Assembly: GCF_026914185.1 (NCBI RefSeq)
Contig: NC_070558.1
Span: forward strand, 6,705,501-6,769,500
Source: Puccinia triticina
Taxonomy: Eukaryota; Basidiomycota; Pucciniomycetes; Pucciniales; Pucciniaceae
Direction of reading: 5' to 3'
Length of the DNA stretch: 64,000 nucleotides
In this document: positions 1 through 64,000 of the stretch, one piece after another
How positions within the stretch are numbered: position 1 is the stretch's first letter
How the letters are laid out: each line of letters starts with the position of its first letter
Program-made: the position numbers and the translations under genes
Notes under the pieces: model-generated
Told to the model about the DNA's origin: nothing
Seen by the model: the letters and a program-made list of their open reading frames with translations, nothing else
The model's database searches: none

Positions 1-212
1 TTGGCATCAAAATCCAAAGACTAATAACTTATCAACTCGCTTGATCTGAAAATCAGTGACTACTGGGTGCCTTGCAAAAGTCAAGTCAATAGAGTGTAAT
101 TGTTCAGGGGGAGGAGGATAGGTACTTGGATCTTAATTGTTTATCTAGTTCTCAAATATTTCTATTTTAACACCTTTGATCTGTTATTTCCAGTTTATTA
201 TCTCTCAACCGT
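1..212. other. Flank of element A1, no gene seen
   Basis: AT-rich sequence with no recognisable coding or RNA feature. It ends with CCGT (209-212), the left copy of a 4-bp target-site duplication whose other copy lies at 13569-13572. Confidence 0.6.
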
Positions 213-1068
213 TGTGGTGGACAATCTGGTACACGCGTAGGATCAAGACTTTATTGCACGTGGCGCGCGCCAGCGGCCATCATTGAGTCCCGCGACTCAA
301 TCAAAGCTGATTATGTAATTTGATTGAGTCCCGCAACTCAATCAAAGTTATGGCAAAGCTTTCAGCCCTCAAGGCCTCCTCAAGTTCAACGGCGCAGCAT
401 GGCACATCCTCAAGGCGTTTCAGGTCTCCCTTTCTCCTCTTTTCTCTTGTTTCTGTGTTGGTGGTTTTGTTCTCCTGTCAGCTTTCTTTTCTTTTTTCAT
501 TATGTTTGTTATTTTCTTTTCTTATACGCCCGCTTTGGACAGGTTTGGATGAGGAGGGTTGGTCTTGGTTTTTCTTTTGTTTTGTTTTGTTTCTGTCTCT
601 TGCCTTGTTTTTTTGTAGCGCGCGTGTGCGCGCTAGGTTGTGATGAGCTGTCTGTTAGATGTCACAGTCCCCTGAGTCTGAGTTCAACGCAAACTCAGAT
701 GATGGGGCGGCATGGACCTACTCTGAACCAGAATTTCAGTCTTCCATCAAATTCAAAGTTATACGTCTTGGCAAGCTGTTTTCCCGAAGTTTCTCCTCCT
801 TAAGGTTCATTTTTCCCCGCAACGCCAATCTCCTCCACCTCTCTGGTTTAGATCACACCCCGCCGGCAGTATCCCCGGCTCCTTCTCGAACTCAAACACC
901 GCCGACGTGCATCTCCAGCCGTTGTAAAATCAAAACCCCCTCACGCTTACACAACTCTCAGCGCTCACTCACAGCCAATCAACCCGGAGGGCATACAACA
1001 CATTTCCCTTTCTTTTCCATTTCCCCTCCCCCAACTGCCGCCGGCCTAGCACCAAGCGGAGTTCCTCA
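213..1068 (+). repeat. 5' LTR of A1 (856 bp)
   Basis: Begins TGTGGTGGACAATC and ends TTCCTCA, and repeats at 12672-13568. Two bases (TT) separate it from the primer-binding site. It holds two copies of a 41-bp palindromic unit where the 3' LTR has three. The ORFs inside are low-complexity (Phe/Leu-rich) and are not treated as genes. Confidence 0.95.
282..342. repeat. 41-bp palindromic unit in the LTR (2 copies here, 3 in the 3' LTR)
   Basis: ATTGAGTCCCGCGACTCAAT (282-301) recurs 41 bp later (323-342) with one change. In the 3' LTR it starts at 12741, 12782 and 12823. Each unit is an inverted pair of TGAGTC/GACTCA half-sites around a 4-bp centre. Such half-sites resemble bZIP (Gcn4/AP-1) targets, so a promoter role is possible but unproven. 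The extra unit accounts for the whole LTR length difference. Confidence 0.85.
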
Positions 1069-1070
1069 TT

Positions 1071-1120
1071 TGGTCCCCCGAGCCGGGATCGAACCAGCGA
1101 CCTCAAGATTTACAGTCTCG
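1071..1120 (+). other. Primer-binding site: 50-nt antisense copy of the 3' part of tRNA-Tyr(GTA)
   Basis: Read on the minus strand, this folds as tRNA nt 27-76: anticodon stem CGAGA/TCTTG, loop CTGTAAA (anticodon GTA), five-base variable loop, T-stem GCTGG/CCGGC around TTCGATC, the 3' acceptor strand and ACCA. Usual LTR-element primer sites are about 8-18 nt. Here the match ends exactly at the base of the anticodon stem. The identical 50 nt occurs in A2 at 31267-31316 although sequence on either side has diverged. The encoded CCA and lack of a tRNA intron point to a mature tRNA as template. Confidence 0.9.
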
Positions 1121-1200
1121 ACGATTTGGACGGTCTCGAGACGCTTGGCGGTCTTTGTTCTTATTTTAAGGTTTCTGCGGCGAGGGCAAGGAGAATAGAA

Positions 1201-1307
1201 GTAAGTCCCTCCAATTGTGCACCTCCCGGGTCCTTCTACTACGAGTCGCAACATTATGTCGCCACGCCTGTGAGCCTCTCGAATACGCCGTATTTCTTTT
1301 CTCTTAG
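1201..1307 (+). other. Intron-like module I1 in the 5' leader of A1 (107 bp)
   Basis: Starts GTAAGT after AATAGAA and ends with a pyrimidine run and TTAG, ten bases before the gag ATG at 1318. It shares two cores with the other modules: GTAAGT-CCTCC-A-TTGTGCACCTCC at the 5' end and GCCACG-TGTGAGC about 70-80 bp in. The equivalent in A2 is 31416-31522. A spliced 5'-leader intron is the simplest reading. Splicing itself cannot be seen from DNA. Confidence 0.75.
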
Positions 1308-3203
1308 GATTATTGCGATGGCCGAGGCGAGCAGAATGGTGAAGATCAAACCCCAGGATAAGACTCTGGGATTTGACGGTACCAACGTCGAAAGGTTCCT
1401 GGCAGACTATCAGCTGGCTGCAAGACTGGATGGCGCTTCAGAACTTGACATGGCACAGCAGGTCCGCTTCTTCATTCGCGGTGCTGAGATCAAGGATGTT
1501 GTCAAGACATTGGACGGCTTTGATCCTCCGAACTGGGCGCTGCTGAAAGCAGCCATGCTATTGCACTGGGGCAAGATCGATACGGCCCGCTTCACAACGC
1601 AAGACCTAGAGGAATTGGTCCAGGGATGGAAGGACAAGGGCGGTGTATCGTCAGTCGTGGACTTCCAAGATTTTTGCAAGGTGTGGCAGCCTATTCAGTC
1701 CTACTTATTGCGCAAGGACCACATCGACTCTGTGGAGGAAATCAAGCGGCTTTTTTATCAGTCTTTCTCAATAGGTCTTCAGGAGCGGATTCACAATCAG
1801 TCAATAAAAGATAAAACAATGATCACCACTCAGGACAACCGTTTTAAGCTTCCGAAGTTTGAGATTTTGAAGACGGCTGTGGAGGAAGTCATGAAGAATC
1901 AGACTGCGCTCACTTTTGAAGGGTCTTGGGCCGAGGTTCCAGTTCAGTCTGGGTTCAAGCAAGCAAAAGAAATCATGCAGAAGATTGAGGCCAACCGCCG
2001 CCCAAAGGAGGCGCCGACCCAAGCAAGAGCCCCAGCCACAATGGACAATCTTGAACGTATGCTGCAGTCATTCGAGCAGCATCTGAAACAGAAGTTCGCG
2101 GCTCAGGCGCGACCTGCGACGCCTCGAGGCCCTATTGTTTGCTATTATTGCCACAGGGAGGGCCATGGGCTCGGTCGATGCGTTGAGCTACAAAAGGAAA
2201 AGGAAGAGAAGTTGGTGGAGCAAAGGGGGGCAGTTTCTTTCTCCCCAACGGCGCACTTATACCTGTTTACTCGTCGCGACCTATCCGCCATGTAGTGGCT
2301 TTGTATAACCCAAAGGTAGCAACGGCTAGCGTTCTGGACCAGGAGTTTCGAGCTGCATGTGGTTCTCTAGACCCCTGGCAGCCCCCCTCAATTTCCTCTC
2401 AGTCGTTTTCTGGGACGTATCAAGCAGATCCCGCGAAGAAGAAGCACGAGGCCCCTAAGCCTTTTAAGGCTCCTGTTGTCCCCCCTTCTGCGGCGCGGCG
2501 ATCAATGCGCAAGGCTTCAGTCCCAAAATCCGGATCAGATACGGAGGAAATGGACGCTGACCCCGAGTTGTTTGAGCGGGTGCCTGCGGCGCCCGCCACA
2601 GAAGACACGTCAAAGGATGCTCCCGTCGCACCGGCGACGCCCAAGGCAGCGCCACCGCCACTGAAGGTGCGCTTCGAGCGAGGCATTGCCAAGGATCACC
2701 CCAACGCGACGGACGTGATGCTCAAGAAGATGTTTGATGTCACGGTGCCCAACATCACTGTATCCGAGTTGCTGGCTGTGGCTCCGTCGGTAGCTGAAGG
2801 AATGAAGAAATGGGTTTCTTGGCGGCGCGTTGAGTTCAGAGCGGACAAGATGAGAGTGTCTTCGGGCGCATTGGCGGAAGACTCGGAAGGAGAAGGGCGT
2901 ATTGACGGCATGAGGCTCTACTCCTGCCCGTTGGGACATATGCCCTGTTTGGTCGGCGACGAGGAGAGTAACGCTCTCCCGTTAATTGACTCTGGTTCCC
3001 AGTTGAACCTGATTCCCAATTCAATGGCTAACAAGTTCAACATTAGCCCGCGCGTGAACTTTAGCTCGGCGGTTTACGGGATCGGGAACCAGGCGTGCGA
3101 GCTTGTAGGAGTCGCAGAGGACGTTCCTATTCGCGTGGGCAAGTCAATTATAGGCACTTGTCATTTCTGGATCACGCGCATGGACGGGCCGCTCATCTTT
3201 GGT

Positions 3204-3206
3204 TGA
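3204..3206 (+). other. In-frame TGA inside the protease, conserved in A2
   Basis: The TGA directly follows LIFG and the same frame continues for another 73 codons with homologous sequence in both copies. A2 has TGA at the identical site (33456-33458). The next base is C in both, a context known to favour readthrough. It could be a recoded stop or a shared ancestral nonsense change of an Arg codon. Confidence 0.6.
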
Positions 3207-3415
3207 CCTTTCCTTATGGATTTCAATGCTACCCTCAATTTCAACAACCAAGTGGGCAAGCGGATTCTCCTGCCGGACTCGACGGGTCGCAAGATCGAAG
3301 TTTCCTTATGCTCAGTGGATTCCGGGCGCTGGGAGCGCGAGTTTCCAGGGCACGGGCGCAAGGCGGTCCTTTCTCACAAAGGGAGGGCTCGTGATGACCC
3401 TTCGGAGGGCCATCA

Positions 3416-3425
3416 TTTTTTGTAG
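3416..3425 (+). promoter_or_regulatory. Putative -1 frameshift site T-TTT-TTG followed by TAG
   Basis: In the gag-protease frame the last codons are CAT TTT TTG TAG. A -1 slip on T-TTT-TTG leads into FVDAVGPGGG, the pol frame. A2 has the same heptamer followed by TAA (33668-33677) and the homologous -1 frame. The heptamer matches the X-XXY-YYZ rule for programmed -1 frameshifting. I did not identify a convincing downstream stem or pseudoknot. Confidence 0.65.
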
Positions 3426-3784
3426 ACGCAGTTGGTCCGGGAGGCGGCAGATTTAATTTGGAGTCTTGACATCTGGCCGCTGGATCAAGTGCGCATCTAG
3501 AGACTCAAGGGCGCTATTTCTCTTTATCTTCTCACTCTCATCAGGAAAAACAGTCAGAAAACGTCAAAAAACAAGCAGAAAACCCTCAAACCCTTAAAAA
3601 CATTATTTCCTTTGGCTCCTCAGTTTCCTCAACGGTTTCCTTTTGGTCTCCTCATGTTTCTCTCAATTTATCTCAAGATTTGGATGCGGTTAAGGGCCCA
3701 AAGGCCTCCAGTGTGGTGGATGATTCGGGAACAGCGGGTGGAGAGGAGGAAAATGAATGCTCGCGGAGGCCGGGAGGAGTAGAA

Positions 3785-3896
3785 GTAAGTTCCTCCCAAT
3801 TATGCACCTCCGGGCAAGATGCTCTGAATTTGTCGAAGACATTACATGCCACATATGTGAGCCCTTCCGTTGCATTGCCTTGTCTTTCTACCCCAG
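3785..3896 (+). other. Intron-like module I2 in the pol linker of A1 (112 bp), absent from A2
   Basis: Bounds are TAGAA|GTAAGTTCC and TACCCCAG|CCGG. It shares the 5' core with I3 (4217-4328) almost exactly and also the TGTGAGC core. It contains no stop in the pol frame. A2 has the same exon sequence on both sides but lacks precisely these 112 bp (junction 33994/33995). From the junction to the next shared CTCCGC there are 26 bp in each copy. Confidence 0.8.
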
Positions 3897-3922
3897 CCGG
3901 CCTTCCATCCTATCAGTCACGC

Positions 3923-4144
3923 CTCCGCAATGAGGAAAAACTAGCGCGGGTTTTGACTCCTATTTGTCTCCGCAAAGAGAATAAACTAAGTCACGAATCT
4001 AGTCTCCGTAATGAGAATAAACTAGATACGTCTTTCGACGTCCTCCGCAACGAGATTAAACTAGTTCAGCTCCGCAACAAGCCTAAACTTCCGAGCCTCT
4101 GCGACGAGGTAAAACTAATGACCCTCCGTGATGAGGTGAAACTA
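3923..4144 (+). repeat. LR(N/D)ExKL coding repeats in the pol linker of A1
   Basis: Seven copies of a seven-residue motif (LRNEEKL, LRKENKL, LRNENKL, LRNEIKL, LRNKPKL, LCDEVKL, LRDEVKL) with spacers of varied length that always keep the frame. Many differences are at third codon positions (CGC/CGT, AAC/AAT), which favours selection on the protein. The motif is charged and probably helical. A2 has a matching set at 34021-34242. No domain is recognised. Confidence 0.75.
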
Positions 4145-4216
4145 CCAGAATTTCGGATGGCGGCGGAGGGAGGATGTGTGTATTTTGGGATGATGGAGGG
4201 ATTGGGAGAACCAAAA

Positions 4217-4328
4217 GTAAGTTCCTCCCAATTGTGCACCTCCGGGCAAGATGCTGCATCAATGTCAAAAACCCTACCTCGGGCCACACTTGTGAGCAAA
4301 GCGCCGGCGTTTCTTTCCAGCCTTGCAG
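4217..4328 (+). other. Intron-like module I3 just upstream of RT in A1 (112 bp)
   Basis: Starts GTAAGTTCCTCCCAAT after CCAAAA and ends TTGCAG before AGAAGGCAGC. A2 carries the counterpart, also 112 bp, at 34312-34423. The module is open in the pol frame, and 112 is 1 mod 3, so removing it would shift pol. An earlier AG at 4320 is an alternative acceptor, but alignment of the downstream exon with A2 favours 4328. Confidence 0.75.
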
Positions 4329-5241
4329 AGAAGGCAGCGTTTGAGGATTTCGCCGAGCACCGGACGTGGCAATTGCTGGAATGTGGAATCAGTGTGCGCA
4401 CTCAGTTATCATTGGTTGAATTGTGGTGGGACGGAGCCTTGTTGTCTTTCGCCGCAAAGTACAAGCCGGTGTCTAAGAAGGTCAAGCCGTTAAACTGTCC
4501 AATGCCTCAGGGGCTCAATCCCCCGCTTCAACGGCCGCTGCTCTCTAGGGACCCCTATCAGGGCCTGTCGTGATCATTGGCGGGTCCATTTCAGCCCAAG
4601 GGAAGGGTGACGGAAGAAAGATTGTCGGTGGTGAACTTCGGACCGGATGGCTGGCTGCGGCCGGACAAGCTTAACCTCATCAAGAACATGTTAGCTGAGC
4701 GCAATGTTGCCATCGCCTTTGTACTTGAGGAGCGCAGCTTGCTCAAGGACTGTTATGGACTCCCATACGTCATTCCAGTGGTAGAGCACGAGCCCTGGCA
4801 AAAGAAAAAGATTCCAATACCGGCGGCTAAAGTGGATGAATATATTCAGATCATCCGAGAGCGCGTGAAGAACGGGCTGTACAAGCAATCTACTTCAAGT
4901 TACTTGTCACCGGTTTTTTGCGTCCTAAAGAGCAACGGCAAACTTTGGGTGGTTCACAACCTTCAACCTTTGAGCAAGGTGACCGTCAAGGACGCAGGAG
5001 TACCGCCGGCTACGGAGGATTTTGTTGAATCCTTTGCAGGAAGAGCATGCTACGGCCTTGGCAACATTATGGGTGGCTATGACGAGCGCGCCTTGGACCC
5101 CATCTCAAGACCCCTTACGACTTTTGACACACCCTTAGGGCGCTTCCAACTCACACGCCTCCCGCAAGGAGCCACCAACTTGGTGGCTGTCTATCAAGCG
5201 CAGATGGTATGGATCCTACAGGAGGAGATCCCTGACCATGC

Positions 5242-8200
5242 CTGTAAGGGTCTGGAGACCCTTCACTGAGCGGAGGCTGGAGAGGCACGGTGGGACGGGC
5301 TCGAAGGCCTAGCGGTTCTAGAACCAACAGTCGGGGAGCTTGAATTGCGTGGCTAGCCCAAGCAGAGAGAGAATGGGGTTGGAGTCTATCTGTTAGTCGA
5401 TGTACAAGCCTGAGAGGAACCATGAGGAAGAGACAAGAGATGAAAGGCTTACCTAGCCCAAGCAGAGAGAGAATGGGGTTGGAGTCTCTGCCAGGCAAAA
5501 TGGGGCGAGGGGGACAGGCTGAACTATCACTACCAAGATGGATGAATTTGCGATGTCGTATATTGATCAATATAGCGTATATTGATCAATTTTTTTTTTA
5601 TTATTATTCCTCTTGATACCTTTGTCTGTTTTCCATGTCTCCTTGATACTATTCTATAATCTCTCTCCTTCTGCCTGTGTTAGCTTCAAGCCACAGGATT
5701 TTTTTTTCTTTCTTTTGCCTGATAACATTCATAAATTTCTACATACACCACTCAATTCTTCCTGAAAAAAAGACGTTGCAAGTTTTAGGATTAATGCAGG
5801 GTAGCTGAGGGGTCTCAAATTTTTTTTACTTCAACAATTGATGTTATGAGAAGTCTCCAAATTGACTTTTTTTCAAAAGAGGAAAAACATTGACCCCTGA
5901 CCTCTCTCATGATACCATCCTGCACACATTTTTAATTTGGTTGGTTGAACTTGCTCAAGATATTGCACATCATACTTGAAGTGCTACATGCATAGAAGGC
6001 CTTTTTGAAATTAGTTTACCATGGTTTAGCATATTTTTGTCAGGTTCTTTTTTTTATCTACTTTTGTTATCAACCACAGATTAATGAGGAATATTTCCAC
6101 ATAAAATTTCATCAGACAATTTTTCTGCATATAAAACCCAGAAATATTTTAAAATATAATTTATTTGGGGTCGCATCCATTATGCAGCAGCGACAATGTG
6201 ATCAGTTCCCAAATATCACTAATTTGGTAGTTTCTGGCCCTTTCTGCCACTATATCTCAACACAGCTTGGGATTTCTTCCATGATATTGGTATCAAAATG
6301 GTCAATAGCCCCCAAGGATTCATTTTGTACCTTAAATTACCACATAACCCAAATGTAGCAGCTACAATCTGATCAGTGGCCAAATGTCACTAATTTGGTA
6401 GTTTCTTGGTGTTGCTGCCACTATATCTCAACACAGCCTGGGAATTCTTCCACAATATTGCGATCCAAATGATTAATAACCCCCAAGGATTCATTGTGTA
6501 CCTTAAATGACCACAAAACCCCCTAATGTAGCCCCTACAATCTGATCAGTTGCCAAATATCACTGATTTGGTAGTTTCTTGGTGTTTCTGCCACTATATC
6601 TCAACACAGCCTGGGAGTTCTTCCATGATATTGGTATCATAATGATCAATAGCCACCAAGGATTCATTGTGTACCTTAAATGACCACAAAGCCTCCAAAT
6701 GTAGCAGCTACAATCTGACCAGTTGCCAAATCTCACTAATTTGGTAGTTTCTTGGTGTTTCTGCCACTATATCTCAGCGCAGCATGGGAGTTCTTCCATG
6801 ATATTGGAACCAAGATGATCAAATACCCTCAAAGATTGATCGAGCACCTCCAATGAGCACAAAACCCCCAATTGTAGCAGGCACAATGTGATCAGTTGCC
6901 AAATATCAATAATTTGGTAGTTTCTTGGTGTTTCTGCCACTATATCTCAGCGCATCATGGGAGTTCTTCCATGATATTGGTACCAAAATGATCAAATGCC
7001 CCTGAAGATTTATTGTGTACCTTGAATGACCACAATACCCCCAAATGTAGCAGCCACACTGTGATCAGTTGCAAAATATCACTAATTTGGTAGTTTCTTG
7101 GTGTTTCTGCCACTATATCTCAGCACAGGGTGGGAGTTCTTCCATGATATTGGTACCAAAATGATCACATGCCCTCAAAAATTCATTGAGTACCTTGGAT
7201 GACCACAAAACCCCCAAATGTAGCAGCCACAATGTGATTAGATGCCAAATATCACTCATTTGGTACTTTCTTGATGTTTCTGCCACTATATCTCAGCACA
7301 GCGTGGGAGTTCTTCCATGATATTGTTCCCAAAATGCTCACATGCCCTCAAACATTCATTGAGTACCTTGGAGCACAGGGTGGGAGTTCCTCCATGATAT
7401 TGGTACCAAAATGATCACATGCCTTCAAAAATTCATTGGGTACTTTGGATGACCACAAAACCCCCAAATTTAGCAGCCACAATGTGATCAGTTGCCAAAT
7501 ATCACCAATTTGGTAGTTTCTTGATGTTTCTGCCACTATATCCCAGCACAGCGTGGGAGTTCTTCCATGATATTGGTACCAAAATTATCACATGCCCCTG
7601 AAGATTCATTGTGTACCATGAATGACCACAAAACCCCCAAATGTAGCAGCCACAATGTGATCAGTTGACAATTATCACTAATTTGGTAGTTTCTTGCTGT
7701 TTCCGCCACTATATCTCCCCCCAGCATGGGAGTTCTTCCATGATATTGGTAGCAAAATATTCACCTGCCCTCAAACATTCATTGAGTACCTTGGATGACC
7801 ACAAAACCCCCAAATGTAGCAGCCACAAAGTGATCGGTTGCCAAATATCACTAATTTGGTAGTTTCTTGGTGTTTCTGCCACTATATCTCAGCACAGCAT
7901 GGGAGTTCTTCCATGATATTGGTACCAAAATGATCACATGCCCCTGAGGATTCATTTTGTACCTAGAATGACCACAAAACCCCCATATTTAGCAGCCACA
8001 AGGTGATCAGTTGCCAAATATCACTAATTTGGTAGTTTCTTGGTGTTTCCGCCACTATATCTCAGCGCAGCATGGGAGTTCTTCCATGATATTGGTACAA
8101 AAATGATCATTCACCCCTGAAGATTCATTGTGTACCTTGGATGACCACAAAACCCCCAAATGTAGCAGCCACAATCTGATCAGTTGCCAAATATCACTAA

Positions 8201-10359
8201 TTTGGTAGTTTCTTGGTGTTTCTGCCACTATATCTCAGCTCAGCGTGGGAGTTCTTCCAAGATGTTGGTACCAAAATGATCAACTTCCCCTGAAGATTTA
8301 TTTTGTACCTTGAATGACCACAAAACCCCCAAATGTAGCAGCTACAATGTGAATGGTTGCCAAATATCACTAATACCAAATTAGTGATATTTTGCAACTG
8401 ATCACATCCTAGCTGCCACATTTGGGGGTATTGTGGTCATTCAAGGTGCACAATTAGTCTTCAGGGGAATTTGATCATTTTGGTACCAATATCATGGAAG
8501 AACTCTCACGCTGTGCTGAGATATAGTGGCAGAAACACCAAGAAACTACCAAATCAGTGATATTTGGCAACTGATCACATTGTGGCTGCTACATTTGGGG
8601 GTTTTGTGTTCATTCAAGGTACACAATGAATGTTCAGGGGCATTTGATCATTTTGGTACCAATATCATGGAAGAATTCCCACGCTGCCCTGAGATATAGT
8701 GGCAGAAACACCAAGAAACTACCAAATTAGTGATATTTGGTAACTGATCACATTGTGGCTGCTACATTTGGGGGTTTTGTGGTCATCAAAGGTACTCAAT
8801 GAATGTTTGAGGGCATGTGAATATTTTGGTACCAATATCATGGAAGAACTCCCATGCTGCGCTGAGATATAGTGGCAGAAACACCAAGAAACTACCAAAT
8901 TAGTGATATTTGGCAACTGATCAGGTTGTAGGGCTACATTAGGGAGTTTTATGGTAATTTAAGGTACACAATGAATCCTTGGGGACTATTGATCATTTTG
9001 AAACCAATATCATGGAAGAACTCCCAGGTTGTGTTGAGATATAGTGGCAGAAACACCAAGACCCTACCAAATTAGTGAGATTTGGCAACTGATGAGATGG
9101 TAGCTGCCACATTTGGGGGTTTTGTGGTCATTTAAGGTACAAAATGGATCCTTGGGGGCTACTGAACATTTTGATACCAATATCATGGAAGAACCCCCAG
9201 GCTGTGTTGAGATATAGTGGCAGAAACACCAAGAAACTACCAAATTAGTGATATTTGGCAACTGATCAGGTCGTAGGGGCTACATTAGGGAGTTTTGTGG
9301 TCATTTAAGGTACACAATGAATCCTTGGGGACTATTGATCATTCTGAAACCAATATCATGGAAGAACTCCTGGGCTGTGTTGAGATATAGTGGCAGAAAC
9401 ACCAAGAAACTACCAAATTAGTGATATTTGGCCACTGATCAGATTGTAGCAGCTACATTTGAGGATTTTGTGGCCATTCAAGGTACACAATGAATCTATG
9501 GGGGCTTTTGAAAATTTTGGCACCAATTTCATGGAAAAATTCCCAGGCTGTGTTGAGATATAGTTGCAGAAATACCAAGAAACTAACAAAGTAGTGAGAT
9601 TTGGCAACTGATCAGATTGCAGCTGCTGCATAATGGACGTGACCCCAAAATCATTATTTCTGGGTTTTATATTCAGAAAAATTCTCCAACAAAATCTATG
9701 TGGAAATATTCCTCATTAATCTGTGGTTGATAACAAAAGTAGATAAAAAAAAGAACCTGACAAAATTATGCTAAACCATGGTAAACTAATTTCAAAAAGC
9801 CCTCCTATGCATGTAGCACTTCAAGTATGATATGCAATATCTTGAGCAAGTTCAACCAACCAAATTAAAAATGTGTGCAGGATGGTATCATGAGAGAGGT
9901 CAGGGGTCAATGTTTTTCCTTTTTTGAAAAAAAGTCAATTTGCAGACTTCTGATAACAGATCAATTGTTGAAGTAAATAAAAAAGGAGAAAAAAAATTGA
10001 GACCCCTCAGCCACCCTGCATTAATCCTAAAACTTGCAATGTCTTTTTTTCAGGAAGAATTGAATGGTGTATGTAGAAATTTATGAATGTTATCAGGCAA
10101 AAAAAAAGATTCCTGTGGCTTGAAGCTAACACAAGGGGAAGGAGAGAGATTATAGAATGGTATTAAGGAGACATGGAAAACAGACAAAGGTATCAAGAAG
10201 AATAATAAAGAAAAATTGATCAATATAAATTGATCAATATACGCTATATTGATCAATATACAAGATCGCAAATTCATCCATCTTGGTAGTGTATAGTCCT
10301 CAACAAGTGACATGGCCCGTATGGCCTTGTGAAACCCGCAAGACGTGCGGGGCTTCACA
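5242..10359. mobile_element. Foldback (giant inverted-repeat) element inserted in the RT of A1
   Basis: The insertion is flanked by ATGC (5238-5241 and 10360-10363) and splits RT at the point where A2 is continuous. The arms are inverted copies: unique arms of about 650 bp (5523-6185 and 9640-10295), then arrays of a roughly 172-bp unit that meet at a symmetry centre near 8377. Both termini form small hairpins (AAGGGTC/GACCCTT on the left; AACCCGC/GCGGGGCTT on the right) and are imperfectly inverted to each other. The outermost left 280 bp are not matched on the right and include a 35-bp direct repeat (near 5353 and 5452). No transposase was seen, so it is non-autonomous. Confidence 0.85.
6190..9640. 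repeat. Two inverted arrays of a 171-173 bp satellite unit
   Basis: Successive AATTTGGTAG landmarks at 6221, 6392, 6565, 6738, 6911 and 7084 give a 171-173 bp period. The left array has about 12-13 units with an irregular insertion near 7370. The right array has about 7 units in opposite orientation after 8380. Each unit contains the near-palindrome CCAAATATCACTAATTTGG. The 60-70 residue ORFs in the arrays are repeats of one another and are not treated as genes. Confidence 0.85.
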
Positions 10360-12671
10360 ATGCTGGCATTTTCATAGACAATGGAGGTATAAAGGGCCCC
10401 GTTTCTGATTACAATAGCGAGCCTCTTCCGTGGCACGCTAGGATCCGTCGTTTCATTTGGGAGTACGCAACGACGCTGGAGAGGGTCCTCTTCAGGATTG
10501 AGGAGAGTGGTCTTACGGTCTCTGTGTCAAAGCTCGCAGCATGTGTTCCCGCTCTGGATATTGTGGGCCATGTTGTTTGCAAGGAAGGCCGCCAAATGGC
10601 GAAATCAAAGGTCAACATCATTCTCTCCTGGCCCACCCCGGCCAACGCAACGGAACTTTGTGGTTTTTTGGGGGTAGTGGTTTACGTTTGAATCTTTATA
10701 CCGGGTTTGTCTGAGATATGTCTACCCCTGCGACGCCTGACACGGAAGGATGTCGACTGGCTATGGTCGGCGGAGTGCGAGGACGCGTTTCAGAAGTTGA
10801 AAGTTACAGTGGGCCACAATATTGTACTGTCTAAAGTCCAATACGGCCCGGACGCGGGAAAACTCAAGCTGGCAGTGGACTTGAGCTACCATGCAGTGGG
10901 AGTGGTCCTTACACAGGAGGATTCAAACAGACTCGACCAGCCGGCAATCTATGAGTCACTTCTGTTCTCTGATGTCGAGTCCCGCTACTCCCGGCCCAAG
11001 CTTGAGCTTTGCGGTGTGGCGCGCATTCTCAAGAAGTTGCAGACGATCTTGTGGGGCCAACATTTTGAGCTGCAGGTCGACTCTCATTCTTTGATTGAGA
11101 TGATTAATGCCCCTAGTCTCCCCAACGAGCCTATGACGCGTTGGGTCGCCTTTATTCAGCTCTTTTCTTTTGATATTGTGCACCGGCCTGGGAAGATTTC
11201 CACTATGGCCAACGGACTCTCACGGCGCCCGCAGGGAGATGATGAATCAGACCCCCCTTCAGACTTTGACGAGGACGAGCCGCACATCAAGCCGCGGAAC
11301 TCTTATGCGCTGGGCGCGGAGGACACCTATTCCGGTTTTCAGCAAGGTTGGTGGCGCAAATTGGAGCGCTTCTTGGCTACTTTGCGCAAGCCGGCAGCGA
11401 TGGATGCGAAGGAGTTTCGAGCGCTCAAACAACGATCAGTCAATTTCTTTTTGCAATCTGGACGTCTCATGAAGAGAGGGAGCCCTCTACCCCAAATAGT
11501 GGTCACAATGCCGTCAAAACAGCACGAGATCCTCACAAAGCTCCATGAAGATTTGGGACACCGCGGCTCCACTAAAACTTATTGCAGAGTTTCCGAGCGT
11601 TTCTGGTGGCCCTCGTTGAAGAAAGCCGTAGCGGAGTGGTGTCAAAGCTGCGAGGCGTGTCAGAAGAAGGACCTCCGACGCCCGCAGGAGTTGCAGTACC
11701 CGACTGGCGAGTTTACTGTCTTTGGCCGGGTCTCCATGGACGCCGTGCATCTCAAAGCCGGCGGTGCCAAGTACTTAATAGTGGCCCAAGACGATTTCTC
11801 AGGATGGGTCGAAGCCAAAATTCTTAACAACCTGACGTCAGAGGCAGTGGCCTCCTTCTTGCAAGAAAACTGGACAATGTGTTACGGATTGGCTCAGGCG
11901 TATTTGACAGACGGCGGTTCCGAATTCGGTGGCGCGTTAGCTGAGATGTTGCGCGCACTGCCCGGCCAGCATCGCGTATCTACTCCTTATTACCCCGAAG
12001 GACAAGGCATGGTAGAGCGTGGCCACGGACCCCTCAAGGCGGCTTTGGTGAAGTTGGCGGGTGAGAGCGGAAAAAACTGCCGCAAATTCCTACCGCTAGT
12101 TCTGTTTGATGATTGGATCTCGACGAAGCGGACCACCGGCTACTCCCTGTATGAGCTAGTTTTTGGCCAGCGGGCCTTCCTGCCTTTGGATCTGGAGATC
12201 AAGTCGTACCTGGGCGTGGACTGGGACTCTGTCAAAGATACGGCCGACCTCCTAGCAGCCCGGTCTTGTCAGCTGGAGCGCAGTGAGGAGACGCAAAGTA
12301 TTGCATTCAAGAAGATGATGGAAGCGCGTGGTGACTTGGTTTGATATTGGGGGGAGAAGCACGGCTCAAGGATTCGCGAACCACTCAAGCCCGGCGATCA
12401 GGTCCTCGCCTACAACCGGTCACTGGAAGTCCAGTGGGGCCAGCTGTTTGCGCATCAATGGAACGGCCCGTATCGCGTCGTGGAGCAGGTTCAAGGCGGT
12501 TCTTATGTCCTGGCGGAACTCGACGGCACGGAGCTCAAGCGGCGCTTTGCTGCGGACCAAGTGAAGCGGTTCTTTTCTTGTGGGGACATTCTTGACCAGA
12601 AGGCTTGGATTTTTTTTTAGGCACGAGTATTGGACAAGCAGTCTAGGGACAGACTGCAAGTCGTGGGTGGA

Positions 12672-13568
12672 TGTGGTGGACAATCTGGTACACGCGTAGG
12701 ATCAAGACTTTATTGCGCGTGGCGCGCGCCAGCGGCCATCATTGAGTCCCGCGACTCAATCAAAGCTGATTATGTAATTTGATTGAGTCCCGCGACTCAA
12801 TCAAAGCTGATTATGTAATTTGATTGAGTCCCGCAACTCAATCAAAGTTATGGCAAAGCTTTCAGCCCTCAAGGCCTCCTCAAGTTCAACGGCGCAGCGT
12901 GGCACATCCTCAAGGCGTTTCAGGTCTCCCTTTCTCCTCTTTTCTCTTGTTTCTGTGTTGGTGGTTTTGTTCTCCTGTCAGCTTTCTTTTCTTTTTTCAT
13001 TATGTTTGTTATTTTCTTTTCTTATACGCGCGCTTTGGACAGGTTTGGATGAGGAGGGTTGGTCTTGGTTTTTCTTTTGTTTTGTTTTGTTTCTGTCTCT
13101 TGCCTTGTTTTGTTGTAGCGCGCGTGTGCGCGCTAGGTTGTGATGAGCTGTCTGTTAGATGTCACAGTCCCCTGAGTCTGAGTTCAACGCAAACTCAGAT
13201 GATGGGGCGGCATGGACCTACTCTGAACCAGAATTTCAGTCTTCCATCAAATTCAAAGTTATACGTCTTGGCAAGCTGTTTTCCCGAAGTTTCTCCTCCT
13301 TAAGGTTCATTTTTCCCCGCAACGCCGATCTCCTCCACCTCTCTGGTTTAGATCACACCCCGCCGGCAGTATCCCCGGCTCCTTCTCGAACTCAAACACC
13401 GCCGACGCGCATCTCCAGCCGTTGTAAAATCAAAACCCCCTCACGCTTACACAATTATCAGCGCTCACTCACGGCCAATCAACCCTGAGGGCATACGACA
13501 CATTTCCCTTTTTTTTCCATTTCCCCTCCCCCAACTGCCGCCGGCCTAGCACCGAGCGGAGTTCCTCA
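12672..13568 (+). repeat. 3' LTR of A1 (897 bp)
   Basis: Matches 213-1068 apart from about 14 substitutions and an extra 41-bp palindromic unit. A purine-rich tract (GTGGGTGGA) just upstream is the likely plus-strand primer, also present before the A2 3' LTR. Confidence 0.95.
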
Positions 13569-13812
13569 CCGTCACATCTTCTCAATAAAGTCTGTCATTA
13601 GATCAAAAATCAAACAACCTAGGTAAAATACTAACTTCCTATTATGTCAAATGATAATTTTCTTTATTAACTTGTTTTGTTTTTGTTTGTATTTACTACT
13701 ACTGGTTTTTAAAGTGTTTGCAATAAAATTTGATCTCTCTGAACTACACAAACTAATGCTCGAATAAGGCAGCTGTGAAACTAGAGTATTCAACCACTTG
13801 ATGCTCTTCTGG
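13569..13812. other. Intergenic, nothing recognised
   Basis: AT-rich sequence between the A1 duplication and the next TIR element. I see no ORF or RNA signature. Confidence 0.5.
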
Positions 13813-14618
13813 CTAACTTAGCTAATTTCCCTCCTTGAGGGAGCGAAGCAACCTCCAAAGTAGAGATGGCCATTGGCACCCGCTGGCGGGTACCCGCCAC
13901 TCTTTAGCAGGTAGCTAACTGCCCCTACAGGCAACCATGGCGGGTGAAAAGCTACATGCTTGACTTTTTTTACCAAAATTCAAAACCCCAAGCCTGCTTG
14001 CTGGCACTTACCAGGGCATAAAGGACCTGCTGAAGAGTGGCGGGTACCCGCCAGCGGGTGCCAATGGCCATCTCTACTACGGAGGATGGACTTACGCGCT
14101 ATGTCTACCCCGCGGCCTGAGATAATTTCAACTTTTGGTGGGCACTTTTTTATAATCAACATAGCACATGGGTCTCTGGACCAAATCCTTCTAGTTTTCA
14201 TTTCTGGGATCAACCAAGCTGTCCCCATCTATGTACTAATTCCATCTCCCCCCATCTCTTTTCTTTGGTCTGCAATACCCTTTGTAATCTCATTAGTTTT
14301 GGATCCTGTACAGTGCAAGATGTGTAATGAAGGATGAAGTAGACATGATGGTGGTCATAAAAAAGTAATTTGAGTGCCACTCAAGGCTTCAAAAAATTTG
14401 AAAAATATGTAGGAAGATTCTCCATGGTCTTCTGCATCTTTTGTTCCCCCAACACCTAATCACCCAATGAGAATTGGTGCTGCTACAAAACATCAAAAAA
14501 TAGCATTTTTGAAATTCTCTCAGGCCACGAGGTCGACATAGCGCATAAGTCCCTCCTTTGGAGGGTCCCTGCAGGAAGGCGTCCTCCCTCCACATAGAGA
14601 GGGACTTAGTTAAGTTGG
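13813..14618. mobile_element. Non-autonomous TIR element with a 7-9 bp target duplication
   Basis: The ends are inverted: CTAACTTAGCTAA on the left, TTAGTTAAGTTGG on the right. Longer inverted similarity continues inward (ACTTACGCGCTATGTC against GACATAGCGCATAAGT). CTCTTCTGG flanks both sides (13804-13812 and 14619-14627), although part could belong to the TIR. A hAT-like MITE sits in its left arm. Duplication length fits hAT or Mutator; superfamily unresolved. Confidence 0.7.
13861..14076. mobile_element. hAT-like MITE nested in the TIR element
   Basis: A 216-bp element with inverted termini of about 45 bp beginning TAGAGATGGCCATTGGCACC and a GC-rich GGCGGGTACCCGCC palindrome in each arm. 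The 8-bp flanks CTCCAAAG and CTACGGAG agree at five of eight positions, consistent with a decayed hAT duplication. Removing it restores symmetry to the outer element. Confidence 0.75.
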
Positions 14619-15645
14619 CTCTTCTGGCTGGTTCAACATTCCTTTCCCTGGAATCGCTTCAAAGATTTTGGACTTGGTGTTGCTTTAACCTACCATTGAA
14701 AGGCTAGTCCTCTGTACTCTTGTGGATGGGTTGCAAAGGAAGCCCACAAGTTTTATTTGAATTTGCAAAGCAAAGTCTTTGATCATCTCAAGCTATGGTA
14801 TATTCCTCTCTCTTCTCTTCCATTATGACCTTCATCATCTTGCATTTTGACAAGCAGCAATTTGTTTTAGAGCTTAAAATCAAAGATCACGCTTATACAC
14901 GACGTTTGGACTACTAAGGGAAACCGCCAGGCTTTCATGGGAATCTCAGAAGCTTACGTTTTGGACAACTGGCACTTTTGCATTGTCCATTTATCTTTGA
15001 AGTATATTTTGTGGACGCACACAGGGAAGTATTTAGCTATTCCTTTCACAAACATTTTGAAAAAGTTGGGCCTTCATACAAAGATAAGTGATTCTAATTG
15101 TCAGCCTTACAGTCAACTCAGCTGACCTAAAGTCTGCCTTTTTATACTTTTTACATATGAATTAATTCATATCTTTTTCATATTATGAGATAACCTTGTT
15201 TTGACTTCATATTCTGTTTCCTCATGCAATTTTAACCTTAGTTACAACTCACCAATTCTTTTTAACTACACTCCTTCCATGAGTTATTGAGTTGTGGTGC
15301 GCATGCGCAGTTGTGACGTGTCAGCGCTACCAGGCGCGCCAAACCATATGTACATATGTAAATTACATAAGCAAACTGTGAAAATTTTTGTAGTCTGGAT
15401 CCCCCTTGCCTGAGGCGGATACACAGACTTCAGCACACCAGAACCACACCCCAGATAACCCCAGGATCACCACCAAAGAGTTTACAACACTCCCAGTATA
15501 CGTACCGTCACAAGCGCCTAGGATATTGACAGTAAGTAACCTTGTTCACTGAACCTTGTTTATCTCAGAGGTACAACTCTGTGTCTTGCTTGATCTGCTC
15601 TTTTCTGCTGGCCTTTGCCTCTACTTGATCTTAGGGCTGTCCCTG
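14619..15645. other. Intergenic, no gene recognised
   Basis: AT-rich with scattered short ORFs, none recognisable. 15300-15540 is less AT-rich and contains GCGCATGCGC and CATATGTACATATG palindromes; it may be part of an old LTR but I found no partner in the window. Confidence 0.4.
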
Positions 15646-15890
15646 CTTAACCTGATTCTTTTTCTGTGGTTTTTGTAAGAAACAAACCACATAGGTTTCC
15701 CTTTAAAGAACCTTGACTATCCAGAAGGAAGCTAAAAAATTGTGGCTGGATTAAACTTATCTAATCCAGGATCCCTCCACGTTTCTTTGGTGAGAGGAGG
15801 CTGTAGCACTCTCTAGCACAGCTTGGCAGCACTCTTCTGAAGAGTTAGCATTGCCAGTGGAAGTGCATTCCCACCAGAATAACCTTGAAT
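15646..15890. repeat. Repeat shared in inverted orientation with 51.29-52.0 kb
   Basis: The stretch from TTCTTTTTCTGTGGTTTTTG through GGTGAGAGGAGGCTG to GCATTGCCAGTGG matches the reverse complement of 51297-51389 joined to 51858-52003. The other copy carries a 468-bp MITE, so this one is the empty site. Repeat class unknown; an LTR edge is possible. Confidence 0.7.
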
Positions 15891-16103
15891 ATCTGCTTAT
15901 CTTGATCCTGCTCCGTTTCTCTCTCTCTTTCTCTCTCTCTTTTATATTTGTATTTTCTTTATCCAAAGAAATCCAAATATTCCCCCTTTCTTTCTTGTGT
16001 CCTACTGTCACTATAGAGACTCAGGCTCACACTAATCCTGAATTTCCTATATCATCTATCCAAGGATTAGGTTGAGAACAAAAAAAGACTGAATGTTACA
16101 TAT

Positions 16104-17862
16104 TTGTTTTCAAATAAATACATATTAGCTCATACCACTGACTCTGGCTCAAACAATCAAACACTGGCTGCGGAGCACAATCACATCATCCTTGCCAAAA
16201 CTGCAAAAGATCTCAGCTTATCCAACAACCACATACAATGCTTCTGTCATAAAGTCGCACTAATTGTCAACGCTGGTATTTGGGCCCTCTTGCTCTTGGG
16301 TTCTGGACTGACCAAGACCAAGAAAGCCACTATAGGTTTTGTACCGGAGTTTTTTCCAATTGAAGAAGAGAATGAGATGGCATGTCAAGATTCCAACGGC
16401 CTAGAGATCCAAGTTGGTCCTTTCAACCGGAAAAAAACAACTGAAGATGGGGATAGCAATTTCAAATCTCTAGCTGAATCATTAGATGATGAAAGCTTAT
16501 TGGACAAGATTGATACAGTTGCAACCATATTCAACAAGGTTTGTTAAAGTTTCTTTAATCATCTGAGCATTTATTTCCAATCAGCTGAAGTATCTGTTGC
16601 ACCCTTGTAGGTTGATTTTATTATTCAAAAAATTACTTCATCAGCCGCGCGACGATCTGAGTTTGATACATGGTGCAAGAAGCTGGACTACTTGGGGCCA
16701 CGCTTGATTGCGGGCTATGGTATTCAATGGAATATTAAATTCCAGAGTCAGGAGCGGGCTTACAATGCTCGACATGTGATCAACAAACTCATCAAGAATG
16801 AAAAGGATCAACAAGAGCAAGACAAAGACAATCACCCCAATTTTTTTGACAACATAGAGCTTTCTCAAAATCATTGGGAGGTTGTTAAAAAGTTAAACGA
16901 CATACTTGCGGTTGGTTTTTGAATATCAAATAAAATAGGATGCAAACAATAACTGACTCCTGATTCCTTTGCACAGGAGTTCTATTTTATTACGAAGAAG
17001 ATGGAAGGAGATATCTCCTCTAGAAGTATGTTACTAGGTGAATACTGGGGAATCACTTTATTCCTCACAAAGAAGATCGCAAACAAAGACGAATTTCTCC
17101 CGATGTTTTGCAAGATGCTTGAACAAACAAAAAAATATGTAAATGAAGCAATGAAGTGTGATACAATCCTCCTTGCAACGATTTTGAATCCAAGCTATTA
17201 TCTTTCACTCTTCCAAGCGTGGTACCCATCCAATCACTCATATGCTGAGTCCTTAATTTTTGAAAAATTCAACTCAAGAAGGATCAATTACAAAGCCGAT
17301 TTACCTATTTCCGAGCCACCTGCCTCACTTGACAATTTGTGGTCCAAAAAACAAAGTTCAAGAAAGCGCGAACTTGAAGAGGTAAACTTGTTTCCCAATA
17401 CTGAGGAAACAACTCTAACCAAAAAGCTATTGGTATATCTATCAGGTAAATACAAGCATCCTACTTCACAGGCGCATGAAGCATTAGAATGGTGGAAGGT
17501 TTGTGAATTCCAATATCCATACATGTTTTTTTAAATCCTCATATTTGTTTTTAACTAATTTCTGTCTCCATAGTCCCATAGCCGTGAATTCCCCATACTG
17601 GCTCTCCTTGCCCGCGATTACTTAGCTACCTGCTCAACCTCGGCAAGCGTTGAGAGGTGTTTTTCAGCGGTGTTGGACACATGCGGCCGTGATTGAAGCA
17701 GTCTAGCTGTCCAAACCATTGAGAGGTGTGTGAGCTCCCATCAATGGTTGCTTCAAGGTTTCAATCCCAATGGTGAATTTAAGGTTCCCCATCATATATT
17801 TGTACATGCCTTGGAAGAGCATGATTGCATGAAAAAAGATATGGTCCCAGAAAAATATTAGG
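16104..17862 (+). pseudogene. hAT-family transposase remnant, four exons
   Basis: Exons inferred at 16104-16538, 16611-16910, 16977-17498 and 17574-17862, joined by GT-AG introns of 66-75 bp that keep the frame. The first has the hAT-type TTDSGSNNQTL and IQCFCHKVALIVNAG segments. The last has the C-terminal dimerisation motif (YLATCSTSASVERCFSAV). The N-terminal BED finger and upstream catalytic region are missing. A TGA at 17694-17696 follows CGRD where an Arg codon is expected; the frame then continues (VQTIERCVSSHQWL) to a TAG next to the Harbinger-like element. Exon bounds are predicted by eye. Confidence 0.8.
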
Positions 17863-19266
17863 CTCTGTTTGGACGCTGTGTGTGATATGATAAATGGTGT
17901 AATAAATTACATAACACCCAAAATGAATCTTGAGTGTCATAAAATTAATTATGCCACCAACAGATTTATAATTTGTCTGTTTGGCATGCACTCCATAAAC
18001 ATTCCTAGGGATCATTTATCACCTGACTGTTTGGCAAACCAAAGCAGACCAGTTTCATACATGTACACACAACACACTTCTGGGAGTGCACAACCTCTGG
18101 ATGACCTGTTTAAACGGCAATCCAGAGTACTTCACCCCCTCAATGACTGGTGAACTGGTCATCTAGGGGGACTTCACCCTTTCAATGACCAGTCAACCGG
18201 TCATTGAAGAGGACACACCGTCTTGATGACCGGTCAAACAGTCATTGAAGAGGACACACCCTCTTGATGACCAGTTGACCGGTCATCAAAGAGGACACAC
18301 CCTCTTGACGACCAGCTAACTGGTCATTGACGAGGACACGTCTGTTGACCGGTCATCAAAGAGGACATACCCTCTTGATGACTGGTCAACCGGTCATCGA
18401 AGAGGACACACCCTCTCAATGACAGGCCGACCGGTCATTGAAGAGGACACAACCTTCCAGTGACTCCCAATGACTGGCCCCGGTCAACAAGGTGTTTTGT
18501 CCTCTTTGATGACCAATCGACCGGTCATTGAAGTTGGTACGACCTCTGGATGACCGGTTTGACTGGTCATCCAGAGGACTTATCTCTATGACCGTTCAAC
18601 CGGTCATCAAGAGGGTGTGTTCTCTTCGATGACTGTTTAACCGGTCATCAAGAGGGCATGTCCTCTTTGATGACCGGTTGACCATTCATTGAGAGGTTGT
18701 GTCCCCTTTGATGACAGGTTGGCCGGTCATCAAGAGGATGTGTCCTCTTTGATGACCGTTTGACTGGTCATCAATAGGATGTGTCCTCTTCAATGGCCAA
18801 TCAACAGGTCATTGAAGTGGGTACGACCTCTCAATGACTGTTTTACCGGTCATCAAGAGGATGTGTCCTCTTCAATGACCGGTTGACTGGTCATTGAGAG
18901 GATGTGTCCTCTTCAATGACCGGTTGGTCATTGAGAGGTTAAAGTTGCAGGTTATGTCCACCTCGATGACCCGCTGACCGGTCATTGAGGTGGTGTGTAG
19001 GACTCCTCTGGATGACCAGTTGAACGGGTCATCCAGGGTTGTGTACATGTTCCTAGGTATACTGATGGCCAAATATCACCCAAAATAGAGGCCAGGACCT
19101 CTATTTCCAAAATGGCTGGGGATATAAATGGCCTGTGATACAGAGTAATGAATTTTACAATATCATTGGCCATCCCAAACACATATAAGTTTGGTGTTAT
19201 ACCCCGAGCACCCCCGGTGATAATTCGCGTGATTTATAACTGAATTTGGGGCGTCCAAACGGGGCC
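17861..19266. mobile_element. PIF/Harbinger-like non-autonomous TIR element with a satellite core
   Basis: Ends are GGCTCTGTTTGGACGC on the left and GCGTCCAAACGGGGCC on the right, flanked by TTA on both sides (17858-17860 and 19267-19269). A GGnCCnGTTTGG-type terminus with a TTA/TAA duplication is typical of PIF/Harbinger. The interior is an inverted satellite array rather than a transposase gene. It inserted at the end of the hAT remnant. Confidence 0.8.
18080..19045. repeat. Inverted arrays of a 41-bp GACCGGTC satellite
   Basis: Units of about 41 bp combine TGACCGGTnnACCGGTCA, itself palindromic, with GAAGAGGACACACCCTCTT. Orientation reverses near 18500-18600, so the block is a large imperfect hairpin. 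Related units occur near 39.5, 41.3, 42.8 and 43.3 kb. Not a CRISPR: there are no unique spacers and the context is eukaryotic. Confidence 0.8.
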
Positions 19267-19384
19267 TTAGTTTTTTTTTACATTTTATGTTATCTTTATC
19301 CATTTTATCTTCAGAAAAAATATCTCAAAAGAAACACATGGTAGCAATTCTGTTTGTATTTAAATTTTTTATCTACTTCTGTAG

Positions 19385-19606
19385 GTATTGAAGATACAAT
19401 ACCAATAAAGTATTGGTACTGTATTGGATAAAAGATAAATTACACAGTATTTCTAAGCCATGTATTGGCTTTAAGATACAATGTATCTGTATTGTATTGG
19501 TTAGCCAATACCTGGAGAATGTATTCTATTGCCATGTATTGGCTAACCAATACAATACAGATACATTGGCCAATACTGTATTTTATTGTATTGGTTACAC
19601 CATTGC
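19385..19606. repeat. TATTGTATTGG-rich repeat
   Basis: Many inverted copies of a TGTATTGG/CCAATACA motif within 220 bp, giving multiple hairpins. The same motif fills the MITE at 52164-52491 and a partial copy near 50005-50160, so this is probably a truncated member of that family. Confidence 0.6.
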
Positions 19607-19654
19607 ACGGACGTAACTCAATTCTGGGAGCCGTTTTCCTAGGGCCTGGGAGCT

Positions 19655-19795
19655 GTTTTTCCAAGGCCCAAAATATTTTGGTGAGGAAATTTTGCATTAC
19701 ATAATCAGACAGTCCTATCCCCTGCAAAAAAGAATTTATGATTTTATGATTTAGGCATGCATAAAATTATGCAAACCAACTTTGAACACCATAAA
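19655..19795. repeat. End of a TIR element also present at 29.23-29.61 kb (empty-site copy)
   Basis: The terminus GCATGCATAAAATTATGC with CCAACTTTGAACACCATA matches both ends of the element at 29227-29613. ACATAATCAGACAGTCC corresponds to the place where that element carries a nested MITE, so this copy shows the uninterrupted target. Confidence 0.7.
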
Positions 19796-21890
19796 TATTA
19801 AATGAAATTTCATCAAAAAGATGAACAAATCAATCAACTCACATAATGGAATCAGCAGTAGGCCACTACACTATATGAGCGCTAAGTGTTAGCATAGCAG
19901 TGTTTTTTTTGGGCAGGAATTCACAATATTAGCAGGACTAGAGGCCAAGGTGGCTTCGCCACTGCAAATTGGAGGTGCAATGTGCAATAATCAATTTCCA
20001 AGGAAGAAGCAAAATAAGGTGAACCAACTCCTTTTTCCAGAACACAAGTGGATATGGATGCTCATCCAATGAGCACAGTTTGAAGTGGCTAGGTGCCCCT
20101 CACAACCACTTTTGTGAGTATTTTTTCAAGTTTTCTCTCAAACACCAAGTGGCACAGGCACATGCAAGCCAATTTGCACTACATCTCTTTGTCATCTTAA
20201 ATCTTTTGTTATTGAACACCAACCTACAAAATTAGATACAAGAAATATTGTAATATCTGTGCCAGAAAAATTAAAACATATTTTTGCCCTTCTGGTCTGT
20301 GTTCCAATGTATGGCCAAACTTCCACCACACCCAGGGCCAGAGTCAACATGAGGCAGGCTGCTTTGATGTCTGTTCTAATCAACTGATTATTTGTGCATT
20401 CTTTGTTGACACTATGTAAATTCAGCCCATTTATAATTCAGATGTTGATGAATATAAAAATGTTTTTCTGTTAATTCCCTCATGCAGCTCACTCCACTTG
20501 TGACTAATACACCACAGACATCAATATAATATAAATAAATTTCTATTGTTAGCAGTTCAGGATATCATGGATCACAAGTTCAAAATCTTCAACCAGGATG
20601 GAAAACCAACAGGAAATGGCCACATGTGAAACAATGCAAAGATTCTTGTTGGAGTAAGTGTTGCTGAGCAGCTTGACTGAGCCCTTGTGGGAGCATCAGC
20701 TGATGCTCATGGGATAAGCGCAGTAGGAACAGCACCGCCGGCACATTCCACATGTTTGACTTGCTCCGCTCCAAGTGTCAGGTGGACTGGAATCCGGGCC
20801 ACTCATCTGAAGCCCTCTTATGACAGGTATCATATAATACATTGATACAAGGCTCAGCCTGGGACCTTCAAAGCCAGAAAGTGCAAGCGGCCACGCAGTT
20901 TAGTCTCTCTCTCTCTCTTTCTGCCAGAGCGAGCGGGATGGACAAACATAGGACAATTTGTCTTCCTCTGTTTCTTGTAAAACACTGTTGTCAGCAGGTT
21001 CAGCTATTCCCAACGCCGCTCAAGGATTGCTAGGAATTTTTGCTTGTAGATTCAGTCCAACTGCAACAACTTCAGACTTGATTGGGGAGACAGCAAGCAG
21101 CAAGATTGGAAGTACAAATTGCAGGGCAAGACCTGAATTAAGGCTGTCTGATCCAGACTGAGCCTGCACCAAAGACTTCTTGAGATATATGTGTCACAGC
21201 TTGTGTTGAAAGTAAGGCCAAGACAGAGACCTACCTTAATCAGGCTCTGCTGGATTGCCCAGTGTAGACTTCCCAAGTTTTCATGGCTGACAGAGTTTTC
21301 ACCGGGGATGCATGTCAGCTTAATCATCAGATTTCGGGCAGGTGTTGAGGCGCTCTTGCGGGCTTTTGTGAGCAAGCGGAGACAAGACCGCTGGGACTTA
21401 GAGACAGGGATGAGTACATCTATATCAGTGAATCCCACACAAAGAGTCATTGAGCTTCAGAGAGAAAGAGAGAATTGAGGTTGAGATTGACCAGTCAGGG
21501 CCACCTTCCTCAACTTGATTGAGGACAAATTCAACCATCAAGCAGTTGAACTTGAGCCGGGGCAGGGAGTCCTTTGCTATCAGGGAGACATTCTGGGAGC
21601 GGGCTTGTTGACGCCGGCGGCCTTCAGGTTGTTGACCAGCAGGAAAAGGCCTTTGCCCGGCCCAACCAGGATCAACCCCCAAGTAGCTTGTTGCGTTTGT
21701 AGGCCAGCTTTTCCTTCTTTGTTGCCAGTAGCTGCTGGAGCGAGGCCATTGGCCTGCTTGGGTACAGGCCTGGTCGCTCATGTCCCGCTGAATGCATTGA
21801 CACATTGTAAGCTCTCCTTGTCAAGACTTGGCCCTTCTTGATTGTGGATTTTTTGAGGACATGCCGACGGGCCCCTTTTGAGGAGAGAAG
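19796..21890. other. Intergenic, no gene recognised
   Basis: Contains short ORFs on both strands (for example minus strand 21052-21805) without recognisable domains, and a CT-rich microsatellite near 20905. A degraded downstream exon of the bHLH pseudogene on the minus strand cannot be excluded. Confidence 0.4.
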
Positions 21891-22703
21891 CTAGACCTGG
21901 ATGTGATGGCTGAGGAGGATGTTTTTGAGACAGGAGACTTCAGAGGACAGGGCAGAGTTATAGTCGGCCATCCAGACAACAAACTCGGCTGCGCGTTTGA
22001 GGATGACAAACTTACTGGCGCCGGTCTTGATCTCGCCTCTTCTTCCGCGGCCGCCGGTCTTGGGCTTCTTGGCGTTGTTTTGCTCGGACATCGGTGTGGC
22101 TGAGGAGCCGGGCGGAGGCGGGTCGGGCGTGGCAATGGAGATACCCGACTGGGATTCCCCCGCTCAAAGGATCTCCACCAGGCTTCCGAAGCCGCCCTGG
22201 ATAACGTTTCTGCGCCGTTGTTTGGACATGATGTGGGTTGCTTTGACCAGCTTGGCGGCCTTCTTCGCCGGCCGATACATCGGGTCCGTCTCTCCCGAAG
22301 GAGGAGGATCATGGGGTCCGGTAGCGTCGGATGGGAAGACGGGCAAAGGGAGCTGCTCCGGTGGTGGCGGGATGCCGGTAGGGCTGTTGGATGGGATGCT
22401 GGCCGGGGTACTCGCCAACAGCCGGCTCAGGATTGATGCGGGTCCAGGAGTGCATCTCGACGTCCGGCTCGGCCTCCGGGCCCGGCCCCCAATGTGGAGA
22501 GGCACTTCGGGGAGATGGCCGGGCTGGACGAGCGGGTCGATGGAGGGCTTGAACTTCACGCGGCGTTGGGCATCAGGCTCTGGGTAGGTCAGATGCGAGT
22601 CGGACGAGCCCGAGGTGGTCTGGAAGGACTGCAACGACGGCCGACGGAGATGGGGAAAATGTGCTCGTTCCTCGCTCCCAACCCTCCAAGATGTGCTGTA
22701 CAA
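21891..22703 (-). pseudogene. bHLH transcription factor, pseudogenised
   Basis: On the minus strand a Pro/Ser-rich segment leads to a basic region and helix 1 (ATHIMSKQRRRNVIQGGF, GSLVEIL), then a TGA at 22164-22166. The same frame then continues through a long loop into a second-helix-like segment (KTGASKFVILKRAAEFVVWM) and a short leucine-containing tail ending at 21891. bHLH proteins bind E-box DNA as dimers. The position normally held by the DNA-contacting Glu in H-x3-E is Lys here (AAA at 22221-22223). Stop and lost contact residue together point to a dead gene. No ATG is visible in the frame, so the 5' end may lie in an unseen exon. Confidence 0.7.
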
Positions 22704-23526
22704 CTGTTCGGGTGGCCTCAGAGATTCAGCCCGTGGACCGACACCCGAGAAAACACCCGGGGTGCTGGATTCGTTACGTGGCTAACCAGCTTGTCAGTGA
22801 CTCTGGATACGGGTCTCGTGAAACCCGTCTGCAGCAAGTCTCAGAAGCAATGTTCCAACATTTTCGAGGTTTCAACCTCCTCCTGAGCACTTCTGAGGCT
22901 TGAAACAGGACAGTGATCACAAAACTTGATGTCAAACTACATCCACTTCCCCACGAGCAACCTGAAAAATGGCCTCAAAACCGTGGGCCAGTGCTGCCTA
23001 TAACATGAAGAAAGACCAGCTCGCAGTACTGCTCTTCCTCATTATCTACCCCATTCCAAGCGTCAAGCAATCACATCGACAACACCCACCACCAAGGTCC
23101 TTTCTCGCCTGTTGTTTTCTCCAGACATTCTTTTCTATACAAATTTCCCGCCCATCGCGTCCTTCGTCTAACAATACCTATTCGACTCGACCACTCTGAT
23201 TGTTGCAGGTGTGTAGTGTGTGCTGATGTTTATTGAATCTGGTTGAGTGCAGCAAACTAAGGCAAATCGCAAAATCCCATCATTAGGCGTAGTCCCTCCA
23301 CCAAAAAACCATCTCAGATAGCTTATAGCCTTGAATCAAGCTATCTGAAACCCTCCTCGGCCTTTGATCGGTGCTTAAGAATAAAAATCCTTGAAAGCTT
23401 CATGATGGCTGCGTGGTTGTTATACCTTCTAGTTAAGCGCTTCTTATTTCATTAAGGCACGCGATTATCATTCTCCAATCTTACCGGCAACGATTGAATC
23501 TTCAGCTTGTTGGGCCCAGCTTGACC
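22704..23526. other. Divergent spacer between bHLH pseudogene and RING gene
   Basis: No confident gene. It would hold the upstream regions of both neighbours. A CT-rich stretch just before 23527 (CATTCTCCAATCTTACC) is compatible with a fungal transcription start area. Confidence 0.4.
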
Positions 23527-24378
23527 ATGGACCATGCGATAGAAATCCCATCGCATTCCTACTTGGAGCATGCTGAAGCGCCGGCTAGTTATTCCCACCC
23601 AATTGAACACTCGCAAGACCGCGTCGTCGTGGATATTCCGCACGAAACACCCGCGACTGTGGGTGCATTTTTGTTAGCAAGATTGCGCCTTATATTCCAA
23701 GCTTTCTGCGAGCTGATATCTCTTTGTTTCTGGGGAGGCGAGCAGGCCGGGGTGAGCGTTGCCACGCGTGAAGAACAAAGAGCGGCCAGTACTACTACGA
23801 CGGCTGCGACAACTTCGTCTGAGAAAACCGCCGAGCAAGCAAGCTCTGTTGGGGAAGCTGCTCAGCCTCTACCCATCGTAAATTTAGCCCAAGAAGAATG
23901 TCCGGTTTGCCTCAATGATTACGCACCTGGCGTGCCCTGGAGTCAGCTAGTAGCATGCCAGCATTCTTTTTGCACTGAATGCACTGGTAAATTGCGAGCA
24001 ATAGAAAATCCAACATGTCCAATTTGTCGAGCGGCCGATCTTAAAGCAATACCGGTAGATGCTCCACCAAAAATCGACCATTATCCAGCTGCGGTATCAC
24101 AATCAAATCCTCCAGTTGTAGAGCAATCAGATGGAATCCAGGAAAGGCCTCCAGTTGTAGAACAATCAGATGAAATCCAGCACAGGCATATCGAGATCCA
24201 TCAACATATCCAGGTCCATCAACATATAGAGGTCCACCAACCTAGGCAGACCCATTCATATAACGTGGAACATCCATCTTGGGAGACCCTGCAAAGGAAT
24301 AATAGAATTGATCTTACATGTAGGTTCGGGATCTTCTTTGTTATCCTCGCTTTGATTATTTGGGTTTGCGTCCGGTAA
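23527..24378 (+). CDS. Tail-anchored RING-finger protein, probable E3 ubiquitin ligase
   Basis: A 283-residue single-exon protein. The ATG at 23527 sits in ACCATGG. A C3HC4 RING occupies about residues 125-167 (CPVCLNDY, then CQHSFCTEC and CPICR), the fold that recruits ubiquitin-conjugating enzymes. A hydrophobic segment near the C-terminus (about 267-282, FGIFFVILALIIWVCV) with almost nothing after it suggests a tail anchor. Another hydrophobic stretch at about 45-71 could be a second membrane or amphipathic segment. Between RING and tail are short repeats (PPVVEQSDxIQ twice, then HQHIxVHQ). The organelle and substrates cannot be told from sequence. Confidence 0.85.
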   Translation: MDHAIEIPSHSYLEHAEAPASYSHPIEHSQDRVVVDIPHETPATVGAFLLARLRLIFQAFCELISLCFWGGEQAGVSVATREEQRAASTTTTAATTSSEKTAEQASSVGEAAQPLPIVNLAQEECPVCLNDYAPGVPWSQLVACQHSFCTECTGKLRAIENPTCPICRAADLKAIPVDAPPKIDHYPAAVSQSNPPVVEQSDGIQERPPVVEQSDEIQHRHIEIHQHIQVHQHIEVHQPRQTHSYNVEHPSWETLQRNNRIDLTCRFGIFFVILALIIWVCVR

Positions 24379-24415
24379 GTCCTTTAGTTCGGTTTCCCTG
24401 GGCCATCCCCGTTTC

Positions 24416-24421
24416 AATAAA
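24416..24421 (+). terminator. Polyadenylation signal of the RING gene
   Basis: AATAAA 38 bp after the stop codon. A second AATAAA-type site lies about 80 bp further on (GAATAAATTG). Confidence 0.6.
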
Positions 24422-25681
24422 CCGTGAATAACATCACCTGATTCTGGTGCACTTCTTCCAACACCAGTCCTGCGTCGTTTGGGTTCAAAATTACAGAATA
24501 AATTGATATGTGCTTGGAGGAGTCCTTGGAGCGGCGTCTAATCATAGTATTGCTCCCCACCAACCCGATATATTTAATGCAACTTCAGATCTATTGATAG
24601 CACATGTAGACAGTAGACTATCATCAAGAATGCTCTCAATCAGGTGTTCTACAAAATCAATAAATATCAATCACATGTATCTCGAAAAAAAGAATAATCT
24701 ACGCTGACCAAAGCAGCTTTTCCGGGTTTGTCAGAGGGCCAACTGTGCGAGCTGCGCAGCAGAAAGGCTGAGCCGGGCTGGCTTGCAAATTATGAAGGCG
24801 AAAGAATGAGCACGCCCAGGTGTAGATCATCGCCGGCCAAGATACGAGATCGGTCGGACAGACCGGGCATCCAGCAGGCGCCCGACCACGATCCTTGGAG
24901 ACCACAGTGGCTGCAGAAGAGAAGGGTATTCAAAAAGCTTCTCGCAGAATGTGTCGGGTCCGGGTTGCGGGACTCGTCGCGCAGCGTCGGGCTCACTCTG
25001 TCCGACAACAGTGGATGACTTCCGGTCGAGTCTGGGAGCCTCCCAGACCTGAATTGACACACCCAAGCTCATGATTTTCAGGAAAAAGGAAGGTGTTTTC
25101 CCCAAGCCTGTCGTTTATTGCTCTCATGTGTGCTGTTGTAGTTCTGGTGGGTGTCTTAATTTAGGAGTTAGAGGGGCACCCAGAGCTCTCTGAATGCCGA
25201 TGGGAAGTCATAGGGTAGTCACAGTTTACGAGATGGACCCCCGGCTCATGTGCCATCAAACATCAATCGGGCCCCACCCAACAATCCAACACCCACACAA
25301 AAAGAAAGAACCATTACATGGGAGAATGAGGACAACACGAGCCAACGACATACGAAAGAGACGGCCCCCACGCGGCGCCAAGCCCCGTCGACGGCGGGGC
25401 CCCAGCATACAAAGACATACAAAGTGAGCGCACATATACATGTGTGTAGATGGACAACAACAGGGGCAGCGGCCAGGAGGAGGTGAAGGAGAAAGAGGGG
25501 GCCAGAAAGGCCGACAAAAGGAGACGATCGAGTGTAAGTGTGTGATATATGTGTATATATGTTTTGGGGGTGTGGGAAGTGAGTACATGGACGAAGGTCC
25601 GAGGAGGCTGACACACACACAAGAGAAACGAAAAGGGCAGGAATACAAGGCCAGAGGGAGGACAGGGGGACGAGGAAGGGT
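24422..25681. other. Convergent intergenic region, no gene recognised
   Basis: Lies between the 3' ends of the two RING genes, so it should hold both 3' UTRs. ORFs across 25246-25764 are low-complexity and mainly antisense to the presumed 3' UTR of the RING-H2 gene. Confidence 0.4.
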
Positions 25682-28600
25682 CTACGAGATCGCGGGTCTG
25701 CGACACACAGGACAAGACGCGGCACACGCGACCAACCACTGATCGACACAGGCCCTACACACAAACGATCTCAGCACACTCGCCTCAGAGCCCTTGGTAT
25801 TGACACAGAGAAAGAGGACGCAACTTGTGGAACATGTGCGTGCATGCCAAGATCTCAACCGGGTCCTCGTCGCCGTACTCGTCCAGACAAACTACATCCA
25901 CGACAAAAGCCCGAATGGTCTGAGTGCGTGTTTTTATCTGGGAGATGAGGGGAGAGAGAGGGAAGGGACTCAACTGAGGCATTTCTCGAGTGTGTTTTCG
26001 AGCACGGAGATCGTGTCACTTGCGTCCGATCTCTGCATCTCTTCAGGAGAAAGGATCTGGGGATCATCGGGGGGAGGAGGGGAGACGGGCGAGGGCAGTT
26101 TACGATGCTGGCGAACATGAGCAAATGTGAATTTCTTGAAGTTATCGGAGCGATCGATCTGAGCCTGAGTGAGCGTGAGCCGGGGCGGTTTGGGGGGGAA
26201 GCCAGTGAAGGGCGAGGAGAGGGTGTTATGGCCGAGGAGCTCTGCGAGCCGGAGCATGGTCTCGTAGTCGAGCAGCTGCTCCTCGATCATATCTTGCCGT
26301 GGCTGGCCATCGCCATCAACATCATCATTTCCTGACGCGCCGCCCCGTCGCCCGCGTAGTCGACTCATCAGGCCGCCCCGGTCACCTCCCTCTTCCTCGC
26401 GAGTGGACGGGTCGGCGGCCGCGTGGGCCGATTGGAGGCCGTGGGGGATGAACAGGGAGGGGGCGGTGAAGATTGGATGGCTACATGTGTGCAAAAAAAC
26501 CCCGCCAAAATAATTAAACACACGGTCACTCAAGAAGTGTATTAGGGGGGGACTTACGATTCGGGGTAGAGGCCGGCGAGGACGAAGATGAGCCACGAGC
26601 GGTGAGGGGGTGTGAAGGCGTCGGGGCCGAGCGCGGGGGAGGTTGGAGCAGGGACGGCGGGATCGGGCGCAGGGGAAGCGTCGGCGGCGGTGTCTTGGCC
26701 GCTCTCGACATCCGACCAGGCGTCGAACGACTCCTGGCTCTGGTCCTGGAACATCCTGCGCAAGCCGATTGAGCCCTGGCCGAGGCTTTCAGAGGACCGT
26801 CGGGCCCCGCCCGGCGCCCGGTCCTCGTTGGCGGCCCAAAACGCATCCTCCTCCTCGTCGCCGAGCTCGTCTTCTTCGACCGACGGCCCTGACCCGACCG
26901 CGGAAGCTCCTGCCCTAGTCGGCTCGGCTGCTGGGGACACCTGACTCGCCATTCTTTCGAGTGCACCGAGCAACGGGTTGGGAGGCGCAGAGCGCACGCC
27001 GACGAGTAGCACCGGAATCAGCGCCGGTCTTGCTCCATCCGCACCATCGGTCGTTGTGGGGCCGGCTTGGATCGGCGGGTGGACGCCTTCGAAGCGATGC
27101 ATTCTGAAAAAGTTGAACGACGGTCGCGGGTCGGGCTCATCCGTCTCATCGAGTTCATCCTCTGCCTCCTCCGCAAACGGTAGTTCGGTGGCCATTCGGA
27201 CTCGTTCGTCCAGCTCCTGTGGATCAACAGGCGCTGGTTGGCGGGCTCCCAGGGCGGTCAAGATGGCATCGCCCACATCAGCCTGGAGGTCTCTCAAGAA
27301 CTGTTCGAATGCTCCTAGGTCAGCATGAGTGGTGAGATTGGCGCCCAAGTCTGGGTTCATGGAGCTCTCTGAAGTGGCGGCTGGGATGTCTTGAGAAGAT
27401 GGTATGTCTGGGGCTGAGTGTGGAGATGACGACCGGCGGTGGCTTGGAAGTCCGGTATTAGAGCTATTTGGTCCGGTTCCGCGGGTGTTGGGAGCAGGGC
27501 TGGGGGACATGGGTTCGGTTAGCGGGTCATTGGCGGATTGAGAGGGGGGTGGTGATGTGGGAATAGAGGCGGGTAACGCTGGAGTCGGGAGGGTGGCTGA
27601 TCGGTGGTCATTGCTACTTGAAGCGTGTGGCGAGGAGGCGGGGCTTTGATCGGGTGATGGCTCGGGGCTGGCGTTGACGAGCGCGCCTCCAAAGGCAGCC
27701 CTGAGGGCATCGCGAAGCGTGGTTTGCAGTCCCGCGTGAGAATCGTGCTCGTTGTCGGAAGTCTCTTGGCTGAGGTTGGGATGGTTCCCCGTGGGTGAGG
27801 CTGGGCGGATCCGGGCTGATGAGGAGGGTAAATCGGTTGGATGCGAAGCAGATCGAGGGCGAGAGCGGGGCTGGTGGTCATGGGGAGGATTCTGAATGGA
27901 GGTGCCATCAGCATGGATAGCATAGGGGAGAAGTGAGGAAGCTGTTGCGGCGGCAGCGGCAGAGAGTAATCTGGATATCATCGTGGCTTGCTCGAGTTGT
28001 ACTTGGGATGGCGAGATTCGAGTGTGTGAAATCAAGCCGGTGGTGGCCGTGTTGGGAGAGTCGGAGTCGGAGGGATGTGGCGGGTCGATTTCTTGAGGAG
28101 ATGAGTCGTGTTGTGATGGATGAAGAGATTGATCATCGGAGGGGTCGCTTGTTGGATCGGGATGGTCGGATGGGATGATGGTAGGCTGAGCAGCTGATGG
28201 GGTAAGCTGATGATGAGCTTGGGTGGGGGCCGATGGGGATGCAGAGGTCTCAGCGACGTTGCGGACGACGACCATGCCCTGTACATAGATCCTCCTAGCT
28301 GGTGTTTGGCTTCCCGTTGCTGCCGATCGGTCGGCAGCAGGGCTTGTGTCAGCTTCGGGGTCGGGAAGAGGGGCAGGGTGGGCAGGTTGAGATGGCTGCT
28401 GGTCAGGAAGAAGAAAACAGAGGGCATCAGTTGCGAGCGTGATGACAAGGATAAGCTGTATGGACTTTACCTCTGTCGAGGACTCGTCCGGGTCGGGTGG
28501 GATGGGTGATGGGGGTTGGGTTGGAGGGTGGGCTGGTTCTGCTGGGGATATGCTGCTGGCTGGGCCCGGGGGAGGTTGAGGTTCGCTGTTGGTTGGTTGT

Positions 28601-28836
28601 TCGATCGATCGATTGCTGGGACTAGTGCTGTTCGGCGTGGGCTGTGGCTGGCTGAGCTGGGTTGCTGGGCGCGGTGTTCTGGGTGATGATCGGTGTCTGA
28701 ATGGGTTCCAGGATGATTTTGTTGTAGTAGTCGTTCTGCGTGCGTTCCGCCTGCGTCGTTTGATCGATTGGAGGATGGATGAGTGATGGCGAGGCTGCTG
28801 TTGTTGGTCTCTGGTTGATGAGCTGCTCTGTCCCAT
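25682..28836 (-). CDS. Large RING-H2 protein with N-myristoylation-like start, probable E3 ubiquitin ligase
   Basis: Five exons on the minus strand: 28836-28471, 28398-26558, 26480-25975, 25891-25825 and 25754-25682, total 2853 nt or 950 residues. Introns are 70-83 nt with GT-AG ends. The protein begins MGQSSSS: Gly2 with Ser6 fits an N-myristoylation signal. A long Ser/Pro/Gln-rich, probably disordered region follows. Only after joining the last three exons does a complete C3H2C3 RING appear at the extreme C-terminus (CLICLDEY, CTHMFHKAC, CPVC). The 72-nt first intron is also stop-free and in frame, so its retention would add 24 residues. Role by family: ubiquitin ligase, possibly membrane-tethered by myristate. 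Substrates unknown. Confidence 0.85.
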
Positions 28837-29226
28837 CGTTCTCCCACTTTCGCCTGTTGACCGTTTCTGTCGTGTTGGTTCTGGGTTGTTCCTCTTGTTG
28901 ACCGTCGCTGGGTTTCTTATACATATCCTGGGGCTGCTTAGGTAATCAATCCAGCTACGTCATCCCAAGCCAAACTGCCAAGACATAAATACATACAGAC
29001 TCCAACCACATACATACTCTTGATAGACAATATTCCTCCAGGTGACGTTGACTTGTATAGTTTGTAGTAAAAATTGGCACTTTAGGCAACAGAAAGGGAC
29101 CAATTTTTCATAAGCCTACTGATTCTGATCATTCATTGTTAAAGATTGTCCAGAATTATCATTTATGAAAGAAATTTTATACATTTTTTGATGTTCCACA
29201 TTACTTTTTATTTTGTGATATTCATT
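28837..29226. other. Upstream region of the RING-H2 gene
   Basis: Contains the presumed minus-strand promoter and 5' UTR. No specific element could be assigned. Confidence 0.4.
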
Positions 29227-29613
29227 TATGGTGTTCAAAGTTGGTTTGCATAATTTTATGCATGCATAAATCATAAAATCATAAAATCTTTTTTGCAGGG
29301 GATATGACTGTCTGATTAAGGGGGTTCACAATAGGATTTTAATAAAATTTTAAAGCTCATTTTAAGGCCTTTATGAACAATGTTTTGGATTTTTTTTAAG
29401 CTGTTCACATTTGGATGTTCCTTGGCAATCAGAGCAACTTCTACGTTTTCTGAAAATTGGTTCACAAAGTCCTTAAAATGGGCTCTAAAGTTTTATTAAA
29501 ATCCTATTGTGAACCCCCCTATTATGTAAGACAAAATTTCCTCACCAAAATAGTTTTATGATTATATGATTTATGCATGCATAAAATTATGCAAACCAAC
29601 TTTGAACACCATA
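29227..29613. mobile_element. TIR element interrupted by a nested MITE
   Basis: Ends are inverted over about 50 bp (TATGGTGTTCAAAGTTGG ... CCAACTTTGAACACCATA, including GCATGCAT). One end is repeated at 19655-19795. The centre is occupied by the MITE at 29319-29519. Confidence 0.75.
29319..29519. mobile_element. Small MITE, AGGGGGTTCAC termini, TA or TTA duplication
   Basis: About 200 bp with inverted ends (GGGGGTTCACAATAGGATTT ... AAATCCTATTGTGAACCCCC). The uninterrupted copy at 19.7 kb shows the target as GATTATGTAA, giving a TA or TTA duplication, as for Tc1/mariner or Harbinger elements. GGTTCACAATAGG also occurs alone near 39295. Confidence 0.8.
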
Positions 29614-29616
29614 ATT

Positions 29617-29777
29617 TATGGTATTCAAAATTGCATAAGATTTTTTTACATAAAATCATACACTCCAATTTTGGCTGGGAGATGTCACTTTAAGTTTTAT
29701 GCACGCTGACATCTCCCAGCCAAAATTGGTTTTATGATTTTATGTAAATAGTGACATATGCAATTTTGAATACCATA
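29617..29777. mobile_element. Palindromic MITE-like hairpin
   Basis: Both arms carry TGGTATTCAAAATTGCATA at the ends and CCAATTTTGGCTGGGAGATGT near the centre in inverted orientation, so about 160 bp can fold into one hairpin. No coding content. Confidence 0.7.
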
Positions 29778-29950
29778 TTCTGAAGTCATGATCCACACAC
29801 CCATCCTCATACCCTCATTACTTCAGGTTTGTTGGTTGGGCTTCTTTAAGCTGTTGGGGGTACAGATATATCTATCAAAGTACTGTACTTGGTGTCACAT
29901 GCTATGTACGTACAAGCATCTCTGTATGAAATGTGTAATTGGCAACATTC

Positions 29951-30035
29951 TAACTTAACACAAGTCCCCCTGGTGGGAGGCTCGCTGTGGCTGGCAGCAA
30001 AGCTGCCCCTCCCGCAGGGAGGGACTTGCGCATTA
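29951..30035. repeat. AAGTCCC hairpin repeat, also at 41.1 kb
   Basis: ACACAAGTCCCCCTGGTGGG ... CCGCAGGGAGGGACTTG forms a hairpin with a GGCAGCAAAGCTGCC core. A close inverted relative is at 41107-41192. It may be a MITE remnant. Confidence 0.55.
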
Positions 30036-30448
30036 TCCCAAATTTTACGCGGGAGCAGAAAGTTCATTTGGCTGAGAGGTTTTTAAAATTTTTATAGCTC
30101 CTCCCCCAGCCTCTCCACCAAAATGCCCTATCTGTACCCTATGCTACTTTTCTTTCTCTACAATTTGGTCTACTCAGATTTTTTCTATCACAATCTGTTG
30201 ACCTTTTCAAAAGATTAAAAATGCACAGGTCTTCCAAATGAGGCTCCACTTGTTTGGGACTCCAGGAGTTGCTTTTCTGGCTACAAGATAGATAAGTGAC
30301 TTAAATTCCTTGCAAGAACAGAACCTACAACTCTGTGTATTCAGTTTTTTTATATTAGTTGGGACTTGTAGTGTAGTAGATCCTTTCTGCTCCTGCTTAA
30401 ATCAAGACTTAACTCATAAGCCTCTCCTGCAGAGAGCCCTCTGGGCGG

Positions 30449-31264
30449 TGTGGTGGACAATCTGGTACACGCGGAGGAATCAAGCTTTTTGCCGCGCACG
30501 GCGCGCGCCAGAGGACGTCAAGACTCAAGACATCAAGATGCAGCTTTCAGCCCTCGAGGCCTCCTCAAGTTCAACGGCGCGGCGTGGCGCGCATCCTCAA
30601 GGCGTTTCAGGTCTTCTTCCCCCCCCCCCCCTCTTCCCTGTGTTTTGGCTTTCTTGGTCCTGTTTTCTTTTAAGTTTATCTTTCATCATGTTTTGTTATG
30701 TCCTCTTTCACATTGCGCGCGTTGGATAGGTTTTGTATGAGGAGGGTTGGTTTGTTTTGTTTCTGTTTTGTTTGGTTTTGTTTCTGTCTTTTGTCTTGTG
30801 TTGTTGTTGCGCGCGCGTGCGCGTTAGGTTGTGATGAGATGTCTGCTACATGTCACCAACTCCAAGGTTTGAGTTCAGTTTGAACTCAGGCTTTGGAGCG
30901 GCATGGACTCACTCTGAACCATAAAATTCTCAGTTATCCATCAACATTCTAAGTTTAAGTCTTGGCAATTGTCTGCCCGCAAGTCTGAAGTCTTTAAGTT
31001 CTTTACCCCGCAAAACGCCGATCTCCTCCACCTTACTGGTTTAGATCACAACCCCGCCGGCAGTATCCCCGGCTTTCTCTCAAAAACAAAACCCGCCGAC
31101 GCGCATCTCCAGCTGTCGTAAAATCAACTCCCCCCCCACGCTTACACGAATCTCTCAGCGCTCACTCACGGCCAATCACCCCGGAGGGCATACGCAGCCT
31201 ATTCTTAGCTTTTTCTTTTCCCCTCCCCGAACTGCTGCCGGCCTAGCCCGGCCAGAGTTCCATA
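30449..31264 (+). repeat. 5' LTR of A2 (816 bp)
   Basis: Begins TGTGGTGGACAATC and ends TTCCATA two bases before the primer site. It has a poly-C run near 30620 that differs by one base from the 3' LTR. The A1 41-bp palindromic unit is absent. Confidence 0.95.
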
Positions 31265-31266
31265 TT

Positions 31267-31316
31267 TGGTCCCCCGAGCCGGGATCGAACCAGCGACCTC
31301 AAGATTTACAGTCTCG
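31267..31316 (+). other. Primer-binding site: 50-nt antisense tRNA-Tyr(GTA)
   Basis: Identical over all 50 nt to A1 1071-1120, corresponding to mature tRNA nt 27 to 76. Sequence immediately downstream differs between the copies, so the boundary is sharp. Confidence 0.9.
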
Positions 31317-31415
31317 CTGATTTGAACGGTCAGAGACGCTTGGCGGTCTTTGTTTCTTTTTTTCTCAGTTTTTAGTTTTTTTAGGGCTCAGCGGCGGAGG
31401 CATAGGGGACTAGAA

Positions 31416-31522
31416 GTAAGTCCTCCCAGTTTGTGCACCTCCAGGGCTCTACTACCAATTCGTCAAAGCATTACATCGCCACGGTTGTGAGCCGCCCGCA
31501 TTTGCTTCGTATTCCGTTTCAG
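31416..31522 (+). other. Intron-like module I1 in the A2 5' leader
   Basis: GTAAGTCCTCCCAG after ACTAGAA, then TTGTGCACCTCC, GCCACGGTTGTGAGCC and a 3' end CCGTTTCAG (a second AG at 31527 is possible). It aligns with A1 1201-1307 and lies 25 bp before the gag ATG. Confidence 0.75.
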
Positions 31523-31547
31523 ATTAGCAAGCGAATCAATTGGCGCA

Positions 31548-33458
31548 ATGGCGGACCCTGTGGGTGGAACATCCGAAGGTCGGATGGTCAAGATTAAGCC
31601 TCAAGACAAGTCTTTGGGCTTTGATGGCTCCAACGTGGAGAGATTTTTGGCCGATTATCAGTTGGCGGCTCGACTCGACGGGGCTTCAGAATTCGACATG
31701 GCCCAGCAAGTTCGGTTCTTCATTCGGAGCGCCGAAGTTAAGGACGTGGTCGAGACGCTTGATGGGTTTGACCCTCCAAATTGGACGGCTTTGAAGGCGG
31801 CCATGTTGTCACATTGGGGCAAGATTGATACTGCGCGTTTCACGACGCAGGATCTGGAGAATTTGGTGCAGAGTTGGAAGGGCAAAGGAGGAGTCGCTTC
31901 TGTCGTCGATTTCCAGGACTTTCGGAAGACGTGGCAGCCTATCCAGTCCTATTTGCTCAGAAAGGACCACATCGACTCGGTGGAGGAAATCAAGCGCCTT
32001 TACTATCAGTCATTTTTGTTAGGCGTACAGGAGCGGATTCGTGACCAGCTCATCAAGGATAAAACCATGATTACGACGCAAGACAATCGGTTCAAGTTGC
32101 CCACCTTCGAGATCCTTAAGAAAGCGGTCGAAGAAGTCATGCGCAATCAGACGGCTCTTACCTTCGAAGGCTCTCGCGCGGAAGTTCCGGTACCGGAGGG
32201 TTCTTTCAAGCAGTCAAACGACGTCATGCAGCGGATGGAGGCCGATCGACGCCCCAAAGGGATTCCAGAGCAGGTTAGAGCCCCGGCTACGGTAGACGAG
32301 ATTGAGCGGATGCTTCAGTCATTCGAACAGCGCCTGGAGCAGAAGTTTGCGAATCAGGCACGGCCCTCTACACCAAGAGGTCCAATGGTGTGCTACTACT
32401 GCCACAGGGAAGGACACGGGCTCGGACGATGCGCAGAGCTGCAGAAGGATAAGGAGGCGAAGTTGGTGGAGCAGAGGGGAGGTAGTTTCTTCCTCCCGAA
32501 TGGCGCGCTCATTCCGGTGGATAACTCTCGCCCAATTCGACATGTCGTGGCATCCTACAATCCTAAGGCCGCACCAGCTAGCGTTTCAGAGGCCGAGTTC
32601 AGGACTACCTGCGGATCCCTCGACCCCTGGCAGCCGCCTTCCATTTCATCTCAGTCTTTTTCTGGCACCTATCAGGCCGATCCCGCGCGAAAGAAGCACG
32701 AAGCTCCCAAACCGTTCAAGGCCCCTTCTGTACCCCCCGCCGCAGCACTGCGACCCGTCAGGAGAAAGTCTACGCCCAAGGCGGGTTCTGATACGGATGA
32801 GATGGCCGCTGAGCCCGAGTTGTTCGAGCGAAACTCGACTCCAGCAGTGGACGATGTTGCTCAGGAAAACCCAGCCTCGCCGCCAGTACTCAAGCCGGTG
32901 CCTTCCGCTCCTTCCAAAGTCCGCTTCGAGAGAGGGATCGCGAAGGACCACCCAAACGTGACTGAAGGAATGCTTAAGAAAGTTTTTGATCTCCCGGTGC
33001 CCAACGTCACCGTGTCTGAACTTTTGGCCGTGGCTCCATCGTTGGCCGAAGGAATGAAGAGATGGGTATCGAGGCGGAGAGTCGAGGTTGGAGCGGATGA
33101 AATGAGAGTGTCGTCTGGTACGTTGGCGGAAGACTCGGAGGGAGACGGACGGATAGACGGCATGAAGCTCTACTCCTGTCCGCTGGGGTATATGCCTTGC
33201 TTGGTCGGCGAAGAGGAGAGTAACGCTCTTCCGTTAATCGACTCTGGATCTCAGTTGAATCTGATCTCGGATTCAATGGCTAACAAACTTAACATTAGCC
33301 CACGAGTGAATTTTAGTTTGGCGGTCTACGGCATAGGGAATCAGGCGTGCGAGCTAGTCGGCGTCGCAGAGGACGTTCCAATTCGAGTGGGAAAGACCAT
33401 TGTCGGCTCCTGTCATTTTTGGATCACGCGCATGGACGGGCCTCTCATCTTTGGCTGA
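31548..33458 (+). CDS. gag: Gag-protease polyprotein of A2, ending at the protease TGA
   Basis: A 636-residue open frame. The ATG at 31548 aligns with the A1 start. Gag assembles the particle; a CCHC knuckle (CYYCHREGHGLGRC) at about residues 282-295 should bind RNA. A Pro/Ser-rich linker leads to an aspartic protease with DSGSQ at residues 565-569, ending LIFG. The same frame resumes after the TGA at 33456-33458 with PFLMDFNASLNF and runs to 33677. The protease is therefore complete only if the TGA is read through or if the short form is enough. This is the best preserved gag in the window. Confidence 0.9.
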   Translation: MADPVGGTSEGRMVKIKPQDKSLGFDGSNVERFLADYQLAARLDGASEFDMAQQVRFFIRSAEVKDVVETLDGFDPPNWTALKAAMLSHWGKIDTARFTTQDLENLVQSWKGKGGVASVVDFQDFRKTWQPIQSYLLRKDHIDSVEEIKRLYYQSFLLGVQERIRDQLIKDKTMITTQDNRFKLPTFEILKKAVEEVMRNQTALTFEGSRAEVPVPEGSFKQSNDVMQRMEADRRPKGIPEQVRAPATVDEIERMLQSFEQRLEQKFANQARPSTPRGPMVCYYCHREGHGLGRCAELQKDKEAKLVEQRGGSFFLPNGALIPVDNSRPIRHVVASYNPKAAPASVSEAEFRTTCGSLDPWQPPSISSQSFSGTYQADPARKKHEAPKPFKAPSVPPAAALRPVRRKSTPKAGSDTDEMAAEPELFERNSTPAVDDVAQENPASPPVLKPVPSAPSKVRFERGIAKDHPNVTEGMLKKVFDLPVPNVTVSELLAVAPSLAEGMKRWVSRRRVEVGADEMRVSSGTLAEDSEGDGRIDGMKLYSCPLGYMPCLVGEEESNALPLIDSGSQLNLISDSMANKLNISPRVNFSLAVYGIGNQACELVGVAEDVPIRVGKTIVGSCHFWITRMDGPLIFG

Positions 33459-33667
33459 CCTTTTCTCATGGACTTCAATGCTAGTCTCAACTTCGACAAC
33501 CAAGTAGGCGAACGGATTCTCTTGCCAGACTCAACAGGCCGCAAGATTGAAGTGGCTTTGTGCTCAGTGGATTCCGGTCGTTGGGAGCGCGAGTTTCCAG
33601 GGCACGGGCGCAAGGCGGTCCTTTCTCACAAGGGAAAGGCGCGCGACGACCCGGTGGAGGGCCATCA

Positions 33668-33677
33668 TTTTTTGTAA
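33668..33677 (+). promoter_or_regulatory. Putative -1 frameshift site T-TTT-TTG followed by TAA
   Basis: Same position as A1 3416-3425: CAT TTT TTG, then a stop. The -1 frame continues as VNAVDPGGGR, homologous to the A1 VDAVGPGGGR. The stop differs (TAA against TAG) while the heptamer is unchanged. Confidence 0.65.
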
Positions 33678-34020
33678 ATGCGGTTGATCCGGGAGGCGGC
33701 AGATCTAATTTAGGGCTCCGACATCTCGCCGCTGGATCAACTGTTTATCCGAGGACCCATGGCTGCTATCTTTCTTTATCTTCTCACGGCTATCTTGAAA
33801 ATCAACAACTAAATCCCAAAAAACAGTCGAAAAATTCACAAAACCTAGAAAAAACATTCCCTTTGGTCCACTCGGTTTCTCAAGTTTCTTTCTCATCTTC
33901 TCAAGCGTCAGGAGGGCCTATTTTCGGCAAGGACTTTGTAGGCGAGGGCGGAAAGGTAGAAAATGGGTGTACGTGGAGGCAGGAAGAACTAGAAATGGCC
34001 CGGCATCTCAGTCGACACGT

Positions 34021-34242
34021 CTCCGCGACGAGAATAAACTAGCCGCTACCTTACGCCTCCGGAATGAGGAAAAACTATTGTCGGTTTCCGTTATTTCACG
34101 GCTCCGTAACGAGAATAAACTAGATACGTCTTTGGACGTCCTCCGCAATGAGATTAAACTAGCTCAGCTCCGCGATGAGCCTAAACTCCCAAGCCTCCGC
34201 AACGAGGAAAAACTAAAGATCCTCTGGAATGAGGTAAAACTA
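34021..34242 (+). repeat. LR(N/D)ExKL coding repeats in the A2 pol linker
   Basis: Seven units (LRDENKL, LRNEEKL, LRNENKL, LRNEIKL, LRDEPKL, LRNEEKL, LWNEVKL) matching the A1 array in number and order, with different spacers. The frame continues through I3 into RT. Confidence 0.75.
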
Positions 34243-34311
34243 CAATTCGCCTTGGACTGCGAGGGTGGTGAGGTGGAATTTGGCGCACCGTGGAGGGACT
34301 TTGGACTGAAA

Positions 34312-34423
34312 GTAAGTTCCAACCAAAGTGCACCTCCGGAGCGTGATGCTACGCAAAGTTGTCGTACCCTACCGCGCGCCACAGTCGTGAGCCAAGGACC
34401 TTCGCCCTGCTTTTCTTTCGCAG
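34312..34423 (+). other. Intron-like module I3 in A2 (112 bp)
   Basis: GTAAGTTCCAACCAAAG, then TGCACCTCCGGAG, GCCACAGTCGTGAGCC and CTTTTCTTTCGCAG. Same position and length as A1 4217-4328. Stop-free in the pol frame. Confidence 0.75.
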
Positions 34424-37400
34424 ATAAGGCACCTTTCGAAGATTGCACCGAACACCGCACGTGGACGCTGATGGACTGCGGCTTGAGGTTTCAAGAGCAA
34501 GTCGCGCTGTCGGACGCGTGGACACGGGGCGAGCTTCTCTTGTTTGCGGCGAAGTATAAGCCGGTTTCGAAGAAGATTAAGCCCATCAATCAGGCCATGC
34601 CCCAGGGTCTCAATCCCCCCCTCCGCCGGCCAGTTCTATCACGCAATCCTTATCGACCTCTCCCACGAAGCCTGGCGGGTCCTTTCGAGCCACGTGGTCG
34701 CGTCAATGCGGAAAGGCTTAGAGTCGTCAACTTCGGCCCGGAAGGCTGGCTATGGCCTGAAGAGTTGAACCTGATCAAGAACGTCCTAGCCGAGCGTAAT
34801 CTCGCAATAGCCTTCACGGAAAAAGAGCGCGGTCTTTTGAAGGAGTCATATGGACTCCCCTACATCATCCCCATGGTCGAGCACGAGCCGTGGCAGAAAA
34901 AGAAGATCCCAATCCCCGCGGCTAAGTTAGATGAGTTCATCCGCGTGGTCCGCGAGCGTGTCGCTACGGGACTTTACAAACAGTCAACGTCGAGTTACAC
35001 GTCTCCAGTTTTTTGTGTCCTTAAAAGCAACGGCAAAATTTGGGTCGTCCATGACTTGTAACCTTTGAATAAGGTTACGATTAAAGACGCGGGTGTTCCG
35101 CCAGCGACAGAGGAATTTGTGGAGTCTTTCGCTGGCCGAGCATGCTACGGCTTGGGAGATATCATGGGCGGCTACGACGAGCGCGCTCTGGACCCCATCT
35201 CTCGACCACTGACAACCTTTGACACCCCTCTCGGTCGTTTCCAGCTTACGCGTCTACCTCAAGGCGCGACCAATTCCGTCGCCGTGTACCAGGCACAAAT
35301 GGTCTGGATATTGCAGGACGAAATCCCTGATCATGCAGGAATATTCATTGACGATGGGGGCATTAAGGGCCCGGCTTCTGACTACGGAAACGAGACGCTA
35401 CCCTGGCATTCGGGAATCCGACGTTTCATATGGGAATATGCAACTACTCTCGAGCGGATCCTTTTTCGCATCGAGGAGTCTGGGCTAACGGTTTCCGCCT
35501 CTAAGCTGGCAGCATGTGTCCCCGCTCTTGAGATTGTCGGACACGTGGTATGCAAGGAAGGGCGAAGAATGGCGAAGACAAAGGTGAACAAGATCCTCTC
35601 CTGGCCTACCCCGGCGAATCCTACGGAAGTACGCGGCTTTCTGGGCGTGGTGGTCTACGTACGGATTTTTATACCTCATCTGTCCAAGATTTGTCTCCCG
35701 TTGAGACGGTTGACGCGCAAGGACTCGGAATGGATCTGGACCGTGGAGTGCGCGGCCGCGTTTGAACGACTCAAGGTTATCGTGGGAAAAGACATCGTCT
35801 TGGTAAAACTTAGGTATGGGTCGGACGCAGGTCTACTTAAACTAGCGGTGGATTCGAGTTTTCACGCCGCTGGAGCGGTACTCACGCAAGAAGATGGGAA
35901 TGGCTTTGATCGTCCTGCCCTTTACGAATCCCTTCTTTTCTCTGAAGTCGAATCCCGTTATTCGCAGCCGAAACTCGAACTCTGTGGTGTGGCGCGCGTC
36001 CTCAAGAAGATGCAGACGGTCTTGTGGGGGCAACACTTCGAATTGCAAGTTGACGCCCACTCCTTGATCGAGATGATTAATGCCCCAAGTCTCCCCAACG
36101 CGCCCATGACACGTTGGGTGGCTTTCATTCAGCTTTTCTCTTTTGAGATCGTGCATCGGCCGGGAAAGGGTTTCACTATGCCCGATGGTCTCTCTAGGCG
36201 CCCGCAAGGGGACGAGGAATCGGATCCCCCTTCTGACTTTGATGAAGATGAGCCGCACATCAAGCCACGTTACTCTTACGCGCTGGGCGCGGAGGACACG
36301 TACTCCGGGTTCCAGCAGGGTTATTGGCGGGACTTGGAGCGCTTTCTAGCTACGATGACCAAGCCAGACGGAATGGACGCGAAGGAATTTCGCGCTTTGA
36401 AGCGCAGATCGTCAGAATTCTTCCTGCAATCCGGGCGTCTCATGAAGAGAGGGAGCCCCCTACCTCGAATCGTCGTCACAATCCCCGCCAAACAAGAATC
36501 CATTCTCAGCGAGCTTCATGAGGGACTGGGCCATCGGGGTGCTATCGAAACTTATAGGCGCGTGTCAGAGCGCTTTTGGTGGCCCTCTCTGAAGCGATCT
36601 GTGGCGCATTGGTGCCGGAGCTGTGAGGCCTGTCAAAAAAGAGATCTTCGTCGCCCACACGAGTTACGCTACCCGACAGGCGAGTCAACGGTGTTCGGCC
36701 GCGTTTCTATGGACGCGGTTCACTTGAAGGCGAGCGGCGCCAAGTATTTGATTGTCGCACGGGATGATTTCTCAGGCTGGGTTGAGGCAAAAATCCTCAA
36801 CAATCTCACTTCGGAGGCGGTTGCCGGCTTCCTTCAAGAGCATTGGACGATGCGATATGGTTTGGCGCAGGCATATTCGACTGACGGGGGTTCCGAATTC
36901 GGTGGCGCGCTAGCGGAGATGTTGCGGGCTTTACCGGGAAAGCATTGAGTCTCTACGCCCTACTATCCGGAGGGACAAGGAATGGTCAAACGTGGGCATG
37001 GTCCTCTCAAAGCCGCACTGGTGAAGCTGGCTGGGGAAAGCGGCAAGAATTGCCGGAAATTCCTCCCCCTAGTCCTTTTTGCCGACCGTATCTCAACCAA
37101 GCGCACGACAGGGTATTCACCCTATGAGCTAGTTTTTGGCCAGCGGGCCGTCCTCCCTTTGGATTTGGAGATCGAATCATATCTCGGCGTCGATTGGGAC
37201 AACGTGAAGAGCACCACCGACCTCCTTGTTGCGCGGTCCACGCAGTTGGAGCGCAGCGAGGAGACGCGCGGCATCGCGTATCGGAAGATGATGGAAGCGC
37301 GCAAGGACTCGATGCGCTACTGGGAAGAGAAGCACCCTGGACGACTGCGCGAAGCCCTCAAGCCTGGAGATAGGGTCCTCGCGTACAATCGGTCTCTTGA

Positions 37401-37574
37401 GACGCAGTGGGGGCAGTTATTTGCGCATCGATGGAACGGCCCCTACCGCGTCGTGAAGCAGGTTGAGGGCGGGTCGTATGTTCTGGAGGAGCTCGATGGC
37501 ACGGAGCTGAAGAGGCGCTTTTCTGCGGATCAGGTCAAACGGTTTTACTCCCGCGAGGGCATTGCTGACCACAA

Positions 37575-37696
37575 GTAAGTTCCTCTCCAAGTGTGCACCT
37601 CCTGGGTAGTTACTACCGCAATTCCTCGAAACTCTACTTTTTGCCACGTTCGTGAGCACCGCGGGCGCGCCGGGTTTCTTTCTCTTTCCTTTTCAG
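37575..37696 (+). other. Intron-like module I4 at the pol 3' end of A2 (122 bp), absent from A1
   Basis: GACCACAA|GTAAGTTCC at the 5' end and CTTTCCTTTTCAG|GGCTTGG at the 3' end. A1 reads GACCAGAAGGCTTGG with no insert (junction 12601/12602), exactly the spliced arrangement. Unspliced, pol stops at the TAA within gTAAgt; spliced, the frame would run through the polypurine tract into the LTR and stop near 38045. The shared cores GTGCACCTCC and TTCGTGAGC tie it to I1-I3. Confidence 0.8.
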
Positions 37697-37765
37697 GGCT
37701 TGGATTTTCTTTAGGCACGGGCATTGGACAAGCAGTCTAGGGACAGACTGCAAGTCGTGGGTGGA

Positions 37766-38580
37766 TGTGGTGGACAATCTGGTACACGCGGAGGAATCAA
37801 GCTTTTTGCCGCGCACGGCGCGCGCCAGAGGACGTCAAGACTCAAGACATCAAGATGCAGCTTTCAGCCCTCGAGGCCTCCTCAAGTTCAACGGCGCGGC
37901 GTGGCGCGCATCCTCAAGGCGTTTCAGGTCTTCTTCCCCCCCCCCCCTCTTCCCTGTGTTTTGGCTTTCTTGGTCCTGTTTTCTTTTAAGTTTATCTTTC
38001 ATCATGTTTTGTTATGTCCTCTTTCACATTGCGCGCGTTGGATAGGTTTTGTATGAGGAGGGTTGGTTTGTTTTGTTTCTGTTTTGTTTGGTTTTGTTTC
38101 TGTCTTTTGTCTTGTGTTGTTGTTGCGCGCGCGTGCGCGCTAGGTTGTGATGAGATGTCTGCTACATGTCACCAACTCCAAGGTTTGAGTTCAGTTTGAA
38201 CTCAGGCTTTGGAGCGGCATGGACTCACTCTGAACCATAAAATTCTCAGTTATCCATCAACATTCTAAGTTTAAGTCTTGGCAATTGTCTGCCCGCAAGT
38301 CTGAAGTCTTCAAGTTCTTTACCCCGCAAAACGCCGATCTCCTCCACCTTACTGGTTTAGATCACAACCCCGCCAGCAGTATCCCCGGCTTTCTCTCAAA
38401 AACAAAACCCGCCGACGCGCATCTCCAGCCGTCGTAAAATCAACTCCCCCCCCACGCTTACACGAATCTCTCAGCGCTCACTCACGGCCAATCACCCCGG
38501 AGGGCATACGCAGCCTATTCTTAGCTTTTTCTTTTCCCCTCCCCGAACTGCTGCCGGCCTAGCCCGGCCAGAGTTCCATA
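37766..38580 (+). repeat. 3' LTR of A2 (815 bp)
   Basis: Near-identical to 30449-31264. The substitutions I see are all transitions (T/C or G/A). Preceded by the purine-rich GTGGGTGGA. Confidence 0.95.
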
Positions 38581-38584
38581 GCGG

Positions 38585-39504
38585 GGTCCCCCGGACCCTC
38601 CGCCTGAGAGGCTTTGTTAAGCTAGGGCAACATTTCATACAAGAAAGAATAGAATACACTGGGCAAAAAGCCAAAATATGGAGTAAAGACATAGATTGTT
38701 GAATTCACTGTAATGTGCTCTTGCCCCATATAATAAGGGGGTCCACAACTGACTTATCACAGGTCCCTTGCTTCAGAGGGCCCTGGTACAGTCGTGCAAA
38801 GCGCGAGACTTTTGGCTTGAGAGCTTTCAGTGTTTTGGTGGGAGTTTTTTCACGCTCCCCTTTCAGGTTTCTTCTCCTTGTGTAATTGTATTGTCTGTGG
38901 TCCCAGATTAAAGGCCTGATTTCTCTTTTTCTTTTGGTGGGAATCACCACTTTTTCCCCCTTCACAAACTCCTTCCATCCCCCTTTGAAGTTTGTAATTT
39001 GTTGTGTTTGACCATAAGAAGGGCAACACTCTCCTTCAAGTGTAGATATCACAAAAGTTAAACTACATTGAAGCTGAGATGCTCAGCTATCCACTGCACT
39101 TCAGCTTGCTGACTCACAATGAGTGTGCGCTGTGTAAGGTCAATTTGATTCAAAAAGCTGGCCAAAAGCCATGATTTTCCTGAAGCTCTGATGCAGAAAA
39201 AAGCCAATAACTCAAAAGCCTCCCATTGGGAACAGGAGATGCTTTGCATTGGGGCGCTCTGCACCCCGAGTCCTGGGAGGCTTAGTTAAGTCAGGTTCAC
39301 AATAGGGTAAAAATAAGGGTCAGCCTTTTTGCACACCAAAAAATTCCCCTGCACACACTAAAAAGGTGTGCAAGTCTGTGCACATCACATTACTTGGTGT
39401 GCATGTCTGTGCACTCCAAGTTTCATGAAGGCATGTATGTGCACTCCAAGGTCCATGGAGTGCAGGTCAGGCACTCCAAAGACCACACTTTCCTGTAGTT
39501 CTCA
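38585..39504. other. Hairpin half and unassigned repeats
   Basis: 38585-38626 pairs with 30419-30448 as the two halves of the hairpin split by A2. The rest has no recognised gene; 39330-39480 contains repeats of GTGCACTCCAAG and GTCTGTGCAC. Confidence 0.45.
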
Positions 39505-39720
39505 ATGACCAGTCAATGCTGGTCATCAGAAGGACTCATCCCTCTCAATGACCGGTATAGACCAATCATCAGGAGGACTCATCCCCCTCAATGACCTGTA
39601 TTGACTGGTCATTGGGAGGACTCATCCCTCCTCTCAATGACCAGTCTGTCCCGGTCATCAAGAAGGATGAGTCCACCCAATGATCAGGACTGGTCATCAA
39701 GAGGGTTGTTTCCTGTTGAT
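39505..39720. repeat. GACCGGTC-type minisatellite
   Basis: About five units of TCAATGACCnGTnTnGACC followed by GGTCATCAnnAGGACTCATC, related to the 41-bp satellite in the Harbinger-like element. Confidence 0.7.
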
Positions 39721-41106
39721 GTAAAGGCCTTAAAATTGGAGTTCTTGAATGTTACAATTCTGAGTCCAGGTAAAAAAGATGGGTTGGGGGTAACAAAAAT
39801 GAGTAGAATGATTAGAGATGTCACATTGTACCCAGGTACCTGTTCAGGTACCCGGGTACCCCTCTTGAATTCCAGGATTTTTGTTTGGATTTGACTGAGA
39901 GCCACACAAACAGGAGACAAGAAATGAGCTGGAGGCTTGAGATGTGGCAGTGAGGATGAGGTGCTCACCAGATGCGGCTCAATGCAGGGCACGGAGAGAA
40001 AAGAGGAGAACCAATGGGGCTTGATTGCTTTGTACTAGGCTAGCTAAAATAGACAATGTACCAGAGGTCAAGTTGTGGTAAAGAGCATGTTGAATATGAG
40101 AGACTGAGTGAAGTGAATAGAAAGAACTGGAAGTCTCAATCAGGGATATCACAAATGATTCAAGTCTGTCACAAACAGAGATGGCACAAGCGAAAGCATG
40201 AGAAGTATTGGGAAAGTTTGATGATCTAATCTTGGCAGGGAACAAAGTCAACAAGGCAAGTATGGATAGCAAACATGACCACTAAATAACAGCAGACCAT
40301 AGGATGTGAGAGAGAATAAGAGGTTAAAGAGAATGGATCAGTTGGAGTCAGGGAGATTGGAAAGGAAGGGGAATGAAGGCAGAAGGCAAGAAGAGAATAG
40401 TCCAGAAGACAAGAATTCAACAATTTTAAACACCCATATCCGCACTGCCACCCAGCACCCATTGATGGATACCTGCTGGATTAACTAAGCCTCTCAAACC
40501 AAGGGTCCCGAGAACCTGCCCGGAGGGCTCTCCGTGGGAGAGGCTGGCAGGGAAAGGAAGGATATTAATTCAACACCCAAATCACTGGAAAATTATTTCA
40601 AAATTAACCAAATATGTACAAGGGAAACTGAATGAACAGATTTATGGAAAGTACTGATGTGCACCCACACCAGTGAAAATCTCAAAAACTGATGGAAGGA
40701 ATATGTTTTGAAGTTCAAAGGAATCCCAAAGGATGTTCCATTGCTCTGAAGATCCATTTTCAGATTTTCTGCAAATCTGCAAGATTGAATATCATATCTG
40801 CAAGAAAATGTAAAAATTGGGTGGCTACAGGTGTAGGATCTGCAGATATCTTTGTGTTTGTGAATCCAAGATCCACAAGGCATGAGCATTGCAGATCATT
40901 GGTTTACATTTCTTTGTATGTTTTTTATTTTTAAAGGATTATTACAGCAAAAATGGTAGGGATTGCAGAGATGAGAACCAATTTGAAAGCTGGGGTGAAG
41001 AAGTGTATTTTGGATTTGGGGTAGGTCCATAGGAGCTGAGGAGGAGGCTGGGTGAGGCTAAACATTTTTCCTCCAGCCATTCATGATTTCTTTCTCATCC
41101 AAATTT
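39721..41106. other. Intergenic, no gene recognised
   Basis: AT-rich with short unrecognised ORFs. A GGTACCTG palindrome cluster near 39832-39862 resembles MITE ends seen at 41193-41225 and 54.5 kb. Confidence 0.4.
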
Positions 41107-41192
41107 TACAAGTACCTCCCTGTCCCTGTGGGAGGGGCTGCTTTGTTGCCAGCCAAAGTGAGCCTCCCACCAGGGAGGACTTGTGTTAAGCT
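41107..41192. repeat. AAGTCCC hairpin repeat, second copy
   Basis: Inverted relative of 29951-30035: ACAAGTACCTCCCTGTCCC ... CCACCAGGGAGGACTTGTG with a TTGCCAGCCAA core. Confidence 0.55.
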
Positions 41193-41271
41193 AAGGTACC
41201 TGGGTGAGAATGGCAGGTACCTGCGGTTACTTGCACTTATTTTTTGGAAAACAAAAATTTGCCAGAATAGA

Positions 41272-41660
41272 CCAGCCATTGGCAGGAATCAGCCCTCCCA
41301 ATGGCCGGTACAGAACAGTCATCAAGAGGATATACCCCTTTCAATGAATGCTACAGACAGGTCATCAAGAGAAGAGTAAAACTCCTCTTGATAACTGGTC
41401 TATTCCGGTCATCAAGAGAAGAGTAAAACCCTCTTGATAGCCAGTCTATTCCGGTCACCAAGAGAAGAGTAAAACCCTCTTGATAACCAGTCTATTCCGG
41501 TCATCAAGAGAAGAGTAAAACCCCTCTTGATAACCTGTCTATTCCGGTCATCAAGAGGTTCAATCCTCCTGAATACATGTACCAAAACAGCTTTGGGAGC
41601 TATTATTCCTTGTGATGGATGGATAGACCGTTCATTGAGAGGGCTGTGTCCCATTGATGA
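41272..41660. repeat. GACCGGTC-type minisatellite, third block
   Basis: Units such as TATTCCGGTCATCAAGAG with AAGAGTAAAACCCTCTTGAT, about 56 bp per repeat, plus degenerate flanking units. Confidence 0.7.
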
Positions 41661-41709
41661 CCAGTGTAGAAATAAAGGCTGGCCTTGGTCAGAAATCTCT
41701 GAATCTGCC

Positions 41710-42850
41710 TCCTTGAAGAATTTTTTTTTTGGGCTTGAGTGATTATCAATGATGTCTGCTCAGCAGCACTACTTTCAACTAATCTTCAGCACTCTGCTAT
41801 GAGCCTGATATTTAGTGTAATAATCCGTGCATGGTCAAGCTCCGCACTCCACAACAGCAAGTAAGAATAAGGGTAATGTAAAACTCTTCTAATACTCTCC
41901 ATTCCATACCATCTGTGTAAGTTGAAATGATGAGTTGTAAGTAAAATGATAAAAAGAAGAGAAACCATGAAACCCTTTTTGCTCCTCTGCATCCATTCCC
42001 CCCTGAATCTGCACTAGTCCGCCATCTCTGCCCAACATCCACATGCTATAGTACACTCCCAGGCCCGCGGCTCTCTGGCGCTTGCCCTACTGTGTCCTCT
42101 GTTCAGATCCTGACAGTCAGTATCTCACCAGCGCCTCTGCCCTAGCTCCACCAGCTTCAGCTGCCGCGCCGGTGCTATGTATCCAGTCCACACCTTTGGT
42201 ACACCACATTTCATCTCTCACCCTCCACTCTGGTCCACTTATGCATTTGCACATGCTTTCTGAAGTCACCAAATGCGCGGCAAACTCAGCAGTTTGAGGC
42301 TTGCTGGTTTGAAGAGCAGGAAAGATGCAAGTAAACTGATTTGTGGATCCATTGCAGGGAGGAGGAGGTCTGTTTATAGACCAAGGGATGGAACGGCTGG
42401 ACAATCAGAAGAAGGAGATATGAGATAGGATCTGAGGAAACTCATTGGATGAGCTCGTAGGGATCCAAGAGGACAAAAAAGATTGACTGGACTTGGAGAA
42501 GTCCAGTTGAGATAGCTATGCTAATGTACATGAGTTAGGATATAAGTATGAAAGAGGCTCTGATTTAAGCATGCCACAAACAGAAGTATATCAGGGGTTG
42601 GCCAAGAGCAGCAAAACAAAGATGTATGAATATACAAGCTAGTTTTGAATTGGTGGTAGATAGTAAGTAAAATAGGAAGCCAAGAGCGGTGTATAAAGAG
42701 AAGAGATGGCAAGAGCCATTAACTTTTGAGGAATGTGGAAGTGGAGGCTTCACATAAGCGTGTGCATTCCCTCCCACGCTATTGCCAAGTATAAATTCCA
42801 TCAACACTTGTCCATATAAACCACCACACTGGTACAGACTGGGCCATCAA
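41710..42850. repeat. Solo-LTR-like repeat, copy 1
   Basis: Collinear with 50338-51175: both have CCTCCTT-AAGAAT, GAGCCTGAT-T, GTGTAATAATCCG or GCGTAATAATCCG, CACTAGTCCGCC, and a TATAAA-CACCACA box near the far end. The TATA-like box and lack of coding fit an LTR, but I did not find a paired LTR or a target duplication. Confidence 0.55.
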
Positions 42851-42899
42851 GAGGGCTGATTCTGGGAGGAATCATCTCCCTTGATGAATGTTCTGTACC

Positions 42900-43303
42900 A
42901 ACGGTGGGTAGTTACAATACGCTACAATAACAGCCGTTATCTGTGTAGCTGAAAGCTTACCGTTACTGTGTTCAGGTGTTAGTGCTACTAGTAACAAGTG
43001 ATTTTAACCGCAGGCCCGTATTGTAACAGGCCTGATTTATTTTGGTGTGTTACTTGCGTTACTAGTAGCGTAACACGTTAACCACTGGTTAACAAGATAA
43101 AGAGGGGCAAATGGCCCCCTCTGGCTACTAGATAGTCCAATATCTGCCTGTCCGTGCAGTCAGATATTGCAATGGATTTCAAAAATAAACTTCTTGGGTG
43201 TGCAATATTGTAACACACTTCTGTTACCATTAACATTAACAAGCAAAAAATTGTTATAATATTGGTATGTTACCAATAACCATACCGTACCTACCCATTT
43301 TTG
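42900..43303. mobile_element. hAT-like MITE, AACGGTGGG family (404 bp)
   Basis: Flanked by an exact 8-bp duplication TCTGTACC (42892-42899 and 43304-43311). Starts AACGGTGGGTAG and ends CTACCCATTTTTG. It sits inside a GACCGGTC-type repeat that continues on both sides. The interior has TAACnnGTTA palindromes and no coding. Confidence 0.75.
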
Positions 43304-43579
43304 TCTGTACCAGTCATTGAGAGGGTTGTGTCCCTCAATGACCGGTGTGCACCAGTCATTGAGGGAGCTGATTCTGCCAATGGCTGGTCTAGCGGTATGG
43401 AGCTCCTACGGTGTCAGACTGTAGGCAGCTCTGTGAGGGGAAAGTGCTGTGTTCCTTGTGGCAGTACGTAAAATCTTGAGCAGAAATAGAATAGAAACCA
43501 ATAGCAGGGATGGGTGTGGAATTTGTTTAGAGACAAAGGGGGGTGGATACCCTTGGTGGAGGAAATAGGTCCTACAAAC

Positions 43580-44050
43580 AACACTGGGTCGCTACGCTAA
43601 CCATAGCGGTTAGCGTAGCGTAGCGCAGCGCGAATGCGCTATTTTTTAGCGTAGCGTTAGCGCAATTGCACCCATATGCGCTAACGCTACGCGCACGCGG
43701 TGCGCAGCTATTTTAGCTGATAGCGTAGCGTTAGCGCAGATGCGCGCAATTGCGCTAACGCTAAACATGCAGGGCGCAAAAGAGCGCGCGCTACGCTGCG
43801 CTACAGCGCCTTTAGCGGGAAAAAAGGGCTTTTTTTCCGCTAAAAGCGCTGTAGCGCAGCGTAGCGTAGCGACTGTAGCGGCGGGCTAACGCTAACAAAG
43901 AATTGGCGCGCTGTTAGCGCCGCTGAAAATTAGCGCAGCGTAGCGGCGCTAACAGCGCGCTAACGCTATGCAAAATAGATGGGCGCTTTTTGCCGCTACG
44001 CTAACGCATAGCGCTGAAATAGCGTAGCGTAGCGTAGCGACCCAGTGTTG
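43580..44050. mobile_element. hAT-like MITE with a TAGCGTAGCG palindromic core (471 bp)
   Basis: Exact 8-bp duplication CTACAAAC (43572-43579 and 44051-44058). Ends AACACTGGGTCGCTACGC and GCGACCCAGTGTTG. The interior is made of GCTAACGCTACGC and its complement in many orientations, giving dense hairpins. Confidence 0.85.
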
Positions 44051-44083
44051 CTACAAACGGGGTCGGGGAGGCGGAGGAAGGAC

Positions 44084-44548
44084 AACGGTGGGCCAGCTAC
44101 GCTAACCGTAGAGTTAGCGTGGCGTAGCGTAGCGGAATTTTGCTAAATTTTAGTGTAGCATTAGCGAATTGCGCCTTCTCTGCGCTAACGCTACGCGCAA
44201 AGGGTGCGCAGCTAATTTAGCTGTTAGCGTAGCGTTAGCGCAGATGCGCGCAATTGCGCTAACGCTACACACGCAGGGCGCAAAAGAGCGCGCGCTACGG
44301 TGCGCCACAGTGCTTTTAGCTGAAAAAAAGGCCTTTTTTCCGCTAAAAGCGCTGTAGCGCAGCGTGGTGACTGTAGCGGCGCGGTAACACCAACAAACAA
44401 TTGGCGCGCTGTTAGCGCCGCTGAAAATTAGCGCAGCGTAGCGGCGCTAACAGCGCGCTAACGCTACTCAAAATGGGCGGGCGCTTTTTGCCGCTACACT
44501 AACGCGAAGTGGACCTGTAGCGTAGTGTAGTGTAGCGACCCACTGTTG
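44084..44548. mobile_element. Second TAGCG-core hAT-like MITE
   Basis: Ends AACGGTGGGCCAGCTACGC and GCGACCCACTGTTG. The interior is clearly homologous to 43580-44050 in the same order. Flanks GGAAGGAC and GGAAGAAT fit a decayed 8-bp duplication. It lies only 25 bp beyond the duplication of its neighbour. Confidence 0.75.
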
Positions 44549-44715
44549 GGAAGAATGCGCAAAGTTCAAACTATGAAGGTTGTGGAGCTTGGGATCAAGG
44601 AAGCAGAAAAGAATCAGGGTGCGAGGCCCGCGCCTGGCACAAGTATCACAACCCAATCACAGACCAACCCAGACCCGCACTCTTAGTCCAGTATCCCCCA
44701 CTCCCTCCTAGCTCA

Positions 44716-44855
44716 GTAGAGAACCACGACTGACTTCATTTCTACTGAGCTAGGTAAGCCTCTCTCCCCTTCCTTTCTTCACTACTGTTCTATTCACCTT
44801 ATCTTGTTGTATATAGTGGAGAACCACGACTGACTTCATTTCTACTGAGCTAGTG
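44716..44855. repeat. Direct repeat of a 38-bp motif, 100 bp apart
   Basis: GAGAACCACGACTGACTTC with ATTTCTACTGAGCTAG occurs at about 44718 and 44818. Function unknown; it lies just before the LARD. Confidence 0.7.
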
Positions 44856-44904
44856 CAATATAACTTGGGTTCTAGAAATTTTGGTTCTCTCCAAGACATC
44901 ACGG

Positions 44905-45958
44905 TGTGAGAACTCCTTTGGGATGGGTTGGCAGTCCTTTGAGGGGGAAATAACAATATGATATTCCAGCTAAGTAATACTACTGTTACGGGTGGTTTGA
45001 AAGACCTGCCCCTCTATTATACTACAGAATTCTGACAACAAATTTATTTATTGTTGTGGCGTGACTTTTATGACGGAGAAAACTTGTATGTAGTAGTCTC
45101 TATCAGACCTAGATCAGTTTTAACAAGTACAAGATGCGTATACAACCTCTATATGGCGAGATGGGCAAATAATATAATCAAGTGAGAATATGTTTTGTTG
45201 GGTTTTTGATGGTTTCAGCAGAGAGAAATGATGATGGAGTGTGGTATGAGATTTCTATGTTAATGTATGATGACTGTGTCTTCCGTGATGATAGCAAAAA
45301 TGATGACTGGTGACCACTGAGCTGGGGTGCCTGGGTGATGCTGGAAAAATGGTGGGAGGAGGGCCTCCTTATATATTTTTTTCTGAGGCATTTTTGCTGG
45401 TGAGGGCTGCACTCGAGGCATTTCTGCTGGTGGTGACCCTGTGGATTGCACTGCCTTCTGCAAGGGGTGCATAACTTAAACTGATGTTCTGCATGACAAT
45501 GTGTGATTTGTACTTTTTAAGGCAAAGGCCGCCTAGGTTGGTTGCACTGCCAAAGTGGAGGCTTTCTGACCGCATGCATCGATGTAAGGTCCGCGCAAAT
45601 CTGTTGAGTTGTTGAGTGGAGGCCTAGTTGCTGCAGTTTCCAACGCGCAGGTTGCGTGAGGTGATCTGTAGCTAATAGTGGAGGCCTGCCTAACTAGTAA
45701 ATCTAACTATACTCTTCTGTATATGCATGCCTTTTATGATTTATATGACTTTCCACCTGGGTATGGCCTGTACTAAACCTATAATTGTAACTAACTTCTA
45801 AACTAAAAGAGCTAGCTGGGTAGTTGAAGTGAGTGACTAGGGATACGTTTGTATGTAGAATCTATTTCTCTAATAATATTCTATTATATGCTAGTATTGT
45901 AGGCTGTAAGTTGAGGTTTTGACAGTTTTGTTGCATGCAACAGATCTGGATCACCACA
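44905..45958. repeat. Left LTR of the LARD
   Basis: 1054 bp, TG...CA. Short ORFs inside are duplicated in the other LTR and have no recognised domain. Confidence 0.9.
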
Positions 45959-46964
45959 TCCCCCCCCAAATTAATGCTGTCCGCAGCATTCCTAAGCAAG
46001 CAACAAAACTGTCAAGTCCTTCCTGCTAAGAAATTTCTAGTCCCCTGATGTTGTTGTAAGTCCTTGACAATATTTGTACAAGTTTCCGTGCCTTCTTCCC
46101 TGTTCCTTGTGTTTTTCCGATTGGCTATTTGTGTTACATTGAGTCAACTCCAAATCGGTATTGTATCTTCCAATCTATACATCCTTTCCCTATCTCAAAA
46201 TCTAGTATATGTGTGTCCTATGTAAACCTATTCCCCCCTGCCACTCCCAAATCAAAGGATCCTAACGCTCTACGAGTATACTCTGTACCCCTGACGTTGG
46301 CCCAAAGAAAAGGGATGTGGTTGATGATTCCCGACGAAAGTATAACATACGTCCCCCAGTTGATGAGTTAAACACTCTTGATTAACCTTCCCTCCAACTG
46401 GCTTCCCGTATTTCTATGAATTTTTAAAATAACTCTTTCCTTCCGTCACATCGTACTCTTTTTAAGGCCTAACTATACTTCTATTTTCTCTACTAAAGAA
46501 AGGGTGATGTTGTCCAATATTACACCCATTTAAATTCTCCCCTATGTTTCCACGTCCTTCCATTTGATAATACACTTAGTCCAGAAAATCAAGCTAGGAT
46601 AGTCTGTATAAAACACAATTTCTTTCTTCTTCATCCATTTTCTAAAATTTCCTATCCAGTCCTGAACTCGCTTCGTTCACCAAAATCTTCTCCATATTCC
46701 TCACTATTGCTAGTACTAGACCTACTACCTGTATTTTTGTTTGTACCCTCCTCATTTTATTTGATCTTCCAGTGATCTCATCTGAATTTCTTGCTTGTTA
46801 TAAATATTTTATCCAAAAGAAGTGATTCAGTACCTCTTGTTGTCCGTTGTATCTTCATGTATGACTCCTGCACCGTGACTTATTGATATTTCCAACCAAA
46901 AATTGATGTTAAGTTTTGAAATCATGTGATCTAGGTGAGCTGCTGATCTGTCTTCCTCTTGGCA

Positions 46965-47205
46965 CTGCAGCTTAGGGTCATGCAGGACCTAGGGATTCTT
47001 TCAAGTTGCAGTTTATGGTCATGCAACCCTGGGTTTTGCTTGAAATTTGCAGTTCATGGTCTTGCAGGACCTTGGGTTTTCCTTGAATGTTGCAGTTTAT
47101 GGTCTTTCAGGACCTTGAGGTTTTTTTTTTGAAATTGCAGTTTATGGTCTTGCAGGACCCTGGGTTTTACTTGAAAATTGCACTTTATGGTCATGCAGGA
47201 CCCCT
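46965..47205. repeat. 41-45 bp minisatellite in the LARD interior
   Basis: Landmark GCAGTTTATGGTC (or close variants) starts near 47008, 47049, 47092, 47137 and 47180. Units also contain TTGCAGGACCTTGGGTTTT. About six diverged copies. Confidence 0.75.
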
Positions 47206-48748
47206 CAATTGTCCACTTTGTTCTTCCTGTTGCAGGGAGTTCCGAATAGACGCTGCGCTGAGCTAGCATCTTTTTGCAAAAGCCGCGCGCGCTTCTGTTT
47301 GCTGTTCCGAATGTCACAACACTCGTGAAACCCCCTCATGACTTGCTGATGCGGGCCTGTGATGCCCTTGCTGGCCCTCGGATCTTCGTCAAGTCCCGAT
47401 CAATGCCAAGGATGCTGCACCTCGCCCGACAGCCACCGGTACGCCCAACGGCTCCGCCGATGATCGTCCCTTTTATTCTCCCTTTTTCCTTTGTTCTTGT
47501 TCCTGCCGTCTTATTAATTTTGAATTTTTGAATTGATGGTTATGTACGAGCAGTGCCTCCACCTCGTAACCGCGGCCACGCTTGCTTATTGCCGAACATC
47601 TCAGCTTGCTTCAACCACCCGTATGGCCAAGTACTCCGCGATTGATTGACCTCCACCCTTGCAGAATCAAACTAAAAGATATCGAATACCAAAAAAAACC
47701 GTTGTCCGCCGAAGCACCGATCCTCCGCGCGCATCCATTCTCAGCTCCCTCAAGACAAATCTGCTCTATTCGCTCGATGCCAAAACTTCTCCCCTGCGTT
47801 GTCAGCCATTCGTGCATAGGCCGATTATACACTCTGCACCGTCGTTAGCCTATCCTAGCCTGCGTCATTGACGATCTATCCGAGCTGTCCTCAGCTGATC
47901 TTTGAATATAAAAAGCAGCTCCATTGTCGCCGGTCTCTTCCCCCCTATGTCCTTGTTTCTTGTGTAAGATTTCTGCTACTGAATATCCAAGGTTGTGTTG
48001 TCAAGCATTCGCGCGTAGGCCGATCATTTGATTCCACAATCCCCGGTTTATCCTTGAATATATAAAAAATAGCACCATAGTCGCCTATTCTTTCCCCTGT
48101 GATTGAATCCATTGATGACTGTTCTTCCCCGCTATTGGCACCAACACTGTTGTATATAAAAACCCTTGCAGCCGTAAGATCTTGTCCGCTAGGTCCTGGC
48201 CAAAAGAAGCCGCAAAAAAAAAACCCCTGCTAATACATGAAACTTTCCCAATTCTATCTGCTGTTCCATTGCAAGTGACATCTACCATAATTATCCTTTG
48301 TATGTATTCTTCTCTAATTTGTGTATTAATTCTAATGTTACTAATTATGAACAAAAGTTGAGTTTTACAAGCGCAAGATAGTTCACTGTTTTAAAAAATT
48401 TGAATTGAACCAGCCAAAGAGAGAGCTTGTTTCCTGCCACGATGTATTGAAATTGGATGAATGTAATGTGAAATCTCGGCAACCTGAATGAGAAGCACTC
48501 TGGATGATTTTGATAGTACTTTTGTACAAAAGTATAGACAGTTTAACCTCTTGTCTGGGAGGCCTGTGCTGTATCTGATCTGCAGAAAGTGATTTTCTGA
48601 TTTTCCAAATTGAAGTCCTAGGGTGCTCCTGTCACGACCGTCCTCTTGAGGTTAGCCGCAGTATGTTATAGGTTCTTTTTTTTTTGTTGATCTTGATGAT
48701 GATTTACTGATCTTCTTGAAGGTTGTTGGCCACTGTTGGGACACCAGA

Positions 48749-49802
48749 TGTGAGAACTCCTTTGGGATGGGTTGGCAGTCCTTTGAGGGGGAAATAACAA
48801 TATGATATTCCAGCTAAGTAATAATACTGTTACGGGTGGTTTGAAAGACCTTCCCCTCTATTATACTACAGAATTCTGACAACAAATTTATTTATTGTTG
48901 TGGCGTGACTTTTATGACGGAGAAAACTTGTATGTAGTAGTCTCTATCAGACCTAGATCAGTTTTAACAAGTACAAGATGCGTATACAACCTCTATATGG
49001 CGAGATGGGCAAAGAATATAATCAAGTGAGAATATGTTTTGTTGGGTTTTTAATGGTTTCAGCAGAGAGAAATGATGATGGAGTGTGGTATGAGATTTCT
49101 ATGTTAATGTATGATGACTGTGTCTTCCGTGATGATAGCAAAAATGATGACTGGTGACCACTGAGCTGGGGTGCCTGGGTGATGCTGGAAAAATGGTGGG
49201 AGGAGGGCCTCCTTATATATTTTTTTCTGAGGCATTTTTGCTGGTGAGGGCTGCACTCGAGGCATTTCTGCTGGTGGTGACCCTGTGGATTGCACTGCCT
49301 TCTGCAAGGGGTGCATAACTTAAACTGATGTTCCGCATGACAATGTGTGATTTGTACTTTTTAAGGCAAAGGCCGCATAGGTTGGTTGCACTGCCAAAGT
49401 GGAGGCTTTCTGACCGCATGCATTGATGTAAGGTCCGCACAAATCTGTTGAGTTGTTGAGTGGAGGTCTAGTCAATGCAGTCTCCAACTCGCAGGTTGCG
49501 TGAGGTGATCTGTAGCTAATAGTGGAGGCCTGCCTAACTAGTAAATCTAACTATACTCTTCTGTATATGCATGCCTTTTATGATTTATATGACTTTCCAC
49601 CTGGGTATGGCCTGTACTAAACCTATAATTGTAACTAACTTCTAAACTAAAAGAGCTAGCTGGGTAGTTGAAGTGAGTGACTAGGGTTACGTTTGTATGT
49701 AGAATCTATTTCTCTAGTAATATTCTATCATATGCAAGTATTTTAGGCTGTGAGTTGAGGTTTTGGCAGTTTTGTTGCGCGCAACAGATCTGGATCACCA
49801 CA
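48749..49802. repeat. Right LTR of the LARD
   Basis: 1054 bp, same length as the left LTR. Preceded by CCACTGTTGGGACACCAGA. Confidence 0.9.
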
Positions 49803-49806
49803 ACGG

Positions 49807-50337
49807 TCTTGTATCAACGGACTACACTGAATAGCTGTGAGATTCAGTGAAGGGCTACTCTCAGCCCTTACACAGGGAAGCGGCTTGGAATACTCCGATG
49901 GAACTCAGAAAGAATCAGGATCAGATTTGAGATGGATCAAAAAAAGTGATGGTATCCTCCTTGGATCAGGATGTAAATTGCATGGGGGACTTGTCCCAAC
50001 GGTGAAACAAATACAATACATGTGTCTGTATCTGCCTGTATTTTTATCTGTTTTGCACCCAATATTATTTATTTGTACTGTATTCAAAGACCAATACTAT
50101 ACAAATGTATTCAAACTTTGATATCTTGTTGCAAATACAGCCCAATACAAGATACTGTATTTTTATGTTTTTTGATAGTTTTTCTGTATACAGTCCACAG
50201 TGCCCCCTGCGCCTCGGTTGGGTTGGCCCCTCTGGGCTGCCCTAGGTGCGCCACCAGAGATGGCTGCAGGGCATGGCTGGATGGCGTCCTGGCGGTGTGA
50301 GAATGAAAGCTGGTTGGCTGGTGAAGAATGTCCGCTA
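49807..50337. other. Intergenic, fragment of the AACGGTGAAA MITE family
   Basis: CCAACGGTGAAACAAATACA near 50000 begins a partial copy of the MITE at 52164-52491. Otherwise nothing recognised. Confidence 0.45.
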
Positions 50338-51175
50338 ACCGCCTCCTTCAAGAATATTGATGTCCGGGCTGTGTGATTCTTGGTAACTCGGCTCCGCACT
50401 GCTACTTTCCGCTAGCCTTCAGCGCTCCTCTACTGAGCCTGATCTATAGCGTAATAATCCGCAAGTGAATAAAGCTCCGCACGTTGCAAGCACAATAATC
50501 CGCAAGTAACTCTTGAATAAGGATAAGAACACAGATATTCTCTCAATAACTCTTGTACGTCCGTAGTTGTAAGTACAATGATGATGAGTGTAATCCGTAA
50601 TACAATAGGATAAAGATCCTCCCCCAAAAAGAGAGCCAAAAAACCCTTTCCGTCCTCCCCTCCATGGCACACACATCGCCGTTCCCACCCGATCCCGCAC
50701 GTCTGACACTTTCCCGCACTAGTCCGCCTACTCCGCCCGCTATCCCGCTTGTCACTTTCCCAGACTCCGCTCCTCTCCGACGCTTGCCCTCCCACCGTCC
50801 TCTGTCTAGCCCCCGTCAGTCGTTCTCTTGCCACCGCCTTCACCCCGGTTCCACCCGCTGATGGAACCCGCTCAAGCTGTCATGGCTCACCCGCTGACGC
50901 GCCGCTGCTACCAGTCCACGTGTGTAGTCCCGCCGCAGTCCAGCCCTGTCTTTTTCCGCTCCGATCCAAATGCCCGATCCGAAATCCGCAATCCGCAATC
51001 CGTGCATTCCAATCCACGCGTGACTTTCCGCAAGCTTTCCTGACCTCATCCTCAGTGCTCATGTCACCGGAATGCACCATGCCTGAGCGGCTTTGTGCAT
51101 TCCCCGCCCGCGCTATCCCCCGCGTGGACATTCTACCGCGCTCGCCTATATAAATCACCACAGCGGCGTGTGTCA
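50338..51175. repeat. Solo-LTR-like repeat, copy 2
   Basis: Collinear with 41710-42850 and ending with CTATATAAATCACCACA. GC-rich in its second half (50650-51120); the ORFs there are not conserved in copy 1. Confidence 0.55.
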
Positions 51176-51289
51176 AAACGGGGCCATCAGGGCGTCTGAT
51201 GACTGCAGGGCCCTGCTGGTGTCCGGTCGGCCACCCTGCTGACATCCCACTTGCCCCGCTGTGTAGAGAGAAAGAAGAACAGCAGATTT

Positions 51290-52005
51290 TCAATTATATT
51301 CTGGTGGGTACTAACTGCCACTGGCAATGCTACCTCCTTAAGGGAGTGCTGCCAAGCTACGCTAGAGAGTGGAACAGCCTCCTCTCACCAACAATGGGCA
51401 TTTACTTTACGTTTATTGGTAAAGTAAAGATATAGTAGATTTTTTTGGCTCAATACTATAACAGATAGCACTCCGATCAGTAAAGAATTTGTCTTTACTA
51501 TAACACATATTTGATTTTTTAATTTTTTTATACAGGTACGGTATTAGTTAAATTAATTTGTTTTGTTTTGTTGATGGGAGCTTGCAAAAGGCTCCTTATA
51601 ACCACAACAAGGCATTTGCACCTAGTTTTGCCCCTTTTTATTTCAATACGCAGGGGTAAAAGTACATTTAAACCCAGTTTTACCCCTGGTTATTGAAATA
51701 ACTAGGGTTGAAACATGTTTAATAGGGATTTCTACTATATCAGTCCATTGGGAAAAATTCCTTTACTATAACCAGTAAAGTACCAGAGATTATAAAAACA
51801 TCTATACTCTACTGGAAGGGCCTGGTTATAGCAAAGTAAAGTAAAGGCCCACTGTTGCTCTCACCAAGGAAACGTGGTGGGTCTCTGAATTAGAAAAGTC
51901 TAATCAGCCACAATTTTTTAGACTTCTCTCTGGATAGTCAAGGTTCTTTACAGGGAAACCTATTTGGTTTGTTTCTTACAAAAACCACAGAAAAAGAAGG
52001 ATGAA
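51290..52005. repeat. Repeat shared with 15.65-15.89 kb, split by a MITE
   Basis: 51297-51389 and 51858-52003 together are the reverse complement of 15646-15890. The copy at 15.7 kb lacks the insert and shows the pre-insertion sequence CTCCTCTCACCAAAG on this strand. Confidence 0.75.
51390..51857. mobile_element. hAT-like MITE with AACAATGGGC/GCCCACTGTTG ends
   Basis: Target duplication CTCTCACC (51382-51389 and 51858-51865), confirmed by the empty relative at 15.79 kb. Both ends contain TTTACTTTAC/GTAAAGTAAA inverted repeats. AT-rich interior, no coding. Confidence 0.85.
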
Positions 52006-52163
52006 TAGTAGCAAAATCCTTTGGTCATGAGGTCAAGATATATGCTTCCTGGCTGCAGCTCCTACTTACCGTGTGTATATTTCCTTCCGCCCTTCTTGAC
52101 TTGTCTTCAAGTCCCATTATTGCTCAACTTTACATCTCAACAAAAGGGATTCCTCTTGGCAAC

Positions 52164-52491
52164 AACGGTGAAAAAATACAATACGGGATTGGTATTGGCC
52201 AATACTACATATAGTATTGTTTTTTACATCAGAATTCAATACCATGTATTGTATAGAAAAAAAGATACAATACGGTGGTATTGTATCTAAAAAAACAACA
52301 CCTTTTCTGGGCAATTGGCACTAAATCCAATGGCCCCTCCCAGCAATACACTTGTATTGTATTGTATCAGAATGTATTGGAAATACAATACCATGGATTG
52401 TATTGGTTTGGTGACTTGATCCAATACCAATACAGTGTATTGGACTCAAAAAAAAAAATACCAATACATGTACCGTACCATTTCACCGTTG
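52164..52491. mobile_element. hAT-like MITE with AACGGTGAAA ends and a TATTGG core
   Basis: Ends AACGGTGAAAAAATACAATA and ATTTCACCGTTG, flanks TTGGCAA and TTGGTAA (one mismatch). The interior is inverted copies of AATACAATACC/GGTATTGTATT, as at 19385-19606. Confidence 0.75.
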
Positions 52492-52526
52492 TTGGTAAGC
52501 AGATATACATATACCTTCTCTCTTGA

Positions 52527-52665
52527 CAAGATTTATACCTGCTCTCCAAGAGGAATCAATCTCAGCAAGATTTATACCTGCTCTCCAAGAGGAATCAATC
52601 TCAGCAAGATTTATACCTACTCTCCAAGAGGAATCACTCTCAGAAAGATGTATACCTGCTCTCTG
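52527..52665. repeat. 39-bp tandem repeat, about 3.5 copies
   Basis: CAAGATTTATACCTGCTCTC with CAAGAGGAATCAATCTCAG repeats at 52527, 52566, 52605 and 52644. Degenerate inverted relatives are at 55150-55340. Confidence 0.85.
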
Positions 52666-52868
52666 TCAAGCTTATGCTACTTCCAAGTATCCTTGTAGTG
52701 CTATAGCTGTAAACTGTACATAAATAAAACACAAAGGAATCAATATACTGTTGAGAACTATGACGGCTTGGACTGTGTCTACAAGGCTTAGGCCGCTTCC
52801 TGAAGCTAATGACCAGGGAACTCCAGCAACAAGGTGCAAAGACTCTTGGTGGGAATAGAAGAAAGGGC

Positions 52869-54633
52869 AGAGAATCTGCTGTTGGACCTGGGTGCCAGCG
52901 GCACCCGGGTGCCACATCCGTTTTACCTGAAAAATGTGACAATTCACAAGACTAAGAGTTTTTTCATTACTAGTGAGTATGCAATCAATCCTAACATACT
53001 AGGAGATATAAAGAAATAAATGAAAACTATCATGTAACTAAGAGTGGATACAAGACCGACTCTACTATAGGATAGATGAAAAAGTCTGAGAGAGAGATGA
53101 AAACTGCTGAGCAGGCTAAGAAACGTGATTGTGCTACAAGAAACGGTGTTCTTTTAAGAGCGACTAAAGTCTATGTCAGTGCCTAGACTCAGTTCGACTT
53201 AGAGTTTAAACAGTAAGAGATATCTTACTTGGACTCGGAGGAGCACAATCTTTATGGGCTCCAGATACGAGCTGCTAAGGAACCGGAGCAACAGCCGTCT
53301 AACACAGGAGTGTAGCAATCAGTCAGGGTCCTGTCCTTGCTATAGATTTAGGCTTCTGCAACGATCTACTTACCTCCAGTGGAGAGGTCCAATATTCGAT
53401 TGTTGAGGCTATAACCTTGTAGGTCTGGATTGGCGTCGGGTGCGAGCTTTCTGCAATATTGTACAATTATGTACGCATCAGCTTCGGCGCTACCTAGCTA
53501 TGACGAACCCTATACGAGCGTGACTTACCTGCTTGAGGGTCCGCTTTGTTTGGGTCACTTGGGCTCTGCGTCTGGTTCTGACGTGGCTAGAGGAGAGGAA
53601 CAGAGTTTGGCATTTAGCTTCAAACTACTGTCTTGGAGCCGCATGCATATGCATGGGCCTAAGAAATGCGCAGGCTCACCGCTACCCCTTTCAGGGTTAG
53701 GGTTTTGGTCTTTGCGCTTCCTATGCGCTTGCGCACCACCCGAGTCTTGAAAAAAAACAGGCACCCGCACCCGTACCCGGCACCTGCCGGCGGGTGCCGC
53801 GGGTGTACCGGCGGTGTACCGGCGGGTGCCGCCGGAAAGGATCCCTTCCGGGAGACGAGGCTGTTGTAGTCTTGTCGTCCGCAAGGGATCCGCGGACGAC
53901 GAGGCTACAACAGCCTCGTCGCTCGCAAGGGATCCGCGGACGACGAGGCTACAAAAGCCTCGTCGCTCGCAAGTGATCCCTTGCGGGCGACGAGGCTGTG
54001 TCTTGTCGTCCGCAAGGGTTCACTTGCGGACGACGAGGCTGTATCTTGTCGTCCGCAATCACTTGCGGACGACGAGGCTACAACTCGTCGTCCGCAAGTG
54101 ATCCCTTGCGGACGACGAGATACAGCCTCCTCGTCCGCAAGGGATCCCTTCCGGGAGACGAGGCTGTTGTAGCCTCGTCCTCCGCGAGGGATCCGGACGA
54201 CGAGGCTACAACAGCCTCGTCTCACTGAAGGGATCCCTCCCGGACGACGCGCTACAACAGCCTCGTCTCCCGGAAGGGATTCCTCCCAGACGACGAGGCT
54301 ACAACAGCCTCGTCTCCCGGAAGGGATTCCTCCCGGACGACGGCTACAACAGCCTCGTCTCCCGGAAGGGATTCCTCCCGGACGACGGCTACAACAGCCT
54401 CGTCTCCCGGAAGGGATTCCTCCCGGACGACGAGGCTATGCTGTAGCCTCTTCGTCTGGACGACCCAAACTCCGCCGCATCCGGGGGAGCTGGGGCGGTA
54501 CCTGGGCAGGTACCGGGCTGCCGCACCCGTTTTACCCAAAAAACAGGCACCCGCGCGCGGGTGCGGGGCGGGTGCCGGAGGTACCTGCCAACGGGTGCCG
54601 GGTACCTGCCGCGGGTCCAACGGTAGATTCTCT
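52869..54633. mobile_element. Putative TIR element with a palindromic minisatellite core
   Basis: AGAGAATCT with TGTTGGACC on the left is inverted on the right (GGTCCAAC with AGATTCTCT). GC-rich GGGTGCC/GGCACCC runs occur near both ends. The interior includes the array at 53845-54440. No transposase recognised. Boundaries inferred from the inverted ends only. Confidence 0.5.
53845..54440. repeat. Array of CGTCGTCCGCAAGGGATCCC palindromes
   Basis: Alternating inverted units (CCTCGTCGTCCGCAAGGG / CCCTTGCGGACGACGAGG joined by CTACAACAG) form consecutive near-perfect hairpins of about 40 bp. The right half uses variant units (CTCCCGGAAGGGATTCCTCC). Long ORFs here exist on both strands because of the repeat and are not genes. 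Confidence 0.85.
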
Positions 54634-55735
54634 GAGAAAGGGTGACCAGAAGGGATAAAAGACCTAGGGTAACAGGTTGTAATGGGGACAGTTGTGCTGG
54701 GGCGTTAAGGGAAGTGTTGGAGGTTGTGATTGATCAAGAAATAGTCCTTTTGAAGAAAACCTTAGGAGAGGATTATAGCCACAAGACTTGCAAGCAGATT
54801 TTTGGAGGTATTAAGAGTCTTTAACAACTGATGAATGCTTGGAAGACTGCTAGAGAGGGTTTAGAGGATATGACTGCTATACTGAAGTACTAGTCATGGA
54901 TAAAATCTAAAATCTGGGGGGAAAAGGGAGGCAAGAGCCTCCTTATATACCCTTTTGAGGTAATGTAAACTTGTTGTTGGTAGAGTGTTCCAAAACACTC
55001 TTATTTTCTTCTAACCTAATTCTTTTTTGTAAGTAATTTCCTTATATTTTTAGTTTAATATTAGTGTAAGGGTCTGTTATTCATAATGATAGGACTGAGT
55101 TTGGCCCGCACCTGCGCTGCTCACTACGTAACATACTGTGCCTGTGCTGCTCTATCTCTGACACTCTCAAAGAGGAATCACTCTCAGTGAGATGTATACC
55201 TGCTCACCAAGAGGAATCCCTCTTGATGAGCTGGGATAATAGATATGTACCATAATTTCTTGCCAAGAGGGATCCCCTCTCAGAAAGACCCCTCTCTTGG
55301 AGGCAGGTATACATATATCAGCTTGCCAAGAGCTTAGTTCAAAGTCAGCGAGCAGGCTACAAAAAACAACAAAAATTACTGTTGTTACCCACCAAAAAGA
55401 CCTGTTACCCGCCAAAAAGACCCAGGTACTGCTTCTGCGGTTGCCAAGTAACGGTATGAGTGTCTGTTTTGAGAGAAAAAGGAAGGTGGTACCTTCACTA
55501 CTACCTTGGTACTGATTGCCATCTACTTGCAGTGAAAATCTGCACTGCTGCAGGTTTTTAAAACTTTTTCCCAGTTGCTGAACTCCAAGATTTGACAACA
55601 AAGTTTAGCACCCGCCATGAAGATGCTCTAACACACAGGTCATTGCTGGAGCAGAGGCTCTACCCACATGTGCCACAGGGCTTGTACCTGGGTACAGTGG
55701 AGGACTTCCTGTCACAATCTGGGACTCGGGAGTGA
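54634..55735. other. Intergenic, degenerate 39-bp repeats
   Basis: No recognised gene. 55150-55340 holds four or so degenerate units related to 52527-52665. The last bases TCTGG (55736-55740) are the chromovirus target duplication. Confidence 0.45.
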
Positions 55736-55740
55736 TCTGG

Positions 55741-55870
55741 TGTTATAACCATAACTTGATGAGTAGATTGCTAACTGGGGAATGTACAATGTGGGGAGGA
55801 GAGCTTGAAGATAACCTCCTCAGGAATGGAAACCCCTGGCGAGTACAAGGGGGTTTACAAGGTTGTAACA
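55741..55870 (-). repeat. 3' LTR of the chromovirus (130 bp)
   Basis: TGTTATAACC ... GGTTGTAACA. The adjacent inner sequence on the minus strand, AAACGGGGGATAA, is the likely polypurine tract. Confidence 0.9.
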
Positions 55871-55983
55871 TTATCCCCCGTTTAAGCCCAGTCCTTGGCG
55901 GATCCGGCTGTTTCCCCGGGCAGCATTAAAAACCCTGGCTGTTGGGAAAAAAAGCTTGCCCTCCTACATTACTTCTGTTTCTG

Positions 55984-57342
55984 TCAACGTCTTTTGTGCT
56001 TGTTGGCGGCGTCGGGGAATCTTGTATTGAAGTTTTCGACCAACGTCTTGCAGTTCTCGAGGTTTTCCTCCGGTTCCCAGGAGTTCTCTTGAGGCCCAAA
56101 TCCTTTCCAGCTGACCAAATACTCCTGTTTCTTTCCTCGCCCCTGCCGGTCAAGCACTTCTTCCACCTCCCATTCGTCCTCGCCGTCAATGCCTATGGGC
56201 CTGGGTGTTTACACTTGTCGGCTTTCAATCAGATCCGGTTGGTGTTTTTGGAGTAAAGACATGTGAAACACCGGGTGTACACCTCTCAAAGAAGATGGTA
56301 GAGTCAGTTCGTAAGCAGACCGTGAGATAATGTTAGAAATAGGAAAGGGGCCTAGCCATCTGTCGTCCAGCTTAGGGCATGGTCGGGTTGTCGAGATATT
56401 ACGGCTGTTGAGCCACACCTCATCTCCAACTTTCCAGTCCGGATTGGCCCTGACCCGCTTGTCGAATTGATGCTTCATTGATTCCTGTGCGCGTTGAAGG
56501 CATTCCTTCAGTTCTTCTTGGACCCGGCTGAGGTGTTTGAGGCGTTCTTCGACCGCCGGTAGGCACTGTTCAGGTGAGGGTATTCGCCCATAAGACAGGT
56601 TGAATCCATAATTAGCTTTGAACGGCGAGATGCCGGTTGATGCATGGTCGTGATTGTTGTGGGCAAATTCGGCTGTTGGGAGCAGTGGTGCCCAGTTGGT
56701 CTGATGGTACCCAACAAAATGACGCAAGTATTGTTCAATGGCTTTGTTGGCGATTTCTGATTGGCCGTTGGTTTGGGGGTGGAATGCTGTCGAAGGGCGG
56801 ATTCTGATTCCCAGCTGCTGGTCCAGTTCTCTTGTGATTTGAGAAATGAATATGGACCCTCGATCGGATATTATTGTCTTCGGCGTACCGTGCAATTTCC
56901 ACACGTTGTTGAGCATTAGATGGGCCAGGCCTTCAGCGTTAAGTGTTTTGCTGCAAGGGATGAAGTGAGCCATTTTCGTCAAGCGGTCCACCACTGTCAA
57001 GATACTATTGAATCCGTCCGAAGTCAGAAGATCGGTAATTAAGTCATAGCTGATATCGGTCCATGGACCTGCTGGAATTGGAAGGGGTTCAAATAGTCCA
57101 AAAGGCTTCTGCGTGCACGGTTTGCTCCGTTGACAGGAGTCGCAGCCGTCGACGTAGCGGTTGACGAGTTGCTTGATGGAAGTCCAGGTAAAAGAGCGCT
57201 GAATCAGGTTGAGGGTTTTAGCACGTCCGGGGTGGCCGGCGAGTTTTGAATCGTGATGACTTCTGACGATCTGATTTCTCAATTCCGTGTTACGTGGGAC
57301 AACAACACAATGACCGTAACAGAGGAGATTGTTCCTGACCAA
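55984..57342 (-). pseudogene. pol: Integrase and chromodomain of the chromovirus
   Basis: Integrase inserts element DNA. The HHCC finger (HHDSKLAGH, CDSCQRSK) and DDE residues (SYDLI, ISDRGS, GQSEIANK) are present. The C-terminal part ends with SLRGVHPVFHMSLL. A TAA at 56209-56211 (probably CAA originally) separates integrase from a chromodomain in the same frame (EEVLDRQ, EYLVSWKGFG, SWEPEENL). Chromodomains in this lineage are thought to steer integration to marked chromatin. Separated from RNase H by another in-frame TAA at 57343-57345. Confidence 0.9.
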
Positions 57343-60227
57343 TTAACGAGATAACTTGGGGTTCAAGCGTCTGGATGCCGGTGATTCGACCGATTTCAAC
57401 AGTGTCATGTAGTCGTCATCTTCAGGCCCGGCCTCCCGTATTGCTTTGACGATCTCCGTGTCTGTCAAAATATTCCCGGAAGAAAGAGGCTGGCCAGCTG
57501 AGACAGGCACCAGTGAGGACAAAATTGAATCACATTGCGGGGGTGCTAATGTACTATTAGGCTCTGAAGAAGAGCAACCAATGAACCCATTGGGAGTACA
57601 CACCCCATCGTCAAGTTGCCTAGCTTCCCTCGTGGGATCCTTGTCCGTCAATGAGGGTTTTGTCGGGCATGACGAAGCTGCAATGGAGTCCAAACCAAGG
57701 ACGTCAAGTTCAAACCAGTAGTCAGCGTTATTTAGGTCCACCGATTCATCAACAAAACAGGCTTCAAACTCGGCGATGGCGGTAAATGTGTCCGGCCAAA
57801 TGTTCTCAGGTCTGAGTAGTTGTCCAAATGACAGTTTCTCTTCCTTGTCCGGGGCCAGGTCTGGTCGTCGGGACAGCGCGTCAGGGCGCGCGGCTTCATG
57901 GACCGGTCGAAAGACAATGTCGAAGTCAAAACAGCCGAGTAATTCAGCCCATCTGGCCTGCCGTTGGGTGAGTCTCTTTGTGGTCATGAAGTGCTCAAGG
58001 TTGCGGTGATTGGTGTAGACAATGGCGTGGAGCCTGTGCGGATTGCCTTCCAGGTACTGTCGCCATTCCTTGAACGCTGCCACTATCGCCAGTAATTCTT
58101 TGTCAAAAATCTCATAATTGCGTTCTGCTTTGATGAGTGACCGTGACAGGTAAGCAACCGGGTGGAGGAGGTTGTCTTTTGGGCAAACCTGGGACAGAAC
58201 AGCGCCTAACGCAAAGTCCGAGCAGTCACACTCTAGGATGAACGGCCGGCACGCATCGGCGATCTTCAAGATAGGTGCCGTCGTGAATGAAACTTTCAGG
58301 TGGTCAAAGGCAGCTTGGCATTCCGGAGACCAACTGAATTTTGATTTCTTCTTGGTCAGATTGTGGAGGGGTCGTGCATCTCTGGAAAAATGATCAATGA
58401 ATTGCCGGTAGAAATTTGCGAATCCAATAAACCATTGTAGCTCGGTGATATTCCGGGGTGGGGACAAGTCAGTCACGGCCTTGACCTTAGTCGGATCCAT
58501 CCGGAGTCGATTGTACAAAATTGAAAGCCCCAGATACTCGACTTCGCTCTTGGAAAACTCACATTTTTCGGGTTTCAGCCACAGGGTGTGTTTGCTCAAC
58601 GTTTCAAGTACCGTCTTGACTGCTGCCTCGTGATTGGATCCCTTCTTTGTATAGATCATGATGTCGTCCAGGTAAGCCGCCACATCTTTCCCGATTCGGC
58701 CCAGTAGAATATCCTGCATGAAATACTGAAAATACCCAGGTGTGCCGGTCGGCCCAAACGGCATCGTCAAAGGAGCAAATTGCCCTGAACAACAGATAAA
58801 CACCAGCTTGTCCTCGTCGCCCTCAGCAACACGGAGGTTACCATACGCGTTTCGTAAATCAAGCTTGGTGAAAGTGTCGGCGTCTAAGAGGCTGTCGACC
58901 AGATCCATTGTGAGGGGCAGTGGGTACTTGTTCTTGACGGTCACAGCGTTGAGTTTCCGGTAGTCGAAGCATGGTCGAAGATTGCCATCCTTCTTCCCGG
59001 CGAATATGACTGGAGCCGCCCATGGGGAAGTGGTTCGGCAAATAGTCCCGTTCGTAAGCCCTTTGTTGATCAGGGTGTCCAAGGCTTCATTCTCAGCGGG
59101 GGACAGGGGAATGATCCGGCTGGCCTGCGGCACTGCGCCTGGCGTCAGCTCAACCCTAAAGTCGTATCGGCGGTGGGGGGGTAGGCCTTGCGAGGCGGAT
59201 TTCTGGAACATCCTGAGGTACTGGTGGTATGAGGCGGGGACAAGCTCCTCAATGGATTTGGCGGGTGTCTGCGCGGCGGCCCGGGCGGCCAGACGGGCGG
59301 AAGTTGACCAAGACGTCCGGGCGGTCAAAAGTCCTATAGTATTAGGGGAAGCGCACTGGCTAGCTGAAACTGGGCGGTTGGAAGGTTGGCAAGACTCACA
59401 ATGCGGGGGTGCTAGCGTGTCTTCCAACTGTGTTGGATGGGTAGACACACACCCCCTCGTCAGAATCCTAGCTTCTCTCCTGGGCTGGTCCAATGGGGAG
59501 GGTTTTGGCGGAGACGACAAAGCTGCACAGACAGCTGCAACAGGCAGCCGGGCGGTCGGGGGTTTTAAAGGGTGGGGAAGAGCACACTGGCTAGCTGAAA
59601 CAGGGTGTTTCGAAAGTTGGCAAGACTCACAATGCGGGGGTGCTAGCGTGTCTTCCAACTGTGTTGGATGGGTAGACACACACCCCCTCGTCAGAATCCT
59701 AGCTTCCCTCCTGGGCTGATCCAATGGGGAGGGTTTTGGCGGATATGACGAAGCTGTAGAGACAGCCGCATCGGATGGGAGAATACGGCGGTTAGTCCAG
59801 TTGATCAAGTGGCCATTGCGGCGCAGCCACGGCATGCCGAGGATGCCGTTGTAAGAGTCTTTCAGGGTGGTGACAATCATGCGGGACGGGGTGGTTTCAT
59901 TTTGGAGGGTGACAGAGAGTTCAAACGAGGCGGGGCGGGTCAATCCGTCAAATCCGGAGACGGTACGGTGGGTGGGTGTAGCGTGTTGCAGCAATCCGAG
60001 GCGGCGGGCGTAGGATTCACTCAGCACGTTGTGGGTGGCTCCCGAATCAATGAGAAAAGAGGGAATGAATGTGGCTCGTGGGACGTTAGAAATTGAGACG
60101 GCTAACGACAAGAATAATCTTGGGTCAATTGTATTGCATTTAAAATTCAACTCGCTAGCGCCGACATCTACTCTAACAACAGTGGGTTTACTCAGATTAG
60201 GCACATTGATCAGACCTGAGCTTCCCC
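57343..60227 (-). pseudogene. pol: Protease, RT and RNase H of the chromovirus
   Basis: Open from the predicted frameshift to 57343. The protease has FLIDSGATHNVLS, and ILGMPWL near its end. RT has FDYRKLNAVT, LDLRNAYGN and an intact YLDD box. RNase H keeps ECDCSD and FDKELL, but the third catalytic position reads TNHRNLEHF where Asp is expected (58009-58011). A proline-rich module is duplicated in tandem between protease and RT (59300-59765), with a third diverged copy after RNase H (about 57490-57665). The frame ends at TAA and integrase follows in the same frame. Confidence 0.9.
59300..59765 (-). repeat. 231-bp tandem duplication in chromovirus pol
   Basis: Two near-identical units, offset 231 bp (GGTTTTGGCG at 59501 and 59732), each encoding PPKPSPLDQPRREAR and DTLAPPHCESC segments. 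In frame, so the protein is simply lengthened. A diverged third unit encodes PTKPS, TREAR and STLAPPQC near the end of the RNase H ORF. Confidence 0.85.
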
Positions 60228-61247
60228 ATTTTTTGACAAGCTCGCGTTCTCATTGGTCGGGGTCGCTTGATTGGCACGGAGCGTGTTGTTTTTGGCTTGG
60301 AGTGTGGCGATGCGGGCAGTCGAAGACACTTGCTGGCGTCCCCTACCGTCCTTGCACCCGCTCGAACAACCGCGGGAGATGTGACCCTCTTGCCCACAGC
60401 GGAAAGAAAGGTTCAACTCGACTCGGCGGGCTTGTTTGGTGTGGGATAACGGGATGCGCTTGTTGGTCTTCTGTTGGAAAGCGGACAGGTCCATCGCGTT
60501 GGGGTCTGGGGCTGGGTTGCTGGAAGTGGAGGGGGAGGGTCTGGTGGAATATTGGTTTGCTATCCCCTCAATGGTCTGTCCGGCCCTCAACACCAACGCC
60601 TGCATATCTTGCAAGGTTGCAAAAGCCACGCTGCTCATAACTATCCCCAGCTGGACCTTCTCCTTCAGCCCTTGTTGATAAAGGCTCATGAGCGGACCGT
60701 CGGCCCATCCAATCGCGCGGGCTTGCATGTTGAAAGTCTGGGTGTAGGCTGACACGGTCCCTGTTTGGCGGAGGCTTCTTAAGGCGATCTCGGATTTCTG
60801 CTTGCGGTTGTGGTTGTAGAAGCTGGCCGAAAAATCGTTGAGGAAGTTCTGAAATACGATAGGTTCGCCTCGGACCAGTTTTTCCAAGTACTGTTGGGCC
60901 CAGGTTGCCGCATAATCCGTTAAGAAGGACACCGCAAAGGCGACTTTAGTGGAGTCGCTGGGGAATCGTTCGGGGAAGGTGATTGTGTGGAGGCCAATCT
61001 GGCTGATGAAAGCTTCGGCTAGGGCGCCACGGGTCCCGTCGAACGCCTTCGGTTTCGCAAGAACAAGGGCGCTGGGGGCTGGCGCTGGCGCAAGGGGTTG
61101 GGCAGGTTGGGCTTGGTTGTCGACGTTGGCGGCTTCCGCGATCCGGGCTTCGGCCAGACGGAGTCGTTCCTCGACAGCCACACGTTGAGCCCGCTCCTCA
61201 TCCATCCTGACCCTCATCGCTTCCAATTGGGCGTTGAGTGCGTCCAT
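60210..61247 (-). CDS. gag: Gag of the chromovirus
   Basis: 345 residues, ATG at 61247. A coiled-coil-like N-terminus (MDALNAQLEAMRVRMDEER) and Ala/Pro linker precede a retrotransposon-gag core (ATWAQQYLEKLVRGEP, FYNHNRKQKSEIALRSLRQ). The single zinc knuckle reads SFRCGQEGHISRGC: the first Cys of C-x2-C is Ser (one base change), so zinc binding is probably weakened. It ends with TGA at 60210-60212, overlapping pol in the -1 frame. Confidence 0.9.
   Translation of the reverse strand: MDALNAQLEAMRVRMDEERAQRVAVEERLRLAEARIAEAANVDNQAQPAQPLAPAPAPSALVLAKPKAFDGTRGALAEAFISQIGLHTITFPERFPSDSTKVAFAVSFLTDYAATWAQQYLEKLVRGEPIVFQNFLNDFSASFYNHNRKQKSEIALRSLRQTGTVSAYTQTFNMQARAIGWADGPLMSLYQQGLKEKVQLGIVMSSVAFATLQDMQALVLRAGQTIEGIANQYSTRPSPSTSSNPAPDPNAMDLSAFQQKTNKRIPLSHTKQARRVELNLSFRCGQEGHISRGCSSGCKDGRGRQQVSSTARIATLQAKNNTLRANQATPTNENASLSKNGEAQV
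60228..60234 (-). promoter_or_regulatory. Putative -1 frameshift heptamer A-AAA-AAT
   Basis: In the gag frame TCA AAA AAT gives A-AAA-AAT, fitting X-XXY-YYZ. A -1 slip leads through WGSSGLIN into the protease frame without a stop, five codons before the gag TGA. CTCAG and CTGAG downstream could pair as a weak stem. Confidence 0.65.
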
Positions 61248-61752
61248 GTCGTCGGGAGGGCGTCGGCTTTGTCCAAAGAGAAGAGAGGTCGAAACCGTTC
61301 GAGGTCAGCGGGTGAATGCTTTGCCAAGCTCACAGAGGGGGACGTAAAAACGTAATTTTGTGAAGGACGTTACTGCCGTATGACACGGGCTGCCCTTGCC
61401 ACAGTGTACCCTAAAACCTTGGAACGCGTTTTGGTCTTGGGTGTTTGCTGGGGGGGTCTGAGGTTTGCTCCGCGGGCCGTCCGAGTTGTTGGCTAGCGGG
61501 GAGTGGCGGTATTGGTCGGCAGAGGACAAAAGCTGTCAGGTCGGTGGAGGGTGATGAAGCAATAGGGTAGAGTCTAAAGTAGAGGATCGGTAAAGTTTGA
61601 GGGTGATGGATAGGGTTCAAAGGGGAGGGGGTTTTCTGGAGGGCTGTTCTACGGCGTTCCAAGGCTGTTCCGGCGACGGCGGCTGTCCTTGAACGGTGGC
61701 GGAGCTGAGGGGATTTGGAACGGGAAAAAAAAAATTTATAGAGTTAGCAATA

Positions 61753-61882
61753 TGTTATAACCATAACTTGATGAGTAGATTACTAACTGGGGAATGTACA
61801 ATGTGGGGAGGAGAGCTTGAAGATAACCTCCTCAGGAATGGAAACCCCTGGCGAGTACAAGGGGGTTTACAAGGTTGTAACT
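61753..61882 (-). repeat. 5' LTR of the chromovirus (130 bp)
   Basis: Near-identical to 55741-55870; its outermost base is T instead of A. The minus-strand sequence just inside (TATTGCTAACTC) does not match a common tRNA 3' end that I recognise, so primer use is unresolved. Confidence 0.9.
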
Positions 61883-61887
61883 TCTGG

Positions 61888-63090
61888 GAGGCTCCCAGAG
61901 TCCCAAAGCCTATATTTCCCTGCAAAATTTGGCTCAGATCTGGGACTGGAAGGCGTTCCCAGATTTATGGGAAGTCCTTGAGTGGATGTACATATCTATT
62001 TATGCAATAGGGAGTTTCATAGTTGGCCTGGTGCAACCTGCATGCACTTTTTTAAGTTGGCATTCAAGTCATATCTTGAACACCAAGTTGCAAAAGCTCA
62101 TGCAATTTGCACATTGCAACTCACACTTTACATCAACCCACAGGCCTTCTGGAATCTACATCAACCCACAGGCCTTCTGGAATCAAAAATGCATTTTTTC
62201 AAGCTAATGCTCAAGAAAACCCCTGAACATCAACTTGCAAAATTTTGTGCAAGTTTCAACTGGCCAACTTTGAATCCTCCTATCTATCAAATTGACCTTG
62301 GGATCTCAAATGATTGACAAGATTTTTTTTCCAAGCTCCTCTTCTTTTTTTTCTTGAGGCGTGTATCCTCTTTCTGAGCCTGAAAGAGGTGTAGAAATCC
62401 TCACCACATTTTTTTTTCTTCATGTCAAGTCATGCGGTAAAGCCAACAGCATGGCTGTGGGCAGGCCACAAATGGAGGACTTCCTGTGCAATCTGGGACC
62501 CCCGCAGATCTTGTTTTAGACCCAAAAAGTCTAGATTTTTGCAGGGAAATTTATCTCTTTGGGCTTGAGATCACATCTGGGAGGCCCACAGATCTTGCAG
62601 GGAAGTCACCCAATATTGTGGCTGCCCTGCCAATTTTTGACGTTGGCCGGCAGCCAGCTGATCTGGCGAGATAGCGCGAGGTCAAGCCAACAGGCGGCCA
62701 CCCAACGGATTCAACCCGGTGAGTGCATAGAGTTTTCGGCGGTATCGGCTTGAGCGGGTCGGATGGTCTGGCCAACGTACTTTCGACCCATCCCCGACCA
62801 CACTTTGCACATTGCTTGCCTGCGTATGCATGCGTGTTCTGTTATGCAATATGCCAAACCCACACCAAACCGAACAGCGCTAATTTTTCCACTGAAAGCC
62901 GTTTGACACTCGAGCCTTCGGCCCGGCTTCGTTCAAATACAACCACTCGAGATTCAACAAGCACTACTCTCACCGGAACCAACGACTCTAGAAGAATCCA
63001 CACTCACTCGCACGTCGCCAGTCCGAGGTTCACAACGAAAACAAGACGTAAAAGAAAGACAAAAACCCGAACAGAAGAGCCACAATTTTC
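61888..63090. other. Intergenic region upstream of GAR1
   Basis: Contains a tandem pair (CATCAACCCACAGGCCTTCTGG twice near 62135 and 62160) and a GGAGGACTTCCTGT motif (62476) also found near 55700. The GAR1 promoter and 5' UTR should lie in 62770-63090. No TATA box is convincing. Confidence 0.45.
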
Positions 63091-64000
63091 ATGTCTGGAC
63101 GGGGTGGTTTCAGAGGATCGGACCGTGGTGGTCGTGGAGGCGGTGCCCCACGTGGAAGAGGCGGAGGTGGGTTCCGTGGCGGTCGAGGTGGCTTTGGCGG
63201 TGGATTCGATAGTGGACCTCCTGCAGAAGTCTTCGGTCAGTGCAATTAAAAATCTGGGTCTTGAGCAAACACTGGCAATCTGATTATGTTTTTTATCGTT
63301 CAAAATACGTGGGGTTTACATTCGATTTATTGATTGCATTCTTTGTTAGAGATGGGATCGTTCGTCCATGCTGTCGAAGGGGAAATGTTATGCACGTCAA
63401 CAAATGGATCAAAAGTTAGCCAAATCCTAAACGCATCCGACAGACTCGAGTTTTGATGAAAGATTTAATCTGATCTTTCCGAACTCTGCTGATCAGGTCC
63501 CATACTTCAATGCGCCGATATACCTAGCCAACAAAACGACGATAGGCAAAGTTGACGAAATTCTGGGCCCAATCAACGAGGTATATTTCACCATCAAGAT
63601 GAGCGATGGCATGGTAGCGACTTCCTTCAACTCCGGCGACAAGGTCTACATCGCCGGTGATAAACTTTTACCCATCGAAAGATTCTTACCTAAACCACCC
63701 GGTGAAAAAAGTGAGTCCTTCTCTGTCCTCCTTACCCCCTCATCTCGATTTATCCATGCCTTAGCTCATAATTACATACTCATATCTCCCTGCTACAATC
63801 CAAGTTCCCAAAAGAGGTGGTGGTGGTCGTGGAGGTCGTGGAGCAGGAAGAGGAGGACCAAGGGGAGGGGGACGAGGCGCGCCACGAGGAGGTGGTCGAG
63901 GGTTCTCGAGGGGCGGCGGGGCAGGTGGTGGGCGAGGGTCCTTTCGTGGTGCCAGTTCGCGAGGCGGTGGCGGTGGTGGGGGATTCCGAGGTGGTGGTGG
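63091..64000 (+). CDS. GAR1: GAR1, H/ACA snoRNP subunit 1 (3' end outside the window)
   Basis: H/ACA snoRNPs guide pseudouridylation of rRNA in the nucleolus; Gar1 contacts the Cbf5/dyskerin catalytic subunit. Exons inferred at 63091-63235, 63350-63414, 63497-63710 and 63805 to beyond 64000, with introns of 114, 82 and 94 bp. The ATG starts [14 protein letters not shown], an N-terminal GAR (Gly-Arg-rich) domain. Joining exons gives the conserved core: [60 protein letters not shown]. The last exon is a C-terminal GAR domain that runs off the window. Frame is kept at all three junctions. The first donor is GTCAGT, a little off consensus. Confidence 0.95.

What the first reader, a model, noticed from the sequence alone, without database searches (positions are those of the whole stretch)
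1201..37696. One family of homologous intron-like modules at four positions of a Ty3 retrotransposon
Six segments (A1: 1201-1307, 3785-3896, 4217-4328; A2: 31416-31522, 34312-34423, 37575-37696) all start GTAAGT and end in a pyrimidine-rich AG. They share two internal cores, CCTCCCAA-TTGTGCACCTCC near the 5' end and GCCACG-TTGTGAGC about 75 bp in. Introns at different sites of a gene are normally unrelated; homologous ones imply copying of the intron itself. Introner-like elements are known from fungi and algae, but I know of no described case where a retrotransposon hosts its own set. I did not notice the module elsewhere in the window.
Basis: partly seen in the sequence, partly recalled or inferred. 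Interest (0 to 1): 0.9.

Follow-up and report, generated by a model that had tools for sequence, protein, structure and literature searches.

The report
Homologous introns inside one fungal retrotransposon
A mobile element in what looks like a rust-fungus genome carries several copies of the same intron at different places in itself, and some copies of the element have lost one of these introns exactly, which makes it an unusual chance to study how a mobile element controls its own splicing.

Summary
In detail: six segments at four sites of two Ty3/gypsy copies are homologous, begin GTAAGT and end Py-AG. 39 further loci plus the window gave 134 such modules, 105 distinct. The core pattern occurs 238 times in the genome, 0 in the reversed control.

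They are very probably spliceosomal introns. Copy A2 lacks the site-II module exactly at its GT/AG borders, while a near-identical sister has it. Five places match the empty site IV unbroken; the other 59 matching pieces all break at that junction.

In the pol region retained introns are coding: lengths are 1 mod 3 in 89 of 89 modules at IIa, IIb and III, frame open in 88 of 89; splicing would stop Pol within 116 codons. The 5' splice site sits in an exon-intron hairpin more stable than most controls, suggesting default retention.

Spread into host genes is not shown: all 39 loci read match element exons; 32 of 274 mapped positions have no known context. No RNA data were available.

The parts
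1201..1307 (+). Module I of copy A1 (107 nt), before the gag ATG
3785..3896 (+). Module IIa of copy A1 (112 nt), open in the pol frame
4217..4328 (+). Module III of copy A1 (112 nt), open in the pol frame
12601..12602 (+). Exact empty site IV in copy A1 (junction GACCAGAA|GGCTTGG); other copies have a module of 108-127 nt here
31416..31522 (+). Module I of copy A2 (107 nt)
33994..33995 (+). Exact empty site II in copy A2 (junction CTAGAA|ATGGCC); sister copy L046 has a 115-nt module here
34312..34423 (+). Module III of copy A2 (112 nt), open in the pol frame
37575..37696 (+). Module IV of copy A2 (122 nt); the TAA inside its GTAAGT ends the pol frame
34282..34347 (+). Predicted exon-intron hairpin with the 5' splice site of module III in its loop (exon CTTTGG / intron CCAAAG, outer GGAGG / CCTCC)
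3416..3425 (+). T TTT TTG followed by the gag-pro stop TAG: candidate -1 frameshift site of A1
33668..33677 (+). T TTT TTG followed by the gag-pro stop TAA in A2
3897..4216 (+). Linker of A1 between modules II and III with repeated LRNExKL-like units
213..1068 (+). 5' LTR of A1, as aligned (94% identical to 12672-13568)
12672..13568 (+). 3' LTR of A1, as aligned
30442..31276 (+). 5' LTR of A2, as aligned (98.7% identical to 37758-38593)
37758..38593 (+). 3' LTR of A2, as aligned
35062..36945 (+). RT, RNase H and integrase of A2 in Ty3/gypsy order (the rve match is below Pfam's cut-off)

Best explanation
These are spliceosomal introns of one Ty3/gypsy lineage that arose by old duplication of one exon-end-plus-intron segment within the element, and that are normally kept in the RNA. 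Shown: homology at 4-5 sites; exact absence of single introns at GT/AG borders; retained introns at sites II and III keep the pol frame open; the 5' splice site is predicted to lie in an exon-intron hairpin. Inferred: the hairpin, the absence of a CTRAY branch site and possibly a bound factor keep most transcripts unspliced; the unspliced RNA is the genome and the Gag-Pro-Pol messenger (via -1 frameshifting at T TTT TTG); release of the lock splices an intron, which at II or III cuts Pol off soon after the junction and leaves Gag-Pro. Because all introns share the same signals, one factor could switch them together. Splicing leaks, and reverse transcription of an RNA that has lost one intron leaves copies such as A1 (site IV) and A2 (site II).
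For: GTAAGT in 105 of 105 distinct modules, though the search pattern required G[TC][AG]AGT. Exact empty sites: A2 site II against sister L046, which matches the 160-nt empty-site query at 99% (1-80) and 100% (81-160) around a 115-nt gap. Site IV: 5 places contiguous across the junction, 59 of 59 other pieces break at query 82-84 (40 of 229 candidates scored). Frame: IIa 32/32, IIb 19/19, III 38/38 lengths are 1 mod 3, but I 13/7/5 and IV 5/3/4 over the three classes; frame 0 open in 31/32, 19/19, 38/38. In the site-III module third codon positions are 0.65 alike against 0.45 in the next exon (34 distinct copies), so there is constraint beyond coding. Spliced: stop after 15-59 (IIa), 5-38 (IIb), 15-116 (III) codons; retained: 4-1,344, 261-1,166, 111-1,089, the low values being decayed copies. 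Hairpin: the true upstream exon beats all but a median 4% of random 30-nt stretches of the same element, with 13.7-17.6 pairs around the 5' splice site against 8.4-9.2; exons swapped among modules fold less well (-20.85, sd 0.24, against -21.60; 0 of 100 reach), at site III 0 of 200 reach. Protein P0121 from a JGI contig carries the site-III peptide without gaps at 50% identity.
Against: No RNA data, so no junction is seen directly. CTRAY is found in 0 of 105 modules (YTNAY near the 3' end in 8), odd for fungal introns (the consensus is recalled). RNAalifold finds no pair common to all sites, exon swapping within IIa, IIb and IV shows nothing (118/200, 171/200 and 142/200 reach), and 89 of 90 borders with 6 or more enclosing pairs is a weak count, since random stretches average 8-9. 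No empty site was seen for I (0 of 40 scored), III (0 of 40) or IIa with an A1 query (0 of 40), though those queries contain the module and favour filled sites. I name no useful protein made only by splicing.
Confidence: 0.7

Rival explanations
1. Introner-like mobile introns: the module itself transposes, into this element and into host genes.
For: Homologous introns at several sites; numbers of modules between gag-pro and pol differ between copies; 32 of 274 mapped positions have no known element context.
Against: All 39 loci read match element exons; modules group by site; likeness runs about 22 nt into the upstream exon; the best-documented differences look like losses. No target-site duplication was looked for.
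Confidence: 0.12
2. Not introns but an RNA control element (packaging, dimerisation, translation) that happens to begin GTAAGT and end Py-AG.
For: Conserved cores, predicted hairpins, presence in 5' and 3' untranslated positions, no CTRAY.
Against: Exact excision at GT/AG at two sites, with no shared bases at the A2 junction.
Confidence: 0.12
3. At sites II and III the module is only a repeated protein-coding unit of the Pro-RT linker, and the likeness to an intron is inherited from the ancestral copy.
For: Frame open in 88 of 89 modules at IIa, IIb and III, lengths 109/112/115.
Against: The same cores are kept at the non-coding sites I and IV; third codon positions are unusually conserved; A2 lost the site-II module exactly although this shifts its frame.
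Confidence: 0.06

Closest known systems
Ogre LTR retrotransposons of plants (Steinbauerova et al. 2008; only as cited in passages of PMC12786077; the paper itself is not held)
   Same: LTR element with a functional intron spliced in part of the transcripts. That Ogre is Ty3/gypsy with its intron between protease and RT is recalled.
   Different: Here 4-5 homologous introns; here retention, not splicing, keeps Pol in frame. In Ogre splicing is thought to join gag-pro to pol (recalled).
Cer1 of C. elegans (PMC10309623, abstract read)
   Same: LTR retrotransposon with spliced and unspliced RNAs that must get unspliced genomic RNA past nuclear retention.
   Different: Cer1 makes an export protein (CERV) from a spliced mRNA; no such product was identified here, and the abstract reports no homologous intron set.
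HIV-1 and other retroviruses (search listing with starts of abstracts only)
   Same: Unspliced RNA is both genome and Gag-Pol messenger; inefficient splice sites have been proposed as part of what keeps it unspliced.
   Different: Retroviral splice sites at different places are not copies of one another (recalled).
Introners (PMC9860276: listing with the start of its significance statement, and a term search)
   Same: Families of homologous introns with intact splice borders (in part recalled).
   Different: Introners sit in many genes across the genome; here the modules are only known inside one retroelement. 'retrotransposon' occurs once (in the reference list) and 'LTR' not at all in that paper's text.

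Membership tests
Spliceosomal intron | GT...AG borders with pyrimidine-rich 3' end | tested here: met
   GTAAGT 105 of 105 distinct modules; a GTAAGT-like start and AG end were required by the pattern, so copies with decayed borders are not counted
Spliceosomal intron | Branch-site consensus CTRAY (recalled for fungi) | tested here: not met
   0 of 105; GTGAGC, whose A lies 26-49 nt before the end of the module, is a candidate only
Spliceosomal intron | Exact removal from RNA | tested here: inconclusive
   Exact empty sites in genomic copies; no RNA reads available
Introner family | Near-identical introns in many host genes | tested here: inconclusive
   All 39 loci read match element exons; 32 of 274 positions without context
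Introner family | Recent gains at new sites | tested here: not met
   Modules group by site; the clear differences read as losses
Ty3/gypsy LTR retrotransposon | LTRs and RT-RNase H-integrase order | tested here: met
   Pfam order in A2, LTR pairs
Intron-bearing LTR retrotransposon of the Ogre kind | One intron whose splicing restores the pol frame (recalled) | tested here: not met
   Splicing of II or III breaks the pol frame

The most novel reading that the evidence does not exclude
A retrotransposon lineage has multiplied one intron within itself into a coordinately controlled set. Every copy hides its 5' splice site in the same kind of exon-intron hairpin, the pol-region copies are also protein-coding when retained, and repeated LRNExKL units, whose CTCCGC start is complementary to the GCGGAG of the upstream exon arm, could open the locks and also put stops in the other frames. 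One signal would thus switch the element between a replicating (unspliced) and a Gag-only (spliced) state.
Probability: 0.3. Interest if true: 0.9.

Novelty: new variant of a known kind. Interest (0 to 1): 0.72.

Why it matters
Introns at different sites of a gene are normally unrelated; a set of homologous ones inside one retroelement gives a natural series in which shared splice signals, retention and loss can be compared across many copies (274 module positions mapped so far). Exact single-intron losses act as a fossil record of splicing in the replication cycle, and the frame rule shows which introns the element cannot afford to lose. I saw no description of such a case in the listings of searches of an open-access library, which misses most subscription journals; of one search only 12 of 29 papers were listed.

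Tried and rejected
Rfam gave 0 matches above threshold in the window. A hairpin GCCAC-N-GTGAGC with a bulged A fits 103 of 105 distinct modules (99 with a 4-nt loop, 3 with 3, 1 with 5), but its stem hardly varies, so pairing is not proven. A common fold over 57 modules of all sites failed; per-site folds gave 2, 1, 0, 2 and 2 pairs with compensatory changes for I, IIa, IIb, III and IV, and the site-IV fold differs from the others. In IMG/VR there was one exact pattern hit (not followed up) and no pol relative. The prokaryote scan served only as a chance rate. A tRNA scan of the window found none. Paper searches found nothing; 14 and 66 nothing relevant by title and start of abstract. An early site-labelling script was replaced by the rule.

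Rows dropped: 8 modules labelled '?' (L019, L020, L047) are left out of the per-site counts and of the hairpin sets; exact duplicates were removed where 'distinct' is said (90 sequences, 57 of these). Looser patterns hit further modules with decayed borders that the strict pattern missed; these are in no count.
Full report
WHERE IT IS. The window is part of a 122.8-Mb genome in 18 contigs. The best hits of the pol protein are unnamed (up to 80% identity); those with fungal names come first from Puccinia striiformis and P. coronata, then Phenoliferia and Austropuccinia psidii, so the host is probably a rust fungus; the species is not given. The A2 pol has RT, RNase H and integrase in Ty3/gypsy order; the LTR pairs are 94% (A1) and 98.7% (A2) identical. 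A1 is interrupted by a repeat-rich insertion.

THE MODULES. All six segments are as described. I fetched the 39 other places of the 40 listed by a search with the site-II module of A1 (246 candidates); a strict pattern then found 134 modules in these and the window, 105 distinct. Every one of the 39 loci matches element exons. Sites: I before gag, IIa and sometimes IIb between gag-pro and pol, III at the start of pol, IV at the end of pol. The sample was drawn by likeness to one site-II module, so it favours copies with II and III. Genome-wide the exact core pattern has 238 matches against 0 for its reversed control. Of 274 merged positions from all lists, 224 have another module within 9 kb on the same strand, which is suggestive of an element but not proof; of the other 50, 18 have an element match nearby and 32 do not (all lists are capped).

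ARE THEY INTRONS? The strongest evidence is exact absence. A2 has no module at site II: its sequence runs ...AACTAGAA|ATGGCCCGG..., while L046, whose site-III region matches that of A2 at 100% (rounded), has ...AACAAGAA|GTAAGT...TTGCAG|ATGGCCCGG.... With the A2 empty site as query, L046 splits at 1-80 and 81-160 around 115 nt, the other 11 listed matches cover only the downstream side, starting at 81 or later, and A2 alone is contiguous. With the A1 empty site IV as query, 5 places (A1 itself, two on C3, one each on C13 and C18) match across the junction; 24 pieces end at 82-83 and 35 begin at 82-84, that is, 59 of 59 other pieces break at the junction (40 of 229 candidates scored). The C13 copy matches A1 at only 81% while pieces of filled copies reach 95%, so the loss probably happened more than once (inference). 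The C13 copy keeps a filled site III, A1 keeps I, II and III, A2 keeps I, III and IV: introns are lost one at a time, as expected if partly spliced RNAs are reverse transcribed.

No empty site appeared for I, III or IIa with an A1 query, 40 scored of 364, 136 and 344 candidates; these queries contain the module and favour filled sites. At II and III a loss breaks Pol, which would remove such copies from the active population; at I the lack of losses could mean that this intron holds something replication needs, such as a packaging signal (inference, by analogy with retroviruses).

READING FRAME. Lengths at IIa (109, 112, 115), IIb (112, 115) and III (112) are 1 mod 3 in 32/32, 19/19 and 38/38, while I and IV spread over all classes. 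Frame 0 through the module is open in 31/32, 19/19 and 38/38; in 14 of 14 copies printed (of 41) it stays open through III and the next 50 codons, though some of these have stops elsewhere in the linker. TTTTTTG followed by a stop lies upstream of III in 25 of 38 copies; in A1 and A2 I checked that the stop is that of gag-pro. Among the 25 the stop has the relation to pol expected for -1 frameshifting in 14, and not in 11, A2 among them, as its intron loss predicts; the others were not examined. In 12 of 12 copies tested the frame ending at the TAA inside GTAAGT of site IV is open upstream for 67-1,478 codons, and in 11 of the 12 it is the longest of the three frames. Splicing IIa, IIb or III would end Pol after 15-59, 5-38 or 15-116 codons; retention gives 4-1,344, 261-1,166 and 111-1,089, short where the copy has decayed. 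So the unspliced RNA is most likely the Gag-Pro-Pol messenger.

CONSTRAINT AND STRUCTURE. In the site-III module third codon positions are more alike (0.65) than in the next exon (0.45), and the same cores persist at non-coding sites I and IV (TGCACCTCC only in 5 of 11 at IV), so RNA-level constraint is likely. The upstream exon shares a purine-rich pattern (GCGGAGG, then GGAG) at I, IIa and IIb, in part at III and IV. It pairs with CCTCCC and CACCTCC of the intron, with GTAAGT in the loop. 89 of 90 distinct borders have at least 6 such pairs, but that count is weak: random 30-nt stretches of the element joined to the same introns average 8.4-9.2 pairs. The true exons have 13.7-17.6, and fold better than all but a median 4% of random stretches; 58 of 90 are in the best 5%, with medians of 11% at I and 8.5% at IV. 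Dinucleotide shuffles give a mean z of -1.49. Own exons pair better than swapped ones overall and at III (0 of 200), weakly at I (7 of 200), not at IIa, IIb or IV. Changes that keep pairing include CTTTGG/CCAAAG at III of A2, CATTGGGA/TCCCAATG at III of L042 and GGAAG/CTTCC at IIa of L046 (read by eye). A single fold for all sites was not found. A second hairpin, GCCAC-N4-GTGAGC, is almost always present but its stem hardly varies.

HOW IT PROBABLY WORKS. The locks keep transcripts unspliced by default, so that they can serve as genome and as Gag-Pro-Pol messenger; splicing at II or III switches Pol off. Because all introns carry the same signals, one factor could set all of them. That last step is inference without direct evidence.

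ORIGIN. Modules group by site (15 label changes; 200 shuffles had a mean of 64 and a minimum of 57), so copying between sites predates the divergence of these copies. A protein from a JGI contig, 50% identical, already has the site-III module peptide without gaps. Some IIb and III modules group together, hinting at exchange between sites.

NOVELTY. Intron-bearing LTR elements are known (Ogre and EVADE, passages of PMC12786077; Cer1, abstract of PMC10309623), and so are introners (PMC9860276, listing and term search). I saw no set of homologous introns within one retroelement in the listings of my eight answered searches aimed at it. I file it as a new variant of a known kind.

Noticed in passing
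3897-4216 and 33995-34311: Repeated LRNExKL-like units (162 in 35 of 38 copies) keep fixed codons (CTC 160/162, AAA 148/162, CTA 135/162) and carry a stop in at least one other frame in 162 of 162, in both in 87. CTCCGC at their start is complementary to GCGGAG of the hairpin arm in the exon.
   Followed up: partly
1071-1160 and 31267-31356: After the 5' LTR both copies carry a long stretch whose complement looks like the 3' half of a tRNA ending CCA (tyrosine-like anticodon arm, recalled), longer than a usual primer site; a similar stretch in 30 of 41 copies.
   Followed up: partly
5242-10361: Insertion in A1's pol with 173-bp tandem repeats in two long inverted arms; in locus L006 the flanking pol sequence is uninterrupted.
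   Followed up: no
C3:1519450, C3:1523148, C18:302424: Apparent deletion derivatives: site I and an empty site IV only about 2.6 kb apart.
   Followed up: no
3204-3206 and 33456-33458: Both copies have TGA at the same protease codon where the sister L046 has CGA, as expected from CpG decay.
   Followed up: no
18155-18932 and 53848-54432: Arrays of about 41-bp and 44-47-bp repeats.
   Followed up: no
44905-45204 and 48749-49048: 300-bp direct repeat, 99% alike, 3,844 bp apart; possibly another LTR element.
   Followed up: no
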